From Piscinibacter sp. (GTDB taxonomy: Bacteria; Pseudomonadota; Gammaproteobacteria; Burkholderiales; Burkholderiaceae_C), in the NCBI GenBank assembly GCA_019635485.1, contig JAHBZL010000001.1, positions 124,001-188,000 on the forward strand: a DNA stretch of 64,000 nt, read 5' to 3'. The notes beneath the pieces are model-generated. The model was given only the letters and a program-made list of their open reading frames with translations, made no database searches and was not told where the DNA came from. The position numbers were made by a program, and so were the translations under genes. Of the stretch, positions 1-64,000 are shown one piece after another. The first letter of the stretch is position 1. Each line of letters begins with the position of its first letter.

Positions 1-1599
1 GTTCGCGTAGACCTGCGAGCCGTCGTCGAGCTCGATCAGGTTGATCGCATCGCCCAGCACCAGCCGGTAGACGCTGAGGCTCGCCTCGAATCCGCGCCCG
101 GGCCGCCACAGCGCCGTCGCCTCGCTGGCGCGCAGCGTCTCGACCTTCAGGTCGGCGCTGGTGACCTGGCTGCTGTCCTGGTAACTCGTCTCGGAGACGT
201 TCGGCTCGCGGAACGCGCTGCCGCGCTGCAGCTTGAACGTCCACTCCGGCGAGGCGGCCCACCACACCGCCGCACGCGGCGAGGTGGTCAGCTCGCCGTT
301 GAGCTGCCGGTCCGCCCGCAGGCCGAGGTTCAGCCGCAGGCCCGGGCGCAGCTGCCACTCGTCGTTGACGAACAGCGAGTGGCGGGCCGAGTGCAGCCGA
401 TTGTCGACGTAGACGAAGGGGGCCGGGTCCTGGTCGGCGGCGTAGAGGCGCTGGTCGCGGTTGTGCTGGAACTCCAGCCCGGCGAGCACGCGGTGCCCGC
501 TCCAGCCGCTCCAGACGTAGCGCAGCTCGCCGGAGGCCCACCGTGCGTCGGCGTTCGTGACCGACATCACCGGCCCCGAGTCGCCCGGATACCAACCCTC
601 GCCGCGGTAGGCGTAGGCGGCCACGCCGACGCGGGCGAACAGCTCGTGCGAGGGCCCCAGGTGGAGCCCGTAGGCCAGGTCGGCCAGCGCATAGCGGTCG
701 AGCGAGGCGCTGCGCGTGTTGAAGATCACGCCGTAGGCCCCGGTCGGATCGTCCTTGACGCGCTCGGACAGCAGCGCCGTCAGCGCCAGTTCGCCCCAGC
801 GGGCCTTCGCGAACACCTTCTGGTTGCGTTCGCCGTCCTGTCCGATCGCCCAGCCGTCGTTGTTCTCCGGCTGGTCGTAGGCGGGGAAGTGAAGTCGGTC
901 ATGGCCGTGGCTGTGTTCGCCGACCACCCCGAGCAGCACCCGCGCGCCGCCCAGGTCGCCGCCCCAGGTGGCCGAAACCTTGCGCCGCGCGCCGGAGCCC
1001 AGGCTCAGGCCCAGCGCCGTCCCCGGCAGTTGCGACGGGGTACGTGTCACCACGTTCACCACCCCCAGCACGGCATTGGAGCCGTACAGGACCGACCCCG
1101 GCCCGGGGATGAACTCGACCCGGTCGATCAGGGCGACGTCGACGGGAAACTCGCGCCCGGCCGTGGCCGAATCGTAGATGGCCTCGTTGACCCGCACGCC
1201 GTCGACCAGCAGCAGCAGGCGCGACGAGTAGTCGCCCGGGCGCTCGACGCCGCGCACGCCGAGGTAGGTGTAGGCCCGGTCCTGGCGCAGGTGCGTACCC
1301 GGCAGGCTCTCCAGCACCTCGGCCAGCGTGCGGTAGCCCTGGGCGCGGATCTCGCCACCGGTGCGCACGTAGACGATGCTCGGCGCCTCGACGGCGTCCT
1401 GCTCGTACTTGGAGGCGGCCGCCAGGCGCGACCCGCCGTAGACGGGCGCGGCGAGCAGCGCGGCGAGGTCGTCCGGCGGCGGCGACGTGTCGGCAGCGCG
1501 GACGGCGCCGGTGGCCAGCAGCGCGGCGGCCAGCAAGGCAGCCGTGCGCGCCGGCGGGCGCAGCAGGCACCGGTGGAGGGGACGCAAGATCGGGTACAT
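1..1599 (-). CDS. TonB-dependent outer-membrane receptor (3' end outside window)
   Basis: This is the first 533 residues of a TonB-dependent receptor; its C-terminal part lies beyond the window edge. An N-terminal signal peptide (arginine-rich start, then an alanine/leucine core, cleavage near residue 35) is followed by a plug domain at about residues 65-170. The plug contains the typical RGVERPGDYSSR, LLLLVDGVRVNEAIYD and DRVEFIPGPGSVLYGSNA blocks. Alternating amphipathic strands of a beta-barrel then begin. Receptors of this CirA/BtuB-like shape import siderophores, cobalamin or other large ligands using TonB energy; the ligand cannot be read from this sequence. The gene lies 84 bp downstream of queA on the same strand, with a hairpin between them. 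ATG at 1599 was chosen because it precedes the signal peptide directly. Confidence 0.9.
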   Translation of the reverse strand, partial: MYPILRPLHRCLLRPPARTAALLAAALLATGAVRAADTSPPPDDLAALLAAPVYGGSRLAAASKYEQDAVEAPSIVYVRTGGEIRAQGYRTLAEVLESLPGTHLRQDRAYTYLGVRGVERPGDYSSRLLLLVDGVRVNEAIYDSATAGREFPVDVALIDRVEFIPGPGSVLYGSNAVLGVVNVVTRTPSQLPGTALGLSLGSGARRKVSATWGGDLGGARVLLGVVGEHSHGHDRLHFPAYDQPENNDGWAIGQDGERNQKVFAKARWGELALTALLSERVKDDPTGAYGVIFNTRSASLDRYALADLAYGLHLGPSHELFARVGVAAYAYRGEGWYPGDSGPVMSVTNADARWASGELRYVWSGWSGHRVLAGLEFQHNRDQRLYAADQDPAPFVYVDNRLHSARHSLFVNDEWQLRPGLRLNLGLRADRQLNGELTTSPRAAVWWAASPEWTFKLQRGSAFREPNVSETSYQDSSQVTSADLKVETLRASEATALWRPGRGFEASLSVYRLVLGDAINLIELDDGSQVYAN

Positions 1600-1625
1600 C
1601 GTCCCTCGGTATCGGCGCCGGGCCG

Positions 1626-1672
1626 GCCGCCTTGAGCGGCGGATGCCCCCTCCCGTGCAGGAGTCGCACGGG
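1626..1672. terminator. Two hairpins between queA and the TonB receptor gene
   Basis: A perfect 7-bp inverted repeat (CCCGTGC, 7-nt loop, GCACGGG; 1652-1672) lies just after the queA stop. A second GC-rich inverted repeat (GCCGC...GCGGC) lies at about 1626-1640. Neither is followed by a clear T-run in the queA direction, so intrinsic termination is only a possibility. They may instead fold in the leader of the receptor mRNA. Confidence 0.35.
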
Positions 1673-1683
1673 GGCCGGTCGAC

Positions 1684-2748
1684 CTAGACTTCTGCGGCGC
1701 CGGGTTGGTCGCGTGCCAGCAGCATGGCGTCGCCGTAGCTGAAGAAGCGGTACTGCTCGCGCACCGCATGCGCGTACAGCGCCCGGATGCGTTCGTACCC
1801 CGCGAAGGCGCTCACCAGCATCAGCAGGGTGCTGCGCGGCAGGTGGAAATTGGTCACGAGCCGGTCGACCACGCGGAACGGGAAACCCGGCGTGATGAAG
1901 ATGTCGGTCTCGCGGCTGCCCGCGCACAGCGTTCCGGACAGCGCCGCCGATTCGAGCGCGCGCAGCGTCGTCGTGCCGACCGCGACGATGCGGCCGCCGG
2001 CCGCCCGCGTCCGTTCGATGGCCTGGACGGTGGCCGCGCCGACCTCGAACCATTCGCTGTGCATGCGGTGCTCGGCCAGGTTGTCGCTGCGCACCGGCTG
2101 GAACGTGCCGGCGCCGACGTGCAGCGTGATGTTCGCGCGCGCCACGCCGCGGGCGTCCAGCGCCGCGAGCAGCGGCTCGTCGAAGTGCAGCGCGGCCGTC
2201 GGCGCGGCGACGGCCCCGGGGCGCGCCGCGAACACGGTCTGGTAGCGGCGCTCGTCGTCGGCGTCGTCGGCATGGGTGATGTAGGGCGGCAGCGGCACGT
2301 GGCCATGGCGCTCGAGCAACGTCAGCGGCTCGTCCGGCAGGCGCAGGCGGAACAGTGCGTCGCCGGGGCCGGCGCGGCCGAGCACCTCGGCGTCGAAGGC
2401 GTCGGCGAAGCGCAGGACGGATCCGGCCCGCGGCGTCTTGCTCGCTCGCAGGTGCGCGAGCACCTCGCCGCCGGGCAGCACCCGCTCGATCAGCGCCTCG
2501 ACGGCGCCGCCGCTGAGCTTGTGGCCGAACAGGCGCGCCTTGATGACGCGCGTGTCGTTGAAGACCAGCAGGTCGCCGGGCGCGAGCAGGTCCGGCAGCT
2601 CGCGGAAGACGCGGTCCGCCGGCGGGTCGTGGCGGCCGTCCAGCAGCCGCGAGGCACTGCGCTCGGCGGCCGGGTGCTGGGCGATGAGCTGCGGCGGGAG
2701 TTCGAAGTCGAAGTCGGCGAGCGTGTAGGCCCGGGGCGGGCAGCTCAC
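1684..2748 (-). CDS. queA: S-adenosylmethionine:tRNA ribosyltransferase-isomerase QueA
   Basis: QueA transfers and isomerises the ribosyl group of SAM onto 7-aminomethyl-deazaguanine at tRNA position 34, giving epoxyqueuosine in the queuosine pathway. The 354-residue product has the normal length and the family signatures: the [13 protein letters not shown] start, [30 protein letters not shown] and [20 protein letters not shown]. The start is unambiguous because residues 1-20 already match the family N-terminus. It lies 7 bp downstream of a small membrane-peptide ORF and is divergent from recG. No tgt gene follows; a TonB receptor gene does. Confidence 0.98.
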
Positions 2749-2755
2749 GGGGCGC

Positions 2756-2887
2756 TCAGCGCTGGCCGGCCGGCACCGCCGGCGCCTCCTGGGCCCGCGC
2801 GTCCGAGCGGTCCCAGGCCAGCGCCGCCAGCACGCTGACGGCGATCACGGCGGCGAGGACGGCGGCAACACGGGTCACGAAGCGCAT
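2756..2887 (-). CDS. Possible 43-residue single-pass membrane peptide upstream of queA
   Basis: A 43-codon ORF ends 7 bp before the queA start codon and reads in the same direction. Its product starts [20 protein letters not shown]: two positive charges followed by a 20-residue hydrophobic stretch, then a short polar tail rich in Ala/Pro. It could be a small inner-membrane protein or an uncleaved signal-like peptide. No strong Shine-Dalgarno sequence is visible. The ORF occupies almost all of the queA/recG divergent spacer, so it may equally be chance coding in GC-rich DNA. No family was recognised. Confidence 0.35.
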
Positions 2888-3053
2888 GGCGGGGGAAACT
2901 CAGGATCAGAACGACAGCCGGCGATTGTGCCCGCTGCGCGGGGGCCCGGCGGACCCGCGAAGCATTTGGATGCGAATTGCCGCGCCGCTGCGTGCCACAG
3001 GCCACGCCGCGTGGCCAAAGGTCACGGCGCGCGCGGCGGCGAGAATCGCTCCC

Positions 3054-5138
3054 ATGGCCGACGCCGCCGCGCCCAAGACCGCCGCCGCGCCAGCGAAGTC
3101 CGCCCCGCAGAAGGCGCTCGAGAAGCTCGGCCTGCGGCGCGACATCGACCTGGCCCTGCACCTGCCGCTGCGCTACGAGGACGAGACCCGCCTCGTGCCG
3201 GTCGCCGCGCTGCGCGACGGCGCCGCCGCGCAGGTCGAGGGCGTGGTCAGCGAATGCCGCGTGCTGCAGCGGCCGCGCCGCCAGCTGGTGGTGACGCTGC
3301 ACGACGGCCAGGCCGCGCTGACGCTGCGCTTCCTGCACTTCTACCCTTCGCAGCAGAAGGCCTGGGCGCTGGGACGGCGGCTGCGGGTACGCGGCGAGGT
3401 GCGGGGCGGCTTTCTCGGGCTGGAGATGGTGCACCCGGCGGTGCGCATCGTCGAACCGGGCGAACCGCTGCCCACGGCGCTGACGCCGGTCTACCCGACC
3501 AGCGCGCAGCTGCCGCAGGCCTACCTGCGCAAGGCGGTGGCCTCCGGGCTGGCGCGCGCCGACCTCGCCGAGCTGCTGCCGCCGGGCCTGGCGCCGCCCG
3601 GCCTGATGCCGCTGCGCGAGGCGCTGCAGTTCCTGCACCACCCGCCGCCGGAGGCCGGCAGCGAAACGCTGGAGGACCGCGCGCACCCGGCCTGGCAGCG
3701 CCTGAAGTTCGACGAGCTGCTGGCGCAGCAGCTGTCGCAGCTGCAGGCGCGCCGCGCGCGCGAGGCACAGCGGGCGCCGTCCTTCGCGGCGCCCGCCGGC
3801 GGCCTGCCCGAGCGGCTGCTGGCGGCGCTGCCGTTCGGGCTGACGGCGGCGCAGCGCCGTGTCGGCGAGGAGATCGCGGCCGACCTGGCACGCGCGCGGC
3901 CGATGCAGCGCCTGCTGCAAGGCGACGTCGGCGCCGGCAAGACCGTGGTGGCGGCGCTCGCCGCGGCGGTCGTGATCGAGGCCGGCTGGCAATGTGCGCT
4001 GATGGCGCCGACCGAGATCCTCGCCGAGCAGCACCTGCGCAAGCTGGTCGGCTGGCTCGAGCCGCTGGGCGTGCGCGTCGCCTGGCTGAGCGGCAGCCGC
4101 AAGGGCCGCACGCGGCGCGAGATGCTCGAGCAGGTGGCCTCCGGCGCGGCCGCGCTGGTGGTGGGCACACACGCGGTGATCCAGGAGCAGGTCGTGTTCG
4201 CGCGGCTCGGCCTCGCCGTCATCGACGAACAGCACCGCTTCGGCGTGCAGCAGCGGCTGGCGCTGCGCGCCAAGCTGGCCGACGCGCCCGGCCCCGCGCG
4301 GGACGGCCCGCCGCTGGAACCGCACACGCTGATGATGTCGGCCACGCCGATTCCGCGCACGCTGGCGATGACGCTGTTCGCCGACCTGGACATCAGCACC
4401 ATCGACGAGCTGCCGCCCGGCCGCACGCCGGTGGTCACCAAGCTGTTCGCCGACAGCCGGCGCGACGCGGTGGTGGCCCGCATCCGCGACGAGGTGGCGC
4501 AGGGCCGCCAGGTCTACTGGGTCTGCCCGCTGATCGACGAGTCCGAGACGCTGGACCTGCAGAACGCCACCGCGACGCACCAGCAGCTGTGCGAGGCGCT
4601 GCCCGGCGTGTTGGTCGGCCTGCTGCACGGGCGCATGCCGGCGGCCGAGAAGGCGGCCGTGATGTCGCTGTTCGCCGGCGGGCAGATGGCGGTGCTGGTC
4701 GCGACGACGGTGATCGAGGTCGGGGTCGACGTGCCGAACGCCTCGCTGATGGTGGTCGAGCACGCCGAGCGCTTCGGGCTCAGCCAGCTGCACCAGCTGC
4801 GCGGGCGCGTCGGACGCGGCGCGCAGGCGAGCGTCTGCGTGCTGCTGTACGGCTCGCCGCTGTCGGACGCCGCCAAGGCGCGCCTGAAGGCGATGCTCGA
4901 GACACACGACGGATTCGAGATCGCACGCCGCGACCTGGAGATCCGCGGCCCCGGCGAGTTCCTCGGCGCGCGCCAGTCCGGGGCCCCGCTGCTGCGCTTC
5001 GCCGACCTGACGCTGGACGAGGCGCTGGTGCGCCAGGCGCGTGCCGTGGCCGGGCGGCTGCTGGCCGAGCACCCGCAGCTGGCGGAACGGCAGGTGGCAC
5101 GCTGGCTCGGCGCGCGCGCCGAGTACCTGAAGGCCTGA
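3054..5138 (+). CDS. recG: ATP-dependent DNA helicase RecG
   Basis: RecG remodels stalled replication forks and branched recombination intermediates. From the ATG at 3054 the product has 694 residues, the usual RecG length. The reading frame is open from 2886, but that extension lacks family character. An N-terminal wedge/OB domain (about 1-240) precedes two RecA-like domains. These contain the Walker A motif GDVGAGKTVVA, the DEQH box in VIDEQHRFG, the SATPIPRTLAMT motif, and the C-terminal QLRGRVGRG motif. It is transcribed away from queA. A Yip1-family gene follows after about 120 bp without clear regulatory features. Confidence 0.97.
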   Translation: MADAAAPKTAAAPAKSAPQKALEKLGLRRDIDLALHLPLRYEDETRLVPVAALRDGAAAQVEGVVSECRVLQRPRRQLVVTLHDGQAALTLRFLHFYPSQQKAWALGRRLRVRGEVRGGFLGLEMVHPAVRIVEPGEPLPTALTPVYPTSAQLPQAYLRKAVASGLARADLAELLPPGLAPPGLMPLREALQFLHHPPPEAGSETLEDRAHPAWQRLKFDELLAQQLSQLQARRAREAQRAPSFAAPAGGLPERLLAALPFGLTAAQRRVGEEIAADLARARPMQRLLQGDVGAGKTVVAALAAAVVIEAGWQCALMAPTEILAEQHLRKLVGWLEPLGVRVAWLSGSRKGRTRREMLEQVASGAAALVVGTHAVIQEQVVFARLGLAVIDEQHRFGVQQRLALRAKLADAPGPARDGPPLEPHTLMMSATPIPRTLAMTLFADLDISTIDELPPGRTPVVTKLFADSRRDAVVARIRDEVAQGRQVYWVCPLIDESETLDLQNATATHQQLCEALPGVLVGLLHGRMPAAEKAAVMSLFAGGQMAVLVATTVIEVGVDVPNASLMVVEHAERFGLSQLHQLRGRVGRGAQASVCVLLYGSPLSDAAKARLKAMLETHDGFEIARRDLEIRGPGEFLGARQSGAPLLRFADLTLDEALVRQARAVAGRLLAEHPQLAERQVARWLGARAEYLKA

Positions 5139-5262
5139 GCGTCCGAGGGCTGGGGGGGTGCCAGCGGCTCCCGGCCGGGCTAGCATTCGCGGCCGCTGCG
5201 CAGGCGCTCACGAGGCAGGCAGCGGCGGCCCCACCTCCCACCCCCTCCGAGGTCTGCTCCTC

Positions 5263-6507
5263 ATGAACCTGATCCAGCGCGTCCAAGACATCCTGCTCAA
5301 GCCGAAGGAAACCTGGCCGGTGATCGCCGCCGAGCCGGCGACCGTCGCGTCGATCTACCAGAACTGGCTCATCTTCCTGGCCGCGATCCCGGCCGTGGCG
5401 GCCTTCATCGGCCTGTCGATCGTCGGTGTCGGCGGGTTCGGCTACGGCTTCCGGGTGCCGATCCTCAGCGGGCTGGTGCACATGGTGCTCAGCTACGCGC
5501 TGTCGCTGGGCATGGTGTTCGTGCTCTCGCTGATCGTCGACGCGCTGGCCCCGACCTTCGGCGGCACCAAGGACCCGATCGCCGCGCTCAAGGTCGTGGC
5601 CTACGGCAGCACGGCCGGCTTCGTCGGCGGCATCTTCAGCCTGATCCCGATGCTGGGCGTGCTCGGCATCCTGGCCTCGCTGTACTCGATCTACCTGATC
5701 TACCTCGGCCTGCCGGTGCTGATGATGCGCAACCCGCAGGACAAGTCCGCCGCCTACACCGCGGTGGTGATCGTCTGCAGCATCGTCGCGATGATCATCC
5801 TCTCGGCGATCACCTCGATGCTGCTGCCCGGGCGCGGCATGGGCGGCGGCTTCGGCGGCATGCACGGCGGCGGCGACGTGACGCTGAAGGTGCCCGGCGG
5901 CGAGGTCAACATCGACACCCAGCGCATGGAGGAGATGGCCCGCAAGATGGAGGAGGCGGGCAAGCGCATGGAACAGGCGCAGAAGCGCGGCGACGGTGAT
6001 GCCGCCGGCAAGGCGCTCGGCGAGATCATGGGCGCGATGGGCGGCGCTGCCGGCGGCGGTGCGCCGCTCCCGGCCGCCGACCTGAAGGCGCTGCTGCCCG
6101 AGTCGATCGGCGGCATGGCGCGCGAGAGCTTCGAGGCACAGAGCAACACCGCGATGGGCATCGCCAGCTCGTCGGCGCGCGCCCGCTACGGTTCGGGCGA
6201 CCGCCGCGTCGAGCTGAAGATCACGGACATGGGCAGCCTCGCGGGCCTGGCCGGCCTGGCCGGCTGGGCGAACATGACGGTGGACCGCGAGACGGACGGC
6301 CAGGTCGAGAAGGTCTACAAGCAGGGCAACCGGACGGTGCGCGAACAGTTCCGCAAGGACGGCTCGCACGGCGAGGTGACGGTGATCCTGCCCAACGGCG
6401 TGCTCGTCGAGGCCGAAGGCCAGGGCGTCGACCCGGCGTCGCTGAAGAAGGTTGTCGACGGCGTCGACCTGGCGCGCCTGGAGTCGATGCAGAGGCCCGC
6501 GAAGTAG
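5263..6507 (+). CDS. Yip1-family inner-membrane protein with a soluble C-terminal domain
   Basis: The 414-residue product begins with NLIQRVQDILLKPKETW, the conserved start of bacterial Yip1-domain proteins. It has four or five predicted membrane segments within residues 25-195. After residue 200 comes a glycine/methionine-rich linker, a charged helical stretch likely to form a coiled coil (about 225-260), and a soluble domain to the end. The biochemical role of bacterial Yip1 proteins is not established. The ATG at 5263 starts directly at the conserved motif; an upstream in-frame extension looks non-coding. oxyR starts 18 bp downstream on the same strand, so co-transcription is possible. Confidence 0.8.
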   Translation: MNLIQRVQDILLKPKETWPVIAAEPATVASIYQNWLIFLAAIPAVAAFIGLSIVGVGGFGYGFRVPILSGLVHMVLSYALSLGMVFVLSLIVDALAPTFGGTKDPIAALKVVAYGSTAGFVGGIFSLIPMLGVLGILASLYSIYLIYLGLPVLMMRNPQDKSAAYTAVVIVCSIVAMIILSAITSMLLPGRGMGGGFGGMHGGGDVTLKVPGGEVNIDTQRMEEMARKMEEAGKRMEQAQKRGDGDAAGKALGEIMGAMGGAAGGGAPLPAADLKALLPESIGGMARESFEAQSNTAMGIASSSARARYGSGDRRVELKITDMGSLAGLAGLAGWANMTVDRETDGQVEKVYKQGNRTVREQFRKDGSHGEVTVILPNGVLVEAEGQGVDPASLKKVVDGVDLARLESMQRPAK

Positions 6508-6525
6508 CGCTGCGATACTGGGCAG

Positions 6526-7449
6526 ATGACGCTGACCGAACTCCGCTACATCGTCGCCGTCGCCCGCGAGAAGCACTTCGGCCGCGCCGCCGAGGCCTGC
6601 TTCGTCTCGCAGCCCACCCTCAGCGTGGCGATCAAGAAGCTCGAGGAGGAGCTCGACGTCAAGATCTTCGAGCGCGGCGCGAGCGAAGTCAGCGTCACGC
6701 CGCTCGGGCAGGAGATCGTGCGCCAGGCGCAGTCCGTCATCGAGCAGGCGGCGGCGATCAAGGAGATCGCCAAGCGCGGCAAGGACCCGGTCTCCGGCCC
6801 GCTGCGGCTCGGGATCATCTACACCATCGGGCCCTACCTGCTGCCCGACCTGGTGCGGCAGGCCATCGAGCGCGTGCCGCAGATGCCGCTGATCATCCAG
6901 GAGAACTTCACCGCCAAGCTGCTGGAGATGCTGCGCACCGGCGAGCTCGACTGCGCGATCATGGCCGAGCCGTTCCCGGATGCCGGGCTCGCCGTCGCGC
7001 CGCTGTACGACGAGCCGTTCATGGCGGCGGTGCCGGTCCAGCATCCGCTGGCCAGGCGCAAGGCCATCACCGCCGAGGAACTGAAGTCCGAGACCATGCT
7101 GCTGCTGGGCACCGGCCACTGCTTCCGCGACCACGTGCTCGAGGTCTGCCCCGAGTACGCGCGCTTCTCGAGCGACGCCGAGGGCATCCGCAAGAGCTTC
7201 GAGGGCTCGTCGCTGGAGACGATCAAGTACATGGTGGCCTCCGGCATGGGCGTCACCGTGGTGCCGCAGCTCTCGGTGCCGAAGGAGCCGCAACCGCACG
7301 TGCGCTACATCAAGTTCAGCGCGCCGGTGCCGACGCGGCGCGTCGTGCTGGTGTGGCGCCGCACCTTCACGCGCTACGAGGCGATCGCGGCGCTGCGCAA
7401 CGCGATCTACGCCTGCGAGCTGCCGGGCGTGAAGCGCCTGACCGACTGA
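6526..7449 (+). CDS. oxyR: Hydrogen peroxide-sensing LysR-type regulator OxyR
   Basis: The 307-residue product has an N-terminal winged helix-turn-helix (residues 1-60, LysR type) and a substrate-binding-like domain. The redox pair of OxyR is conserved at the canonical numbers: Cys199 in GTGHCFRD and Cys208 in LEVCPEY, with eight residues between. In known OxyR proteins these cysteines form the disulfide that switches the regulator on. The next gene is dps, a classic OxyR target, on the same strand 169 bp downstream. This supports a peroxide-response function. Confidence 0.95.
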
Positions 7450-7618
7450 GGCCGGGCGGCCCAGCGCCGGGGCGGCCCGGCTATCGATGGCTTGCCGATT
7501 GCCAATTGGCGCGCGCTATCGATGCGCCGTATGCTCGAGCCACCCCCTTTCCCGATCAACACGGCGGCGGCGTCACTTCGCTACAGTGGCATCGTCCCAG
7601 ACCCGCGAGGTGCATCGA
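7450..7618 (+). promoter_or_regulatory. oxyR-dps intergenic region with a CTATCGATG direct repeat
   Basis: This 169-bp spacer carries the nonamer CTATCGATG twice (7481-7489 and 7516-7524), 35 bp apart, each containing the ATCGAT palindrome. A possible sigma-70 promoter is TTGGCG (7506-7511), 18 bp, TATGCT (7530-7535). Control of dps by the neighbouring OxyR is expected. The spacing does not fit the canonical four-part ATAG/CTAT OxyR site, so the binding site is not assigned. A GAGGTG ribosome binding site lies 7-12 bp before the dps ATG. Confidence 0.35.
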
Positions 7619-8119
7619 ATGGCAAAGAAGAGCAAGGCCGCCGGGGCGGCGATCGACATCGGCATCAGCGACAAGGACCGCGCGGTGATCGCCGGCGGGC
7701 TGTCGCGGCTGCTGGCCGACACGTACACGCTGTACCTGACGACCCACAACTTCCACTGGAACGTGACCGGGCCGATGTTCAACACGCTGCACGCGATGTT
7801 CATGGCCCAGTACACCGAGCTGTGGAACGCGGTCGACCCGATCGCCGAGCGCATCCGCTCGCTCGGCCATGCCGCGCCGGGCTCGTACGGCCAGTTCGGC
7901 GCGCTGGCGTCGATCAAGGACGCCCCGGCCAAGCCGCCGAAGGCGCTGGACATGGTGAAGGTGCTGGTCGACGGCCACGAGGCCGTGGCCCGCACCGCGC
8001 GCAGCGTGTTCCCGCTGGCCGCCGCGGCCGACGACCAGCCGACCGCCGACCTGCTGACCCAGCGCCTGGACATCCATGAAAAGACGGCCTGGATGCTCCG
8101 GTCGTTGCTGGAGGAATGA
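7619..8119 (+). CDS. dps: DNA-binding ferritin-like protein Dps
   Basis: Dps dodecamers bind DNA and oxidise and store iron, protecting the cell from peroxide. The 166-residue product has a lysine-rich N-terminal tail (AKKSKAA), which typically contacts DNA. It carries the ferroxidase-site block in [15 protein letters not shown] and the following helix with [13 protein letters not shown]. The ATG at 7619 has a GAGGTG ribosome binding site; the open frame upstream is ignored. Its last 13 codons are repeated with only synonymous changes about 100 bp downstream (8180-8221), suggesting past allelic replacement. It lies next to oxyR. Confidence 0.96.
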
Positions 8120-8121
8120 GC

Positions 8122-8190
8122 GCCCGGGCAGACCGTCTTTCGGCGCAGGGTCACTTCGCGCAGCGAAGTGAGCCGAAGCCAGAAGACGGC
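8122..8190. repeat. Nested palindrome between dps and its duplicated tail
   Basis: A perfect 9-bp inverted repeat with a 3-nt loop (TCACTTCGC gca GCGAAGTGA, 8151-8171) sits inside an outer pair: CCGTCTT/AAGACGG plus TCGGC/GCCGA, interrupted by short bulges. The whole unit could fold into one long hairpin. It may act as a dps terminator, although there is no T-run, or it may be a REP-like mobile palindrome. It separates the intact dps end from the vestigial second copy of that end. Confidence 0.6.
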
Positions 8191-8221
8191 CTGGATGCTG
8201 CGCTCGCTGCTCGAGGAGTGA
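8180..8221 (+). pseudogene. Vestigial second copy of the dps 3' end
   Basis: These 42 bases read [13 protein letters not shown]-stop in frame, repeating the last codons of dps (8078-8119). From AAG onward the two copies differ at five positions in 39 bp, and all five differences are synonymous. There is no upstream remainder of a gene. The simplest reading is that this is the tail of a former resident dps, and that the current dps came in by recombination with a divergent allele. The TGA ends 4 bp before the GTG start of the next gene, matching tight native spacing. Confidence 0.7.
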
Positions 8222-8225
8222 CGCC

Positions 8226-8828
8226 GTGAGGATCGCGATCCTCACCTTCGACGGCTTCAACGAGCTCGACTCGTTCATCGCCCTCGGGCTGCTGAACCGG
8301 CTCGGCGCGCAGGGCTGGAAGGCCGAGATCACCAGCCCGACCTCGCACGTCACCTCGATGAACGGCGTGACCGTGCAGGCGCAACGCTCGCTCGAGTTCG
8401 CCAGCGAGGCCGACGCCGTGATCTTCGGCAGCGGCATCTACACCCGCGCGATCGCCGAGAACAGCGCGATCCTCGACCGGCTGCAGCTCGACCCGCTGCG
8501 CCAGCTGATCGCGGGGCAGTGTTCCGGTGTGCTGCTGATGGCGCGCCTGGGCCTGCTGGCCGACCTGCCCGCATGCACCGACCTGACCAGCAAGCCCTGG
8601 GTCGTGGAGGCCGGCGTGCGGGTGGTGGACGCGCCTTTCCACGCGCGCGGCCCGATCGCCACCGCGGGCGGCTGCCTCGCATCGCAGTACCTCGCGGCGT
8701 GGATGATGCTGTGCCGTGCCGGGCCCGATGCGGCGGCGGCCGCGCTGCACTACGCGGCGCCGGTCGGCGAGAAGGACGCCTACGTCGCGCGGTTGCTGGA
8801 GGTCGTCAAGCCGTTCGTGGCGGCCTGA
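8226..8828 (+). CDS. DJ-1/PfpI-family protein
   Basis: The 200-residue product has the class I glutamine amidotransferase-like fold of the DJ-1/PfpI group. It starts with the beta-strand MRIAILTFDGFNELDSF and carries the nucleophile-elbow motif AGQCSGVLLM with the probable reactive Cys99. Members include proteases, chaperones, isonitrile hydratases and AraC-like ligand domains, so the activity cannot be assigned. The start is GTG at 8226, immediately after the vestigial dps tail. The location beside oxyR/dps fits a stress role, but this is inference. It converges with the Fpg/Nei gene, leaving only 4 bp between the stops. Confidence 0.85.
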   Translation: MRIAILTFDGFNELDSFIALGLLNRLGAQGWKAEITSPTSHVTSMNGVTVQAQRSLEFASEADAVIFGSGIYTRAIAENSAILDRLQLDPLRQLIAGQCSGVLLMARLGLLADLPACTDLTSKPWVVEAGVRVVDAPFHARGPIATAGGCLASQYLAAWMMLCRAGPDAAAAALHYAAPVGEKDAYVARLLEVVKPFVAA

Positions 8829-8832
8829 GTCC

Positions 8833-9723
8833 TCAGTCCAGATCGTCGATGCGGCGCGGCCAGCTGTCCTTCAGCAGGCGCGACAACACGCGGTCGGCGA
8901 GCAGGCGGCCGCCGGTCTGGCAGCGCGCGCAGTAGTTGGTCTCGTTGTCGGCGTGCACGATGCGCTGCACCGGGCTGCCGCAGTCCGGGCAGGGTTCGCC
9001 GTAGCGCCCGTGCACGGCCATCCGCGGATGAAACGCGGTGACCTTGTCGGGCCAGCCGCCGTGGGCACGCGCCTCCTCGCGCAGGCGCTGCGTCCATTCG
9101 GCGAGCACGCCGCGGGTGGCGTCGAACAGGCGTGCGATCGCTTCCTCGTCCAGTGACCGCGTCAGGGTGACGGGGGACAGCCGCGCCCGGTGCAGGATCT
9201 CGTCCGAATAGGCGTTGCCGATGCCGGAGAACAGCTTCGGGTTCGTCAGCGCGCGCTTGAGCGTGTGGTTCTCGGCCACCAGGCGCGCCGCGAACGCCGC
9301 CCGGTCCGCGGCGAATACGTCGATGCCGCCGGGATCGGCCGCGTCCAGCGCCACGCGGCCGCGCAGCAGGTGCAGCGCCGCGCGGCGCTGCGTGCCGGCC
9401 TCGGTGAGCACCAGGCTGCCGGCGTCGAACTCGAACACCGCCAGCACGGTGCGCCCGCCCGGCCGCGCGCCGGGCGGGCGCCACTGCAGCCGCCCGGCGA
9501 TCATCAGGTGGATCACGAGGAACAGCTCGCCCTCGAGGGCGATCACGACGCGCTTGCCCAGGCGCTCGACACCGAGCGCACGCAGGCCGTCCACCTCGCC
9601 GATCGGCGGCAGCGCGGTGCGCAGCAGGAAGGGGTTGAGCAGGCGCACGCGTTGCAACGTTGCGCCGTGCAGCCGTGCCGCGAGGCTTTCCACGTAGACG
9701 GTGATGTCGGGCAGCTCCGGCAT
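8833..9723 (-). CDS. Formamidopyrimidine-DNA glycosylase / endonuclease VIII-family enzyme
   Basis: The 296-residue protein starts MPELPDI; after Met removal, Pro and Glu are the catalytic N-terminus of Fpg/Nei base-excision glycosylases. A helix-two-turn-helix region (NPKLFSGIGNAYSDEILHRA) and a C-terminal zinc finger with four cysteines (CPDCGS...NYCARCQTGG) complete the architecture. It removes oxidised bases and nicks the strand. The N-terminus (PDITVYVESLAARL) differs from classical MutM, so it may belong to a Nei-like subgroup, and a gene symbol is withheld. It diverges from prfC and lies close to the oxidative stress genes. Confidence 0.9.
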   Translation of the reverse strand: MPELPDITVYVESLAARLHGATLQRVRLLNPFLLRTALPPIGEVDGLRALGVERLGKRVVIALEGELFLVIHLMIAGRLQWRPPGARPGGRTVLAVFEFDAGSLVLTEAGTQRRAALHLLRGRVALDAADPGGIDVFAADRAAFAARLVAENHTLKRALTNPKLFSGIGNAYSDEILHRARLSPVTLTRSLDEEAIARLFDATRGVLAEWTQRLREEARAHGGWPDKVTAFHPRMAVHGRYGEPCPDCGSPVQRIVHADNETNYCARCQTGGRLLADRVLSRLLKDSWPRRIDDLD

Positions 9724-9758
9724 GCGGCCAGTGTGCCAGCGGCGCGGATAATCCCGCG

Positions 9759-11384
<1,626 letters not shown>

Positions 11385-12074
11385 GCTCGTCCGCTTCGAA
11401 CGCCAGCGTCAGGCGCTCGTCGCCATGGCGCATCAGCGCCTGGGTCGCACCGACCTTGCAGATCCAGGTCTCGAGCTGCGGCGGCTCCGGCAGCCGCAGC
11501 GCCAGCGGGTCCAGCACCGCGCCGCAGCGTCCGCCCTGCGCACGCGCCGAGGCATAGCGGATCCACTGCACGCCGGCCTCGCGCGCCTGGCCCGCGAGCG
11601 CCTGGCAGGCGCGGTAGTCGCTCGGGTGGGTCCATTCGGCCGCGCGGGCGGACCAGGGGGCGCGGGTGAGGTCGATGCAGCGGCCGCGCACGTCAGCCGG
11701 GAACAGCGTGTGCTCGGTGACCAGCTCGCGTGCCTGCAGGCCCTCGCTGTCCATCAGGAAGCGCCAGCGCCAGTGCGCCACTTCGGCGCAGGCCGTCAGC
11801 TTCTCTTCCGCGCCGTACCAGAGCCCGGGCTCGTCGCCGCGACGAAAGCGCGAGGCGTGCGGCGAGCGGTAGCGGAACGGCGTCGCGATCAGGTAGGGCA
11901 GGCCCCGCGCCGCCTCGGGCAGCGGCGGCTTGCTGGCGTCCAGGATCTGCTCCAGCACGTCCTGCTCGGCCAGGCTGTCGACCAGCTTCATCGTCGCGAC
12001 CAGGTGCTGCGCCTCCACACCGCGCCACAGCCGACGCGCCAGCGTGCGCGCGCCGGCCTCGAGCGGCGCCGCGC

Positions 12075-12470
12075 TCACAGCGGCGCGCGCATCGCGTCGA
12101 GGTAGGCCACCACCGCCACCAGCCCCTGCGCCTTGCGGATCAGCTCGGCGGGTACGCCGTTCAGCGCGCGGTTGGGGCTGCGCATCCATTCGAGGCGGCG
12201 CTGCGCGTCGTTGCCGACCAGCGCATCGAGCGAGCGGTACAAGCGCACCAGCAGTGCCGCCAGCTCGCCGGACTTGGATTCCGGCGCCAGGCCGCGTTCA
12301 CCACGCACGATGCGCGAGACGGTGGCCTCGCTGGCGCCGATCACCAGCGCCAGCGCGCTGCCGTTCAGGCCGAGCAGCTCGGCGGCGCGCGCAGTGGCCT
12401 TGGCCAGCACCTCGGCCCGGTCGGGCGCGGCGCGCGAGGCCGATGGGGAGGGGACGGGATGAGCCAGCAT
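12075..12470 (-). CDS. Xre/MbcA/ParS-family antitoxin
   Basis: The 131-residue product has a helix-turn-helix region ([18 protein letters not shown] and [15 protein letters not shown]) followed by a C-terminal DUF2384-type domain with the typical [17 protein letters not shown] block. That block binds the RES toxin in known pairs. It is the first gene of a two-gene operon with the toxin, stops overlapping starts, and most likely represses its own promoter. A perfect 7-bp inverted repeat lies 6 bp before the ATG at 12470. Longer in-frame starts exist upstream, but they would place the promoter inside the gene. Confidence 0.85.
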
Positions 12471-12475
12471 GCGGG

Positions 12476-12518
12476 TTCTTTCTGGCGAAAGAATACTTGA
12501 CATTCGCCTCATCTGCAA
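12476..12518 (-). promoter_or_regulatory. Promoter and inverted-repeat operator of the Xre/RES operon
   Basis: Reading toward the antitoxin gene there is a weak -35 (TTGCAG, 12513-12518), a 17-bp spacer and a -10 (TATTCT, 12490-12495). The perfect inverted repeat TTCTTTC-TGGC-GAAAGAA (12476-12493) overlaps the -10 and the expected start site. That is where an autoregulating Xre protein would bind. The transcript leader would be only about 10-15 nt. Confidence 0.6.
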
Positions 12519-12546
12519 GCGATCGACGGCGCGCCACAATGCCCGC

Positions 12547-13419
12547 ATGACCGGCCTGCCCCTGCCGCGCCGCTTCGCGCTGTACCTGGACCTGATCCGC
12601 TGGAACCGCCCGGCGGGCACCTACCTGCTGCTGTGGCCCACGTTGTCGGCGTTGTGGTTCGCGGCCGGCGGTTTCCCGGGCTGGCACCTGCTGGTGGTGT
12701 TCGTGCTCGGCACCTTCCTGATGCGCAGCGCTGGCTGCGCCGTCAACGACGTGGCCGACCGCGACTTCGACCGCCACGTCAAACGCACCGCGCAGCGCCC
12801 GGTCACGAGCGGCGCGCTGGGGGTGCGCGAGGCGCTCGCGGTCGGCGCGCTGCTGGCGCTGCTGGCCTTCGTGCTGGTGCTGAGCACCAACCCGACGACC
12901 ATCGCGTGGAGCTTCGCCGCCCTCGCGGTGGCCATCTTCTACCCGTTCACCAAGCGCTTCTTCTCGATGCCGCAGGCGGTGCTGGGCGTGGCGTTCAGCT
13001 TCGGCATCCCGATGGCCTTCGCCGCGGTGCAGGGGCAGACGCCGGCGCTGGCCTGGGCGCTGCTGCTGGGCAACCTGTCCTGGGTGCTGGCCTACGACAC
13101 CGAATACGCGATGGTCGACCGCGACGACGACCTGAAGATCGGCATCCGCACCTCCGCGATCACGCTCGGCCGCTTCGACGTCGCCGGAGTCATGCTGTTC
13201 TACGCCGCATACCTCGGGTCCTGGGCGGTGCTCGGCGCGCAGGCCGGCCGTGGCGCGCTCTACCTGGCCGGCATCGCGACGGCCGCTGGCATCGCCGCCT
13301 GGCACTTCACGCTGATCCGCGACCGCTCGCGCGAGGGCTGCTTCCGCGCGTTCCGCCTCAACCACTGGGTCGGCTTCACCGTGTTCGCCGGCCTGGTGGC
13401 CGACTTCGCCCGCGGCTGA
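12547..13419 (+). CDS. ubiA: 4-hydroxybenzoate polyprenyltransferase UbiA
   Basis: UbiA attaches the polyprenyl chain to 4-hydroxybenzoate in ubiquinone synthesis and is an integral membrane enzyme. The 290-residue product carries both prenyl-diphosphate/Mg-binding motifs: [15 protein letters not shown] (NDxxDxxxD) and [13 protein letters not shown]. These are set among about eight hydrophobic segments. The start at 12547 puts the family motif [15 protein letters not shown] at the right distance. It is divergent from the toxin-antitoxin operon. A hairpin at 13474-13497 follows. Confidence 0.97.
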
Positions 13420-13473
13420 CGCCCCCCTTCGGCGCGCCGGCGCACCAGCAGCGCGCGCCGCCTGCCCGGCTTA

Positions 13474-13497
13474 GCCGCCACCCACCGGGGTGAGCGG
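13474..13497 (+). terminator. Hairpin after ubiA
   Basis: Inverted repeat GCCGC(c)ACCC / GGGT(ga)GCGGC lies 55 bp after the ubiA stop and 4 bp before the sigma-54 element of the atzF cluster. No T-run follows. It could stop ubiA transcription or form part of an upstream activator region. Confidence 0.35.
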
Positions 13498-13500
13498 CGC

Positions 13501-13516
13501 TGGCACGGTTGATGCT
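13501..13516 (+). promoter_or_regulatory. Sigma-54 (RpoN) -24/-12 promoter of the atzF cluster
   Basis: TGGCACG (13501-13507), four bases, ATGCT (13512-13516) matches the RpoN consensus TGGCACG-N4-TTGCW with one mismatch, and with the exact GG-N10-GC spacing. The start site should be about 12 bp past the GC element, near 13526. That falls inside the palindrome at 13520-13543. A sigma-54 promoter implies activation by an enhancer protein such as NtrC under nitrogen limitation. I could not assign a convincing enhancer site. Confidence 0.7.
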
Positions 13517-13519
13517 GCA

Positions 13520-13543
13520 CACCTTCTTGTATACCAGAAGGTG
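13520..13543 (+). promoter_or_regulatory. 24-bp palindromic operator with GTATAC core before atzF
   Basis: CACCTTCT-t-GTATAC-c-AGAAGGTG is symmetric over 24 bp except for one base pair. Its centre contains TTGTATACCA, which fits the TNGT-N2-ACNA type of site bound by FCD-family GntR regulators. It would cover the start site predicted from the sigma-54 promoter. A GntR/FCD gene closes the cluster at 29412, making it the obvious candidate repressor. Confidence 0.65.
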
Positions 13544-13551
13544 CACCAAAA

Positions 13552-15339
13552 GTGGCGTCCCCGCTCGCGTCTCCCCTTCCCACCCTGGCGGACTGGCAGC
13601 AGGCCTATCGCGATGGCGCGTCGCCCGGCGAGCGCCTGACGGCGCTGCATGCGCAACTGCTCGCCCGCGGCGAAGACGTCGCGGTGATCCGGCTGGTCGA
13701 TGCGACCGCGCTGCGGGCGCGCGTCGCGGCGCTGCAGGCCGCCGCGGCGGCGCACGCCGACCGGGCCGCGCTGCTGCGCGCGTTGCCGCTGTGGGGCGTG
13801 CCGTTCGCGGTCAAGGACAACATCGACATCGAAGGGGTGCCCACCACCGCCGCCTGCCCGGCGTTCGCCCGCCCGGCCGAGCGCAGTGCCGAGGTGGTGC
13901 GCCGGCTCGAGGCGGCCGGTGCGGTGTGGATCGCGAAGACCAACCTGGACCAGTTCGCCACCGGCCTGGTCGGCACGCGCTCGCCCTACGGGCGGCCGGC
14001 CAGCGTGGCCGCGCCGGAGCGCATCAGCGGCGGCTCCAGTTCCGGCTCGGCCGTGCTGGTGGCGCGCGGCGATGTGCCATTCGCGCTCGGCACCGACACC
14101 GGCGGCTCGGGCCGCGTGCCGGCCGGCTTCAACGGGCTGGTCGGCCTGAAGCCGACGCCGGGGCGCGTCAGCACCGCCGGCGTGCTGCCGGCCTGCCGCA
14201 GCCTGGACTGCGTCTCGCTGTTCACCCACAGCGTCGACGACGCCGCGGCGCTGCTGGCACTGCTCGAGGGCCCGGACGAGGCCGACGCGTACAGCCGCTT
14301 CACGCCGGGACCGGCGGCCTGGGCCCCGGCGCTGCGCGTCGGCGTGCCGGCCAGCCCGGTCTTCTTCGGCGATGCCGGCTACGCGCAGGCCTGGCCCGCG
14401 GCGCTGGCACGGCTCGAGGCGGCCGGTCACCGCACCGTGCCGCTGGACTTCGCGCCGCTGCACGAGGTCGCCGCGCTGCTCTACGACGGCCCGTGGGTCG
14501 CCGAGCGCCATGCCGTCGTGAAGGCGCTGCTGGCGCGCCAGCCGGAGGCCTTCGACCCGACGGTGCGGCAGGTGATCGCGAAGGCGCTCGACTTCGATGC
14601 GACCGCCGCGTTCGAGGGCCAGTACCGCCTGCGTGCGCTGGCCGCCCAGGCGGCCCGCACCTGGGCGCAGGTCGACGTGCTGATGGTGCCGACCACGACC
14701 GGCCATCCGCGCTTCGCGGAGGTGGATGCGGATCCGGTCGGCGTCAATTCGGCGCTTGGCCGCTACACCAACTTCGTCAACCTGCTCGACTGGTGCGCGC
14801 TCGCGGTGCCGGCCGGGCAGACGCCGGCGGGTCTGCCGTTCGGCGTCACCTTCATCGCGCCGGCCCGCCACGACGCGGCGCTGGCCCGCTTCGCCCGCGC
14901 CTGGCAGGGAGCGGGCGGCGCCGTGCCGGCCGCCTGGCCGCGCAGCGAGCCGGTGCTGCCGATCGCGGTGGTCGGCGCGCACCTGTCCGGCCTGCCGCTG
15001 AACGGCCAGCTGAACGAACGCGGCGCCACACTGCTCGAGGCCACCACCACCGCACCGCGCTACCGGCTGCATGCGCTGCCCGGCACGGTGCCGCCCAAGC
15101 CCGGACTGGTGCGCGATGAAGCGCATGGCCAGGCCATCGCGCTCGAAGTCTGGGCAATGCCGCAGCGCGCGGTCGGCAGCTTTCTTGCATTGATCCCCGC
15201 GCCGCTCGGCCTCGGTTCGATCGAACTGGCCGATGGCCGACGTGTGCACGGTTTCCTGTGCGAGGCACACGCCGTCGCCGATGCGCCCGATGTCAGCGCC
15301 TTCGGCGGCTGGCGCGCCTACCTCGCTTCCCTGCGTTGA
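13552..15339 (+). CDS. atzF: Allophanate hydrolase (AtzF type)
   Basis: This enzyme hydrolyses allophanate to ammonia and CO2, the last step of biuret and cyanuric acid breakdown. The 595-residue product has an amidase-signature domain with the Lys88/Ser162/Ser186 triad (PFAVKDN, SGGSSSGSA, GTDTGGSGRVPAG) and a complete C-terminal allophanate-hydrolase domain from about residue 465. These positions parallel the triad described for AtzF of Pseudomonas sp. ADP. The start is GTG at 13552, just after the palindromic operator. It is the first gene of the 16-kb cluster. AtzF-type enzymes occur without urea carboxylase, and none is seen here, so the allophanate must come from elsewhere than urea. 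Confidence 0.93.
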   Translation: MASPLASPLPTLADWQQAYRDGASPGERLTALHAQLLARGEDVAVIRLVDATALRARVAALQAAAAAHADRAALLRALPLWGVPFAVKDNIDIEGVPTTAACPAFARPAERSAEVVRRLEAAGAVWIAKTNLDQFATGLVGTRSPYGRPASVAAPERISGGSSSGSAVLVARGDVPFALGTDTGGSGRVPAGFNGLVGLKPTPGRVSTAGVLPACRSLDCVSLFTHSVDDAAALLALLEGPDEADAYSRFTPGPAAWAPALRVGVPASPVFFGDAGYAQAWPAALARLEAAGHRTVPLDFAPLHEVAALLYDGPWVAERHAVVKALLARQPEAFDPTVRQVIAKALDFDATAAFEGQYRLRALAAQAARTWAQVDVLMVPTTTGHPRFAEVDADPVGVNSALGRYTNFVNLLDWCALAVPAGQTPAGLPFGVTFIAPARHDAALARFARAWQGAGGAVPAAWPRSEPVLPIAVVGAHLSGLPLNGQLNERGATLLEATTTAPRYRLHALPGTVPPKPGLVRDEAHGQAIALEVWAMPQRAVGSFLALIPAPLGLGSIELADGRRVHGFLCEAHAVADAPDVSAFGGWRAYLASLR

Positions 15340-15356
15340 ACGGAGTCTTCACCGAT

Positions 15357-16964
15357 ATGGACCGTCGTCGATTCATCCAGAGCGGCAGCGCCGCCGCCGC
15401 CATCGCCTCGCTGCCGACCGTCGCCGGCGCCCAGTCGCGCCCGAAGGACGTGCTGCTCGTCGCCAACGAGTTCGGCCCCAACTCGCTGGACATTCACACC
15501 GTCGGCGCGAACCGCCCCAGCTACGGCGTGAGCTGGATCTGCTACGACCGCCTGCTGACCTACGGCAAGCGCACGCTGCCCGACGGCCGCATCGCCTACG
15601 ACCGCAACAAGCTCGAACCCGAGCTGGCCGAAAGCTGGCAGATGGCGCCGGACGGCAGCTCGGTGACCTTCAAGCTGCGCAAGAACGCCAAGTTCCACGA
15701 CGGCACGCCGGTCACGGCGAAGGACGTGAAGTGGAGCTTCGACCGCGCCGTCACGGTGGGCGGCTTTCCGACCTTCCAGATGGCCGCAGGTTCGCTCGAG
15801 AAGCCCGAGCAGTTCGTGGTCGTCGACGACCACACCTTCATGATCAAGCTGCTGCGCAAGGACAAGCTGACCATGAACGACCTCGGCGTGCCGGTGCCGA
15901 GCATCTTCAACAGCGAGCTGGTCAAGAAGAACGCCACCGCGCAGGACCCCTGGGGCCTGACCTGGACGCGCAACAACACCGCCGGCGGCGGCGCCTACAA
16001 GGTGGAGGCGTTCCGCCCCGGGCAGGAAATCGTCTACGTCCGCTTCGACGACTGGAAGAGCGGCCCGCTGCCGAAGCTGCGCCGCATCGTCCAGCGCGAG
16101 GTGCCGAACGCCGGCAACCGCCGCGCGCTGCTGCTCAAGGGCGACATCGACATCACCTACGACCTGCCGCCGAAGGACTTCTCCGAGCTCTCGAAGGAGG
16201 GCGGCGCCGTCAAGGTGACCAGCGCGCCGATCGAGAACGCGATGTTCTACCTCGGCATGAACGTCACCAAGCCGCCGTTCGACAACGTGAAGGTGCGCCA
16301 GGCGGTGGCGATGGTGCTGCCCTACGAGAAGCTGTACGAGAACGCGCTCTACGGCCGCGCCATCAAGCTGTGGGGCGCGCCGGGCATGCAGGTCAAGAGC
16401 ACCGCCTGGCCGCAGCCGACCGGCTACCACACGGATCTCGCGAAGGCCAAGGCGCTGATGGCCGAGGCGGGTGCGGCCAACGGTTTCGAGACCACGCTCA
16501 GTTTCGACCTCGGCAGCGGCACGGTCAGCGAGCCGATGGCGGTGCTGATCCAGGAGTCGCTGGCGCAGATCGGCATCAAGGCGCAGATCAACAAGATCCC
16601 CGGCGCGACCTGGCGCGCGGCGCTGCTGAAGAAGGACATGCCGATGATCATCAACCGCTTCGGCGGCTGGCTGGACTTCCCCGAGTACTTCTTCTTCTGG
16701 TGCTACCACGGCCAGAACGCCGTGTTCAACACGATGAGCTACCAGAACGCGAAGCTCGACAAGATCATCACCAACGCCCGCTACGCCGAGAGCAAGACGC
16801 TGTACGACTCCTTCGTCAAGGACATGATCCAGATCGCCTTCGACGAGGTGCCGCGCATCCCGCTCGTGCAGCCGACCATGGACGTGGCCATGCAGAAGGA
16901 CGTGCAGGGCTACATGTACTGGTTCCACCTGCAGCCGGACTACCGGCAGCTGGCGAAAGCCTGA
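15357..16964 (+). CDS. ABC importer substrate-binding protein, peptide/nickel (SBP family 5) type
   Basis: The 535-residue product starts MDRRRFIQSGSAAAAIASL, a twin-arginine-like signal peptide. It has the family-5 layout with ELAESWQMAPDGSSVTFKLR, VKWSFDRAV and a C-terminal YMYWFHLQPDYRQL end. Proteins of this family bind peptides, oligosaccharides, nickel chelates or other small molecules in the periplasm. Matching permeases and ATPases (dppBCDF type) are at 25449-29403, separated from it by eight other genes. The likely ligand is the urea condensate that the cluster degrades; this is inference from context. It starts 17 bp after atzF. Confidence 0.9.
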   Translation: MDRRRFIQSGSAAAAIASLPTVAGAQSRPKDVLLVANEFGPNSLDIHTVGANRPSYGVSWICYDRLLTYGKRTLPDGRIAYDRNKLEPELAESWQMAPDGSSVTFKLRKNAKFHDGTPVTAKDVKWSFDRAVTVGGFPTFQMAAGSLEKPEQFVVVDDHTFMIKLLRKDKLTMNDLGVPVPSIFNSELVKKNATAQDPWGLTWTRNNTAGGGAYKVEAFRPGQEIVYVRFDDWKSGPLPKLRRIVQREVPNAGNRRALLLKGDIDITYDLPPKDFSELSKEGGAVKVTSAPIENAMFYLGMNVTKPPFDNVKVRQAVAMVLPYEKLYENALYGRAIKLWGAPGMQVKSTAWPQPTGYHTDLAKAKALMAEAGAANGFETTLSFDLGSGTVSEPMAVLIQESLAQIGIKAQINKIPGATWRAALLKKDMPMIINRFGGWLDFPEYFFFWCYHGQNAVFNTMSYQNAKLDKIITNARYAESKTLYDSFVKDMIQIAFDEVPRIPLVQPTMDVAMQKDVQGYMYWFHLQPDYRQLAKA

Positions 16965-16975
16965 CGGGTCGCACC

Positions 16976-17188
16976 ATGGCACTGACGCCGCAACAGGTCG
17001 AGGCGCTGGTCAACGCGAACGCCGCGGCGCTCGAGCTGCACCTCGCGGCCGAGCACAAGCCCGGCGTGCTGGCGTTCTTCGCGCTGGCCGCCGGCATGGC
17101 CGATCTGGTGATGGGCCAGAAGCTCGGCGTCGAGGACGAGTCCGGCAGCGTGTTCGAGCCGGTGGCGCCGCGGGGGCCGGCCGCATGA
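16976..17188 (+). CDS. atzG: AtzG-like small subunit (DUF4089) of the amidase
   Basis: This 70-residue protein (MALTPQQVEALVNANAAALE, then GVLAFFALAAGMADLVMG) matches the small DUF4089 subunit that forms a tight complex with AtzE in cyanuric acid degraders, and HpxX in oxalurate clusters. It resembles GatC paired with GatA. Its stop overlaps the amidase start (ATGA), consistent with a stoichiometric complex. It follows the solute-binding gene by 11 bp. Confidence 0.85.
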   Translation: MALTPQQVEALVNANAAALELHLAAEHKPGVLAFFALAAGMADLVMGQKLGVEDESGSVFEPVAPRGPAA

Positions 17189-18570
17189 AGGCCACCGAGA
17201 TCGCGGCCCAGGTGCGCAGCGGCGCGCTGTCGGCGGCCAGCGTCGTGCAGTCCAGCCTGGCGCTGATCCAGGCCACCGAGCCGAAGGTCAACGCGTTCAC
17301 CGCGGTGCTCGCCGAGCGCGCGCTCAAGCGCGCTGCGCAGATCGACAAGCACACGCGCCGGGCCGAGCTGTCGCTGGCCGGCGTGCCGTTCGCGGTCAAG
17401 AACCTGTTCGACGTGGCCGGCATCGCGACGCTGGCCGGCTCGAAGATCGAGCGCGACGCGACGCCGGCCGACCGCGACGCACTGCTGGTGCGCCGGCTCG
17501 AGGCGGCCGGCGCCATCCTGGTCGGCGCGCTCAACATGGACGAGTACGCCTACGGCTTCTCGACCGAGAACACGCACTATGGGCCGACGCGCAACCCGCA
17601 CGACCTGGCGCGCATCTCGGGCGGCTCGTCCGGCGGCTCGGCCGCCGCGATCGCCGCGGGGCAGGTGCCGCTGACGCTCGGCTCGGACACCAACGGCTCG
17701 ATCCGCGTGCCCTCGTCGCTGTGCGGCACCTTCGGCCTCAAGCCCACCTACGGCCGCCTGCCGCGCCTCGGGTCGTACCCCTTCTGCGCCAGCCTGGACC
17801 ACCTGGGTCCGTTCGCGCGCAGCGTGGCCGACCTCGCCTTCGCCTACGACGCCATGCAGGGCCCGGCCGCGGACGACCCGCATTGCGCCCAGCGCCCGCC
17901 CGAGCCGACCCGCACGCAGCTGGACGCACCCGCCGAGGGCCTGCGCATCGCCGTGCTGGGCGGCTGGTTCCGCGAGATGGCACTGCCCGAGGCGACGGGC
18001 GCGGTCGACGCCGTGGCGCAGGCACTCGGCACCACGCGCCTCGTCGAACTGCAGGACGTCGACCGTGCCCGCGCCGCCGCCTTCCTGATCACCAACGCCG
18101 AGGGTGCCAACCTGCATCTCGCGGACCTGAAGAAGCGCGCGCAGGACTTCGAGCCGCTCTCGCGCGACCGCTTCCTGGCCGGCACGTTGCTGCCCGCGAC
18201 CTGGGTCGTGCAGGCACAGCGCGTGCGGCGCGCGTTCGCGCGCCAGCTCGCGCGCGTGTTCGAGGCGGTCGACGTGCTGCTCGCGCCGGCCACCCCCTGC
18301 GTCGCGCCACCGATCGGCACCGAGTGGCTGGAGATCAACGGCCAGCGCCTGCCGGCGCGCCCGAGCATGGGCCTGCTGACACAGCCGATCTCGTGCATCG
18401 GCCTGCCCGTGGTCACGGTGCCGCTGTGGGGCATGAACCCGCAGCTGCCGCATCTTCCGATCGGCGTGCAGGTGATCGCCGCGCCCTGGCGCGAGGACCA
18501 CGCGCTGCGCGTCGCCGCGCAGCTCGAGGCGCTGGGTCTCGCGGCCGCCCCGGTCGCGGCGCTGAACTGA
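17185..18570 (+). CDS. atzE: AtzE-like amidase (1-carboxybiuret hydrolase type)
   Basis: The 461-residue amidase-signature enzyme has the triad Lys72 (PFAVKNL), Ser148 (SGGSSGGSA) and Ser172 ([12 protein letters not shown]). With AtzG, AtzE of Pseudomonas sp. ADP deaminates 1-carboxybiuret to 1,3-dicarboxyurea. Related HpxY acts in oxalurate metabolism. The surroundings here (atzG, atzH, atzF, biuret hydrolase-like gene) favour the carboxybiuret reaction. Carboxybiuret is also the product of triuret hydrolysis, which links it to the second cysteine hydrolase of this cluster. The start overlaps atzG by four bases. Confidence 0.85.
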
Positions 18571-18577
18571 GGCGCCG

Positions 18578-18973
18578 ATGGACATCAACCTGCCCGACGT
18601 GCACGCCGAGGTCAGCGCGATCTTCGCGCTGTACGAACAGGCGCTGACGGGCAACGACGTCGCGCTGCTGGACGAGCTGTTCTGGGATTCGCCGCACACG
18701 GTGCGCTACGGCGTGGCCGAGAACCTGGTCGGCATCGACGCGATCCGCGCCTTCCGTGCCGCACGCTCGCCGGTCGGCCTGGCGCGCGAGCTGCACCGCA
18801 CCGTGATCACGACCTACGGCCGCGACGCGGCGACCGCGATGACCGAGTTCGTGCGCGGCGCGCGCCACGGCCGTCAGAGCCAGACCTGGATGCGCCTGCC
18901 GCTGCCCGGGCACGGCGGCTGGCGCGTCGTCGCCGCGCACGTGAGCCTGCTGCCCGAAGCCTCCAGCCCCTGA
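18578..18973 (+). CDS. atzH: AtzH-like DUF3225 protein (dicarboxyurea-processing type)
   Basis: The 131-residue product is a small alpha+beta protein of the SnoaL/NTF2-like fold with the DUF3225 pattern: [36 protein letters not shown] and [10 protein letters not shown]. AtzH in Pseudomonas sp. ADP converts 1,3-dicarboxyurea to allophanate and prevents a dead end; HpxZ is the oxalurate-cluster homologue. The position 7 bp after atzE repeats the known order atzG-atzE-atzH. A C-rich stretch of about 50 bp with a GAGGAG ribosome binding site separates it from the next gene. Confidence 0.82.
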
Positions 18974-19028
18974 CGTTTCCCCCCCCCTGATCCTTCCCCT
19001 GCTGCTTCCCCCTGACGAGGAGACCCTC

Positions 19029-20168
19029 ATGTCGAAGAAGACCCTGATCACCCCCGCGCCCGACGCGCTGCGCCGCCACCTGCTGGCCGGCAGCGCGCTC
19101 GCCGCCGGCTCGCTGCTGCTGCCCGGGGCGCTGCGCCGCGCCGGGGCGCAGGCGCCCCTCGTGGTCGGCGTGATCTACGTCGGCCCGCGCGGCGACTTCG
19201 GCTACAACCAGGCGCAGGCGCAGGCCGCCGCGGCGATCAAGAAGCTGCCCGGCGTGAAGGTGGTCGAGGAGGAGAACGTGCCCGAGACCACCGCGGTGCA
19301 GAAGACGATGGAGGCCATGATCAACCAGGACGGGGCCTCGCTGATCTTCCCGACCTCGTTCGGCTACTTCGACCCGCACATGCTGAAGATGGCCGCGAAG
19401 TACCCGAAGGTGCGCTTCGCCCACTGCGGCGGCCTGTGGACCGAGGGCAAGCACCCGAAGAACACCGGCAGCTACTTCGGCTACATCGACGAGTGCCAGT
19501 TCCTGGCCGGCGTGGTCGCGGGCTACACCAGCAAGACCAAGAAGCTCGGCTTCATCGCCGCCAAGCCGATCCCGCAGGTGCTGCGCAACATCAACGCGTT
19601 CACGCTCGGTGCGCGCATGGTCGACCCGGCCTTCACGACACGCGTGATCTTCACCGGCGAGTGGTCGATGCCGGTCAAGGAAGCCGAGGCCTCGACCAGC
19701 CTGATCGACCAGGGCGTGGACGTGCTGACCTGCCACGTCGACAGCCCGAAGGTGATCGTCGAGACGGCCGAGAAGCGCGGCATCTTCGCGAGTGGCTACC
19801 ACGCCAGCCAGGCGGCGCTCGCGCCCAAGGGCTACCTGACCGGCGCCGAGTGGGACTGGGCCACGCCCTACAACGCGCAGATCAAGGCGGCGCAGAGCGG
19901 CGCCCCGATGCCCAACTTCCTGCGCGGCGGCCTGAAGGACGGCTACGTGAAGATGTCGCCGTACGGCGCCGCGGTCGGCGCGCCCGCCAAGGCCAAGGCC
20001 GACGAGATCAAGGCCGCGATGATGAAAGGCGGCTACGTCATCTTCAAGGCCGGCATCAAGGACAACAAGGGCAGTGTCGTCGTCGCCAAGAACCTCGACC
20101 AGTTCGACCCCGAGCTCGAGAAGATGAACTACCTCGTGGAAGGGGTCGTCGGGGCGATTCCCGGCTGA
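19029..20168 (+). CDS. BMP-family ABC importer substrate-binding protein
   Basis: The 379-residue product has a signal peptide with two arginines before a hydrophobic core (residues 15-42, ending GAQA). The BMP/PnrA-type ligand-binding domain follows, with GVIYVGPRGDFGYNQAQ, INQDGASLIFPTSFGY and LGFIAAKPIPQVLRNINAF. Family members mainly bind nucleosides and purines, and some are tied to ureide and pyrimidine catabolism. Two permeases and a two-domain ATPase of the same transporter class follow. A planar, hydrogen-bond-rich urea derivative would suit such a site, but the ligand is inferred only. A GAGGAG ribosome binding site precedes the ATG at 19029. Confidence 0.9.
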   Translation: MSKKTLITPAPDALRRHLLAGSALAAGSLLLPGALRRAGAQAPLVVGVIYVGPRGDFGYNQAQAQAAAAIKKLPGVKVVEEENVPETTAVQKTMEAMINQDGASLIFPTSFGYFDPHMLKMAAKYPKVRFAHCGGLWTEGKHPKNTGSYFGYIDECQFLAGVVAGYTSKTKKLGFIAAKPIPQVLRNINAFTLGARMVDPAFTTRVIFTGEWSMPVKEAEASTSLIDQGVDVLTCHVDSPKVIVETAEKRGIFASGYHASQAALAPKGYLTGAEWDWATPYNAQIKAAQSGAPMPNFLRGGLKDGYVKMSPYGAAVGAPAKAKADEIKAAMMKGGYVIFKAGIKDNKGSVVVAKNLDQFDPELEKMNYLVEGVVGAIPG

Positions 20169-20183
20169 GCGGCGGAGCCCGCG

Positions 20184-21287
20184 ATGAGCAGCATCCCGGT
20201 GCCGGCCGGTACGCCGGTCGCCACGCCCTCGGCGACGGCCCTGAAACTGCGTGCCACGCTCGACGCGCTGCTGCCCGTGCTCGCGGCGCTGCTGCTGACG
20301 GTGCTGCTGTTCTCGCTCGCCGTCGCGCTGGCCGGCTTCAATCCGCTCGAGGTCTGGGGCCTGATCGTGCGGGGCGGCTTCGGCGACGCGTTCGCCTGGC
20401 AGAACACCCTGCAGCGCGCCGCGCCGCTGCTGCTCACCGGCCTCGCCGTGGCGCTGCCGGCCCAGGCCGGGCGGGTGATCATCGGCAACGAAGGGGCGCT
20501 GGTGCTCGGCGGCCTCGCCGCCGCGGCGGTCGGCAGCGCGCTCGCGGCGGCCGGGCCGGTCGTCGTCTGGCCGGCGATGGCGCTGGCCGGGATGGCGGCC
20601 GGCGGCGTCTGGATCGGCATCGTCGGCTGGCTGCGCGAGGCACGCGAAGTCAACGAGACGATCTCCAGCCTGCTGATGTCGTTCATCGCGATCGCGCTGT
20701 TCAACCAGTGCGTCGAGACCGTGCTGCGCGACCCGGCCAGCCTGAACAAGCCGTCGACCAAACCGCTGCCGGACGAGCTGCTGCTGCCGCCGCTGCCGGG
20801 TCTGGACGTGCACTGGGGCCTCGCGCTCGGCCTGCTCGCCGCGCTGGCCGCCTGGGTGGTGATGCGCTTCACGCCGCTCGGTCTCGCGCTGCGCGTGGCC
20901 GGCGGCAACGCGCGCACCGCGCTCGGCGTCGGCCTGCCCGTGCGCGCGCTGACGATCGGCGCCTGCGCGGCGGGCGGCGCCTGCGCGGGCCTGGCCGGCG
21001 CGGTCGAGGTCGGCGCTGTGCACGGCGCGGCCAATGCGTCGCTGATCGCCGGCTACGGCTACAGCGGCATCCTGATCGCGTTCGCGGCGCGCTTCTCGCC
21101 GGCCGGCGTGGTGCCGGTGGCGATCCTGGTCGGCGGCATCGCCGCCAGCGGCAGCCTGCTGCAGCGCCGCCTCGGTCTGCCCGACGCCTCGGTCACGGTG
21201 CTGCTGGGCATCGCGTTCGTTGCGTTGATCGGCTGCGAGACCTTGCGCGGCCGCAGCTTCTTCAGCAAGGGAGGCCGCCATGGCTGA
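20184..21287 (+). CDS. BMP-type ABC importer permease, first subunit
   Basis: The 367-residue polytopic protein belongs to the BPD_transp_2 permeases found with BMP solute-binding proteins (YufP/NupB-like). Visible features are a first hydrophobic segment after residue 30, the block GRVIIGNEGALVLGGLAAAA, and EVNETISSLLMSFIAIALFN, typical of this subunit. It begins 15 bp after the binding protein and overlaps the second permease by 8 bp. Confidence 0.9.
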   Translation: MSSIPVPAGTPVATPSATALKLRATLDALLPVLAALLLTVLLFSLAVALAGFNPLEVWGLIVRGGFGDAFAWQNTLQRAAPLLLTGLAVALPAQAGRVIIGNEGALVLGGLAAAAVGSALAAAGPVVVWPAMALAGMAAGGVWIGIVGWLREAREVNETISSLLMSFIAIALFNQCVETVLRDPASLNKPSTKPLPDELLLPPLPGLDVHWGLALGLLAALAAWVVMRFTPLGLALRVAGGNARTALGVGLPVRALTIGACAAGGACAGLAGAVEVGAVHGAANASLIAGYGYSGILIAFAARFSPAGVVPVAILVGGIAASGSLLQRRLGLPDASVTVLLGIAFVALIGCETLRGRSFFSKGGRHG

Positions 21288-22206
21288 CGCGAGCGCACTC
21301 GGCTGGTGGGGCGTGCCGCTGGCGATCGCCGGCGGCGCGATCCGGGTCGGCACGCCGCTGCTGTGGGTGAGCCTGGGCGAGACGGTCACCGAGAAGGCCG
21401 GCCGCATCAACCTCGGCCTGGAAGGCACGCTGCTGATGGGCGCGATGACGGCGTTCGGCGTCTCGCTCGCGAGCGGCCTGCCGTGGCTGGGCGTGCTCGC
21501 GGCGGCGGTCGTCGGGCTGCTGCTCGGCGCGCTGCACGGGGCGCTGTGCAGCCTGAACCGCGTCAACGACACCGCGATGGGCATCGCGCTGATGCTGGCC
21601 GGCTCGGGTTTCGCGTTCTGGCTCGGCAAGCCGCTGATCCAGCCGAGCGCCCCCGGGCTTGCACCGGTCGCGCTCGGCGAATGGTCGAGCAACGCCGCGG
21701 TGAAAGCCGCACTCGGCATCAACCCGCTGTTCATCGTCGGCACGCTGCTCGCGTTCGCCACCTGGTGGGCGCTCGGCCACACCCGGTTCGGGCTGCGCCT
21801 GCGGGTCGTCGGCGACAGCGAGAACGCCGCCCGGGCCTTCGGCCTGTCGCCTTCGGCCTACCGGGTGCTCGCCACCGCCTTCGGCGGCGCCTGCGCCGGC
21901 GTCGGCGGCTCGTCGCTGTCGCTGGTCTACCCCGGTGCCTGGAGCGAGGCGCTGTCCAGCGGGCAGGGCGTGATGGCGGTCGCGCTGGTGATCTTCGCGC
22001 GCTGGGACCCGCGCCGCTGCATCCTGGCCGGCCTGCTGTTCGGCGGCGCGAGCGCGATCAGCCCGGCCCTGCAGGCGCTGGGCTACTCGCAGGGCTACTA
22101 CCTGCTCGCCGCGCTGCCCTATGCGCTGACCCTCGCGCTGCTGATCGGCCTGGGCAAACCCGGCCCGAGCCACGGCGCGCCGGGCGAACTCTCGCTGAAC
22201 CGTTGA
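21280..22206 (+). CDS. BMP-type ABC importer permease, second subunit
   Basis: This 308-residue permease (YufQ/NupC-like) has the family signature [20 protein letters not shown], followed by [15 protein letters not shown], and about eight membrane segments. It pairs with the preceding permease to form the channel. Its start lies within the last codons of the first permease (8-bp overlap), suggesting coupled synthesis. The biuret hydrolase-like gene follows after 17 bp with an AGGAG ribosome binding site. Confidence 0.9.
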
Positions 22207-22223
22207 ACCCGCAGGAGACGACG

Positions 22224-22919
22224 ATGACGACCTTCTCCCGCGTCGATGCCAACCCCTACGCCTGGCCGTTCGACGGCGCCTGGCGCGTCGCCGACACGGC
22301 GCTCGTGATCATCGACATGCAGACCGACTTCGTCGGCCTGGGCGGCTACGTCGACCGCATGGGCTACGACCTCACCGCCGTGCGCGCGCCGATCGGCCCG
22401 ATCGCGGCGCTGCTGGCGAAGGCACGCGCGCTCGGCATGCACGTGATCCATACCCGCGAGGGCCACCGTCCCGACCTCGCCGACCTGCCGGCCAACAAGC
22501 GCTGGCGTTCGCGCCAGATCGGCGAGGGCGGCATCGGCATCGGCGACCCAGGCCCCTGCGGCCGCATCCTGGTGCGCGGCGAGCCGGGCTGGCAGATCAT
22601 CCCGGAGCTGGCCCCGGCGGACGGCGAGCCGGTCATCGACAAGCCCGGCAAGGGCTCGTTCTGCGCCACCGACCTGGAGCTGATCCTCACGACGCGCGGC
22701 ATCCGCAACCTGCTGCTGACCGGCGTGACCACCGACGTGTGCGTGCACACCACGATGCGCGAGGCGAACGACCGCGGCTACGAATGCCTGATCGTCAGCG
22801 ACGGCACCGGCGCCACCGATCCCGGCAACCACGCCGCGGCGCTGAAGATGGTGACGATGCAGGGCGGCGTGTTCGGCGCGGTGGCATCGTCCGCCGCGAT
22901 CCTGAAGGCACTGGGGTGA
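22224..22919 (+). CDS. biuH: Biuret amidohydrolase-like cysteine hydrolase
   Basis: The 231-residue product belongs to the isochorismatase-like cysteine hydrolases and resembles, from memory, the biuret hydrolase BiuH of Rhizobium leguminosarum along most of its length. Matching blocks include [41 protein letters not shown] and [18 protein letters not shown]. The catalytic triad would be Asp31 (IIDMQTDF), Lys139 (DKPGKGSF) and Cys172 ([19 protein letters not shown]). BiuH converts biuret to allophanate and ammonia, feeding AtzF. It is inserted between the permease and ATPase genes of the BMP importer, tying import to hydrolysis. Confidence 0.87.
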
Positions 22920-22923
22920 TGCG

Positions 22924-24522
<1,599 letters not shown>

Positions 24523-24523
24523 C

Positions 24524-25186
24524 ATGAACACCGTCGCCGCACGCCCCTACCCCTACCCGTTCGACCCGGCGCACACCGCGGTCGTGATGATCGACATGCA
24601 GCGCGACTTCCTCGAGCCCGGTGGCTTCGGCGCGATGCTGGGCAACGACGTCACGACGCTGCAGGGCATCGTGCCGGCCTGCGCGCGGCTGCTCGCCCTG
24701 GCGCGCACGCACGGCATGACGGTGATCCACACGCAGGAGGCGCACGACCGCCAGCTGGCCGACTGCCCGCCGTCCAAGCGCGCGCGCGGCGGGCTCGCCT
24801 GCGGCATCGGCGACCCCGGCCCGCTCGGACGCGTGCTGGTCGAGGGCGAGCCGGGTGCGGGGTTCGTGCCCGAGCTGCAGCCGCAGCCGGGCGACATCGT
24901 GCTGCGCAAGCCGGGCAAGGGCGCCTTCCACGCCACCGGTCTGGACGCCATGCTGCACGCACGCGGCATCACGCACCTGCTGATCGGCGGCGTGACCACC
25001 GAGGTCTGCGTGCAGACCACGATGCGCGAGGCCAACGACCGTGGCTACGAGTGCCTGCTCGTCACGGACTGCACGGCGAGCTATTTCCCGCAGTTCCATG
25101 CGGCGGTGGTCGAGATGGTGGTGGCGCAGGGCGGCATCGTCGGCTGGGCGGCGCCGCTGGCGGCGGTCGAGGGTGCGCTGGCATGA
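24524..25186 (+). CDS. Isochorismatase-like cysteine hydrolase, possible triuret hydrolase
   Basis: This 220-residue enzyme is a paralogue of the biuret hydrolase-like protein. They share [46 protein letters not shown] and [19 protein letters not shown]. The triad is Asp24, Lys129 and Cys162. The substrate loop differs: [16 protein letters not shown] replaces [16 protein letters not shown], and FHATG replaces FCATD. So a related but different substrate is expected. The triuret hydrolase TrtA, which makes carboxybiuret, belongs to this family and would supply AtzE. A ureidoacrylate (RutB) or another biuret-type activity is also possible. It follows the ABC ATPase by one base. Confidence 0.8.
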
Positions 25187-25448
25187 GGGCGCCGAGTGAT
25201 CTGGCGGTGTCCGATGGCGACCCACTGTCGTCCTTCGCCTTCTGCTTCCTGCGTGGTGCGGGGCAAGCCGAGCCGCGCCCGGACGGGTGTCGGCGTTCCC
25301 GCGCCGCGTCCAGCGGCTGCGGGACCCAGCGAACACCGCGGATCCGGCTCTGCCGGTCCGCTGGTGTTGCCCCCTTGAGGGGGCGCGCGCAGCGCGTACG
25401 GGGGTGGTCCGGACCGGGCCGCGACCTGCCTATCCGAGGAGTCCCGAG
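25187..25448 (+). repeat. Gene-free 262-bp segment with REP-like palindromes
   Basis: No convincing gene lies here. It contains CCGG-CTCTG-CCGG (about 25344-25356) and the near-perfect palindrome GCCCCCT-TG-AGGGGGC (25369-25384), followed by an alternating GCGCGCGCAGCGCG stretch and TACGGGGGTGG. This composition resembles the short repeated intergenic elements of Burkholderiales genomes, though multiple copies cannot be verified from one window. The palindrome could also attenuate transcription between the BMP and Dpp halves of the cluster. Confidence 0.45.
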
Positions 25449-26465
25449 ATGATCGTCAAGGTGATCGGCAAGCGCCTGCTCGGTGCCTTGCCCAACCTGA
25501 TCGGCGTGGTCGTCATCACCTTCGTGCTGACGCGCGCGCTGCCGGGCGACCCGGCGGCCTACTTCGCCGGCGCGTCGGCCACGCAGGAGGCGATCGACCA
25601 GGTGCGCGCACAGCTCGGACTGGACAGGCCGCTGCCGGAACAGTTCTTCCGCTACGTCGGTGACCTCGCGCGCGGCGAGCTCGGCACCTCGCTCACGACC
25701 GGCCAGCCGGTGCTGCAGGAGCTGCTGACGCGCCTGCCGGCCTCGATCGAGATGGTGCTGCTGGCGTTGACGCTGGCCTGCGCGATCGCACTGCCGCTCG
25801 GCGTGCTGGCCGCCACCCGGCCCGGCTCGTGGATCGACCAGCTGTGCCGGCTCGTGACCACCGCCGGCGTCTCGCTGCCGACCTTCTTCACCGGGCTCGT
25901 ACTGGCCTACGTCTTCTACTTCCTGCTCGGCTGGGCGCCTTCGCCGCTCGGCCGGCTCGACCCGATGTGGTCGCCGCCGCCGACCTTCACCGGGCTGTAC
26001 CTGATCGACTCGATCATCGCCGGTGACGCCGCGCTCTGGTGGGCCAGCTTCAAGCAGCTCGTGCTGCCGACCGTGACGATGGCCATCTTCGTGCTCGCGC
26101 CGATCGCACGCATGACACGCGCCTCGATGCTCGCGGTGCTCGGCAGCGACTTCGTGCGCACCGCGCGCGCCTCCGGACTGTCCGCCTCGACGGTGCTCGT
26201 CAAGTACGCGCTGCGCAACGCGCTGCTGCCGGTCGTCACGACACTGGGCATGGTGTTCGGCTTCATGCTCGGCTCCAGCGTGGTGATCGAGAAGGTGTTC
26301 GGCTGGCCCGGCGTCGGCAGCTACGCGATCGACGCGCTGACGGCGAGCGACTACGCGCCGATCCAGGGCTTCGTGCTGGCGATGGGGGTGCTGTTCGTGC
26401 TGCTCAACCTGGTGATCGACCTGCTCTACACGCTGATCGATCCGCGCGTCTCGCTGGAAGGGTGA
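25449..26465 (+). CDS. Dipeptide/nickel-type ABC importer permease, DppB family
   Basis: The 338-residue inner-membrane protein has the DppB/OppB N-terminus (GKRLLGALPNLIGVVVITFV) with the PGDPAAYFAG block. Its C-terminal EAA-like loop (MLAVLGSDFVRTARASGLS) docks onto the ATPases. It belongs with the solute-binding protein at 15357 and the genes at 26573-29403. The start at 25449 precedes the conserved N-terminal helix; the upstream open frame reads through the repeat region and is discounted. Confidence 0.93.
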   Translation: MIVKVIGKRLLGALPNLIGVVVITFVLTRALPGDPAAYFAGASATQEAIDQVRAQLGLDRPLPEQFFRYVGDLARGELGTSLTTGQPVLQELLTRLPASIEMVLLALTLACAIALPLGVLAATRPGSWIDQLCRLVTTAGVSLPTFFTGLVLAYVFYFLLGWAPSPLGRLDPMWSPPPTFTGLYLIDSIIAGDAALWWASFKQLVLPTVTMAIFVLAPIARMTRASMLAVLGSDFVRTARASGLSASTVLVKYALRNALLPVVTTLGMVFGFMLGSSVVIEKVFGWPGVGSYAIDALTASDYAPIQGFVLAMGVLFVLLNLVIDLLYTLIDPRVSLEG

Positions 26466-26572
26466 ACGATGGCCGTCGCACAGTGCTTCACGAGCTCGGC
26501 GCCGGGCCGCCCCAAGCCGGGCTCGATCCACTCGGGGGATCGCCGGCGGTACTCCGCAGGCGAGGGGCAGAC
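26466..26572 (+). repeat. Short spacer with a REP-like hairpin between the two permeases
   Basis: The 107-bp gap between the dppB- and dppC-type genes is unusual, since the rest of this operon is tightly packed. It holds the hairpin CGATCC-ACTCGGG-GGATCG (26524-26542) inside a GC-rich block that looks like a degenerate repeated element. The downstream frame is open through it, but it does not read as a protein. Confidence 0.4.
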
Positions 26573-27418
26573 ATGAACGAGACCCTCAAGCACGTCCGCC
26601 ACGTGCTGTCCGAGAACCCGGTGACGATGCTCGCCGCCGGCCTGTTCGCGCTGTTCGTGCTGCTGGCGCTGGTCGGCCCGGCGCTCGTGCCCTACGACCC
26701 GCTGGCCAGCGACGCCGCGGCAGCGCTGCAGCCGCCGTCGGCCGCGCACTGGTTCGGCACCGACGCGCTCGGCCGCGACATCCTCTCGCGCACGCTGGTC
26801 GCGACGCGGCTGGACCTGGGCATCGCGCTGGCCGCGGTGGTGCTGTCCTTCGGGATCGGCATCGCGCTCGGGCTCGCGGCCGGCTTCTTCGGCGGCTGGT
26901 GGGACGCGATCATCACGCGCGGCGCCGACACCATCATGGCCTTCCCGCTGTTCGTGCTGGCGATGGGCATCGTCGCGGCGCTCGGCAACACGGTCGGCAA
27001 CATCGTGCTGGCGACGGCGATCATCAACCTGCCGTTCTACATCCGCGTCGCCCGAGCCGAGGCCAACGTGAGGCGCGGCGCCGGCTTCATCGAGGCGGCC
27101 CGGCTGGCCGGCAACGGCGACGCGCGCATCCTCGCGGCGCACCTGTTCCCGAACATCCTGCCGCCGGCGATGGTGCAGGTCAGCCTGAACATGGGCTGGG
27201 CGATCCTGAACGCCGCCGGCCTGTCGTTCATCGGCCTGGGCGTTCGGCCGCCGACGCCGGAGTGGGGCATCCTGGTCGCCGAGGGCGCGCAGTTCATCGT
27301 CTCGGGCGAGTGGTGGGTCAGCTTCTTCCCGGGCGCCGTGCTGATGCTGGCGGTGTTCACCTTCAACCTGCTCGGGGATGCGCTGCGCGACATCTTCGAC
27401 CCCCGTCGGAGGACCTGA
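26573..27418 (+). CDS. Dipeptide/nickel-type ABC importer permease, DppC family
   Basis: The 281-residue permease has the DppC/OppC pattern: an N-terminal membrane helix, VPYDPLASD, and HWFGTDALGRDILSRTLVAT. The coupling loop follows near ARAEANVRRGAGFIEAARL. It pairs with the DppB-type subunit. The ATG at 26573 was preferred because the earlier in-frame sequence passes through the repeat spacer and lacks family similarity. The stop is followed at once by the first ATPase gene. Confidence 0.93.
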   Translation: MNETLKHVRHVLSENPVTMLAAGLFALFVLLALVGPALVPYDPLASDAAAALQPPSAAHWFGTDALGRDILSRTLVATRLDLGIALAAVVLSFGIGIALGLAAGFFGGWWDAIITRGADTIMAFPLFVLAMGIVAALGNTVGNIVLATAIINLPFYIRVARAEANVRRGAGFIEAARLAGNGDARILAAHLFPNILPPAMVQVSLNMGWAILNAAGLSFIGLGVRPPTPEWGILVAEGAQFIVSGEWWVSFFPGAVLMLAVFTFNLLGDALRDIFDPRRRT

Positions 27419-27419
27419 G

Positions 27420-28451
27420 ATGAGTGCGGCACCTCTCCTCGACGTGCGCGGCTTCGGCCTCGAGTTCCGCACCCGCAGCGGCACGGTGCGCGCGCTCGAG
27501 GGCATCGACCTGACGCTGCGCAAGGGCGAGATCGTCGGCCTGGTCGGGGAGAGCGGCTCGGGCAAGTCGGTGCTGAGCTATGCGATGCTCGGCATCTCCG
27601 ACCGCGCCGCGAAGGTCACGGGCGGCAGCGCGGTGTTCGCCGGCATCGACCTGCTGAAGGCGGACGAGTCGACGCTCGCCGACCTGCGCGGGCGCGACAT
27701 CTCGATGATCTTCCAGAGCCCGCGCACCGCGCTGAACCCGATCCGCACGGTCGGCCGGCAGATCGAGGACGTGCTGCGCCGGCACGCCGCGGCGCGCGGC
27801 GCCGACCTCGCGAAGAGCCTGCGCGAGCGCGCGGTGCAGTCCTTGCGCGAGGTGGCGATCTCCGACCCGGAGCGGCGCCATGGTGCCTACCCGTTCGAGA
27901 TGTCCGGCGGCATGTGCCAGCGCGTGATGATCGCGCTGGCGCTGGCCTGCCGGCCCAGCCTGCTGATCGCCGACGAGCCGACCACCGGGCTGGACGTCAC
28001 CACGCAGGCGGCGGTGATGGACCTGATCACGACGCTCGCGCACGAGCGCCAGATGGCCACGCTGTTCATCACGCACGACCTCGCGCTGGCGGCCGACTAT
28101 TGCGACCGCATCGTCGTGATGCATGCCGGGCACGCGGTCGAGACCGCGCCGTCGCGCGAGCTGTTCGCGCGGCCGCGCCATCCGTACACCGCGCGGCTGC
28201 TCAGTTCGACGCCGGACGGCGAGTCGCGCTCGGCGCAGACGCTGCGTCCCGTGCCGGGCAACCTGCCCGACCTGCGCCGCACCGACCTGCCGGCCTGCCG
28301 CTTCGCCGAGCGCTGCGAGCGGCGCAGCGAGCGCTGCACCACCGAACGCCCCGCGCTGGATCCGGCGCAGGCGCACGCCGTCGCCTGCTGGCATCCCCTG
28401 GACGGCGCCGCGGCGCCGTCCGCCGCGCCCCCGGAGACCGCCCATGCCTGA
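27420..28451 (+). CDS. Dipeptide-type ABC importer ATPase, DppD family
   Basis: The 343-residue ATPase shows Walker A (GESGSGKSVL), Q-loop (MIFQSPRTALNP), signature (MSGGMCQRVMIALAL) and Walker B (LLIADEPTTGLDVT). It also has the C-terminal oligopeptide-transporter domain, with a cysteine cluster (DLPACRFAERCERRSERC) resembling the iron-sulfur or metal site of DppD/OppD proteins. It overlaps the next ATPase by 8 bp; the two form the heterodimeric motor. Confidence 0.94.
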   Translation: MSAAPLLDVRGFGLEFRTRSGTVRALEGIDLTLRKGEIVGLVGESGSGKSVLSYAMLGISDRAAKVTGGSAVFAGIDLLKADESTLADLRGRDISMIFQSPRTALNPIRTVGRQIEDVLRRHAAARGADLAKSLRERAVQSLREVAISDPERRHGAYPFEMSGGMCQRVMIALALACRPSLLIADEPTTGLDVTTQAAVMDLITTLAHERQMATLFITHDLALAADYCDRIVVMHAGHAVETAPSRELFARPRHPYTARLLSSTPDGESRSAQTLRPVPGNLPDLRRTDLPACRFAERCERRSERCTTERPALDPAQAHAVACWHPLDGAAAPSAAPPETAHA

Positions 28452-29403
28452 CGCCGCCCCGCTGCTGCAGCTCGAACGTGTGCAGCGCCGCTTCCCCGTC
28501 GGCGGCGGCCGGGTGCTGCACGCCGTCGACGACCTCAGCCTCTCGCTCGCGCCGGGCGAGAGCCTCGGACTGGTCGGCGAGTCGGGCTGCGGCAAGAGCA
28601 CGCTGGTGCGCCTGATCGCGCGCCTGCTGGACACGAGCGGCGGGCGCATCGTGTTCGACGGCCAGGACCTGGCGGCGGAGCCGGCGCGGCGCTTCGCGAA
28701 GGCGCCCCAGCGGCACGAGATCCAGATGGTGTTCCAGGATCCGACCGACAGCCTGAACCCGCGTTTCACCGCGCGCGAGGCGATCCGCGAGCCGCTCACG
28801 CTGCTGACGAAGACCGGGCGCGCCGCGGCCGACGCACGCGTCGACGAGGTCGCCGAGCAGGTCGGGCTGCCGGCCGCGCTGCTGTCGCGCTTTCCGCACC
28901 AGCTCTCGGGCGGGCAGAAGGCGCGGGTCGGTATCGCGCGCGCGCTGGCGGTCAAGCCGCGCCTGCTGATCCTGGACGAACCCACCGCGGCGCTGGACGT
29001 CTCGGTGCAGGCCGTCGTGCTGCAGCTGCTCGAGCGCCTGCGCGACGAGCTCGGCCTGTCGCTGCTGTTCGTCTCGCACGACCTGAACGTGGTGCGCCTG
29101 CTGACCGACCGCGTCGCGGTGATGTACCTCGGCAAGCTGATCGAGATCGGCCCGTCCGAGCAGGTGTTCCGCTCGCCCAAGCACCCGTACACGCAGTCGC
29201 TGATCTCGGCGATCCCGGGGCAGGGGCCGCGCATCCGCCTGTCCGGCGAGGTCAGCAGCCCGATCGATCCGCCGCCGCAGGTGTGCCGCTTCCACGGCCG
29301 CTGCCCGCGCGGCGAGGACCGCTGCGCCCGCGAGGCGCCGCCGTTGCGCCCGCTCGGGCAGCAGCTGGTGGCCTGCCACTTCGCCGACGCGGCGACGGCA
29401 TAG
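28444..29403 (+). CDS. Dipeptide-type ABC importer ATPase, DppF family
   Basis: The 319-residue second ATPase has Walker A (GESGCGKSTLV), Q-loop (MVFQDPTDSLNPR), signature (LSGGQKARVGIARAL) and Walker B (LLILDEPTAALDVS). Its C-terminal cysteine motif (VCRFHGRCPRGEDRC) is typical of DppF/OppF. It starts within the end of the DppD-type gene and completes the second importer. The GntR regulator begins 8 bp downstream. Confidence 0.94.
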   Translation: MPDAAPLLQLERVQRRFPVGGGRVLHAVDDLSLSLAPGESLGLVGESGCGKSTLVRLIARLLDTSGGRIVFDGQDLAAEPARRFAKAPQRHEIQMVFQDPTDSLNPRFTAREAIREPLTLLTKTGRAAADARVDEVAEQVGLPAALLSRFPHQLSGGQKARVGIARALAVKPRLLILDEPTAALDVSVQAVVLQLLERLRDELGLSLLFVSHDLNVVRLLTDRVAVMYLGKLIEIGPSEQVFRSPKHPYTQSLISAIPGQGPRIRLSGEVSSPIDPPPQVCRFHGRCPRGEDRCAREAPPLRPLGQQLVACHFADAATA

Positions 29404-29411
29404 ACTGGAGC

Positions 29412-30125
29412 ATGCCCCTGCGCAGCGTCACTACGCCCCTGCCCGATCCGGCCCGCGCCAACCTGGCCGAGCAGGCCTATGCGCAGCTGAAGGAGATGAT
29501 CCACGACTACGCGCTGCTGCCCGGCGACCGCTTCTCTGAGTCCGAGATGGGCGCCCGCCTGGGCGTCAGCCGCACGCCGGTTCGGGAGGCGCTGTTCCGG
29601 CTGCGCAACGAGGGCTTCCTGGACGTCGAGAGCAAGAGCGGCTGGTACGTGCGGCCGATCGACTTCGACCGGCTCGACCAGCTCTACGACCTGCGCGTGC
29701 TGCTCGAGCTGGCCAGCGTCGCGCGGCTGTGCGCGCGCACCAGCGATCCGCCCGAACTGGAGGCGCTGAAGGAGGCCTGGCTGGTGCCGGCAGGGGAACG
29801 ACTGAGCGAGATGCGCGAGGTCGGCGCGCTCGACGAGCAGTTCCACGCGACGCTGGTGCGTGCGGCCGGCAATGCCGAGATCGCCAAGGTGCACTGGGAC
29901 GTGACCGAGCGCATCCGCATCGTGCGGCGGCTCGACTTCACGCGCGAGGACCGCATTGACGCCACCTATGTCGAGCACGCCAAGATCCTGCGCGCGGTGC
30001 TGCAGCGCAAGCTCGACCAGGTGCAGCTGCTGCTGAAGTCGCACATCGAGCAGAGCAAGGCCGAAGTGCGCAAGATCACACTGGGCACGCTGCACGACGC
30101 CCGGCTGCGCGCGCGCCGCGGCTGA
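29412..30125 (+). CDS. GntR-family (FCD) transcriptional regulator of the cluster
   Basis: The 237-residue product has an N-terminal winged helix (EQAYAQLKEMIHDYALLPGD, FSESEMGARLGVSRTPVREA) and a C-terminal FCD all-helical ligand domain, with conserved acidic and histidine residues around DEQFHATLVRAAGN and YVEHAKILRAV. FCD members usually act as ligand-released repressors and bind GTnnnAC- or GTATAC-centred palindromes, such as the one at 13520-13543. As the last gene of the operon it probably controls atzF and the downstream genes. The ATG at 29412 fits; earlier in-frame codons lie inside the previous gene. Confidence 0.9.
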   Translation: MPLRSVTTPLPDPARANLAEQAYAQLKEMIHDYALLPGDRFSESEMGARLGVSRTPVREALFRLRNEGFLDVESKSGWYVRPIDFDRLDQLYDLRVLLELASVARLCARTSDPPELEALKEAWLVPAGERLSEMREVGALDEQFHATLVRAAGNAEIAKVHWDVTERIRIVRRLDFTREDRIDATYVEHAKILRAVLQRKLDQVQLLLKSHIEQSKAEVRKITLGTLHDARLRARRG

Positions 30126-30147
30126 CCTGGCGCCGGATAATCCGGCC

Positions 30148-31941
30148 ATGGCGGCCCGGCCTGCTTCGTCCTCGACGGCGCTGCGCCAGGCACGGCGCGC
30201 ATGGAACCTGCTGCACCTCGATTCGGCGCAGGCCCGCACGCTGGCCGAGCGGGCGCTGGCCGCGGCCGGTGGCGACGTGCAGGCGCAGGCCTGGGCACGC
30301 CTCGCGCTCGGCTTCCACCTGCTGTACTTCGCCACCGCCGCCGAGGCCGCGCGCGAGCTGGAGCGCGCCGCGCGCCTGTTCGACCGCTGCGACGACCGTG
30401 CCGGGCAGGTGCTCGCCGGCGCCGCGATCGCCCGCTCGATGTGGCGCCAGGGCCGGGTCCACGACGCGCTGGCGCGGGTGCTGCCGTTGCGCGACGAGGG
30501 CGTGCGCGTGCTGCGGCACGACCAGCGCGGCGTGCTGCTGAACACCATCGCCGGCTGCTACTCGGCGCAGGGCGACTCGGCCCAGGCCTTCGCCTACATG
30601 TACGAGGCGCTGCGCGACGCCGGCCCGTCGCGCGGGCGCGGCTTCGACACCGTGCTGCATTGCAACCTCGCCCACGAACTGATGCAGATCGGCGACTGCG
30701 AGCAGGCGCTGCTGCACGTCGACCAGGGTCTGGCCCGCTGCGCGCAGCTGAAGAACGCGCGGCTGCAGAGCGTGCTGCGGCTGAACCGCATCGCCTGCCT
30801 CACCGAACTCGGCCGCGCGGCGGAGAGCCTGCCGGACATCGAGGCCGTGCTCGCGCTGCCGGCCGACCCGAGCGGCCGCGGCCGCATGTCGACCGCCTTC
30901 GAGACGCTGGCAATCGCTGCGCTGCGCGCCGGCCGGCCCGACCTGGGTGCCGAGCTCGTCGCGCAGGCGCAGGCCGAGGGGCTGTCGGCCCTGCCCGACG
31001 AGCGGCTCGAGCGCTGCACGGCCGCCGCGCTGCTGGCGCTGCGGCACGGCGATGCGGCCGGCGCCGTGGCGCGGCTGCGCGCGGTGCACGCGGAGGCCGA
31101 GCGCGACGACGTGGAGGGCCTGAGCCTGCGCATGCGCGCGCAGCACTTCGCCGTGCTCAGCGAGGCGCTGGAGGCGGCCGGCGACGCGGCCGGCGCGCTT
31201 GCCGCGCTGCGCCGCTGGCAGGCACTGCACCGCGAACAGGCGCAGCTGGCCTCGCGGGCCCGCTACCAGGCGGCCAACCTGCAGACCGAGCTGCTGCGGC
31301 TGCAGCACCGCCTGGACGAGACCGTCGCGACGCGCCGGCGCAGCGAGAAGGCGCGCGCCGAGCTGGCCGCGATCAACGAACAGCTGTCGCACAAGGTCTC
31401 CGAGGTGCAGGCACTGCAGGAGGCGCTGCGCCAGCAGGCCACGCACGACCCGCTGACCGGGCTGTTCAATCGCCGCCACCTGAACGACACGCTGCCGATG
31501 CTGTTCGCGCTGGCCCGCCGCGACGGGCAGACGATGGCGCTGGCGATCATCGACCTGGACCATTTCAAGCAGGTCAACGACCGCCACGGGCACGCCGCCG
31601 GCGACCGGTTGCTGGCCGCGTTCGGCGAGCTGCTGGGCGGCGCGCTGCGCCGCAGCGACGTGGCCTGCCGCTACGGCGGCGAGGAGTTCTGCCTGCTGAT
31701 GCCGCGCACCGACGCCGCCAGCGCCCGGCGCAAGGTGAACACGCTGCTGCGCCGCTGGCGCGCGCAGGCGTTCCCGTTCGAGGGGGGCACGCTGGCCGGG
31801 CTGAGCTTCTCGGCCGGCATCGCCGACACCGCGCAGGCGCCGGAATCGCCGGATGCGCTGCTAAGCGCCGCCGATGCGCTGCTGCTCGCGGCCAAGCGCG
31901 CCGGGCGCAACCGCGTCGGCACCGCCGCGGTACCGGCCTGA
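30148..31941 (+). CDS. Diguanylate cyclase with a TPR-like sensor region
   Basis: The 597-residue cytoplasmic protein has an alpha-helical, tetratricopeptide-like N-terminal part (about 1-370), a coiled-coil stretch (RRRSEKARAELAAINEQLSH) and a C-terminal GGDEF domain. The active site reads YGGEEF, a functional variant that should make cyclic di-GMP. An inhibitory I-site (RRSD) lies five residues upstream. No membrane segment or signal peptide is evident. It begins 22 bp after the GntR gene but is probably functionally separate. Confidence 0.92.
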   Translation: MAARPASSSTALRQARRAWNLLHLDSAQARTLAERALAAAGGDVQAQAWARLALGFHLLYFATAAEAARELERAARLFDRCDDRAGQVLAGAAIARSMWRQGRVHDALARVLPLRDEGVRVLRHDQRGVLLNTIAGCYSAQGDSAQAFAYMYEALRDAGPSRGRGFDTVLHCNLAHELMQIGDCEQALLHVDQGLARCAQLKNARLQSVLRLNRIACLTELGRAAESLPDIEAVLALPADPSGRGRMSTAFETLAIAALRAGRPDLGAELVAQAQAEGLSALPDERLERCTAAALLALRHGDAAGAVARLRAVHAEAERDDVEGLSLRMRAQHFAVLSEALEAAGDAAGALAALRRWQALHREQAQLASRARYQAANLQTELLRLQHRLDETVATRRRSEKARAELAAINEQLSHKVSEVQALQEALRQQATHDPLTGLFNRRHLNDTLPMLFALARRDGQTMALAIIDLDHFKQVNDRHGHAAGDRLLAAFGELLGGALRRSDVACRYGGEEFCLLMPRTDAASARRKVNTLLRRWRAQAFPFEGGTLAGLSFSAGIADTAQAPESPDALLSAADALLLAAKRAGRNRVGTAAVPA

Positions 31942-32062
31942 TCCGGTCCGGCGCCCCCGGGGACCGCCCCGGCGACTCCGAAGTAGTGCGGTTACCAGAT
32001 GGTCACGCGGATCGGCGCCGGAGCGGGCTACAGTGGCGACCCCACTTCCCGGAGGACACCCC

Positions 32063-32572
32063 ATGGGCATCATGAGCTTCATCAAGGAAGCCGGCGAGAA
32101 GCTGTTCGGCCACAAGGAAGCGGCCGCGGCCGCCGAGCAGGCGCAGGCCGCGCCGGACAACAGCGCCGCGCTGGCCGCTTCGGCCGCGGCCGACGAGAAG
32201 GCCGGCAAGGCGATCGCCGCCTACATCGGCACGCAGAAGCTGAATGCGGACGGCCTGGACGTCCGTTTCGACGGCAAGACCAGCATGGTCACCGTGGCCG
32301 GCCAGGCCGCCGACCAGGCCACCAAGGAGAAGATCCTGCTGTGCTGCGGCAACGTGGCCGGCGTGGCCGGCGTGAACGACCTGATGACCGTGGCCGCGCC
32401 GGCCGACGAGTCGAAGTGGCACACGGTCGTCCGCGGCGACACGCTGTCGGCGATCTCGAAGACGTACTACGGCAACGCCAACCAGTACATGAAGATCTTC
32501 GAAGCCAACAAGCCGATGCTCTCGCACCCGGACAAGATCTACCCGGGGCAGCTGCTGCGCATTCCCGCTTGA
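32063..32572 (+). CDS. kbp: BON-LysM protein Kbp (potassium-binding protein, YgaU family)
   Basis: The 169-residue soluble protein begins MGIMSFIKEAGEKLFG. It has a BON domain (about 55-115) and a C-terminal LysM domain (KWHTVVRGDTLSAISKTYYG to IYPGQLLRIP), the layout of Kbp/YgaU. The E. coli homologue binds potassium and supports growth at high K+. No signal peptide is present, as expected for this cytoplasmic protein. The leader carries GGAGGA before the ATG and a possible -10 (TACAGT) about 30 bp upstream. Confidence 0.88.
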   Translation: MGIMSFIKEAGEKLFGHKEAAAAAEQAQAAPDNSAALAASAAADEKAGKAIAAYIGTQKLNADGLDVRFDGKTSMVTVAGQAADQATKEKILLCCGNVAGVAGVNDLMTVAAPADESKWHTVVRGDTLSAISKTYYGNANQYMKIFEANKPMLSHPDKIYPGQLLRIPA

Positions 32573-32603
32573 TCCCCGGCGCCGGGGCGCCGACACTGTG
32601 CCC

Positions 32604-33095
32604 ATGGACGCGACGGCGCTCGAATGGCTGCAGCGCGTGCCGGTGTTCGGCGCGCTGCGCGAGGATGTGCTGAAGTTCCTGCTGAAGCAGGGCAGCGTGC
32701 GCGAGGTGGCCGAAGGCGACTGGTTCTTCCGCGAGGGGGACCCGGCCGACGCCATGTTCGTGCTGCAGCGCGGTGCCGTGGTGGTGCTGAAGGGCTGGCG
32801 CGGCCGCGAGATCGAGCTGCACCGCCTGGAGGCCGGCGACTGCTTCGGCGAGATGGCGCTGCTCGACCTGTTCCCGCGCAGCGCCTCGATCCGCGCGCTG
32901 TCGGACACCAGCGCGATCGTGCTGGGCCCCAGCGCGCTGCTCAGCCTCTTCGAGCACGACGCCACGCAGTTCGCGCTGATCCAGATGAACATCGGCCGCG
33001 AGATCTGCCGGCGCCTGCGCCAGACCGACGAGATGCTGTTCCGCGCCCGCATGGGCGAAGCCGCGGTGACGCCGTCGTCCTTCGGGACGACCTAG
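32604..33095 (+). CDS. Cyclic nucleotide-binding domain protein without DNA-binding domain
   Basis: The 163-residue protein consists of one cNMP-binding beta-roll, with the phosphate-binding cassette pattern FGEMALLDLFPRSASIRAL near residue 90 and flanking helices. There is no helix-turn-helix, so it is not a classical Crp regulator and may act through a protein partner. Ligand binding is unproven. The ATG at 32604 was preferred over a GTG two codons upstream. It lies between kbp and the convergent proC. Confidence 0.85.
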   Translation: MDATALEWLQRVPVFGALREDVLKFLLKQGSVREVAEGDWFFREGDPADAMFVLQRGAVVVLKGWRGREIELHRLEAGDCFGEMALLDLFPRSASIRALSDTSAIVLGPSALLSLFEHDATQFALIQMNIGREICRRLRQTDEMLFRARMGEAAVTPSSFGTT

Positions 33096-33113
33096 CGCCC
33101 GCGCATCGACCGT

Positions 33114-33926
33114 TCAGCCGAACTCGTCGCCGAGTTCGCGAGCGCGGCGCTGCGCCGCCTTCAGCGCCGCGACGAAGGCGGCCTTCACGCCGCGCTCCTC
33201 GAGCGCCGTGATCGCCGCGTGCGTCGTGCCGCCCTTGGAGGTGACGCGCTCGCGCAGCCGCTCGGGTGGCTCGTCCGAGCCCTGCGCCAGCGCCGTCGCG
33301 CCGGCGAAGGTGCCGAGCGCGAGCTGCTTGCCCTGCTCGGCCGACAAGCCCATCTCCTGCGCCGCCTGCATCATCGCCTCGACGAAGTAGAAGACGTAGG
33401 CCGGGCCGGAGCCGGACAGCGCGGTCACCGCGTCCAGGTCCTCCTCGCGCGCCACCCAGAGCAGCCGTCCGGTCGGCGCGAGCAGCGCCTCGGCCAGCGC
33501 CTTCTGCGGCGCGCTGACGGCGCTGCGCGCGAACAGACCGGCCATGCCCTGGCCGATCAGCGCCGGCGTGTTCGGCATCGCGCGCACGACAGACTCGCTG
33601 CCGGTGGCCGCCACCAGCGCGTCGCTGCGGATGCCCGCCATCACGCTGAGCTGCAGCGCGTCGGCAACGAAGGGCCGGCAGGGCGCCGCGGCGTCCCGGA
33701 AGCTCTGCGGCTTGACCGCCCAGACCACCGCGGCGACGCCGGCCAGCGACGCATCGGCCGCGCCGATGGCCGCAACGCCGAAACGTTCGCGCAGCTGCGC
33801 GCGCTGGCCTTCGTTCGGCTCGACGACGCTGATCGAGGCGGCCGGGCGTCCGGCCGCGAGCAGGCCGCCGATCACGGCCGCGGCCATGTTGCCGCCGCCG
33901 ACAAAGGCGATGCGGTCGTGGGTCAT
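33114..33926 (-). CDS. proC: Pyrroline-5-carboxylate reductase
   Basis: ProC reduces pyrroline-5-carboxylate to proline with NAD(P)H. The 270-residue protein has the Rossmann start IAFVGGGNMAAAVIGGL, the VVRAMPNTPALIGQGM block and the C-terminal signature ALSGSGPAYVFYFVEAM with TSKGGTTHAAI. The start at 33926 removes a non-homologous upstream extension. It is the downstream partner of a small membrane-anchored protein gene on the same strand, and only the latter separates it from putA, the catabolic counterpart. Confidence 0.96.
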   Translation of the reverse strand: MTHDRIAFVGGGNMAAAVIGGLLAAGRPAASISVVEPNEGQRAQLRERFGVAAIGAADASLAGVAAVVWAVKPQSFRDAAAPCRPFVADALQLSVMAGIRSDALVAATGSESVVRAMPNTPALIGQGMAGLFARSAVSAPQKALAEALLAPTGRLLWVAREEDLDAVTALSGSGPAYVFYFVEAMMQAAQEMGLSAEQGKQLALGTFAGATALAQGSDEPPERLRERVTSKGGTTHAAITALEERGVKAAFVAALKAAQRRARELGDEFG

Positions 33927-33936
33927 GCGCAATCTC

Positions 33937-34365
33937 CTAACGTGCCGGGACCGGTGCGGCGCCCGACGCGGCCGGCGGCGCCGGCAGCACCACGCCGGGC
34001 CCGAGCGGGATGTCCGCGGTCTCGACAAAACGGGTGACGAAGTAGCGCGTGTCGCCGAAGCAGCTGGTCGGCAGGCCGACCTTCTCCTCGTAGTGCAGGC
34101 TGACGCGCCGGCCCATCGCCCCGCTGATCTGCTGCGCCAGTGCCTCGTCGTGCACCGTGAACAGGAATTTCTCGACCGTGCTGCCCGGCAGCGAGACCAG
34201 CGCCAGCTCGCCTTCCCAGGTCTTGCAGACCCAGCCCTTGCGCGAGAACTTCTGCACCCAGCCGGCCCGCTCGCCGCTCGAGTAGCTCCAGTTCAGCACG
34301 ACGGCGAAGTAACCCGCCACCAGGGCAACCAGGACGACGACGCCGAACACGAAGGTCTTGACCAT
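33937..34365 (-). CDS. Small membrane-anchored protein of unknown function
   Basis: The 142-residue product has an N-terminal hydrophobic segment (TFVFGVVVLVALVAGYFAVV) followed by a soluble part with conserved-looking features. These are GWVQKFSRKGWVCKTWEGEL, a FTVHDEALAQQI block and a Pro/Ala-rich tail. It probably sits in the inner membrane facing the periplasm. No characterised family was recognised. It lies 10 bp before proC and 49 bp after putA, so co-transcription with proC is likely. Confidence 0.75.
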   Translation of the reverse strand: MVKTFVFGVVVLVALVAGYFAVVLNWSYSSGERAGWVQKFSRKGWVCKTWEGELALVSLPGSTVEKFLFTVHDEALAQQISGAMGRRVSLHYEEKVGLPTSCFGDTRYFVTRFVETADIPLGPGVVLPAPPAASGAAPVPAR

Positions 34366-34414
34366 GAGGGAAGGCCGGGAGCCGCAATGGACGGGATCCT
34401 CGCACAGCCGTCTT

Positions 34415-37400
34415 TCAATGGGCCGACAGGCCGGCCAGCAGATCGACATTGCCGCCGGCGGCCGCGGTGTTGACCGTCAGCGTGCGCTCGGCGCAGAAGC
34501 GGTACAGGTAGTGCGGCCCGCCCGCCTTCGGGCCGGTGCCCGACAGGCCCTCGCCGCCGAACGGCTGCACGCCGACCACCGCGCCGATCATGTTGCGGTT
34601 CACGTACACGTTGCCGATGCGCGCCGCCGCCGCCAGGCGCAGTGCCCGGCTGTCGATGCGCGTCTGCACGCCCAGCGTCAGGCCGTAGCCGAGCGCGTTG
34701 ATCTGCGCCAGCACGGCATCGACGTCGCCGCGCCAGCGCACGACATGCAGCACCGGGCCGAAGATCTCCTGCCGCACGTCGGCGATCGCACCGACCTCGA
34801 ACGCCACCGGCGCGACGAGCCGCGGCAGCGCGGCCGGGACGGGTGCCGTGCCGATGGTGCGGGCCTCCCGTGTCAGCCGCTCGACGTGCGCAGACAGGTT
34901 CGCATGGGCTTCGTCGTCGATCACCGGGCCGACGTCGGTCGCGAGTTCGGCCGGGTCGCCGACGCGCAGTTCGGCGAGTGCCCCGCCGATCATCTCCAGC
35001 ACCGCGTCGGCGACGCCCTCGTGGACGACGAGCAGGCGCAGCGCCGAGCAGCGCTGCCCGGCGGAACGGAAGGCGCTCTGCACCACGGCGTCGACCACCT
35101 GCTCGGGCAGCGCCGTGCTGTCGACGATCATCGCGTTGATGCCGCCGGTCTCGGCGATCAACGGCACGATCGGCCCGTCCTTCGCGGCGAGCACGCGGTT
35201 GATGGCTTTCGCGACGGCCGTCGAGCCGGTGAAACAGACTCCGGCGCAGCGCGGGTCGGCCACCAGCGCGGCGCCGACGGTTTCGCCGGGCCCGTGCAGC
35301 AGCACGAGCGCATCGTCCGGCACGCCGCAGGCGTGCAGCAGCGCGACCATGCGCGCGGCGACCGCCGGGGTCTGCTCGGCCGGCTTGGCGGCGACGCTGT
35401 TGCCGGCCACCAGCGCGGCGACGACCTGGCCGGTGAAGATCGCGAGCGGGAAGTTCCACGGACTGATGCAGACGAACACGCCGCGGCCGCCGAGGCGCAG
35501 CTCGTTGTGCTCGCCGGTCGGCCCGGGCAGCGGCTGCACCGCCAGGCGCTGTTCGGCCTGCACGGCGTAGTAGCGGCAGAAGTCGACCGCCTCGCGCACC
35601 TCGGCGACCGCATCGCCCCAGGTCTTGCGCGCCTCCTTGACGAGCAGCGCGCAGAACTCCGGCAGGCGCGCTTCGAGCGCATCGGCGGCGCGCTGCAGCA
35701 CCGCGGCGCGCTGCCCGAGCGGCGTCGTGTCCCAGGCCGCGAAGCCGTGCTCGAGGCGGCGCAGCGCGGCGCCGATCGCCTCGGGGCTGGCCTCGGGCAC
35801 GGCGTCGACCACGGTGGTCTCGAGCGCGCGCAGCAGCGGCTCGCGCTGGGCGATGCAGGTGAGGTCGACGCCGGCCGAGTTGGCCCGTGTACCGTACAGC
35901 GCGCGCGGCGCGGGCTGCCCGGGCGTGGCGGCCGGCTGCAGCGGCGAGGCGAGAAGCTGCGCGGCGTCCACCGTCGGGTCGGCGAGCTGGTGCACGAAGG
36001 ACGAATTGGCGCCGTTCTCCAGCAGCCGGCGCACCAGGTAGGCCAGCAGGTCGCGGTGTTCGCCGACCGGCGCGTAGACCCGCACCGGCAACGTGGGCCG
36101 GCTCGCCATCACCTCGCGGTACACGCCTTCGCCCATGCCGTGCAGGCGCTGGAACTCGAAGGCCGCACCGTCGGCCGCCATCTGCAGGATCGCGGCGATC
36201 GTGCCGGCGTTGTGCGTCGCGAACTGCGGGTAGATCGCGTCGGCGTGGCCGAGCAGGGCCTGCGCGCAGGCGAGGTAGGAGATGTCGGTGTGGTGCTTGT
36301 GGGTGAACACCGGGTAGCCGACCAGGCCCAGCTCCTGGGCGCGCTTGACCTCGCCGTCCCAGTAGGCGCCCTTGACCAGCCGCACCATGAAGTGCAGCCC
36401 GTGCCGGCGCGCGATGGCGGCGACCGCCTCGACGACGTCGCGCGCGCGCGTCTGGTAGGCCTGCACCGCCAGGCCGAAGCCGCGCCAGCCGGCGTGCTCC
36501 TGCGCGATGCGCGCAGCGAGCGCCTCGAACACGTCGAGCGACAGCTCCAGCCGGTCGCTCTCCTCGGCGTCGATGGTCAGGTTCAGGTCGGCCCGCGCCG
36601 CGGCCTGCACCAGCGACCAGACGCGCGGCAGCAGTTCGGCGAAGACCCGCTCGCGCTGCGCGTCCTCGTAGCGTGCGAACAGCGCGCTCAGCTTGATCGA
36701 GATGCCATCCGCGGCCTCGGGGCCGCGTGCCTGTGGGCCGTCGGCCTCCGGGCGGCGGGCTCGTGGAACTTCGGCCTCCGGGCCGCGGCCCGTCCCGGCG
36801 CCGGACGCCGCGGCCGCGAGCCGCTCGATCGCGTGGGCGTAGGCGGCCAGGTAGCGCCGTGCGTCCGCGTCGGTGCGCGCGCCCTCGCCGAGCATGTCGT
36901 AGCTGAAGCGCAGCGCCGCGTGCCCGCGGCGCTGCGTGTCGGCCTCGTCCATCGCCTCGCCGATCGAGCGGCCGAGCACGAACTGGCGGCCCAGCAGCTG
37001 GATCGCACGCACCGTCGCCGCCACCACGGTCTGCGCGCCCAGGCGCTTGAACAGGCCCGACTCATGGTCGGCGTCCGGCAACAGCTTCTTCGACATGGCG
37101 ATCGCGCTGGCCGAGAGGCTGGCCAACAGCCGGTTCGGGCCGCCGCTCGCCTTGGCGTCGAAGTCGGCACGGCCGAGCTGGTCGGCCGTCAGCGCGACGG
37201 CGGTCTCCGCGTCGGGAACCCGCAGCAGCGCCTCGGCCAGGCGCATCAGCGCGAGGCCCTCGGCGCTGGAGATGGGGTACTCGCGCAGCAGCGACTCCAT
37301 CGCCCAGAACGGCGCCGGCCGTTCGCGCACGCCACGCACCCAGGGCGTCGCGAGCTGGGCGGCACGCGCCCAGTCGAGTCGCCCGGCCAGCGCCTTCAAG

Positions 37401-37474
37401 GCGGCATCGAGGACCTGCAGCTCATCGCGGTAAGGGTCCGGCAGGCGCGCGGTGGCGGGTGGGGCGGTGAACAT
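34415..37474 (-). CDS. putA: Bifunctional proline dehydrogenase / glutamate-semialdehyde dehydrogenase PutA
   Basis: PutA oxidises proline to glutamate in two channelled steps. At 1019 residues it is the short form that lacks the N-terminal ribbon-helix-helix repressor domain. The proline dehydrogenase barrel (about 150-490) includes GISIKLSALFARYE and LMVRLVKGAYWDGE. The aldehyde dehydrogenase domain (about 530-990) has ISPWNFPLAIFTG, ETGGINAMIVD and the catalytic Cys in SAGQRCSALR. A repetitive Arg/Gly/Pro/Glu/Ala-rich insert occupies about residues 227-254, just before the first barrel strand. An AGGAGG ribosome binding site precedes the ATG. Regulation is probably by the divergent Lrp-type gene. 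Confidence 0.96.
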   Translation of the reverse strand: MFTAPPATARLPDPYRDELQVLDAALKALAGRLDWARAAQLATPWVRGVRERPAPFWAMESLLREYPISSAEGLALMRLAEALLRVPDAETAVALTADQLGRADFDAKASGGPNRLLASLSASAIAMSKKLLPDADHESGLFKRLGAQTVVAATVRAIQLLGRQFVLGRSIGEAMDEADTQRRGHAALRFSYDMLGEGARTDADARRYLAAYAHAIERLAAAASGAGTGRGPEAEVPRARRPEADGPQARGPEAADGISIKLSALFARYEDAQRERVFAELLPRVWSLVQAAARADLNLTIDAEESDRLELSLDVFEALAARIAQEHAGWRGFGLAVQAYQTRARDVVEAVAAIARRHGLHFMVRLVKGAYWDGEVKRAQELGLVGYPVFTHKHHTDISYLACAQALLGHADAIYPQFATHNAGTIAAILQMAADGAAFEFQRLHGMGEGVYREVMASRPTLPVRVYAPVGEHRDLLAYLVRRLLENGANSSFVHQLADPTVDAAQLLASPLQPAATPGQPAPRALYGTRANSAGVDLTCIAQREPLLRALETTVVDAVPEASPEAIGAALRRLEHGFAAWDTTPLGQRAAVLQRAADALEARLPEFCALLVKEARKTWGDAVAEVREAVDFCRYYAVQAEQRLAVQPLPGPTGEHNELRLGGRGVFVCISPWNFPLAIFTGQVVAALVAGNSVAAKPAEQTPAVAARMVALLHACGVPDDALVLLHGPGETVGAALVADPRCAGVCFTGSTAVAKAINRVLAAKDGPIVPLIAETGGINAMIVDSTALPEQVVDAVVQSAFRSAGQRCSALRLLVVHEGVADAVLEMIGGALAELRVGDPAELATDVGPVIDDEAHANLSAHVERLTREARTIGTAPVPAALPRLVAPVAFEVGAIADVRQEIFGPVLHVVRWRGDVDAVLAQINALGYGLTLGVQTRIDSRALRLAAAARIGNVYVNRNMIGAVVGVQPFGGEGLSGTGPKAGGPHYLYRFCAERTLTVNTAAAGGNVDLLAGLSAH
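36713..36796. repeat. 30-bp tandem repeat inside putA
   Basis: A unit beginning GGCCTCSGGG is repeated with a 30-bp period, in about 2.7 copies (36713, 36743 and 36773 onward). It preserves the reading frame and encodes a degenerate decapeptide of the type (R/G)PEAxxPxAR. The insert lies between two regions of the proline dehydrogenase domain that are adjacent in typical PutA proteins. Confidence 0.75.
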
Positions 37475-37510
37475 CGGGAACCTCCTGGAGAGGATGCGTT
37501 GTCGAATTAC

Positions 37511-37563
37511 TTGTTAGGTTAGCGGTCCGAAGCTAGGATTAATCTCTGAACGGAGATAGTCAA
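37511..37563. promoter_or_regulatory. Overlapping divergent promoters of putA and its Lrp-type regulator
   Basis: The 112-bp spacer is notably AT-richer than its surroundings. Rightward: TTGTTA (37511-37516), 17 bp, TAGGAT (37534-37539). Leftward toward putA: TTGACT (reverse strand, 37558-37563) with a weak -10 (AATCCT) 17 bp away. The two -10 regions overlap. An ATCTC-N6-GAGAT inverted repeat lies within the putA spacer and is a candidate Lrp-type binding site. Confidence 0.5.
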
Positions 37564-37586
37564 ACCATCGATTCTTCGGTGACACC

Positions 37587-38072
37587 ATGGCCGACGACGA
37601 CACGCCGCGCATCCACAACCTCGACAAGATCGACATCCGCATCCTGCGCGTTCTGCAGAAGGACGGGCGCATCTCGAACCTGAAACTCGCCGAGGAAGTG
37701 CACCTGTCGCCGACCGCGGTGCTCGAGCGCGTCAAGCGACTGACCCGCGACGGCTTCATCCTCGGCTACGAGGCGCGCCTCAATCCGGACAAGCTCGGCG
37801 CTGGCATGCTGGTCTTCATCGAGGTGGTGCTCGACCGCACGACGCACGACGCGATGAACACCTTCAAGGCCGCCGTGCAGGTACGCGCCGAGATCCAGGA
37901 GTGCCACCTGGTGGCCGGCGGCTTCGACTACCTGATCAAGACCCGGGTGGCCAACATGCAGGCCTACCGCGAGCTGGTCGGCTCGGTGATCTGGGCGCTG
38001 CCCGGCGTGCGCGAGACGCGCACCTACGCGGTGATGGAGGAGGTCAAGAACACCGCGCTGCTGCCGATCTGA
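37587..38072 (+). CDS. Lrp/AsnC-family regulator, probable activator of putA
   Basis: The 161-residue product has an N-terminal helix-turn-helix (KIDIRILRVLQKDGRISNLK, then LAEEVHLSPTAVLERVKRL) and a C-terminal RAM ligand-binding domain (ECHLVAGGFDYLIKTRV). Divergent Lrp-type proteins next to short PutA enzymes (PutR in other proteobacteria) activate putA in response to proline. The short PutA here lacks its own DNA-binding domain, which fits that arrangement. It converges with yggS. Confidence 0.9.
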   Translation: MADDDTPRIHNLDKIDIRILRVLQKDGRISNLKLAEEVHLSPTAVLERVKRLTRDGFILGYEARLNPDKLGAGMLVFIEVVLDRTTHDAMNTFKAAVQVRAEIQECHLVAGGFDYLIKTRVANMQAYRELVGSVIWALPGVRETRTYAVMEEVKNTALLPI

Positions 38073-38085
38073 CGCGGCGCGCACA

Positions 38086-38775
38086 TCAGCCGCGCGCGCC
38101 GAAGATCGCGGAGCCGACGCGCACGAGGGTCGCACCTTCGAGCACGGCCGCTTCCAGGTCGGCGCTCATGCCCATCGACAGCGTGTCGAGGTCCAGCCCC
38201 TGCCCGCGCAGCGACTCGAGCAGTGCATGCAGGGCACGGTGAGGCATCCGCTGCGACGCGGTGTCCGCAGCCGGCTCGGGGATCGCCATCAGGCCACGCA
38301 GCCGCACCCGCGGCAGCGCCGCGACCGCCTGCGCGAGCGCCGGCACCTCGGCCGGCGCCAGGCCGCTCTTGCTCGCCTCGCCGCTGATGTTGACCTGCAG
38401 GCACAGCTGCAGCGGCGGCAGCCCGGCCGGGCGCTGCTCGGCCAGCCGCTGCGCGATCTTCAGACGGTCCACCGAATGCACCCAGTCGAAGCGTTCGGCG
38501 ACGACGCGGGTCTTGTTGCTCTGCAGCGGCCCGATCAGGTGCCACTCCAGCTGCGTGCGCAGGTCCGACAGCGCGTCGATCTTGTCGAGCGCCTCCTGCA
38601 CGTAGTTCTCGCCGAAGCAGCGCTCGCCGGCGGCATGCGCCTCGCGCACCGCGTCGGCGCTGAAAGTTTTGCTCACACACAGCAGCGTGACGCTTTGCAC
38701 GGGGCGCCGCGCAGCGTCGCAGGCCCGCGCTATGCGAGCGCGCACTTGTTGTATGTTGGAAAGGATCGTCGCCAT
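38086..38775 (-). CDS. yggS: YggS-family pyridoxal phosphate homeostasis protein
   Basis: The 229-residue protein is a single-domain fold-type III PLP-binding protein. It carries the PLP lysine in LLCVSKTFSADAVREAH, GENYVQEALDK, EWHLIGPLQSNK and the phosphate-binding MSADLEAAVLEGATLVRVGS. Homologues (PLPBP) maintain vitamin B6 balance and have no known catalysis. It diverges from pilT with a 69-bp spacer, the normal arrangement in Gram-negative bacteria near proC. Confidence 0.96.
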   Translation of the reverse strand: MATILSNIQQVRARIARACDAARRPVQSVTLLCVSKTFSADAVREAHAAGERCFGENYVQEALDKIDALSDLRTQLEWHLIGPLQSNKTRVVAERFDWVHSVDRLKIAQRLAEQRPAGLPPLQLCLQVNISGEASKSGLAPAEVPALAQAVAALPRVRLRGLMAIPEPAADTASQRMPHRALHALLESLRGQGLDLDTLSMGMSADLEAAVLEGATLVRVGSAIFGARG

Positions 38776-38844
38776 AATGCGCCGAGAGTATCCACGCGAC
38801 GGCGCAGGCCGCGCCGCTTCCGCGAACTCGTACACCCACGTTCC

Positions 38845-39888
38845 ATGGACATCACCCAGCTGCTGGCGTTCTCGGTCAAGAACAAGGCATCGGACCTTCA
38901 CCTGTCCGCCGGGCTGCCCCCGATGATCCGCGTGCACGGCGACGTGCGCCGCATCAACGTCGACCCGCTCGAGCACAAGCAGGTGCACGACATGGTCTAC
39001 GACATCATGAACGATGCGCAGCGCAAGGCGTACGAAGAGACGCTGGAGTGCGACTTCTCGTTCGAGATCCAGGGCCTCGCGCGCTTCCGCGTCAACGCGT
39101 TCAACCAGAACCGCGGCGCCGGTGCGGTGTTCCGGACCATTCCGTCCAAGATCCTGACGCTCGAGCAGCTGAACACGCCGAAGGTGTTCGCCGAGCTGGC
39201 GCTGAAGCCGCGCGGCCTGGTGCTCGTGACCGGGCCGACCGGCTCGGGCAAGTCGACCACGCTGGCCGCGATGGTCAACCATCTGAACGAGAACGAGTTC
39301 GGCCACGTGCTGACGGTGGAAGACCCGATCGAGTTCGTGCACGAGTCGAAGAAGTGCCTGGTCAACCAGCGCGAGGTCGGCCCGCACACGCTGAGCTTCG
39401 CCAACGCGCTGCGTTCGGCGCTGCGCGAGGACCCGGACGCGATCCTGGTCGGCGAAATGCGCGACCTGGAGACGATTCGCCTGGCACTCACCGCGGCCGA
39501 GACCGGCCACCTCGTGTTCGGCACCCTGCACACCTCGAGCGCCGCGAAGACCGTCGACCGCGTGGTCGACGTGTTCCCCGCCGCCGAGAAGGAGATGGTG
39601 CGTGCGATGCTGTCCGAATCGCTGATCGGCGTCATCTCGCAGACGCTGTGCAAGCTGAAGGACGGCAGCGGACGGGTCGCGGCGCACGAGATCATGCTGG
39701 GCACGGCGGCCATCCGGAACCTGATCCGCGAGAACAAGATCGCGCAGATGTACTCGTCGATCCAGACCGGCAACAGCGTCGGCATGCAGACGCTGGACCA
39801 GAACCTGGCCGACATGGTGCGCCGGAACATCATCTCGCCGGCCGAAGCCCGGGCGAAGGCGAAGTTCCCCGAGAACTTCCCCGGTTGA
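38845..39888 (+). CDS. pilT: Type IV pilus retraction ATPase PilT
   Basis: PilT is the hexameric ATPase that powers pilus retraction for twitching motility. The 347-residue protein has the N-terminal PAS-like domain (MDITQLLAFSVKNKASDLHL) and Walker A (GPTGSGKSTTLAAM). The Asp box (LTVEDPIEFVH), Walker B (DAILVGEMRD) and His box (GTLHTSSAAKT) follow. The ATG at 38845 starts at the family N-terminus. pilU follows after 16 bp. Confidence 0.97.
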   Translation: MDITQLLAFSVKNKASDLHLSAGLPPMIRVHGDVRRINVDPLEHKQVHDMVYDIMNDAQRKAYEETLECDFSFEIQGLARFRVNAFNQNRGAGAVFRTIPSKILTLEQLNTPKVFAELALKPRGLVLVTGPTGSGKSTTLAAMVNHLNENEFGHVLTVEDPIEFVHESKKCLVNQREVGPHTLSFANALRSALREDPDAILVGEMRDLETIRLALTAAETGHLVFGTLHTSSAAKTVDRVVDVFPAAEKEMVRAMLSESLIGVISQTLCKLKDGSGRVAAHEIMLGTAAIRNLIRENKIAQMYSSIQTGNSVGMQTLDQNLADMVRRNIISPAEARAKAKFPENFPG

Positions 39889-39904
39889 ACGAGGAATTGC
39901 AGTC

Positions 39905-41041
39905 ATGGAACGCGACCAGGCCTCCAAATTCGTCAACGACCTGCTGCGCCTGATGGTCAGCCGCAACGGCTCTGACCTCTTCCTCACGGCCGACTTCCCG
40001 CCCGCGATCAAGGTCGACGGCAAGGTCACGAAGGTCTCGCCGCAGCCGCTGACCGGCGCGCACACGCTGGCGCTGACCCGTTCGGTGATGAACGACAAGC
40101 AGGCCGCCGAGTTCGAGAAGACCAAGGAGTGCAACTTCGCGATCTCGCCGCAGGGCATCGGGCGCTTCCGCGTCAACGCCTTCGTGCAGCAGGGCAACGT
40201 CGGCCTGGTGCTGCGGACCATCCCGCAGACGCTGCCGACGATCGACAGCCTGAACCTGCCGCAGGTGCTGAAGGACGTCGCGATGACCAAGCGCGGCCTG
40301 GTGATCTTCGTCGGCGCCACCGGCTCCGGCAAGAGCACCTCGCTGGCCGCGATGGTCGACTTCCGCAACGAGAACTCGCACGGCCACATCATCACGATCG
40401 AGGACCCGGTCGAGTTCGTGCACCCGCACAAGAACTGCATCGTGACGCAGCGCGAGGTCGGCATCGACACCGACGGCTGGGAGCAGGCGCTGAAGAACAC
40501 GCTGCGTCAGGCGCCGGACGTGATCCTGATGGGCGAGGTCCGCGACCGCGAGACGATGGAACACGCGGTGGCGTTCGCCGAGACCGGCCACCTGTGCATG
40601 GCCACGCTGCACGCCAACAGCGCGAACCAGGCGCTGGACCGGATCATCAACTTCTTCCCCGAGGAGCGCCGCGCCCAGCTGCTGATGGACCTGTCGCTGA
40701 ACCTCAAGGGCCTGGTCTCGCAGCGCCTGCTGCCGCGCCAGGAAGGCAAGGGCCGCATCGCGGCGGTCGAGATCCTGCTGAACACGCCGCTGATCGCCGA
40801 CATGATCTTCAAGGGCGAGGTCGCCGACATCAAGGACCTGATGAAGCGCTCGCGCGAACTCGGCATGCAGACCTTCGACCAGGCGCTGTTCGACCTGTAC
40901 GAGAGCAACCTCGTCACGCTCGAGGACGCGCTGCGCAACGCCGACTCGGTCAACGACCTGCGTCTGCAGATCAAGCTGCACAGCACCCGGGCCCGTTCCC
41001 AGGACCTGGCGGCCGGCACCGAGCATCTCACCATCGTCTGA
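39905..41041 (+). CDS. pilU: PilT-like retraction ATPase PilU
   Basis: PilU is the accessory retraction motor that works with PilT. The 378-residue product has Walker A (GATGSGKSTSLAAM), Asp box (ITIEDPVEFVHPHKNC), Walker B (DVILMGEVRD) and His box (ATLHANSANQALDR). It also has the longer C-terminus typical of PilU, ending in a variable tail. It is in an operon with pilT. Confidence 0.96.
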   Translation: MERDQASKFVNDLLRLMVSRNGSDLFLTADFPPAIKVDGKVTKVSPQPLTGAHTLALTRSVMNDKQAAEFEKTKECNFAISPQGIGRFRVNAFVQQGNVGLVLRTIPQTLPTIDSLNLPQVLKDVAMTKRGLVIFVGATGSGKSTSLAAMVDFRNENSHGHIITIEDPVEFVHPHKNCIVTQREVGIDTDGWEQALKNTLRQAPDVILMGEVRDRETMEHAVAFAETGHLCMATLHANSANQALDRIINFFPEERRAQLLMDLSLNLKGLVSQRLLPRQEGKGRIAAVEILLNTPLIADMIFKGEVADIKDLMKRSRELGMQTFDQALFDLYESNLVTLEDALRNADSVNDLRLQIKLHSTRARSQDLAAGTEHLTIV

Positions 41042-41111
41042 ACGACGGTTTTGCGCGCGGCGAGCGGTCCCTGCGGGGGCCGCAGCCCATTTTCTCTCGC
41101 ACAATGCGCGC

Positions 41112-42005
41112 ATGAGCACCAAGACCTACGACGCGATCGCGCCGCGCAGCGCAGCTTTCCTCGGCCTCGGCGTGATGGGCCACCCGATGGCCGGTCACCT
41201 GGCCCGCGCCGGCCACCGCACCACCGTCTACAACCGCACGGCCGCCAAGGCGCAGGCCTGGTCGGCCGAATACGGCGGCGCCGCGGCGTCCACGCCGCGC
41301 GAGGCCGCGCGCGACGCCGACCTGGTCTGCGCCTGCGTCGGCAACGATGCCGATCTGCGTGCGGTCGCGCTGGGCGAGCAGGGTGCCTTCGCCGGCATGA
41401 AGCCCGGCGCGGTGTTCGTCGATCACACCACGGCCTCGGCCGAAGTGGCCCGTGAGCTGTACGCAGCCGCCCGCGAACGCGGCCTGCACTTCATCGACGC
41501 CCCGGTCTCCGGCGGCCAGGCCGGTGCGGTGAACGGCGTGCTGACGGTGATGTGCGGCGGCGACGCCGGGCCGTTCGATGCGGTCCGCCCGGTGCTGATG
41601 GCCTACGCGAAGGCCGTGACGCGCGTCGGCGCGAGCGGCGCCGGCCAGCTCGCCAAGATGGTCAACCAGACGGCCATCGCCGGGCTGCTGCAGGGGCTGT
41701 CGGAGGCGATCGCGTTCGGGCAGAAGGCCGGCCTGGACATGAAGCAGGTGCTCGAGGTGATCGGCAAGGGCGCTGCCCAGAGCTGGCAGATGGACAACCG
41801 CGGCGCCACGATGGTCGACGACAAGTTCGACTTCGGCTTCGCGGTGGACTGGATGCGCAAGGACCTCGGCCTGGTGCTCGACGAGGCGCGCCGCAACGGC
41901 GCGCGTGTGCCCGTCACCGCGCTGGTGGATCAGTTCTACGCCGACCTGCAGGCGCAGGGCGCGAACCGGCTCGACACCTCGAGCCTGATCCGGCGCCTGC
42001 GCTGA
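41112..42005 (+). CDS. NAD(P)-dependent 3-hydroxyisobutyrate dehydrogenase-family reductase
   Basis: The 297-residue protein of the beta-hydroxyacid dehydrogenase family has the Rossmann motif FLGLGVMGHPMAGHLARAGH, the substrate motif FIDAPVSGGQAGAVNG and the catalytic lysine in AKMVNQ. Substrates in this family include 3-hydroxyisobutyrate, tartronate semialdehyde and succinic semialdehyde; which one applies cannot be told. It lies between pilU and the convergent dolP and has no catabolic partner nearby. Confidence 0.88.
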   Translation: MSTKTYDAIAPRSAAFLGLGVMGHPMAGHLARAGHRTTVYNRTAAKAQAWSAEYGGAAASTPREAARDADLVCACVGNDADLRAVALGEQGAFAGMKPGAVFVDHTTASAEVARELYAAARERGLHFIDAPVSGGQAGAVNGVLTVMCGGDAGPFDAVRPVLMAYAKAVTRVGASGAGQLAKMVNQTAIAGLLQGLSEAIAFGQKAGLDMKQVLEVIGKGAAQSWQMDNRGATMVDDKFDFGFAVDWMRKDLGLVLDEARRNGARVPVTALVDQFYADLQAQGANRLDTSSLIRRLR

Positions 42006-42012
42006 CGCCGCC

Positions 42013-42645
42013 TCAGGGCTTCTGCACCTGCTTGGGCATCATGTCGGCCAGCTCGGCCTCGCTGACCACCTCGAACACGCGCACCACCTTCTGCACGCCG
42101 CTGACGCCGCGTGCGATCTCGCTCGCGCGGGTGGCCTCGCGCTCGGTGACGCGGCCCATCAGGTAGACCACGCCGCGTTCGGTCACCACCTTGACGGCCG
42201 AGGCCTGCAGGTCCTTGGCGTCGACGAAGCTCGCCTTCACCTTGCTGGTCAGGATGGTGTCGTTCGAGCGGCTGGTCAGCGAGGCCGAACCCATCACCCC
42301 GAGCTCGTTGACGATCGAGCGCACGTTCTCGATCTTCGCGACGTTCTGCTCGACGCTCGCCTTGTCGGCCTCGCTGCCCACCTCGCCAGTCAGCAGCACC
42401 ATGCGGTTGTAGCTGGTGGCGTTGACGTGGCCGCGGTCGCCGATCGCCTCGCGCACTCGGGTCAGCGACTTCAGCTCGATGCCCTGGTCCTCGACCTGGG
42501 TGCCGGACGTGCGCCGGTCGACCACCATCAGCGAGGTGCCGACCACCGCGCCGCCGACCAGCAGCGGTGCACAGGCCGTGAACAGCGAGCTCGCGGCCAG
42601 CGCCGCAGCGAGCGCGGCAGGCCGCGCGATCATCGATCGGATCAT
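42013..42645 (-). CDS. dolP: BON-domain lipoprotein DolP (YraP)
   Basis: The 210-residue precursor has a signal peptide ending in LFTAC, a slightly atypical lipobox, and two BON domains (about 55-120 and 130-200). DolP sits at the inner face of the outer membrane, supports envelope integrity and in E. coli affects BAM activity. It follows the diaA/gmhA-type gene with a 4-bp overlap, in the conserved order yraN-diaA-dolP. The lpoA gene usually found upstream in enterics is absent here. Confidence 0.92.
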   Translation of the reverse strand: MIRSMIARPAALAAALAASSLFTACAPLLVGGAVVGTSLMVVDRRTSGTQVEDQGIELKSLTRVREAIGDRGHVNATSYNRMVLLTGEVGSEADKASVEQNVAKIENVRSIVNELGVMGSASLTSRSNDTILTSKVKASFVDAKDLQASAVKVVTERGVVYLMGRVTEREATRASEIARGVSGVQKVVRVFEVVSEAELADMMPKQVQKP

Positions 42646-43238
42646 GTGTTTTCCTGTTCTCCCAGCAGCTGCAGGTCGACGGCGTCGCAGATGCAGTGCA
42701 GCGCGAGGATGTGCACTTCCTGGATGCGCGCGGTGCGCTCGTGCGGCACGCAGATGTGCACGTCGGTCTCGGTCAGCAGTTCGCGCAGCTTGCCGCCGCC
42801 GCGGCCGGTGAGGGCGATCACCGTCATCTCCTTGGCGCGCGCCGCCTGCACCGCGGCCAGCACATTCGCCGAGTTGCCGCTGGTGGTGATGGCCACCAAC
42901 ACATCGCCCGGCACGCCGAGCGCCTGCACCTGCTTGGAGTAGACGGCGTTGAAGTCGTAGTCGTTGCCGATCGCAGTCAGGATCGACGTGTCGGTGGTCA
43001 GCGCGATCGCGGCCAGCCCCGGCCGCTCGCGCTCGAAGCGGCCGACGAACTCGGCCGCGAAATGCTGCGCATCGCTCGCCGAGCCGCCATTGCCGCAGGC
43101 GAGCACCTTGCCGCCCGCGGTGATGCAGCCGACGACCGCGCCCACGGCATCGGCGATCGGCTTGGCGAGGATCTCGGCGGCCGCGTACTTCAGGTCGGCG
43201 CTGTCGAAGAACTGCTGCTGAATGCGTTGTTCAAGCAT
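42642..43238 (-). CDS. diaA: SIS-domain protein, DiaA / phosphoheptose isomerase family
   Basis: The 198-residue protein has one SIS domain with the sugar-phosphate motif GKVLACGNGGSASDAQHFAAE, then VGRFERERPGLAAIALTTD and TTSGNSANVLAA. DiaA tetramers bind DnaA and time replication initiation, while GmhA makes heptose precursors; the sequences are close. The conserved neighbourhood yraN-diaA-dolP favours DiaA. It overlaps dolP by 4 bp. Confidence 0.88.
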   Translation of the reverse strand: MLEQRIQQQFFDSADLKYAAAEILAKPIADAVGAVVGCITAGGKVLACGNGGSASDAQHFAAEFVGRFERERPGLAAIALTTDTSILTAIGNDYDFNAVYSKQVQALGVPGDVLVAITTSGNSANVLAAVQAARAKEMTVIALTGRGGGKLRELLTETDVHICVPHERTARIQEVHILALHCICDAVDLQLLGEQENT

Positions 43239-43293
43239 GACTGGCGATCATAAGACAGGCGCCCGGCCGCCCGGTTCCATTCTGGGGCGCGCT

Positions 43294-43674
43294 TCATGAC
43301 GCGTCGAAGGCCGCCCGGTGCCATTCGAGTCGCCCCCCGTCCAGCGCAACGACGTCGAAGCGGCAGGGCGGCGGCGCGGGGTAGCGCAATAGGAAGTGCT
43401 GCGCCGCGAACAGCAGCCGGCCGCGCTTGGCGGCCCCGACGCTGGCCGCTGCACCACCGAAGCGGCCGTCGCGGCGCGCGCGCACCTCGACGAACACCAG
43501 CGTGCCGTCGGGCTCGCGCAGGATCAGGTCGATCTCGCCGCCGCGCCCGCCGGGCCCGCGGGCGACCCGATAATTGCGCTCCACCAGCAGCATCCCCTGC
43601 GCGCGCAGGTGGGCCAGCGCGGCGTCCTCGGCCGCATCGCCCGTCGCCTTCGTCGTCGCACGCTTCGTGAACAC
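43294..43674 (-). CDS. yraN: YraN-family (UPF0102) nuclease-fold protein
   Basis: The 126-residue product has a PD-(D/E)xK-like core with GGEIDLILREPDGTLVFVEV and the preceding conserved Glu in GDAAEDAALAHLRAQG. YraN-family proteins are endonuclease-like, and their role is not settled. The GTG start at 43674 gives the family length. A longer frame upstream would run antisense through rsmI. Its start codon and that of rsmI, reading the other way, lie within the same 8 bp. Confidence 0.85.
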   Translation of the reverse strand: MFTKRATTKATGDAAEDAALAHLRAQGMLLVERNYRVARGPGGRGGEIDLILREPDGTLVFVEVRARRDGRFGGAAASVGAAKRGRLLFAAQHFLLRYPAPPPCRFDVVALDGGRLEWHRAAFDAS

Positions 43675-44581
43675 CGATCCCGCCTCGTTGTGGCGCCAGG
43701 CCGCCGCCGCCGCGGCCGGCCAGCAGCAGCATCCAGCCGGCGCACTGTACGTGGTGGCCACGCCGATCGGCAACCTGGCCGATCTGACATTGCGCGCGAT
43801 TCATGTGCTGCACCTGGCCGACGCGGTCGCCTGCGAGGACACCCGCCACAGCGCGCCGCTGCTGCGCCATCTCGGCATCGACGGCAAGCCGCTGCTGGCC
43901 GTGCACGAACACAACGAACACGCCGCCGCCGCGGGCGTGGTCGAGCGGCTCGCCGCCGGGCAGCGGGTGGCCTTCGTCAGCGATGCCGGCACGCCGGCGG
44001 TCAGCGACCCCGGGGCCGCGCTGGTGAACGCCGTGCGGGCGGCCGGGTACCGCGTGCTGCCGATCCCCGGCACCAGCAGCGCGGTCGCCGCGGTGAGCGT
44101 TGCCGGCGACACGCTGGGCAGCGGCTTCCGCCTCGCCGGCTTCCTGCCGGCGCGCGGGGCGGAGCGGGCCCAGGCAGTGCAGGCCCTGGCCGGGCAGCCG
44201 GACACCACGGTCCTGTTCGAGGCCCCGCACCGCATCGAGGCACTGGCGGCGGCGCTGGCCACGGCCTGCGGCGAGCGGCCCGTGACACTGTGCCGCGAAC
44301 TGACCAAGCAGTTCGAGACGGTGGTCACCCTGCCGTGCGCCGATGCGCCGGCCTGGCTCGCCGCCGATCCGAACCGCTGCCGCGGCGAGTTCGTGCTCGT
44401 GCTGCACGCCTGCGCCATCACCGGCGATGCCGGCCCCGCCGCCCACGACGGCACGCTGCGGGTCCTGCTCGCGGAACTGCCGCTCAAGCAGGCCGTGGCG
44501 CTGACCGCCGCGCTGACTGGCGCGCCGCGCAACGCGCTCTATGAGCGCGCGCTGGCTTTGAAGAACGGCGCCGCGGACTGA
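43667..44581 (+). CDS. rsmI: 16S rRNA 2'-O-methyltransferase RsmI
   Basis: RsmI methylates the ribose of C1402 in 16S rRNA using SAM. The 304-residue product has the tetrapyrrole-methylase fold with GALYVVATPIGNLADLTLRA, ACEDTRHSAPLLRHLGI, FVSDAGTPAVSDPG and LFEAPHRIEALAA. The GTG at 43667 gives a short leader before the first strand and overlaps head-to-head with the yraN start. The ribosome binding sites of both genes must lie inside the opposite coding sequence. Confidence 0.93.
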   Translation: MNTDPASLWRQAAAAAAGQQQHPAGALYVVATPIGNLADLTLRAIHVLHLADAVACEDTRHSAPLLRHLGIDGKPLLAVHEHNEHAAAAGVVERLAAGQRVAFVSDAGTPAVSDPGAALVNAVRAAGYRVLPIPGTSSAVAAVSVAGDTLGSGFRLAGFLPARGAERAQAVQALAGQPDTTVLFEAPHRIEALAAALATACGERPVTLCRELTKQFETVVTLPCADAPAWLAADPNRCRGEFVLVLHACAITGDAGPAAHDGTLRVLLAELPLKQAVALTAALTGAPRNALYERALALKNGAAD

Positions 44582-44584
44582 TCC

Positions 44585-44935
44585 TTACTGCTGGGCCGGC
44601 GTCGCCGTCTGCGCGTCGTGCTTCTGGTGGTGGATGCTCTTGCTGGCGTGGTTCTGCATCTTGTGCAGGCGCTTGCGCTCGGCCCTCGTGACGGTGCCGT
44701 CGGCCTTGGCCTTGTCTTCGGCCCTGTTGATGGCCGTCTGCTGGCGTTCGAGACGGTGCGTCTCGCGCTTGGTCAGCGCGCCGGAGGCGATGCCCTTGTC
44801 GATGCGCTTCTCTTGATTCGCCTGGCGCTGGTCGATGCCGGGGGTGGCAGCGGGCGACGAGGCCGCCTGGGCGAAGGCGCCGGCGGCGGCCACGGCCAGA
44901 CCGGCCGCGATGAAAAGAGACTTCAGGCTGTGCAT
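44585..44935 (-). CDS. Small secreted basic/helical protein of unknown function
   Basis: The 116-residue precursor has a clear signal peptide (MHSLKSLFIAAGLAVAAAGA, cleavage near AFAQA). The mature part is polar, Lys/Arg/Gln-rich and probably helical, with segments such as NQEKRIDKGIASGALTKRE and AINRAEDKAKADGTVTRAE. It should be periplasmic. No named family was recognised; the shape recalls small envelope-stress proteins. A GTAAA-N5-GTAAA element lies upstream. It converges with rsmI. Confidence 0.75.
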   Translation of the reverse strand: MHSLKSLFIAAGLAVAAAGAFAQAASSPAATPGIDQRQANQEKRIDKGIASGALTKRETHRLERQQTAINRAEDKAKADGTVTRAERKRLHKMQNHASKSIHHQKHDAQTATPAQQ

Positions 44936-45003
44936 GGTGGTTCCTGTCGTGATTCGGAGGTCGGGGCTCTCGGCCCCGTGTGCGGACAACGGCAGGTCGG
45001 GCT

Positions 45004-45038
45004 CCGTCGTGCACGACGGCAATGTAAACCCGGGTAAA
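45004..45038. promoter_or_regulatory. CpxR-like box next to a 16-bp palindrome
   Basis: In the divergent spacer between the small secreted protein gene and tldD there is a perfect 16-bp palindrome, CCGTCGTGCACGACGG (45004-45019). Five bases later comes GTAAA-CCCGG-GTAAA (45024-45038), which equals the CpxR consensus GTAAA-N5-GTAAA. A response-regulator site before a gene for a small periplasmic protein is sensible, but CpxR itself is not in this window. Confidence 0.4.
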
Positions 45039-45092
45039 GAACTGTCGCGCGGGGCGGCTTCTACAATGGTCCGGCACCGCGAAGGACCACCC

Positions 45093-46568
45093 ATGATCTC
45101 CCGCGAACCGACCATCGAGCGCCTGGCGATCGCCCGCTCGTTCCTGCTCGAGCCGTTCGGCCTGACCGAGGCCACGCTGGCCAAGGCGCTGGCCACCATC
45201 GGCACCCACCGGATCGACGACGCGGACCTGTATTTCCAGTACACACGCAGCGAAGGCTGGAGCCTGGAGGAGGGCATCGTCAAGAGCGGCAGCTTCGGCA
45301 TCGACCAGGGCGTCGGCGTGCGCGCGGTGGCCGGCGAGAAGACCGCATTCGCCTATTCCGACGACATCTCCGAGGCGTCGCTGCTGGATGCGGCGGCGAC
45401 CGTGCGCACGATCGCCGCGGCCGGGCAGAGCCGCCACGTGAAGACGGGCGGCGCGCCGAAGATCGCCACCAGCCGCGTGCTGTACGCGCCGATGGACCCG
45501 ATCGCGACGCTGGACAGCACGCAGAAGGTGGCGCTGCTGGAGAAGGTCGAGAAGCTGGCGCGCGCGAAGGACCCGCGCATCGCGCAGGTGATGGCCGGCC
45601 TCGCCGGCGAGTACGACGTCGTGCTGGTCGCGCGCGCCGACGGTACGCTGGCCGCGGACGTGCGGCCGCTGGTGCGGTTGTCGGTCACCGTCATCGCCGA
45701 GCAGACGGTGGACGGCCAGGTGCGGCGCGAGGTCGGCACCGGCGGCGGCGGCGGGCGCTTCGGCTTCGGCTATTTCCATGACTCAGTGATCGAGGGTTAC
45801 GTGGATCAAGCCGTGAACGCGGCACTGACGAACCTCGAATCCCGCCCCGCCAAGGCCGGCGAGATGAGCGTCGTGCTCGGCCCGGGCTGGCCCGGTGTGC
45901 TGCTGCACGAGGCGGTGGGCCACGGCCTGGAGGGCGATTTCAACCGCAAGGGCTCGAGCGCGTTCTCGGGCCGCATCGGCCAGCGCGTGGCGGCCAAGGG
46001 CGTCACGGTGCTGGACGACGGCACGATCCCGGACCGGCGCGGCTCGCTGAACATCGACGACGAAGGGCACGCGTCGCAGCGCAACGTCCTGATCGAGGAC
46101 GGCATCCTGAAGGGCTACATCCAGGACGCCATGAATGCGCGCCTGACGAAGGTGAAGCCGACAGGCAACGGCCGGCGCGAAAGCTACGCCGCGGTGCCGA
46201 TGCCGCGCATGACGAACACCTACATGCTCGGCGGCGACCAGAGCCGCGAGGAGGTGCTGGCCGGGCTGAAGCGCGGGCTGTACGCCACCAACTTCGGCGG
46301 CGGGCAGGTCGACATCACGAGCGGCAAGTTCGTGTTCTCGGCCAGCGAGGCGTTCTGGGTCGAGAACGGCAGGATCCAGTACCCGGTCAAGGGCGCGACC
46401 ATCATCGGCAACGGACCGGACGCGCTGACCCGCGTCAGCGCGATCGGCAACGACATGCGGCTCGATACCGGCGTCGGCGTGTGCGGCAAGGAAGGCCAGA
46501 GCGTGCCGGTGGGCGTTGGCCAGCCGACGCTGCGCATCGACCGCCTGACCGTGGGCGGCACCGCGTGA
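45093..46568 (+). CDS. tldD: Metalloprotease TldD
   Basis: TldD with TldE/PmbA forms a zinc protease that trims unfolded peptides and matures some modified peptides. The 491-residue protein has the metal-binding motif HEAVGHGLEGD and the C-terminal GVCGKEGQSVPVGVGQP region with the conserved Cys. It also has the glycine-rich GGGGGRFGFGYF loop. The start at 45093 precedes the family N-terminus. No pmbA gene is in the window. A hairpin follows the stop codon. Confidence 0.96.
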   Translation: MISREPTIERLAIARSFLLEPFGLTEATLAKALATIGTHRIDDADLYFQYTRSEGWSLEEGIVKSGSFGIDQGVGVRAVAGEKTAFAYSDDISEASLLDAAATVRTIAAAGQSRHVKTGGAPKIATSRVLYAPMDPIATLDSTQKVALLEKVEKLARAKDPRIAQVMAGLAGEYDVVLVARADGTLAADVRPLVRLSVTVIAEQTVDGQVRREVGTGGGGGRFGFGYFHDSVIEGYVDQAVNAALTNLESRPAKAGEMSVVLGPGWPGVLLHEAVGHGLEGDFNRKGSSAFSGRIGQRVAAKGVTVLDDGTIPDRRGSLNIDDEGHASQRNVLIEDGILKGYIQDAMNARLTKVKPTGNGRRESYAAVPMPRMTNTYMLGGDQSREEVLAGLKRGLYATNFGGGQVDITSGKFVFSASEAFWVENGRIQYPVKGATIIGNGPDALTRVSAIGNDMRLDTGVGVCGKEGQSVPVGVGQPTLRIDRLTVGGTA

Positions 46569-46571
46569 TGC

Positions 46572-46591
46572 CCGACGCTGCACAGCGTCGG
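46572..46591 (+). terminator. Hairpin after tldD
   Basis: A perfect 8-bp stem with a 4-nt loop (CCGACGCT-GCAC-AGCGTCGG) starts 4 bp after the tldD stop. There is no T-run, so strength is uncertain. It insulates tldD from the aroG leader promoter 20 bp further on. Confidence 0.5.
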
Positions 46592-46610
46592 CCCGGCGCC
46601 ACAGCCCGGG

Positions 46611-46641
46611 TTGACGCACCGCAGCAGTGGCGTGCTACAGT
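46611..46641 (+). promoter_or_regulatory. Promoter of the aroG leader
   Basis: TTGACG (46611-46616), 19 bp, TACAGT (46636-46641). If correct, transcription would start at about 46648-46649, almost on the A of the leader-peptide ATG, making the leader nearly leaderless. The spacer is longer than optimal. Confidence 0.5.
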
Positions 46642-46648
46642 CGCGCCC

Positions 46649-46723
46649 ATGCGTTCGCGCCAGTATTTCTTTGCGTACTTTTGGTTCTCGCACCGCCCGG
46701 CGGATGGAGAGGCCTCCCTGTAA
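46649..46723 (+). CDS. Aromatic attenuator leader peptide
   Basis: The 24-codon ORF encodes MRSRQYFFAYFWFSHRPADG plus four residues. Eight of its residues 6-13 include two Tyr, four Phe and one Trp, far beyond chance. It lies upstream of a DAHP synthase gene and ends 30 bp before a strong terminator hairpin. This is the hallmark of ribosome-mediated attenuation as in pheL/trpL. Stalling at these codons when charged aromatic tRNAs are scarce would leave the following GCCCGGCGG arm free. Confidence 0.9.
   Translation: MRSRQYFFAYFWFSHRPADGEASL
46695..46703 (+). promoter_or_regulatory. Antiterminator arm of the aroG attenuator
   Basis: GCCCGGCGG inside the leader ORF is identical to the 3' arm of the terminator (46765-46773). 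It can pair with the 5' arm CCGCCGGGC (46753-46761), preventing terminator formation. It begins 7 nt after the last aromatic codon. Confidence 0.75.
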
Positions 46724-46749
46724 GCAAAGCAGAGCGCGCCAGAATCCAG

Positions 46750-46781
46750 AAACCGCCGGGCCCCGCCCGGCGGTTTTTTTT
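46750..46781 (+). terminator. Attenuator terminator before aroG
   Basis: A 9-bp perfect stem CCGCCGGGC-ccc-GCCCGGCGG, extended by AAA/TTT, is followed by a run of eight T residues. It is a strong intrinsic terminator located between the leader peptide and the aroG start, without an intervening gene. Confidence 0.92.
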
Positions 46782-46818
46782 CGCCCTTGCCACGAACACA
46801 CCCGAAGGAGCCGCCGTC

Positions 46819-47934
46819 ATGTCCAGCAAGTCCAGCAGCCCGGAGGGTTGGTATGCGAACACCGAACGCACCAGCCAGACCGACGACCAGAGGATCAAGG
46901 ACGTGATGCCGCTGCCCCCGCCGGAACACCTGATCCGCTTCTTCCCGATCGCCGGCACGCCGGTGGAGAAGCTGATCGGCCGCACGCGCACGGCGATCCG
47001 CGAGATCATGCAGCGCAAGGACGACCGGCTGCTGGTCGTCATGGGCCCGTGTTCGATCCACGACCCGGCCGCGGCACTCGACTATGCACGGCGCCTGAGG
47101 GTGCAGCGCGACAAGTACGCCGGCACGCTGGAGATCGTGATGCGCGTGTACTTCGAGAAGCCACGCACCACCGTCGGCTGGAAGGGCCTGATCAACGACC
47201 CTTACCTGGACGAGAGCTACCGGATCGACGAGGGCCTGCGCATCGCACGCCAGCTGCTCGTGGAGATCAACCGCCTCGGCATGCCCGCGGGCAGCGAGTT
47301 CCTCGACGTGATCTCGCCGCAGTACATCGGCGACCTGATCTCCTGGGGCGCGATCGGCGCGCGCACGACCGAGAGCCAGGTGCACCGCGAACTGGCCTCG
47401 GGCCTGTCGGCGCCGATCGGGTTCAAGAACGGCACCGACGGCAACATCAAGATCGCGATCGACGCAATCCAGGCGGCGGCCCGGCCGCACCACTTCCTCT
47501 CGGTGCACAAGAACGGCCAGGTGGCGATCGTCGAGACCCGCGGCAACAAGGACTGCCACGTCATCCTGCGCGGCGGCAAGGCGCCGAACTACGACGCCGC
47601 CAGTGTCGCGGCGGCCTGCAAGGAGATCGAGGCCGCCAAGCTGGAGTGCGCGCTGATGGTCGACTGCAGTCACGCCAACAGCAGCAAGCAGCACGAGAAG
47701 CAGCTCGATGTGGCACGCGACATCGGCGCGCAGCTCGCCGCCGGCAGCCGCTGCATCTTCGGCGTGATGGTGGAAAGCCACCTGAACGGCGGGGCGCAGA
47801 AGTTCACCCCGGGCAAGGACGACCCCGAAAAGCTCGACTACGGCAAGAGCATCACCGATGCCTGCATCGGCTGGGAGCCGTCGCTGCAGGTGCTGGACAC
47901 GCTGCACGAGGCGGTGAAGGCCCGGCGCCGCTGA
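46819..47934 (+). CDS. aroG: 3-deoxy-7-phosphoheptulonate (DAHP) synthase, class I
   Basis: DAHP synthase condenses phosphoenolpyruvate and erythrose-4-phosphate, the first committed step of aromatic amino acid synthesis. The 371-residue class I enzyme has VVMGPCSIHDPAAALDYA, RVYFEKPRTTVGWKGLINDP, IGFKNGTDGNIKIAIDA and VDCSHANSSKQ. An AAGGAG ribosome binding site lies 8 bp before the ATG at 46819. Transcription is controlled by the upstream attenuator. Feedback specificity (Phe, Tyr or Trp type) cannot be decided; the mixed leader codons suggest response to all three. Confidence 0.96.
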   Translation: MSSKSSSPEGWYANTERTSQTDDQRIKDVMPLPPPEHLIRFFPIAGTPVEKLIGRTRTAIREIMQRKDDRLLVVMGPCSIHDPAAALDYARRLRVQRDKYAGTLEIVMRVYFEKPRTTVGWKGLINDPYLDESYRIDEGLRIARQLLVEINRLGMPAGSEFLDVISPQYIGDLISWGAIGARTTESQVHRELASGLSAPIGFKNGTDGNIKIAIDAIQAAARPHHFLSVHKNGQVAIVETRGNKDCHVILRGGKAPNYDAASVAAACKEIEAAKLECALMVDCSHANSSKQHEKQLDVARDIGAQLAAGSRCIFGVMVESHLNGGAQKFTPGKDDPEKLDYGKSITDACIGWEPSLQVLDTLHEAVKARRR

Positions 47935-47953
47935 GACCGGGCGACCCGGACGC

Positions 47954-48526
47954 TCAGGCGTCGCGCGCGAGCTTCTCGCTCTTCCAGTAGACGTCGTCGC
48001 CGCCCAGCCCGTCCAGGTTGGCGCGGTTGAGGACGCGGGCCAGCACGAACAGCAGGTCGGACAGGCGGTTCAGGTACTGGCGCGGCTCCGCGCGCACGGC
48101 CTCCGTGGCCCCGAGCGCCACCACCGCCCGCTCGGCGCGCCGGGCGATCGTGCGGCAGACATGGGCGATCGCCGCACTGCGCGTGCCCGCCGGCAGGATG
48201 AACTCCTTCAGCCCCGGCAGCGTGGCGTTGTGGCGCGCCAGCGCGGCATCCAGCCCCGCCACGGCATCGGGCTTCAGCAGATCGAAACCCGGGATCGACA
48301 GCTCGCCGCCCAGGTTGAACAGCTCATGCTGCACGACCCCCAGCAGCTCGCGCACGTCCGGCGGCAGCGGCTCGGCCAGCAGCACGCCGATCTGCGAGTT
48401 CAGCTCGTCGACGTCGCCCATGGCCTGCACCCGCAGGTGATCCTTCGGCACGCGCGTCCCGTCGCCAAGGCCGGTGCTGCCGTCGTCGCCGGTGCGGGTG
48501 GCGATCTGCGTGAGGCGTTGTCCCAT
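47954..48526 (-). CDS. PduO-type cob(I)alamin adenosyltransferase
   Basis: The 190-residue protein makes adenosylcobalamin from cob(I)alamin and ATP. It has the ATP-binding N-terminus TRTGDDGSTGLGDGTRVPKD, the MGDVDELNSQIG block, and the C-terminal helix RRAERAVVALGA with YLNRLSDLLFVLARVLN. The ATG at 48526 was chosen because it precedes the family start directly. It converges with aroG and diverges from the FAD oxidase gene. Confidence 0.94.
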   Translation of the reverse strand: MGQRLTQIATRTGDDGSTGLGDGTRVPKDHLRVQAMGDVDELNSQIGVLLAEPLPPDVRELLGVVQHELFNLGGELSIPGFDLLKPDAVAGLDAALARHNATLPGLKEFILPAGTRSAAIAHVCRTIARRAERAVVALGATEAVRAEPRQYLNRLSDLLFVLARVLNRANLDGLGGDDVYWKSEKLARDA

Positions 48527-48587
48527 GGCCGCGATGGTAGCCAATGCCTAGAATGACCGTTCGCCCACTGCTTCCGGGAGAGCCGCG

Positions 48588-50003
48588 ATGAACGCCCCGA
48601 CCGATCTGCCCTGGCGGGCCAACGCGCGCCCGGTGCCTGCCGCGATGCTCGAGGCCTTGCGTGCGCGTTTCGGCGAACGGCTGTCCACGGCGGCAGCGGT
48701 GCGCGAGCAGCACGGGCGCGACGAGAGCCCGTTTCCCGTCACCCCGCCTGACGCGGTGGTGTTCTGCGAGACCACCGACGAAGTCTCCGCCGTCGTGGCG
48801 CTGGCGGCGCAGCACGGCGTGCCGGTGATTCCTTACGGCGTGGGCAGCTCGCTCGAGGGTCATCTGCTGGCCGTCGAAGGCGGTATCAGCGTCGACCTGT
48901 CGCGGATGACCCGCGTCGTGCGCGTGAATCCGGAAGACCTGACAGTCACGGTCGAGGCCGGCGTCACGCGCGAACAGCTGAACCGCGAGATCCGCGACCA
49001 GGGCCTGTTCTTCCCGATCGACCCCGGCGCCAACGCCACGCTGGGCGGCATGGCGGCCACGCGCGCCAGCGGCACGAACGCGGTGCGCTACGGCACGATG
49101 CGCGAGAACGTGCTCGGGCTGACCGTCGTGACGGCCAGCGGCGAGGTGATCCGCACCGGCACCCGCGCCAAGAAGTCCTCCGCCGGCTACGACCTGACGC
49201 GCCTGTTCGTCGGCAGCGAAGGGACGCTGGGCGTGATGACCGAGGTGACGCTCAAGCTCTACCCGCTGCCCGAGGCGGTCAGCGCGGCGATCTGCCACTT
49301 CAGGACCATCGGCGACGCGGTGCGCGCGACGATCCAGACCATCCAGATGGGCGTGCCGATCGCGCGCTGCGAACTGCTGGACGTGAACGCCGTGCGGGCA
49401 GTCAATGCGCACAGCAAGCTCGGCCTGCGCGAGTCGCCGATGCTGCTGATGGAATTCCATGGCAGCGACGCCGGCGTCCGCGAGCAGGCCGAGACGGTGC
49501 AGGCGATCGCCAGCGAACTCGGTGGCGAGGACTTCGAGTGGGCCAGCACGCCGGAGGAGCGCACGCGGCTGTGGACGGCCCGGCACAAGGCCTATTTCGC
49601 CGGCATGTCGATGAACCCGGGCTGCCGCACGGTGACCACCGACACCTGCGTGCCGATCTCGCACCTGGCCGAGATCATCGAGGCCTCGGTGCGCGAGGCG
49701 GACGATTCCCGGCTGCCGTACTACATCGTCGGCCACGTGGGGGACGGCAACTTCCACCTCGCCTACCTCGTGAAGGAAGGCGACGCGCCTCAGCGCGCGC
49801 TGGCCGAGCAGCTCAGCCTGCAGATGGTGCAGCGGGCGATCGCGCTGGAGGGCACCTGCACCGGCGAGCACGGCATCGGCCTGCACAAGATGGCCTTCCT
49901 GCCGGAGGAGGCCGGCGCCGGCGCGGTCGAGCTGATGCGTCAGGTCAAGCGTGCGCTCGACCCGAAGAACATCATGAACCCGGGGAAGATCTTCAGCCTC
50001 TAG
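48588..50003 (+). CDS. FAD-linked oxidase, D-lactate/glycolate dehydrogenase (GlcD/DLD) family
   Basis: The 471-residue flavoprotein has the FAD_binding_4 domain with VIPYGVGSSLEGHLLAVEGG and PIDPGANATLGGMAATRASG. The C-terminal oxidase domain shows YIVGHVGDGNFHLAYLV and ends with GTCTGEHGIGLHKM and LDPKNIMNPGKIF. These enzymes oxidise D-2-hydroxyacids such as D-lactate. No GlcE/GlcF partner is next to it, which favours a stand-alone D-lactate dehydrogenase. Confidence 0.92.
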   Translation: MNAPTDLPWRANARPVPAAMLEALRARFGERLSTAAAVREQHGRDESPFPVTPPDAVVFCETTDEVSAVVALAAQHGVPVIPYGVGSSLEGHLLAVEGGISVDLSRMTRVVRVNPEDLTVTVEAGVTREQLNREIRDQGLFFPIDPGANATLGGMAATRASGTNAVRYGTMRENVLGLTVVTASGEVIRTGTRAKKSSAGYDLTRLFVGSEGTLGVMTEVTLKLYPLPEAVSAAICHFRTIGDAVRATIQTIQMGVPIARCELLDVNAVRAVNAHSKLGLRESPMLLMEFHGSDAGVREQAETVQAIASELGGEDFEWASTPEERTRLWTARHKAYFAGMSMNPGCRTVTTDTCVPISHLAEIIEASVREADDSRLPYYIVGHVGDGNFHLAYLVKEGDAPQRALAEQLSLQMVQRAIALEGTCTGEHGIGLHKMAFLPEEAGAGAVELMRQVKRALDPKNIMNPGKIFSL

Positions 50004-50009
50004 GTCCGC

Positions 50010-51638
50010 CTAGTGGCCGTCGTGGCGCGGCGCCGGCACCGACCAGTGCTTGGTCACCGCGCCGCTCGAGTCGACGCTGTCCAGCTGCACGCCGAAGCCC
50101 CACAGGCGGGCCACGTGCTTCAGCACCTCCTGGGCGGAGTCGTGCAGCGGGCGGTCATTGTGCTGGGTGTGGCGCAGCGTCAGTGAACGGTCGCCGCGCA
50201 GGTTGACGCTCCAGACCTGGATATTCGGTTCGCGGCTGCCCAGGTCGTACTGGTGGGAGAGCGCCTCGCGCACGGCGCGGTAGCCCGCCTCGTCGTGGAT
50301 CGCCGAGACCTCGAGCTCGGCCTCCTTCTCGTCGTCGAGGATCGAGAACAGCCGGAACTCGCGCATCAGTTGCGGCGAGAGGTACTGGCCAATGAAGCTC
50401 TCGTCCTTGAAGTTGCGCATCGCGTGGTCCAGCGTCTCGAGCCAGTCGCTGCCGGCGATGCCGGGGAACCAGTGGCGGTCCTCGTCGGTCGGGCTTTCGC
50501 AGATGCGCTTGATGTCGGTGTACATCGCGAACCCGAGCGCGTACGGATTGATGCCGCTGTAGTGCGGGTGGCCGACCGGCGGCTGGTACACGACGTTGGT
50601 GTGCGACTTCAGCCACTCGATCATCATGCCGTCGCTCAGATGACCGTCGTCGTACATGGTGTTGAGCAGCTTGTGGTGCCAGAAGGTGGCCCAGCCCTCG
50701 TTCATCACCTGCGTCTGACGCTGCGGGTAGAAGTACTGCGCCACCTTGCGCACGATGCGCACGATCTCGCGCTGCCAGGGCTCCAGCAGCGGCGCGTTCT
50801 TCTCGATGAAGTACAGCAGGTTCTCCTGCGGCTCCTCCGGGAAGCGGCGCGTCTCGCGCTCCTCGGCGGCCTTCTCGGCGCGCCGCGGCAGCGTGCGCCA
50901 CAGGTCGTTGATCTGCTGCTGGGCGTAGGCCTCGCGGTCCTTGCTGCGCGCCTGCTCCTGCGCCAGGCTCAGCTTGCTCGGGCGCCGATAGCGGTCCACG
51001 CCGTGGTTCATCAGGGCATGGCAGCTGTCCAGCAGTTCCTCGACCGCGTCGAGGCCGTGCCGCTCCTCGCAGGCGGCCACGTAGTTCTTCGCGTAGACCA
51101 GGTAGTCGATGATCGACGACGCATCGGTCCACATGCGGAACAGGTAGTTGCCCTTGAAGAAGCTGTTGTGTCCGTACGCGGCGTGCGCGATGACGAGCGC
51201 CTGCATCGCCATCGTGTTCTCCTCCATCAGGTAGCTGATGCAGGGATTGCTGTTGATGACGATCTCGTAGGCCAGGCCCATGTGGCCGCGGCGATAGTTC
51301 TTCTCGGTGGCGATGAACTCCTTGCCGTAACTCCAGTGCCGGTAGTTGACCGGCATGCCGACCGACGCGTAGGCGTCCATCATCTGCTCGGCGGTGATGA
51401 TCTCGAGCTGGTTCGGGTAGGTGTCCAGCCCGTAGCGCGCCGCGGTGTCGCGGATCACCGTGTGGTAGCGCTCGATCAGCTCGAACGACCAGTCACTGGG
51501 CGCGAGCAGGTGCTGCGTGGCTCGGGGTGGCGTGACGATGTCGGCTGCACGCTTGACGCGCCCGGTCTGCGCCTGCGCCAGCTCGGGCTCGAACAGGTCG
51601 GCCGTGCCGTCCGGGACGAAGTTCGCCTTGCGCGTCAT
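50010..51638 (-). CDS. spoVR: SpoVR-family protein (YcgB)
   Basis: The 542-residue protein matches the SpoVR/YcgB family: SDWSFELIERYHTVIRDTAA, NYRHWSYGKEFIATEK, EENTMAMQALVIAHAAYGHN and MNEGWATFWHHKLLNTMYDD. Its function is unknown, although the yeaG-yeaH-ycgB set is induced by starvation and nitrogen stress in enterics. The start codon overlaps the stop of the yeaH gene (ATGA). It is the last gene of the operon. Confidence 0.95.
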   Translation of the reverse strand: MTRKANFVPDGTADLFEPELAQAQTGRVKRAADIVTPPRATQHLLAPSDWSFELIERYHTVIRDTAARYGLDTYPNQLEIITAEQMMDAYASVGMPVNYRHWSYGKEFIATEKNYRRGHMGLAYEIVINSNPCISYLMEENTMAMQALVIAHAAYGHNSFFKGNYLFRMWTDASSIIDYLVYAKNYVAACEERHGLDAVEELLDSCHALMNHGVDRYRRPSKLSLAQEQARSKDREAYAQQQINDLWRTLPRRAEKAAEERETRRFPEEPQENLLYFIEKNAPLLEPWQREIVRIVRKVAQYFYPQRQTQVMNEGWATFWHHKLLNTMYDDGHLSDGMMIEWLKSHTNVVYQPPVGHPHYSGINPYALGFAMYTDIKRICESPTDEDRHWFPGIAGSDWLETLDHAMRNFKDESFIGQYLSPQLMREFRLFSILDDEKEAELEVSAIHDEAGYRAVREALSHQYDLGSREPNIQVWSVNLRGDRSLTLRHTQHNDRPLHDSAQEVLKHVARLWGFGVQLDSVDSSGAVTKHWSVPAPRHDGH

Positions 51639-52915
51639 GCCGGTGCGCCTTCCTTCTTGAAGAGATCGCGGAACACGGGGTAGATCTGGGACGCCTCGGT
51701 GACCTTGCGGATGGCGAACATCTTGCTCTCGGCCGCCAGCGCGGTGTACTCGTCCCACAGGTTCTGCTCTTCCTCGGCCACCTGCACGTAGGCGAAGTAG
51801 CGGCACAGCGGGAGGATCCGGTCGGCCAGCAGCTCGCGGCAGCGGCCGCTGTCGTGGTGCCAGTTGTCGCCGTCGCTCGCCTGCGCGCCGTAGATGTTCC
51901 ACTCGCTGGTCGGGTAACGCGCGCGCGCGATCTCGTCCATCAGCACCAGTGCGCTGCTCACGACGGTGCCGCCCGTCTCGGTGGCATGGAAGAAGTTCTG
52001 CTCGTCGACCTCCTGCGCCTGCGTGTGGTGGCGGATGAAGACGATGTCGATCTTCTCGTAGTGGCGCGTCAGGAACAGGTACAGCAGGATGAAGAAGCGC
52101 TTGGCCAGGTCCTTGCGCGCCTCGTCCATCGAGCCGGAGACGTCCATCAGGCAGAACATCACCGCCTTGCTGGTCGGCACCGGCACGCGCACGCGGCTGC
52201 GGTAGCGCAGGTCGATCGGGTCCAGGTAGGGGATGCGCTCGACGCGCGCGCGCAATTCGGCGATCGCGCGCTCGAGCTCCGGGATCTCGTGCGCGAACGG
52301 GTTCGGCTCCGGGTGCCGCCGGATGCCGTCGAGCCGCTCCTCGAGGTGGCGCAGCTCCTTGCGTGCCTCGCTGCCCAGCGCGATGCGCCGGCCGATTGCG
52401 CCGCGCATCGAGCGCACCACGTGCAGGTTGTTCGGCGTGCCGTCGCTGGAGAAGCCGGCGCGGTGGGTCTTGAACTCGGGCGTCTCCGCCAGCGTGGTGC
52501 GTGCCAGGTTCGGCAGCGCCAGGTCGTCGAAGAAGACCTGCATGAACTCTTCCTTGCTGAGGTGGAAGACGAAATCGTCCTCGCCCTCGCCGGAATCGCT
52601 CGCCTGCGATCCGCCACCGCCTCCGCCGCCGCCCTTGGGTCGCGCGATGCGGTCTCCGCGCATGTAGTCCTGGTTGCCCGGGTGGACCATCTCGCGCTTG
52701 CCGCCCTGGCCGTGGCCGAACACCGGCTCGGAGATGTCGCGCTTCGGGATGTGGATGTCCTCGCCCTTCTCCATGTCCCGGATGCCGCGGCCGTCCACGG
52801 CGCGCTTGACCGCCTCGCGGATCTGATCCTTGTGGCGGCGCAGGAAACGCTCGCGGTTGCCGATGGACTTGTTCTTGCCCGCCAGCCGCCGATCGATGAT
52901 CTGTTGCAAGGCCAT
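51635..52915 (-). CDS. yeaH: YeaH/YhbH-family DUF444 protein
   Basis: The 426-residue protein has a basic N-terminal region, a glycine-rich stretch (KGGGGGGGGSQASDSG) and a C-terminal von Willebrand A-like domain with the metal-site sequence FCLMDVSGSMDEARKDLAKR. It works with the PrkA kinase and SpoVR proteins in an unresolved stress function. It lies 17 bp after prkA and overlaps spoVR by four bases. Confidence 0.95.
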   Translation of the reverse strand: MALQQIIDRRLAGKNKSIGNRERFLRRHKDQIREAVKRAVDGRGIRDMEKGEDIHIPKRDISEPVFGHGQGGKREMVHPGNQDYMRGDRIARPKGGGGGGGGSQASDSGEGEDDFVFHLSKEEFMQVFFDDLALPNLARTTLAETPEFKTHRAGFSSDGTPNNLHVVRSMRGAIGRRIALGSEARKELRHLEERLDGIRRHPEPNPFAHEIPELERAIAELRARVERIPYLDPIDLRYRSRVRVPVPTSKAVMFCLMDVSGSMDEARKDLAKRFFILLYLFLTRHYEKIDIVFIRHHTQAQEVDEQNFFHATETGGTVVSSALVLMDEIARARYPTSEWNIYGAQASDGDNWHHDSGRCRELLADRILPLCRYFAYVQVAEEEQNLWDEYTALAAESKMFAIRKVTEASQIYPVFRDLFKKEGAPA

Positions 52916-52932
52916 TCACTCCGCTCCGGGAT

Positions 52933-54855
52933 TCAGGAGCTCTTGCGCACCCGCAGATACCACTCGCAGAGCAGGCGCACCTGCTTCTGCGTGTAGCCCT
53001 TGTCGACCATGCGCGTCACGAAGTCCTCGTGCTTCTTGGCCTCGTCGGCGCTTGCCTTGGCGTTGAAGCTGATCACCGGCAGCAGTTCCTCGGTGTTGGA
53101 GAACATCTTCTTCTCGATCACCGTGCGCAGCTTCTCGTAGCTCGTCCACAGCGGGTTCTTGCCCTGGTTGGACGCCCGCGCGCGCAGCACGAAGTTGACG
53201 ATCTCGTTGCGGAAGTCCTTCGGGTTCGCGATGCCCGCCGGCTTCTCGATCTTCTCGAGCTCCGCGTTCAGCGAAGCGCGGTCGAACACCTCGCCCGTGT
53301 CCGTGTCGCGGTACTCGTGGTCCTGGATCCAGTAGTCGGCGTAGGTGACGTAGCGGTCGAAGATGTTCTGGCCGTACTCGCTGTAGCTCTCGAGGTAGGC
53401 GGTCTGGATCTCCTTGCCGATGAACTCGGCGTACTTCGTCGCCAGGTGCTCCTTGATGAACGACAGGTACTTCTGCTCCGTCTCGGCCGGGAACTGCTCG
53501 CGCTCGATCTGCTGCTCGAGCACGTACATCAGGTGCACCGGGTTGGCGGCCACCTCGGTCGAATCGAAGTTGAAGACCTTGGAGATGATCTTGAACGCGA
53601 AGCGCGTCGAGACCCCGCTCATGCCCTCGTCGACGCCGGCGTAGTCGCGGTACTCCTGGAAGCTCTTGGCGCGCGGGTCGGTGTCCTTCAGGTTCTCCCC
53701 GTCGTAGACCAGCATCTTGGAGTAGAGCGACGAGTTCTCCGGCTCCTTCAGACGCGTCAGCACCGCGAACTGGCTCATCATCTTCAAGGTGCCGGGCGCG
53801 CACGTGGCCTGCGCCAGCGAAGAGCCGCGCAGCAGCTTCTCGTAGATCTTCACCTCCTCGCTGACGCGCAGGCAGTACGGCACCTTGACGATGTAGATGC
53901 GGTCGAGGAAGGCCTCGTTGTTCTTGTTGTTGCGGAACGCCTTCCACTCGCTCTCGTTGGAGTGCGCGAGCACGACGCCGTCGAAGGGGATCGCCCCGAA
54001 ACCTTCGGTGCCCTTGAAGTTGCCTTCCTGCGTGGCGGTCAGCAGCGGGTGCAGCACCTTGATGGGCGCCTTGAACATCTCGACGAACTCGAGCAGGCCC
54101 TGGTTCGCGAGGCACAGGCCACCGGAGAAGCTGTAGGCGTCCGGGTCGTCCTGCGCATAGGTCTCGAGCTTGCGGATGTCGACCTTGCCGACCAGGCTCG
54201 AGATGTCCTGGTTGTTCTCGTCGCCCGGCTCGGTCTTCGCGATGCCGACCTGCTTGAGCACGGACGGGTAGCGCTTGACGACCTTGAACTTGCGGATGTC
54301 ACCGCCGAACTCCTCCAGACGTTTCACGGCCCAAGGTGACAGGATGCGGTTCAGGTAGCGACGCGGAATGCCATATTCCTTCTCGAGGATGGGACCATCC
54401 TCGACGGCATCGAACAGGCCCAGCGGCGACTCGTTCACCGGCGAGCCCTTGATCGCGTAGAAGGGCACCTCCTGCATCAGCTGCTTCAGCCGCTCGGCGA
54501 TCGAGCTCTTGCCGCCGCCGACGGGGCCGAGCAGATACAGGATCTGCTTCTTCTCCTCCAGCCCCTGCGCGGCATGGCGAAAGTAGGAGACGACCTGCTC
54601 GATCGAGTCCTCCATGCCGTAGAACTCGGCGAAGGCCGGGTAGATCTTGATGATCTTGTTGGCAAAGATGCGCGACAGCCGCGGATCGTTGCGCGTGTCG
54701 ATCGTCTGCGGTTCGCCGATGGCCTTGAGCATGCGCTCGGCGGCCGTGGCGTAGGCCACCGGGTTGCGCTTGCACTCGGCGAGGTACTCCTCGAGCGTGA
54801 GCTCTTCCTCGCGGGTGCGCTCGTAGCGCGCAGCGAAACTGCTGATCACATCCAT
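52933..54855 (-). CDS. prkA: Serine protein kinase / AAA+ protein PrkA (YeaG)
   Basis: The 640-residue protein has an AAA+ module with Walker A (GPVGGGKSSIAERLKQ), and conserved EFVEMFKAPIKVLHPLLTAT and IPFDGVVLAHSNESEWKAFR. It also has the C-terminal PrkA kinase-like domain. PrkA proteins phosphorylate substrates or act as ATP-dependent proteases under starvation. It is the first gene of prkA-yeaH-spoVR. A sigma-54 element lies 221 bp upstream, as known for yeaGH in E. coli. Confidence 0.95.
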   Translation of the reverse strand: MDVISSFAARYERTREEELTLEEYLAECKRNPVAYATAAERMLKAIGEPQTIDTRNDPRLSRIFANKIIKIYPAFAEFYGMEDSIEQVVSYFRHAAQGLEEKKQILYLLGPVGGGKSSIAERLKQLMQEVPFYAIKGSPVNESPLGLFDAVEDGPILEKEYGIPRRYLNRILSPWAVKRLEEFGGDIRKFKVVKRYPSVLKQVGIAKTEPGDENNQDISSLVGKVDIRKLETYAQDDPDAYSFSGGLCLANQGLLEFVEMFKAPIKVLHPLLTATQEGNFKGTEGFGAIPFDGVVLAHSNESEWKAFRNNKNNEAFLDRIYIVKVPYCLRVSEEVKIYEKLLRGSSLAQATCAPGTLKMMSQFAVLTRLKEPENSSLYSKMLVYDGENLKDTDPRAKSFQEYRDYAGVDEGMSGVSTRFAFKIISKVFNFDSTEVAANPVHLMYVLEQQIEREQFPAETEQKYLSFIKEHLATKYAEFIGKEIQTAYLESYSEYGQNIFDRYVTYADYWIQDHEYRDTDTGEVFDRASLNAELEKIEKPAGIANPKDFRNEIVNFVLRARASNQGKNPLWTSYEKLRTVIEKKMFSNTEELLPVISFNAKASADEAKKHEDFVTRMVDKGYTQKQVRLLCEWYLRVRKSS

Positions 54856-55075
54856 GCCGATCTCCTAATACCTATCAGGACTGGCGGCACTCCGGCGGTC
54901 GGCCGGCGCGCCACGAGGGGGGAAGTTCTGATGAAGTCCCCTGGGCTTCATCAGAGCTTTCCAGATCGATCGGCGAACTCTCGTCTCAAGCTTCCTGCAT
55001 CTTGCTCCCGCCGTTGCCCCGAGAACAAGGGGCTTTGCCCGTCATCTCGGTGCACCGTGGTCTGCAGTCCACTTC

Positions 55076-55090
55076 AGCAAGTAACGTGCC
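55076..55090 (-). promoter_or_regulatory. Sigma-54 promoter of prkA-yeaH-spoVR
   Basis: On the minus strand, GGCACG-TTAC-TTGCT matches the -24/-12 consensus GGCACG-N4-TTGCW at every defined position, with GG-N10-GC spacing. The orthologous yeaGH promoter of E. coli is known to depend on RpoN and NtrC. The downstream distance to the prkA ATG is about 220 bp. Confidence 0.75.
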
Positions 55091-55152
55091 TCGCGGCGAG
55101 GCGGTTGAACGTGATGATCGCCCGCAGGGCAGGTGGGCGTGCAAAGTTCCGC

Positions 55153-55171
55153 AAAGCCCCCCACGCGGGGC
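55153..55171 (-). terminator. Possible parB terminator
   Basis: Reading with parB, GCCCC-GCGTGG-GGGGC is followed by TTT, starting 14 bp after the stop codon. The stem is short but GC-only, and the T-run is brief. Confidence 0.45.
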
Positions 55172-55184
55172 GCGGTTTGGGGCG

Positions 55185-56081
55185 TCAGCGGGTGCCGGCG
55201 CCGAGCCGGTCGAGCAGGCCGTTCAGCTCCTCGAGCGAGCCGAAGCCGATCGCCACCTCGCCCTGGTCGCCCCGTTTGGTGCGCTTGCGGATGCGGATCT
55301 CGACCGGTGCCGTCAAGGCATCCGACAGTTCCTCTTCGAGTCGCGCCACGTCGCGCGACTTCTCCTTCGGCACGCGCAGCAGCGGCTGCTGGCGGGCATG
55401 GCCCAGCTTCACGGCCAGCTTCTCGGCTTCGCGCACGCTGAGCTTGCGGGCGACGACTTCTCCCGCAGCCAGGATCTGCTGGGCGCCTTCGAGCGGCAGG
55501 AGCGCGCGGGCATGCCCCATGTCCAGGTCGCCGGCCATCAGCATCTGCTGCACCGGCTCGGCCAGGTGCAGCAGCCGCAGCAGGTTGCTCGCCGCGCTGC
55601 GCGAGCGGCCGACGGCCTGGGCCGCCTGTTCGTGTGTGAGTCCGAACTCGTCGGTCAGGCGCTTCAGGCCTTGCGCTTCCTCAAGCGGATTCAGGTCCTC
55701 GCGCTGGATGTTCTCGATCAGCGCCATCGCCGCCGCGGCTTCGTCGGGGACCGCCTTGACGAGCACGGGCACCTCGTCGAGCCCGGCCAGACGCGCCGCA
55801 CGCATGCGCCGCTCACCCGCGATGATCTCGTAGCGGCCCGCTGCCACTGGCCGCACCAGGATCGGCTGCATCACGCCCTGCGCCTTGATGCTCTCGGCGA
55901 GCTCGTAGAGCGAGCCTTCGTCCATGCGCGTGCGCGGCTGGTACTTGCCCGGCTGCAGCAGGTCGAGGCGCAGCGTCGACGGTGCACTGCCGGCGGAGGT
56001 CGCGGCCGGCGTGTCGGCGACCTTGGGGCCGAGCAAGGCCTCGAGCCCCATCCCCAGGCCCTTGGGTTTCTTCGTCACCAT
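55185..56081 (-). CDS. parB: Chromosome partitioning protein ParB
   Basis: ParB is a CTP-dependent clamp that loads at parS and segregates the origin. The 298-residue protein has the KPKGLGMGLEALLG start, the CTP-binding/ParB domain (LQPGKYQPRTRMDEGSLYEL, IAGERRMRAARLAGL, ENIQREDLNPLEEAQGL), a helix-turn-helix (LTHEQAAQAVGRSRSAASN) and a C-terminal dimer region. Two near-perfect parS sites lie at 59385 and 60339. Unusually, parA is not adjacent; three genes, one on the opposite strand, intervene. Confidence 0.97.
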   Translation of the reverse strand: MVTKKPKGLGMGLEALLGPKVADTPAATSAGSAPSTLRLDLLQPGKYQPRTRMDEGSLYELAESIKAQGVMQPILVRPVAAGRYEIIAGERRMRAARLAGLDEVPVLVKAVPDEAAAAMALIENIQREDLNPLEEAQGLKRLTDEFGLTHEQAAQAVGRSRSAASNLLRLLHLAEPVQQMLMAGDLDMGHARALLPLEGAQQILAAGEVVARKLSVREAEKLAVKLGHARQQPLLRVPKEKSRDVARLEEELSDALTAPVEIRIRKRTKRGDQGEVAIGFGSLEELNGLLDRLGAGTR

Positions 56082-56100
56082 GGACGCGGATTGTGCGCGA

Positions 56101-56652
56101 TCAGGCCCGCGTCCCGACCAGCGCCTCCAGCAGCGCCCGACCCGCCGGCCAGTCACCCAGGCACGAGTCCGCGTTGATGTGGCCGCGCGCGCCCACCGAG
56201 TGCTGCGCGCAGCCCCAGTCCGCCAGCATGCCGGCGGCTCGCTCCGGGCTGCAGTACGGGTCGTCGCTGCTGGTGACGGCGAGCGCCGGGAAGGGCAGGC
56301 GCCGGCGCACGATCGGCCGCCATGTCGACAGCTGCGGCGGGAAGTCGTCGCGCTCGCTGTCGGGCGGGGCGACCAGCATGGCCGACTGCACCCGCGCCGC
56401 GTGGGTCGAATGGGCGGCCCAGGCCGCGACAAGCTGGCAGCCGAGGCTGTGCGCGACGAGCACGGCCGGTGCGGCGTTTTCCAGCAGCACCTCGTCCAGG
56501 CGCGCCATCCAGTCGCCGCGGCGCGGCCAGTCCCAGTCGGACTGTTCGACGCGCCGGTCGCCGTGGCGCAGCTCCCAGCGGGTCTGCCAATGGGTCGGCC
56601 CGGAGTTCTGCCAACCCGGCAGCAGCAGGATTCTCGGCGGCGTCACATGCAT
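56101..56652 (-). CDS. RBBP9/YdeN-type alpha/beta hydrolase
   Basis: The 183-residue single-domain hydrolase has the RBBP9/YdeN start ([20 protein letters not shown]), the nucleophile elbow [12 protein letters not shown] (Ser), the acidic residue in TSSDDPYCS and the catalytic His in [18 protein letters not shown]. The family contains putative serine esterases with unknown substrates. It lies 19 bp before parB on the same strand. Confidence 0.88.
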
Positions 56653-56699
56653 CTCCACGGGGTGGCTTATCCTATCGGCCCCTTTGCACGGAACGAGCC

Positions 56700-57641
56700 A
56701 TGAGCAAGCGCGTCTTCGTCGACGGCCAGGAAGGCACGACCGGCCTGCGCATCCACGAGTACCTCGCACAGCGCGGCGACATCGAGGTGCTGCGCATCGA
56801 TCCCGAGCGCCGCAAGGACAGTGCCGAGCGCGCCCGGCTCCTGAACGCCGCCGATGTGGCCTTCCTCTGCCTGCCCGACGCAGCCGCCCGCGAGGCAGCC
56901 GCGCTCGTGACCAACCCGGGCACCTGCCTGATCGACGCCAGCACGGCGCACCGCACTGCACCGGGATGGGTCTTCGGCCTGCCCGAACTGGCGCCGGGCC
57001 AGCGCGAGGCCCTGCGCGCCTCGAAGCGCATCGCCAACCCGGGCTGCCACGCCTCGGCCTTCATCCTGCTGGTTCGCCCGCTGGTGGACGCCGGGCTGCT
57101 GCCGGCCGACCTGCCGCTGACGGCCACCTCGATCACCGGCTACTCCGGCGGCGGCAAGAAGATGATCGAGCAGTACGAGGCCGGTGGCGACGCCCGCCTG
57201 GCGTCGCCGCGCCCCTACGGGCTGAAGCTCGGCCACAAGCACCTGCCGGAGATGAAGGCGCATGGACGTCTCGAGGTCACGCCGGTGTTCCTTCCCATCG
57301 TGGCCAATTTCTACAAGGGTCTTTCTGTAAGTGTGCCCTTGCATCTTTCACAGCTGCCGGCCGGGACGACGGCAGAGGCGCTGCACACGGCGCTGCAGCA
57401 GCGTTATGCCGGCGAGCGCTTCGTGCGCGTCATGCCGCTGTCGGACCCGGCCACGCTCGAGGACGGCTACTTCGACGTCCAGGCCTGCAACGACACCAAC
57501 CGGGTCGACGTGTTCGTGTTCGCCGGGGCCGGGCAGGTGCTGCTGATGGCCCGCCTGGACAACCTGGGCAAGGGCGCCAGCGGCGCGGCGGTGCAGGCGA
57601 TGAACGTGCACCTGGGCGTCGACGAGGGCCTGGGTCTCTGA
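56700..57641 (+). CDS. argC: N-acetyl-gamma-glutamyl-phosphate reductase, type 2
   Basis: ArgC reduces N-acetylglutamyl-phosphate in arginine synthesis. The 313-residue protein belongs to the shorter type-2 group, starting [20 protein letters not shown]. The catalytic Cys is in [16 protein letters not shown], with [20 protein letters not shown] and [11 protein letters not shown] conserved. It is the only rightward gene in the par region and separates parA from parB. No other arg gene is near. Confidence 0.93.
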
Positions 57642-57664
57642 GGCAAGGGCCGTCGACGGCCCGG

Positions 57665-58459
57665 TCAGATGGCGTCCGGGTCGGCCGTCCGGTAGTGGTA
57701 CGAGTAGCCGTCGGCGAAGCCGAGCCGATGGTAGACCGCCCGCGCCGGGTGGTTGTCGCCGTCCACCTGCAGGTAGGCCTGCCGGGCGCCGAGCTGGCGC
57801 CCCTGCTGCAGCAGGCCGGCGCAAAGCAGTGAGGCCAGACCGCGCCCGCGGGCGGCCGGCTCGGTGAAGATGTCGTACAGGCCGACGAGATCGCCTTCCA
57901 GCGCGAACTGGCCGCAGGCCAGCACCTCGCCGTCGACCCGCAGCTCGCAGGCGTTGAATGGCACGGGGGACTGCGCCAGGCGCTCCGCATGGGCCTGCCG
58001 CTGCGAAAGCGGCGAGCCGCGCAGTGCACCGACCCGCTGCGCGAACGCGTCCAGCCCGATCGGCTGCAGCGTCGTGCCTTCGGGCAACGGCGGCGCCCCG
58101 ATGGCCGTGAGATCCTCCAGCACCATCACGCGGGTGTCGTCGAAGCGACGCATGCCGATCGACTCGAGCAGCGCATCCAGGCCGGAAGGCTGGGAGAACG
58201 GCGTGATGCGGACGATCGTCGGCAGCCCGGCGCCGCGATAGACCGCCTCGCAGGCCGCCAGCTTGTCGATCACCGGGCGCCTGCCCGCCGCCAGGGCATT
58301 GATGCAGCGCGCCCGCTTCGCCTTGCCCGGCGAAAAACGCAGCAGCCAGCCATCGACCCAGCGCTGCTGCGGCGCCGCGCTGGCGTTCAGGCCGGCATCT
58401 TCGATGGCCGAGAGCAGCCCCATGTCGAAGCGGCGCGTCGGCACGGGGTTCATCTTCAT
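57665..58459 (-). CDS. GNAT-family N-acetyltransferase
   Basis: The 264-residue protein has an N-terminal domain of uncertain role (RWVDGWLLRFSPGKAKRARC) and a C-terminal GNAT domain with the acetyl-CoA motif FTEPAARGRGLASLLCAGLL and the closing block HPARAVYHRLGFADGYSYHY. The acceptor substrate is unknown. It begins 7 bp after parA on the same strand, so it is probably co-transcribed with mnmG-rsmG-parA. Confidence 0.88.
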   Translation of the reverse strand: MKMNPVPTRRFDMGLLSAIEDAGLNASAAPQQRWVDGWLLRFSPGKAKRARCINALAAGRRPVIDKLAACEAVYRGAGLPTIVRITPFSQPSGLDALLESIGMRRFDDTRVMVLEDLTAIGAPPLPEGTTLQPIGLDAFAQRVGALRGSPLSQRQAHAERLAQSPVPFNACELRVDGEVLACGQFALEGDLVGLYDIFTEPAARGRGLASLLCAGLLQQGRQLGARQAYLQVDGDNHPARAVYHRLGFADGYSYHYRTADPDAI

Positions 58460-58466
58460 CGCCGGC

Positions 58467-59240
58467 TCAGCGCAGCGAGTCGATCCGGCGCACCATCTCC
58501 CCCGCGAACTCGATGAAGGCCTGCGCGCCGCGCGAGGCCGGGTCGAACACCACGCCGGGCAGGCCGTAGCTGGGCGCCTCGGCCAGCCGCACGTTGCGCG
58601 GGATCACGGAGTCGAACACCTTGTCGGCGAAGTGGGCCTTGAGTTGCTCGCTGACCTGCTGCTGCAGCGTGATGCGCGGGTCGAACATGACGCGCAGCAA
58701 GCCGATGATCTGCAGGTCCGGGTTCAGGTTGGCGTGCACCTGCTTGATGGTGTTGACGAGGTCGGACAGGCCTTCGAGCGCGAAGTACTCGCACTGCATC
58801 GGCACCACCACCCCATGCGCCGCGCACAGGCCGTTCAGCGTCAGCAGGCTGAGCGAGGGCGGGCAGTCGATCAGCACGAAGTCGTACTCGGCATCGACGG
58901 CGGCCAGCGCCGCCTTCAGGCGCTTGTCGCGCCGCTCGAGCTCGACCAGTTCCACCTCGGCGCCGGCCAGTTCCCGGTTGGCGCCCAGCACGTCGTAACC
59001 CGTCTTCTCGTTGCGTTGCCGCGCCTCGGCCACCGTGGCGCTTTCCAGCAGCACGTCGTAGACGCTCAGCTCCAGCGCTCGCTTGTCGACCCCCGAACCC
59101 ATCGTCGCGTTGCCTTGCGGGTCGAGATCGACCACCAGCACGCGCTGGCCGATCCGGGCCAGGCCGGCGGCCAGGTTCACTGTCGTCGTCGTCTTGCCGA
59201 CGCCGCCTTTCTGGTTGGCGATGCAGAAGATTCGGGCCAT
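58467..59240 (-). CDS. parA: Chromosome partitioning ATPase ParA
   Basis: ParA forms ATP-dependent gradients on the nucleoid that pull ParB-parS complexes. The 257-residue protein is of the short chromosomal type, starting IFCIANQKGGVGKTTTTVNL (deviant Walker A). It has the Walker B region DFVLIDCPPSLSLLTLNGL and PMQCEYFALEGLSDL. It lies in the classical order mnmG-rsmG-parA. Confidence 0.97.
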   Translation of the reverse strand: MARIFCIANQKGGVGKTTTTVNLAAGLARIGQRVLVVDLDPQGNATMGSGVDKRALELSVYDVLLESATVAEARQRNEKTGYDVLGANRELAGAEVELVELERRDKRLKAALAAVDAEYDFVLIDCPPSLSLLTLNGLCAAHGVVVPMQCEYFALEGLSDLVNTIKQVHANLNPDLQIIGLLRVMFDPRITLQQQVSEQLKAHFADKVFDSVIPRNVRLAEAPSYGLPGVVFDPASRGAQAFIEFAGEMVRRIDSLR

Positions 59241-59305
59241 GGGGAGCTGAAAACGGGGAGGGCCGTGGCCCGCGGCGAGAGCCCGGGCACCCCCGGGCGG
59301 ATCAG

Positions 59306-59977
59306 TCAGGAATGTACCAGCGCGCGCGGTCGCGGCCGGATCCAGACCAGGCAGCGCTCTGCCTCCAGCCCGGGCACCTGCAACGGTTCCACGTGAAACA
59401 CCTCCACGCTGGCCGGCAAGGCGGCGGTCTCGGCTTCCGGAGAGCGCCCCTTCATCGCCATCCAGACACCATCGTCGGCGAGCAGATGCGAGGTCCAGCC
59501 GACGAAGTCCACCAGGCTTGCGAAGGCGCGGGAGACGATCAGATCGGCCCGCGGCGTCTTGAGCCGCTCGACCCGCGCGTGCTCGACGCGCAGATTGGGC
59601 AACCGAAGTTCGGCGGCAACTTGCCGCACGAAGGCCGCCTTCTTGCCGACCGTATCCACGCAGGTGACCGTGACGCCCGGCAGCAGAATCGCCAGCACCA
59701 CACCCGGCAGCCCACCGCCGCTGCCGACATCGATCACCTGTGCCGCGGGGCGACCTGCCAAGTGGCGCGCCGCCGGGCCGACCGCCGCCAGACAGTCCGC
59801 CAGATGCTGGCTCAGCATCTGGTCCGGGTCGCGCACCGCAGTCAGGTTGTAGGTCGCGTTCCAGCGCTGCAACATCGCCAGGTGGCCGAGCAGGGCATCG
59901 ACCTGCTGCGGCGATACGGACAGGCCCAGTGCGGCAATGACGGACTCGAGCGTGGTCCGCGCCGCCTTCGGCGCCAT
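59306..59977 (-). CDS. rsmG: 16S rRNA (guanine527-N7)-methyltransferase RsmG
   Basis: RsmG (GidB) methylates G527 of 16S rRNA; its loss gives low-level streptomycin resistance. The 223-residue product has the SAM-binding block VIDVGSGGGLPGVVLAILLP, RVEHARVERLKTPRADLIVS and the NATYNLTAVRD N-terminal motif. An upstream ATG at 60007 would extend it by ten codons into the mnmG end; the start at 59977 gives the usual length. A parS-like site lies within it (59385-59400). Confidence 0.95.
   Translation of the reverse strand: MAPKAARTTLESVIAALGLSVSPQQVDALLGHLAMLQRWNATYNLTAVRDPDQMLSQHLADCLAAVGPAARHLAGRPAAQVIDVGSGGGLPGVVLAILLPGVTVTCVDTVGKKAAFVRQVAAELRLPNLRVEHARVERLKTPRADLIVSRAFASLVDFVGWTSHLLADDGVWMAMKGRSPEAETAALPASVEVFHVEPLQVPGLEAERCLVWIRPRPRALVHS
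59385..59400. promoter_or_regulatory. parS site inside rsmG
   Basis: GGTTCCACGTGAAACA matches the parS consensus TGTTTCACGTGAAACA at 14 of 16 bases and keeps the CACGTG core. ParB, encoded 3.3 kb away, should nucleate here. Confidence 0.85.
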
Positions 59978-59993
59978 TTGAGGTGCCACGGCG

Positions 59994-61976
59994 TCAGGCC
60001 GCGGCATCGCCCGTCAGTGGCTCGTTAGCGGCGAAGCCCTTGAAGCGCCCCTTGCGCAGGTGCACGAGCAGCAGCGAGATGGCCGCCGGCGTGACGCCCG
60101 AGATGCGGGACGCCTGCCCGAGCGTTTCCGGCCGGTGCTTGATCAGCTTCTGCCGGACCTCGTAGGACAGGGCCGTGACCTGGCTGTAATCGAGATCGTC
60201 CGGCAGCCGCAGGCCCTCGAACGCCGCGGCGCGTTCGACCTCGTCGTTCTGCTTGTCGATGTAGCCGGCGTACTTGACCCCGATCTGCACCTGCTCGATC
60301 ACTGCGTCGGCCAGCGCCGCGCCGAACTCGGTCCGCAACGTTTCACGTGAAACAGCGCCCTCCGGCCGGGCGATGGCACCGGCCTCGGCGACAGCGTCGT
60401 ACTCGACACCCGGGCGGCGCAGCAGATCAGCCAGCCGGTACTCATGGTCGATCGCCTTGCCGATCAGCCGGACCGCCTCCGGCTCCGGCAGCAGCGCCGG
60501 GTTGACCCAGGTCGAGCGCAGCCGCTCCGCCTCCCGCGCCACGGCATCGCGCTTGCGGCAGAACCGGTCCCACCGGGCGTCGTCGACGAGCCCCAGACGC
60601 CGCCCGGTCTCGGTCAGCCGCAGGTCCGCGTTGTCCTCGCGCAGTTGCAGCCGGAACTCGGCCCGGCTCGTGAACATGCGGTAGGGCTCGGTCACCCCCT
60701 TGGTGATCAGGTCGTCGACCAGCACCCCCAGGTAGGCCTGGTCGCGCCGCGGCAGCCAGGCCGGCTCGCCACGCACCTGCAGGGCGGCATTGATGCCGGC
60801 GAACAGCCCTTGCGCCGCCGCCTCCTCGTAGCCGGTCGTGCCGTTGATCTGCCCGGCGAAGAAGAGCCCGCTGATGCCCTGCGTCTCGAAGCTCGGCCGC
60901 AGCGCGCGCGGATCGAAGTAGTCGTATTCGATCGCGTAGCCGGGACGCAAGATGTGCGCATTCTCCAGGCCGACCATCGAGCGCACCGCGGCGATCTGGA
61001 TGTCGAACGGCAGCGAGGTCGAGATCCCGTTCGGGTAGACCTCGTGCGTGGTCAGGCCCTCGGGCTCCAGGAAGATCTGGTGCGCGTCCTTGTCCGCGAA
61101 GCGATTGACCTTGTCCTCGATGCTCGGACAGTAGCGCGGTCCGACTCCGCCGATGATCCCGGTGAACATCGGGCTGCGGTCGAACCCGGAACGGATGATC
61201 TCGTGCGTCTGCGCGTTGGTGTGGGTGATCCAGCAGGGCAGCTGCCGCGGGTGCATCGCCACATCGCCCATGAAGCTGAACACCGGCATCGGCGCCGACG
61301 AACCGGGCATGCCGTCACCTGGCTGCTCGATCAGCTTCGAGAAGTCGATACTGCGCCCGTCGATGCGCGGCGGCGTCCCGGTCTTCAGCCGGCCCTGCGG
61401 CAGCTTCAGTTCCTTCAGTCGCGCGGACAGTGCGACCGCCGGCGGATCCCCCGCGCGACCGCCGGCATGGTTCTGCAGGCCGACGTGGATGCGGCCATCG
61501 AGGAAGGTCCCCGCGGTCAGCACCACGGCACGGGCACGGAAGCGAACACCAACTTGCGTGACTGCGCCAGCAATCCGGTCGCCTTCCAGCAGGAGGTCGT
61601 CACACGCGCCTTGGAACAGCCAGAGATTCGCCTGGTTCTCGACCCGGCGCCGGATCGCCGCCTTGTAGAGCACCCGGTCGGCCTGCGCCCGGGTCGCCCG
61701 CACCGCCGGGCCCTTGGAGCCGTTGAGGATGCGGAACTGGATGCCCGCCTCGTCGGTGGCCAGCGCCATCGCGCCACCCAGCGCGTCGACTTCCTTCACC
61801 AGATGGCCCTTGCCGATCCCGCCGATCGACGGGTTGCAGCTCATCTGGCCGAGCGTCTCGATGTTGTGCGTGAGCAGCAGCGTCGCCGCACCCATGCGTG
61901 CCGACGCCAGCGCCGCCTCGGTGCCGGCATGGCCGCCACCGACCACGATCACGTCGAACTCCTTCGGGAACAACAT
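59994..61976 (-). CDS. mnmG: tRNA uridine-5-carboxymethylaminomethyl modification enzyme MnmG (GidA)
   Basis: MnmG with MnmE modifies wobble uridines of tRNA using FAD, NADH and a folate. The 660-residue protein has the dinucleotide fold [20 protein letters not shown], the conserved [20 protein letters not shown], and [20 protein letters not shown], and a helical C-terminal domain. It is the first gene of the mnmG-rsmG-parA group. A parS site lies within its 3' part (60339-60354). Confidence 0.97.
60339..60354. promoter_or_regulatory. parS site inside mnmG
   Basis: CGTTTCACGTGAAACA matches the 16-bp parS consensus at 15 of 16 positions. It encodes part of the VSRET segment of MnmG, so the site is embedded in coding sequence. 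Confidence 0.9.
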
Positions 61977-62074
61977 CGCACTGCCTATTTTTTGAGCAAG
62001 CCGGCATTGTAGGCAGCGCGCCGCCGGAAGTCATGGGCAGGGTTGGCGGCCCGCATCGGCTATCGTGGACGCCC

Positions 62075-62335
62075 ATGGAGTGTCGTCCGCGCTGCGGCGC
62101 CTGCTGCATCGCGCCGTCCATCAGCAGCCCGATCCCCGGCATGCCGCAGGGCAAGCCGGCCGGCGTGCGCTGCGTCCAGTTGGACGCCGCATTCGGCTGC
62201 CTCCTGTTCGGCAGCCCGCTGCGGCCCGCGGTGTGCGCCTCGCTGCAACCCTCGGCCGCGATGTGCGGGCCCGGCCGCGAGCAGGCGCTGCGCTGGCTCG
62301 GCGACCTCGACCGCGCCACGCGGCCCGCCGCATGA
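62075..62335 (+). CDS. YkgJ-family cysteine-cluster protein
   Basis: The 86-residue protein carries eight cysteines, starting [20 protein letters not shown] and continuing with [22 protein letters not shown] and AMCG. This is the pattern of YkgJ-type (zinc or iron-sulfur chelating) proteins of unknown function. Its stop overlaps the start of the Crp-family gene (ATGA), so the two are translationally coupled. Confidence 0.82.
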
Positions 62336-63021
62336 AGTTCGACCCCTCCGGCGCCGACCTGCAGGCCCTCGCGCAGATCTACCCGCCGCTGGCTGCGCTG
62401 CCGCCCGCGCAGCGCGACACCGACCTGCGCCAGGCCACCACCTGGCTGGACGTCCCCGCCGGCGCCACGCTATTCGAGGAGCGCGCACCGTGCCGCGGCT
62501 TCCCCCTGGTGCTGCACGGCGAGGTGCGGGTCGCACGCGGCTCGTCACACGGTCGCTCGCTCGAGCTGTACCGCGTCGGCCCGGGCGAACTGTGCGTGGT
62601 CTCGGCGTCCTGCCTGTTCGGCCAGCAGGCGCTCACGGCCCATGGCGAGGCGGCGGCGCCGACGCGGCTCGCCGTGCTGCCGCCGACGCTCTTCGACGCC
62701 TGGTGCGCACACGAGCCGTTCCGGCGCTTCGTGTTCGGCGTGTTCGCGGACCGCCTCGCCGACCTGATGGCGCTCGCCGAAGCGGTGGCCTTCCAGCGGC
62801 TCGACCAGCGCCTCGCCAGCGCGCTGCTCGGGCACGGCGACGTGCTGCAGACCACCCACCAGGCGCTGGCCGACGAGCTCGGCACCGTGCGCGAGATCGT
62901 CACGCGCCTGCTGCGGCGCTTTGAGCGCTCCGGCTGGCTCGAGCTCGGCCGCGAGCGCATCACGCTGCTGGACCCCGCCGCGCTGCGCCGCCTCGCGGCC
63001 GGCGAAGCGCTGCCGCTTTGA
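62332..63021 (+). CDS. Crp/Fnr-family transcriptional regulator
   Basis: The 229-residue product has an N-terminal cNMP-type beta-roll (about 40-125), a long dimer helix and a C-terminal winged helix. The recognition helix ([16 protein letters not shown]) keeps the Arg-Glu...Arg pattern by which Crp reads TGTGA. A perfect TGTGA-N6-TCACA site lies 18 bp after the gene. The cysteines present (in [18 protein letters not shown] and DAWCAHE) do not form the Fnr cluster pattern, so the signal is unknown. It is co-transcribed with the YkgJ-type gene. Confidence 0.88.
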
Positions 63022-63039
63022 CTAGCCTCAAGCAACGCC

Positions 63040-63055
63040 TGTGACCCCGGTCACA
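63040..63055. promoter_or_regulatory. Perfect Crp-type binding site before the DUF2892 gene
   Basis: TGTGACCCCGGTCACA has both Crp half sites intact (TGTGA-N6-TCACA), with symmetry extending to TGTGACC/GGTCACA. It lies 71 bp before the DUF2892 ATG and 18 bp after the stop of the Crp-family gene, whose recognition helix suits this sequence. Confidence 0.75.
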
Positions 63056-63126
63056 GACCGGCGCTCCGCCCCCGCGGACACTGGCTGCGACACCCGGCCA
63101 CACGGGCCGGCATCCAGGAGCAAGCC

Positions 63127-63324
63127 ATGAAGACCAACGAAGGAACCCTCGACCGTGCGCTGCGCGTCATTGCCGGCCTCGTCCTGATCGCGCTCACGCT
63201 GACCGGCACCATCGGCGTCTGGGGCTGGATCGGCCTGGTGCCGATCGCCACCGGCCTGCTCGGCTGGTGCCCGGCCTACACGCTGCTGGGCATCAACACC
63301 TGCGGGCTCAAGTCGGCGAAGTAG
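63127..63324 (+). CDS. DUF2892 (YgaP-type) small inner-membrane protein
   Basis: The 65-residue protein has the MKTNEGTLDRALRVIAGLVL start and two membrane helices separated by a short turn (GVWGWIGLVPIATGLLGWCP). A GINTCGLK end completes the DUF2892 pattern. Such proteins often accompany rhodanese or heavy-metal and sulfur genes, and their function is unclear. The two Cys may face the periplasm. An AGGAG ribosome binding site precedes the ATG. It overlaps the convergent elaA-type gene by 17 bp. Confidence 0.85.
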   Translation: MKTNEGTLDRALRVIAGLVLIALTLTGTIGVWGWIGLVPIATGLLGWCPAYTLLGINTCGLKSAK

Positions 63325-63793
63325 GGCGCGCGAGCAGCATCTCGGTGTGCGGGATGCCGTCTTCCAGATAGCGCTCGCCGACGATCACGAAGCCGAAGCT
63401 GCCGTAGAACGGCTCGAGATACGACTGCGCCGAGATGCGCAGCCCGTGGCCGGGGAAGATCTGCGCCGCATGGCCGACGGCGCGTCGCACGAGCTCGCGG
63501 CCGAGGCCCTGGCCGCGGCCGGCGGCCGTCGTGATCACGCGGCCGATCGACGCCTCGGCGTACTTGACGCCGGGCGGCACGACCCGCGCATAGGCCAGCG
63601 GCTCGCGCCCGCCCGGGCGCCACGCCGCGAGGTGGAAACACTGCTCGTCGACGCCGTCCACGTCGAGGTAGACGCAGTTCTGCTCGAGCGCGAACACCTG
63701 CTGGCGCGCACGCAGGATGTCGTGCAGTTCGCGCAGGCTCAGGTCGTCGAAGTGGCACCAGCGCCAGGCCGGCATCGCATCGGTGGTGGTCAT
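63308..63793 (-). CDS. elaA: ElaA-family GNAT acetyltransferase
   Basis: The 161-residue protein matches ElaA: WRWCHFDDLSLRELHDILRA, RQQVFALEQNCVYLDVDGVD, and the acetyl-CoA loop TTAAGRGQGLGRELVRRAVG with the SAQSYLEPFYGSFGF end. Its acceptor is unknown. The start at 63793 fits the family. It is 31 bp downstream of the truncated permease on the same strand. Confidence 0.92.
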   Translation of the reverse strand: MTTTDAMPAWRWCHFDDLSLRELHDILRARQQVFALEQNCVYLDVDGVDEQCFHLAAWRPGGREPLAYARVVPPGVKYAEASIGRVITTAAGRGQGLGRELVRRAVGHAAQIFPGHGLRISAQSYLEPFYGSFGFVIVGERYLEDGIPHTEMLLARPTSPT

Positions 63794-63824
63794 GCAGCGA
63801 TGATGCCCGGATCTCCCGAACGCC

Positions 63825-64000
63825 TCAGCGCACGGCCGCCTGGCGCAGCCGCGCGGCGACGAAGGCCAGCGCCAGCACGGCGAGCACCGCGCACACCAGC
63901 GGCGGCACCAGCCACTGCACGATGCCGAACGGTTCGCCGCGCAGGACCTGCGTCATCAGCGTGTTCTGCGCGAGCGCCGGCACCCACAGCTGCCAGGCCG
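63825..64000 (-). CDS. C-terminal fragment of a membrane protein, probably an ABC-2 type permease
   Basis: Only the last 58 codons are in the window; the rest lies to the right. The reading frame contains AWQLWVPALAQNTLMTQVLR, a hydrophobic stretch (WLVPPLVCAVLAVLALAFVA) and an Arg-rich end. This is like the last helix of NatB-type ABC-2 exporters, whose final periplasmic loop has a similar PALAQN motif. The assignment is tentative. Confidence 0.5.
   Translation of the reverse strand, partial: AWQLWVPALAQNTLMTQVLRGEPFGIVQWLVPPLVCAVLAVLALAFVAARLRQAAVR

What the first reader, a model, noticed from the sequence alone, without database searches (positions are those of the whole stretch)
13501..30125. 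Nitrogen-scavenging cluster for biuret-like urea condensates with two interleaved importers
Fifteen co-directional genes combine all late steps of the cyanuric acid pathway (atzG-atzE-atzH-atzF and a biuret hydrolase-like gene) with two complete ABC importers and a GntR regulator. Cyanuric acid hydrolase is absent. The substrate therefore probably enters as biuret, triuret, carboxybiuret or another linear ureide. A proposed route is triuret to carboxybiuret (hydrolase at 24524), then by AtzEG and AtzH to allophanate, or via biuret by BiuH, then by AtzF to ammonia and CO2. Family assignments rest on motifs; the pathway is inferred.
Basis: partly seen in the sequence, partly recalled or inferred. 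Interest (0 to 1): 0.82.

Follow-up and report, generated by a model that had tools for sequence, protein, structure and literature searches.

The report
Triuret and biuret nitrogen-scavenging operon
A bacterium carries one 16-gene operon that looks built to import the urea condensates triuret and biuret and break them down to ammonia for use as nitrogen; the chemistry is already known from other bacteria, but this version joins two gene modules that also occur separately, each with its own importer.

Summary
The hydrolase at 24524 has 14 of 14 TrtA (triuret hydrolase) residues and TrtA as best PDB match; the one at 22224 passes NCBI's BiuH cut-off. AtzH keeps all nine described pocket residues. 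No AtzD was found in the own genome, which is 84% complete. Most likely function: triuret -> carboxybiuret -> (AtzGE, AtzH) -> allophanate -> NH3 + CO2, with BiuH taking imported or spontaneously formed biuret. New here: the operon fuses two modules (BMP importer + BiuH + TrtA; Dpp importer + AtzGEH) that lie on different contigs in relative G158, where both have sigma54-like promoters and similar operator-like sites. A sigma54-like site at 13501-13516 suggests nitrogen control. No locus examined has two AtzH-like genes; stand-alone (TrtB-like) copies mostly lack one pocket arginine. The TrtA, BiuH, AtzGEH and AtzF chemistry is published, so this is a variant of a known kind. Activities and importer substrates are untested.

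The parts
13501..13516 (+). sigma54-type promoter-like site TGGCACGGTTGATGCT (GG-N10-GC)
   Evidence: only exact match to TGGCACNNNNNWTGCW in the window; pattern conserved before atzF in 7 of 9 family relatives; such sites enriched before trtA clusters
13522..13541 (.). operator-like dyad CCTTCTTGTATACCAGAAGG at the expected start of transcription, perhaps for the GntR regulator; the AGAAGG arm may also be the ribosome-binding site
   Evidence: core motif occurs once in the window; GTATAC core in 7 of 9 family relatives by eye; regulator link is inference
13552..15339 (+). atzF, allophanate hydrolase (amidase + AH_C domain)
   Evidence: PRK08186 778.6 bits (cut-off 487), TIGR02713 732.3 (511.05), PF21986 173.4
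15357..16964 (+). family-5 (peptide type) binding protein of the Dpp-like importer
   Evidence: PF00496 290 bits; next to dppBCDF in L161-L164
16976..17188 (+). atzG
   Evidence: PF13318 43.5 bits, cut-off 24
17185..18570 (+). atzE, 1-carboxybiuret hydrolase catalytic subunit
   Evidence: NF006631 715.2 (461); 58.9% identical to atzE of pADP-1; PDB 6c62 540 bits, next GatA 216
18578..18973 (+). atzH, putative 1,3-dicarboxyurea decarboxylating enzyme
   Evidence: PF11533 182.5; PDB 6bjt 151.5 bits; 9 of 9 pocket residues
19029..20168 (+). BMP-family (AtzT-like) binding protein
   Evidence: PF02608 135.7; PDB AtzT 6pi5 210.8 bits; pocket comparison
20184..21287 (+). BPD_transp_2 permease 1
   Evidence: PF02653
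21280..22206 (+). BPD_transp_2 permease 2
   Evidence: PF02653
22224..22919 (+). biuH, biuret hydrolase
   Evidence: NF050097 401.8 (cut-off 370); PDB 6azo 372.7 bits; all six BiuH-type residues
22924..24522 (+). double ATP-binding subunit of the BMP importer
   Evidence: PF00005, two stretches
24524..25186 (+). trtA, triuret hydrolase
   Evidence: PDB 6xix (TrtA) 301.7 bits; 14 of 14 TrtA residues
25449..26465 (+). dppB-type permease
   Evidence: PF00528, PF19300
26573..27418 (+). dppC-type permease
   Evidence: PF00528, PF12911
27420..28451 (+). dppD-type ATPase
   Evidence: PF00005, PF08352
28444..29403 (+). dppF-type ATPase
   Evidence: PF00005, PF08352
29412..30125 (+). GntR-FCD regulator
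   Evidence: PF00392, PF07729

Best explanation
An operon, probably under nitrogen-limitation control, for import and full hydrolysis of triuret and biuret. Proposed steps: uptake by the AtzT-like BMP importer and the Dpp-like importer; TrtA cuts triuret to carboxybiuret + NH3; AtzGE cuts carboxybiuret to 1,3-dicarboxyurea + NH3; AtzH decarboxylates it to allophanate; AtzF cuts allophanate to NH3 + CO2; BiuH turns imported biuret, or biuret formed by spontaneous decarboxylation of carboxybiuret, into allophanate. Enzyme identities rest on sequence and residues; the flow, the control and the importer substrates are inferred. The operon joins two modules that also occur apart: atzF/BMP importer/biuH/trtA/gntR and Dpp importer/atzGEH.
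For: TrtA: 14 of 14 residues incl. F35, N41, A134, E160, Y187, I205, best PDB match 6xix. BiuH: above the NF050097 cut-off, the six differing sites are Y, Y, S, D, T, V. AtzE and AtzH. Neighbourhood: of the 80 best named trtA loci (not a random sample, many cut by contig ends) 69 have BiuH, 73 the ATPase, 59 the BMP protein. In a sample of 398 phylum genomes, 14 of 19 with this Dpp binding protein also have TrtA, against 21 of 379 without it (p 9e-13; by genus 5 of 10 vs 15 of 202, p 8e-4); the 14 include the own genome and one of its genus. All 11 sampled genomes outside the family whose Dpp locus also shows AtzE have TrtA. In G158 the modules lie on different contigs (L164, L260), both with sigma54-like and TTGTRTACCA sites.
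Against: No activity, uptake or transcription is measured. NCBI's HpxZ (oxalurate) model also matches AtzH, and Klebsiella HpxZ has the same nine pocket residues. Five genomes carry a more distant Dpp binding protein (44-51% identity) with AtzF but no TrtA, and one such locus (L206) has urea carboxylase, so that importer family is not tied to triuret alone. The operator motif lay near a gene start in only 3 of 29 named loci with the GntR gene and 3 of 51 without. The absence of AtzD rests on an 84% complete genome; G205, with nearly the same operon, has three AtzD-family genes elsewhere.
Confidence: 0.85

Rival explanations
1. AtzGEH in this operon serves oxalurate or another acyl-urea (HpxXYZ role), and only BiuH, TrtA and AtzF serve triuret and biuret.
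For: AtzH exceeds the NCBI HpxZ cut-off (185 vs 135); Klebsiella HpxZ shares all nine pocket residues.
Against: NCBI also names the AtzH of the cyanuric acid operon of Pseudomonas sp. ADP HpxZ, so the label does not discriminate. No HpxW-like (gamma-glutamyltransferase) gene among the 16. AtzG and AtzE lie near a TrtA-type gene in L208 and L214, where no other cysteine hydrolase is annotated in the stretch. All 11 sampled genomes outside the family whose Dpp locus also shows AtzE have TrtA; nine of them are one genus.
Confidence: 0.12
2. A cyanuric acid operon that has lost, or has elsewhere, its AtzD.
For: AtzGEHF and an AtzT-like importer match the Pseudomonas sp. ADP set; AtzD-family genes occur in G205 and in 7 of 11 genomes checked that carry the Dpp-AtzGEH module.
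Against: No AtzD match in the own genome and none above cut-off in 6 of 7 relatives with the cluster; TrtA is in the operon and makes the same product, carboxybiuret (PMC7948467, parts 1-4 of 6 read).
Confidence: 0.05
3. The two importers serve quite different nutrients that happen to share an operon, for instance a guanine-like purine for the BMP system and peptides for the Dpp system.
For: AtzT, the nearest solved BMP protein, binds guanine (PMC6834077, passages); the Dpp binding protein is only distantly related to any solved one (best 147.5 bits).
Against: In 74 other BMP proteins from the fetched loci (over 300 bits to the window's) the guanine-contacting Glu165 is Gln in 61, Asn218 is His in 73 and Asn220 is Asp in 73, while Trp194 is kept in 74 and position 45 is Tyr or Trp in 72. 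His and Asp also occur in 3s99 (alignment; its adenine ligand is recalled), so only Gln165 is distinctive. Both modules have the same kind of promoter sites in G158.
Confidence: 0.2

Closest known systems
Triuret pathway operons (TrtA, BiuH, AtzF; TrtB) of Herbaspirillum and R. leguminosarum, and the biuH contigs of ammonia oxidisers
   Same: TrtA, BiuH and AtzF with matching residues or models; BMP-type (bmpA-nupABC) importer and GntR as described for such contigs in PMC12625717 (passages read)
   Different: here AtzGE + AtzH can take carboxybiuret, no separate TrtB is present, and a second, Dpp-type importer is added
Cyanuric acid operon atzDGEHF and atzRSTUVW of Pseudomonas sp. ADP
   Same: AtzG, AtzE, AtzH, AtzF, an AtzT-type importer and (reported there, predicted here) sigma54 control
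   Different: no AtzD found; TrtA and BiuH instead; GntR instead of LysR; one operon
atzF-atzGEH clusters of Rhizobacter, Leptothrix, Methylibium, Variovorax, Rhodoferax (PMC6219798, parts 1-4 of 5 read, figure not seen)
   Same: atzF upstream on the same strand, ABC importer genes between and downstream, further amidases downstream: probably the same arrangement
   Different: the text assigns no substrate and names neither TrtA nor BiuH there
hpxWXYZ oxalurate genes of Klebsiella
   Same: HpxX, HpxY and HpxZ are homologues of AtzG, AtzE and AtzH
   Different: no HpxW among the 16 genes; TrtA, BiuH and AtzF present

Membership tests
TrtA triuret hydrolase | catalytic D24, K129, C162 plus TrtA-type F35, N41, A134, E160, Y187, I205 and Q202 | tested here: met
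   14 of 14 residues; 301.7 bits to 6xix against 232.9 or less to BiuH chains
TrtA triuret hydrolase | activity on triuret, near none on biuret | not testable with these tools
   needs assay
BiuH biuret hydrolase | NCBI equivalog cut-off and BiuH-type residues | tested here: met
   401.8 vs 370; Y,Y,S,D,T,V
1-carboxybiuret hydrolase AtzEG | AtzE-family amidase with an adjacent AtzG-like subunit | tested here: met
AtzH (rather than TrtB) | Tyr22 and the arginine-rich pocket; AtzGE adjacent | tested here: met
   9 of 9 residues, AtzE 7 bp upstream; the AtzH/TrtB division itself is my inference
Cyanuric acid operon | cyanuric acid hydrolase AtzD | tested here: not met
   no PF09663 match at E<=10 in the own genome, which is 84% complete
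hpxWXYZ oxalurate system | HpxW (gamma-glutamyltransferase family) with HpxXYZ | tested here: not met
   none among the 16 genes; rest of the genome not searched for it
sigma54-controlled operon | GG-N10-GC promoter-like site before the first gene | tested here: met
   13501-13516
sigma54-controlled operon | transcription that depends on RpoN and nitrogen limitation | not testable with these tools
   needs expression data
AtzT-type guanine/triazine binding protein | guanine-contacting Glu165, Asn218, Asn220 | tested here: not met
   Gln, His, Asp in the window protein; Tyr45, Ser97, Phe98 and Trp194 kept

The most novel reading that the evidence does not exclude
Bacteria use two interchangeable ways to clear carboxybiuret after TrtA: a stand-alone TrtB decarboxylase feeding BiuH, or AtzGE + AtzH feeding AtzF directly. 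Both use the same small fold, and the repeated loss of one pocket arginine (Arg66 in AtzH numbering) marks the change from the dicarboxylate to the monocarboxylate substrate. The window's operon is the AtzGEH type, fused with a dedicated Dpp importer for a charged ureide, under nitrogen (sigma54) and ligand (GntR) control.
Probability: 0.4. Interest if true: 0.55.

Novelty: new variant of a known kind. Interest (0 to 1): 0.4.

Why it matters
It ties the widespread atzGEH gene set, whose role outside cyanuric acid degradation was left open in 2018 (PMC6219798), to triuret through genome co-occurrence and similar promoter sites, and gives testable predictions: which importer carries which ureide, and which residue separates AtzH from TrtB. 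Triuret and biuret are impurities of urea fertiliser and triuret is a urate oxidation product (PMC7948467), so this bears on soil nitrogen cycling. The chemistry itself is not new.

Tried and rejected
First residue table was wrong: reverse-strand loci were not turned and the numbering was off by three; redone, whose numbers are used.

The idea that the Dpp + AtzGEH module serves a substrate unrelated to triuret was dropped: all 11 genomes tested that carry that module had a TrtA with 14 of 14 residues elsewhere, and the 398-genome cross-table agrees. Nine of those eleven are one genus, so they are not independent.

A general link between the GntR gene and the TTGTATACCA motif was not supported in the 80 named loci (3 of 29 with the gene, 3 of 51 without); within the window's own family the GTATAC core is there, by eye, in 7 of 9 loci.

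The Arg66 rule: Arg in 50 of 51 AtzH-like proteins with AtzE less than 1 kb upstream, another residue in 17 of 19 from loci without AtzE. Exceptions: L126 (Ser, AtzE directly upstream), L070 (Arg, at a contig edge) and L202 (Arg). In L074 and L085 a copy without this Arg lies 3.4 kb from AtzE in the same locus, so the TrtB-like form and AtzE are not strictly exclusive. Against a causal reading, Arg66 variants of AtzH were not among those reported with lowered activity in PMC6219798. The AtzH tree is poorly resolved (32 of 71 inner branches open).

Absence of urease in the own genome is not used: seven of seven relatives have it and the assembly is incomplete. Sigma70-type promoters in 13300-32700: none found; terminator-like sites no more than in shuffles. 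No structure was predicted.
Full report
What is there. The + strand of 13552-30125 carries sixteen genes with gaps of -8 to 107 bp, apart from 262 bp between trtA and dppB. In order: atzF; a family-5 binding protein; atzG; atzE; atzH; a BMP-family binding protein; two BPD_transp_2 permeases; biuH; a double ATPase; trtA; dppB, dppC, dppD, dppF; a GntR-FCD regulator. Upstream on the same strand is a UbiA-like gene (named from the sequence; also upstream in L155 of the same genus), and a GGDEF gene starts 22 bp downstream.

Which hydrolase is which. The 22224-22919 product scores 401.8 against NCBI's BiuH model (cut-off 370) and 372.7 bits against the R. leguminosarum BiuH structure 6azo. The 24524-25186 product falls below that model (248.1) and matches Herbaspirillum TrtA (6xix) best, 301.7 bits. 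The TrtA paper (PMC7948467; parts 1-4 of 6 read) names the residues that differ between TrtA and BiuH. At 14 functional positions the 24524 product has every TrtA residue, and the 22224 product has the BiuH type at all six differing positions. So the operon has a predicted triuret hydrolase and a predicted biuret hydrolase.

The AtzGEH branch. AtzE is 58.9% identical to the atzE product of pADP-1 and matches PDB 6c62 with 540 bits, the next best being GatA with 216; 6c62 is named 'Biuret hydrolase' there, and that it is the AtzE-AtzG complex is recalled. AtzG has its Pfam domain. AtzH matches AtzH structures best and keeps the nine pocket residues described in PMC6219798 (parts 1-4 of 5 read), including Tyr22 and Arg46. 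NCBI's HpxZ name for this family is not evidence for oxalurate, because the AtzH of the cyanuric acid operon carries the same name.

AtzH and TrtB. TrtA makes carboxybiuret, which decays to biuret with a half-life of about 20 minutes (PMC7948467). Published triuret clusters contain TrtB, a carboxybiuret decarboxylase (PMC7948467; PMC12625717, passages read). In the 80 named trtA loci (the best 80 of 577 confirmed matches) I find a stand-alone AtzH-like gene without AtzE (16), AtzE with an AtzH-like gene (20, of which 3 not close together), AtzE alone (1), or neither (43); none has two AtzH-like genes. Many loci are cut by contig ends. I take the stand-alone gene to be TrtB; that is inference from position. 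One pocket residue tracks the split: Arg66 (AtzH numbering) is Arg in 50 of 51 proteins with AtzE less than 1 kb upstream and something else in 17 of 19 from loci without AtzE. Chemically this fits a dicarboxylate versus a monocarboxylate substrate, but Arg66 variants were not reported as impaired in AtzH, so the residue is a marker rather than a proven switch. On the AtzH tree the label 'no AtzE' needs seven changes, at least four of them forced by supported branches.

Two modules. In the 80 trtA loci the block BMP-permease-permease-BiuH-ATPase-TrtA recurs: BiuH in 69, ATPase in 73, BMP protein in 59, but DppB in 3 and the Dpp binding protein in 2. Seen from the other side, 20 loci of Dpp binding-protein relatives outside the family show AtzF in 14, AtzE in 11, TrtA in 1 and BiuH in 0. 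Within the family, L154, L155, L156 and L160 have the full order of the window and L158 has 14 of the 16 genes in that order; L161 and L162 have atzF, binding protein, dppBCDF, then AtzE-AtzH, then the BMP-BiuH-TrtA block and GntR, which indicates that the window's binding protein belongs with its distant dppBCDF. In G158 (89% complete) the two modules lie on different contigs (L164 and L260), and both start with a sigma54-like site (11 of 12) followed by TTGTGTACCA or TTGTATACCA. Co-occurrence supports a joint role: in 398 genomes of the phylum (same sample size and handles in both searches), TrtA at E<=1e-70 is in 14 of 19 with the Dpp binding protein and in 21 of 379 without. Three genomes whose only match was weaker (7e-55 to 3e-60, a more distant hydrolase) were left out of the TrtA count. 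The 14 include the own genome and G240 of its genus, and nine are one other genus; counted by genus it is 5 of 10 against 15 of 202. The five genomes with the binding protein but no TrtA have its most distant relatives (44-51% identity), beside AtzF and without AtzE.

Control. The sequence at 13501-13516 is the only exact match to TGGCACNNNNNWTGCW in the window on both strands; with one mismatch allowed the count is no more than chance (4 found, 3.64 expected). The weight comes from position and conservation: it ends 35 bp before the atzF start and recurs before atzF in 7 of 9 family relatives. Among the named trtA loci, 50 of 80 could be scored (BMP gene on the + strand, enough upstream DNA): the best site in 400 bp before the first gene scores at least 11 of 12 in 22 of 50, against 1.6% of 1000 random windows of the same loci; the random windows are not all intergenic. 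The three cyanobacterial loci in that set have no site, as expected for bacteria without sigma54 (recalled), though low G+C also lowers the odds. The atz operons of Pseudomonas sp. ADP are sigma54-controlled (PMC6834077, part 1 read). The dyad at 13522-13541 overlaps the expected start of transcription and may be the GntR operator; in the wider set the motif is not tied to the GntR gene.

Importers. The nearest solved BMP protein is AtzT, 210.8 bits. In AtzT guanine is stacked between Tyr45 and Trp194 and held by Glu165, Asn218, Asn220 and Ser97 (PMC6834077, passages). In 74 relatives of the window protein from the fetched loci Trp194 is kept in 74, Ser97 in 72 (2 gaps) and position 45 is Tyr in 59 and Trp in 13, but Glu165 is Gln in 61, Asn218 His in 73 and Asn220 Asp in 73. 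The window has Tyr, Trp, Ser, Gln, His and Asp. A planar ligand other than guanine, such as a linear ureide, is a fair guess. The Dpp substrate is unknown.

Known or new. Triuret degradation by TrtA, BiuH and AtzF, carboxybiuret hydrolysis by AtzGE, and contigs with trtA, biuH, trtB, atzF, bmpA-nupABC and gntR are in print. PMC6219798 describes, in words that fit this operon, atzF-ABC-atzGEH-ABC-amidase clusters in Rhizobacter, Leptothrix, Methylibium and others, without naming a substrate. In my searches of the held library I saw no report of TrtA with AtzGEH and a Dpp importer in one operon, nor of sigma54 control of triuret genes. These were listings (one search held 956 papers, 20 listed), and most subscription journals are missing, so this is weak evidence of absence. 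I therefore call it a new variant of a known kind.

Noticed in passing
window 25187-25448: The 262-bp spacer between trtA and dppB contains a dispersed genomic repeat (43 further partial matches listed in the own genome); in the relative L155 the aligned parts of trtA and dppB are about 35 bp apart, so the window's copy looks like a later insertion.
   Followed up: partly
L232 and (243 plasmid records): A cluster of atzF, BMP importer, formamidase, BiuH-like and TrtA-like (58.9% identity) genes and GntR lies between IS1 elements on an Enterobacter plasmid. TrtA-like matches at E<=1e-60 occur in 118 Rhizobium, 77 Escherichia and 13 Klebsiella plasmid records; 126 of all 243 are predicted conjugative.
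   Followed up: partly
L028 1501-2100, L029 1501-2106: A third clade of isochorismatase-like hydrolases, 46-48% identical to TrtA, keeps the catalytic residues but has Tyr for Lys132 and Glu for Gln202; substrate unknown.
   Followed up: no
L212 13620-14995: Two adjacent BiuH-like hydrolases in Salipiger lack the critical Gln202 and sit between the Dpp binding protein and a permease gene; probably another ureide.
   Followed up: no
L208 21663-23264, L214 8199-9782: Genes named 'regulator' beside TrtA and AtzF/AtzG encode very hydrophobic proteins that look like NCS2-type permeases (my reading of the sequence; no Pfam or NCBIfam match), a possible third kind of importer.
   Followed up: no
L206 15720-19899: A distant relative of the Dpp importer with atzF lies near a urea carboxylase (TIGR02712, 1122 bits, below its cut-off as the frame is cut by the stretch) and a gene that looks like a 2OG-Fe(II) oxygenase (reading of the sequence; no NCBIfam match), so this importer family is used with other allophanate-forming pathways.
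   Followed up: no
window about 11400-12560, - strand: Two open frames between the prfC-like and ubiA-like genes resemble an Xre/MbcA/ParS-type antitoxin and a RES-domain protein, a possible toxin-antitoxin pair (recalled from the sequence; not tested).
   Followed up: no
window 30148-31941: A GGDEF (diguanylate cyclase) gene with a weak TPR match starts 22 bp after the GntR gene in the same direction; it is also downstream in L155 of the same genus but was not found in the other family loci fetched, several of which end soon after gntR.
   Followed up: partly
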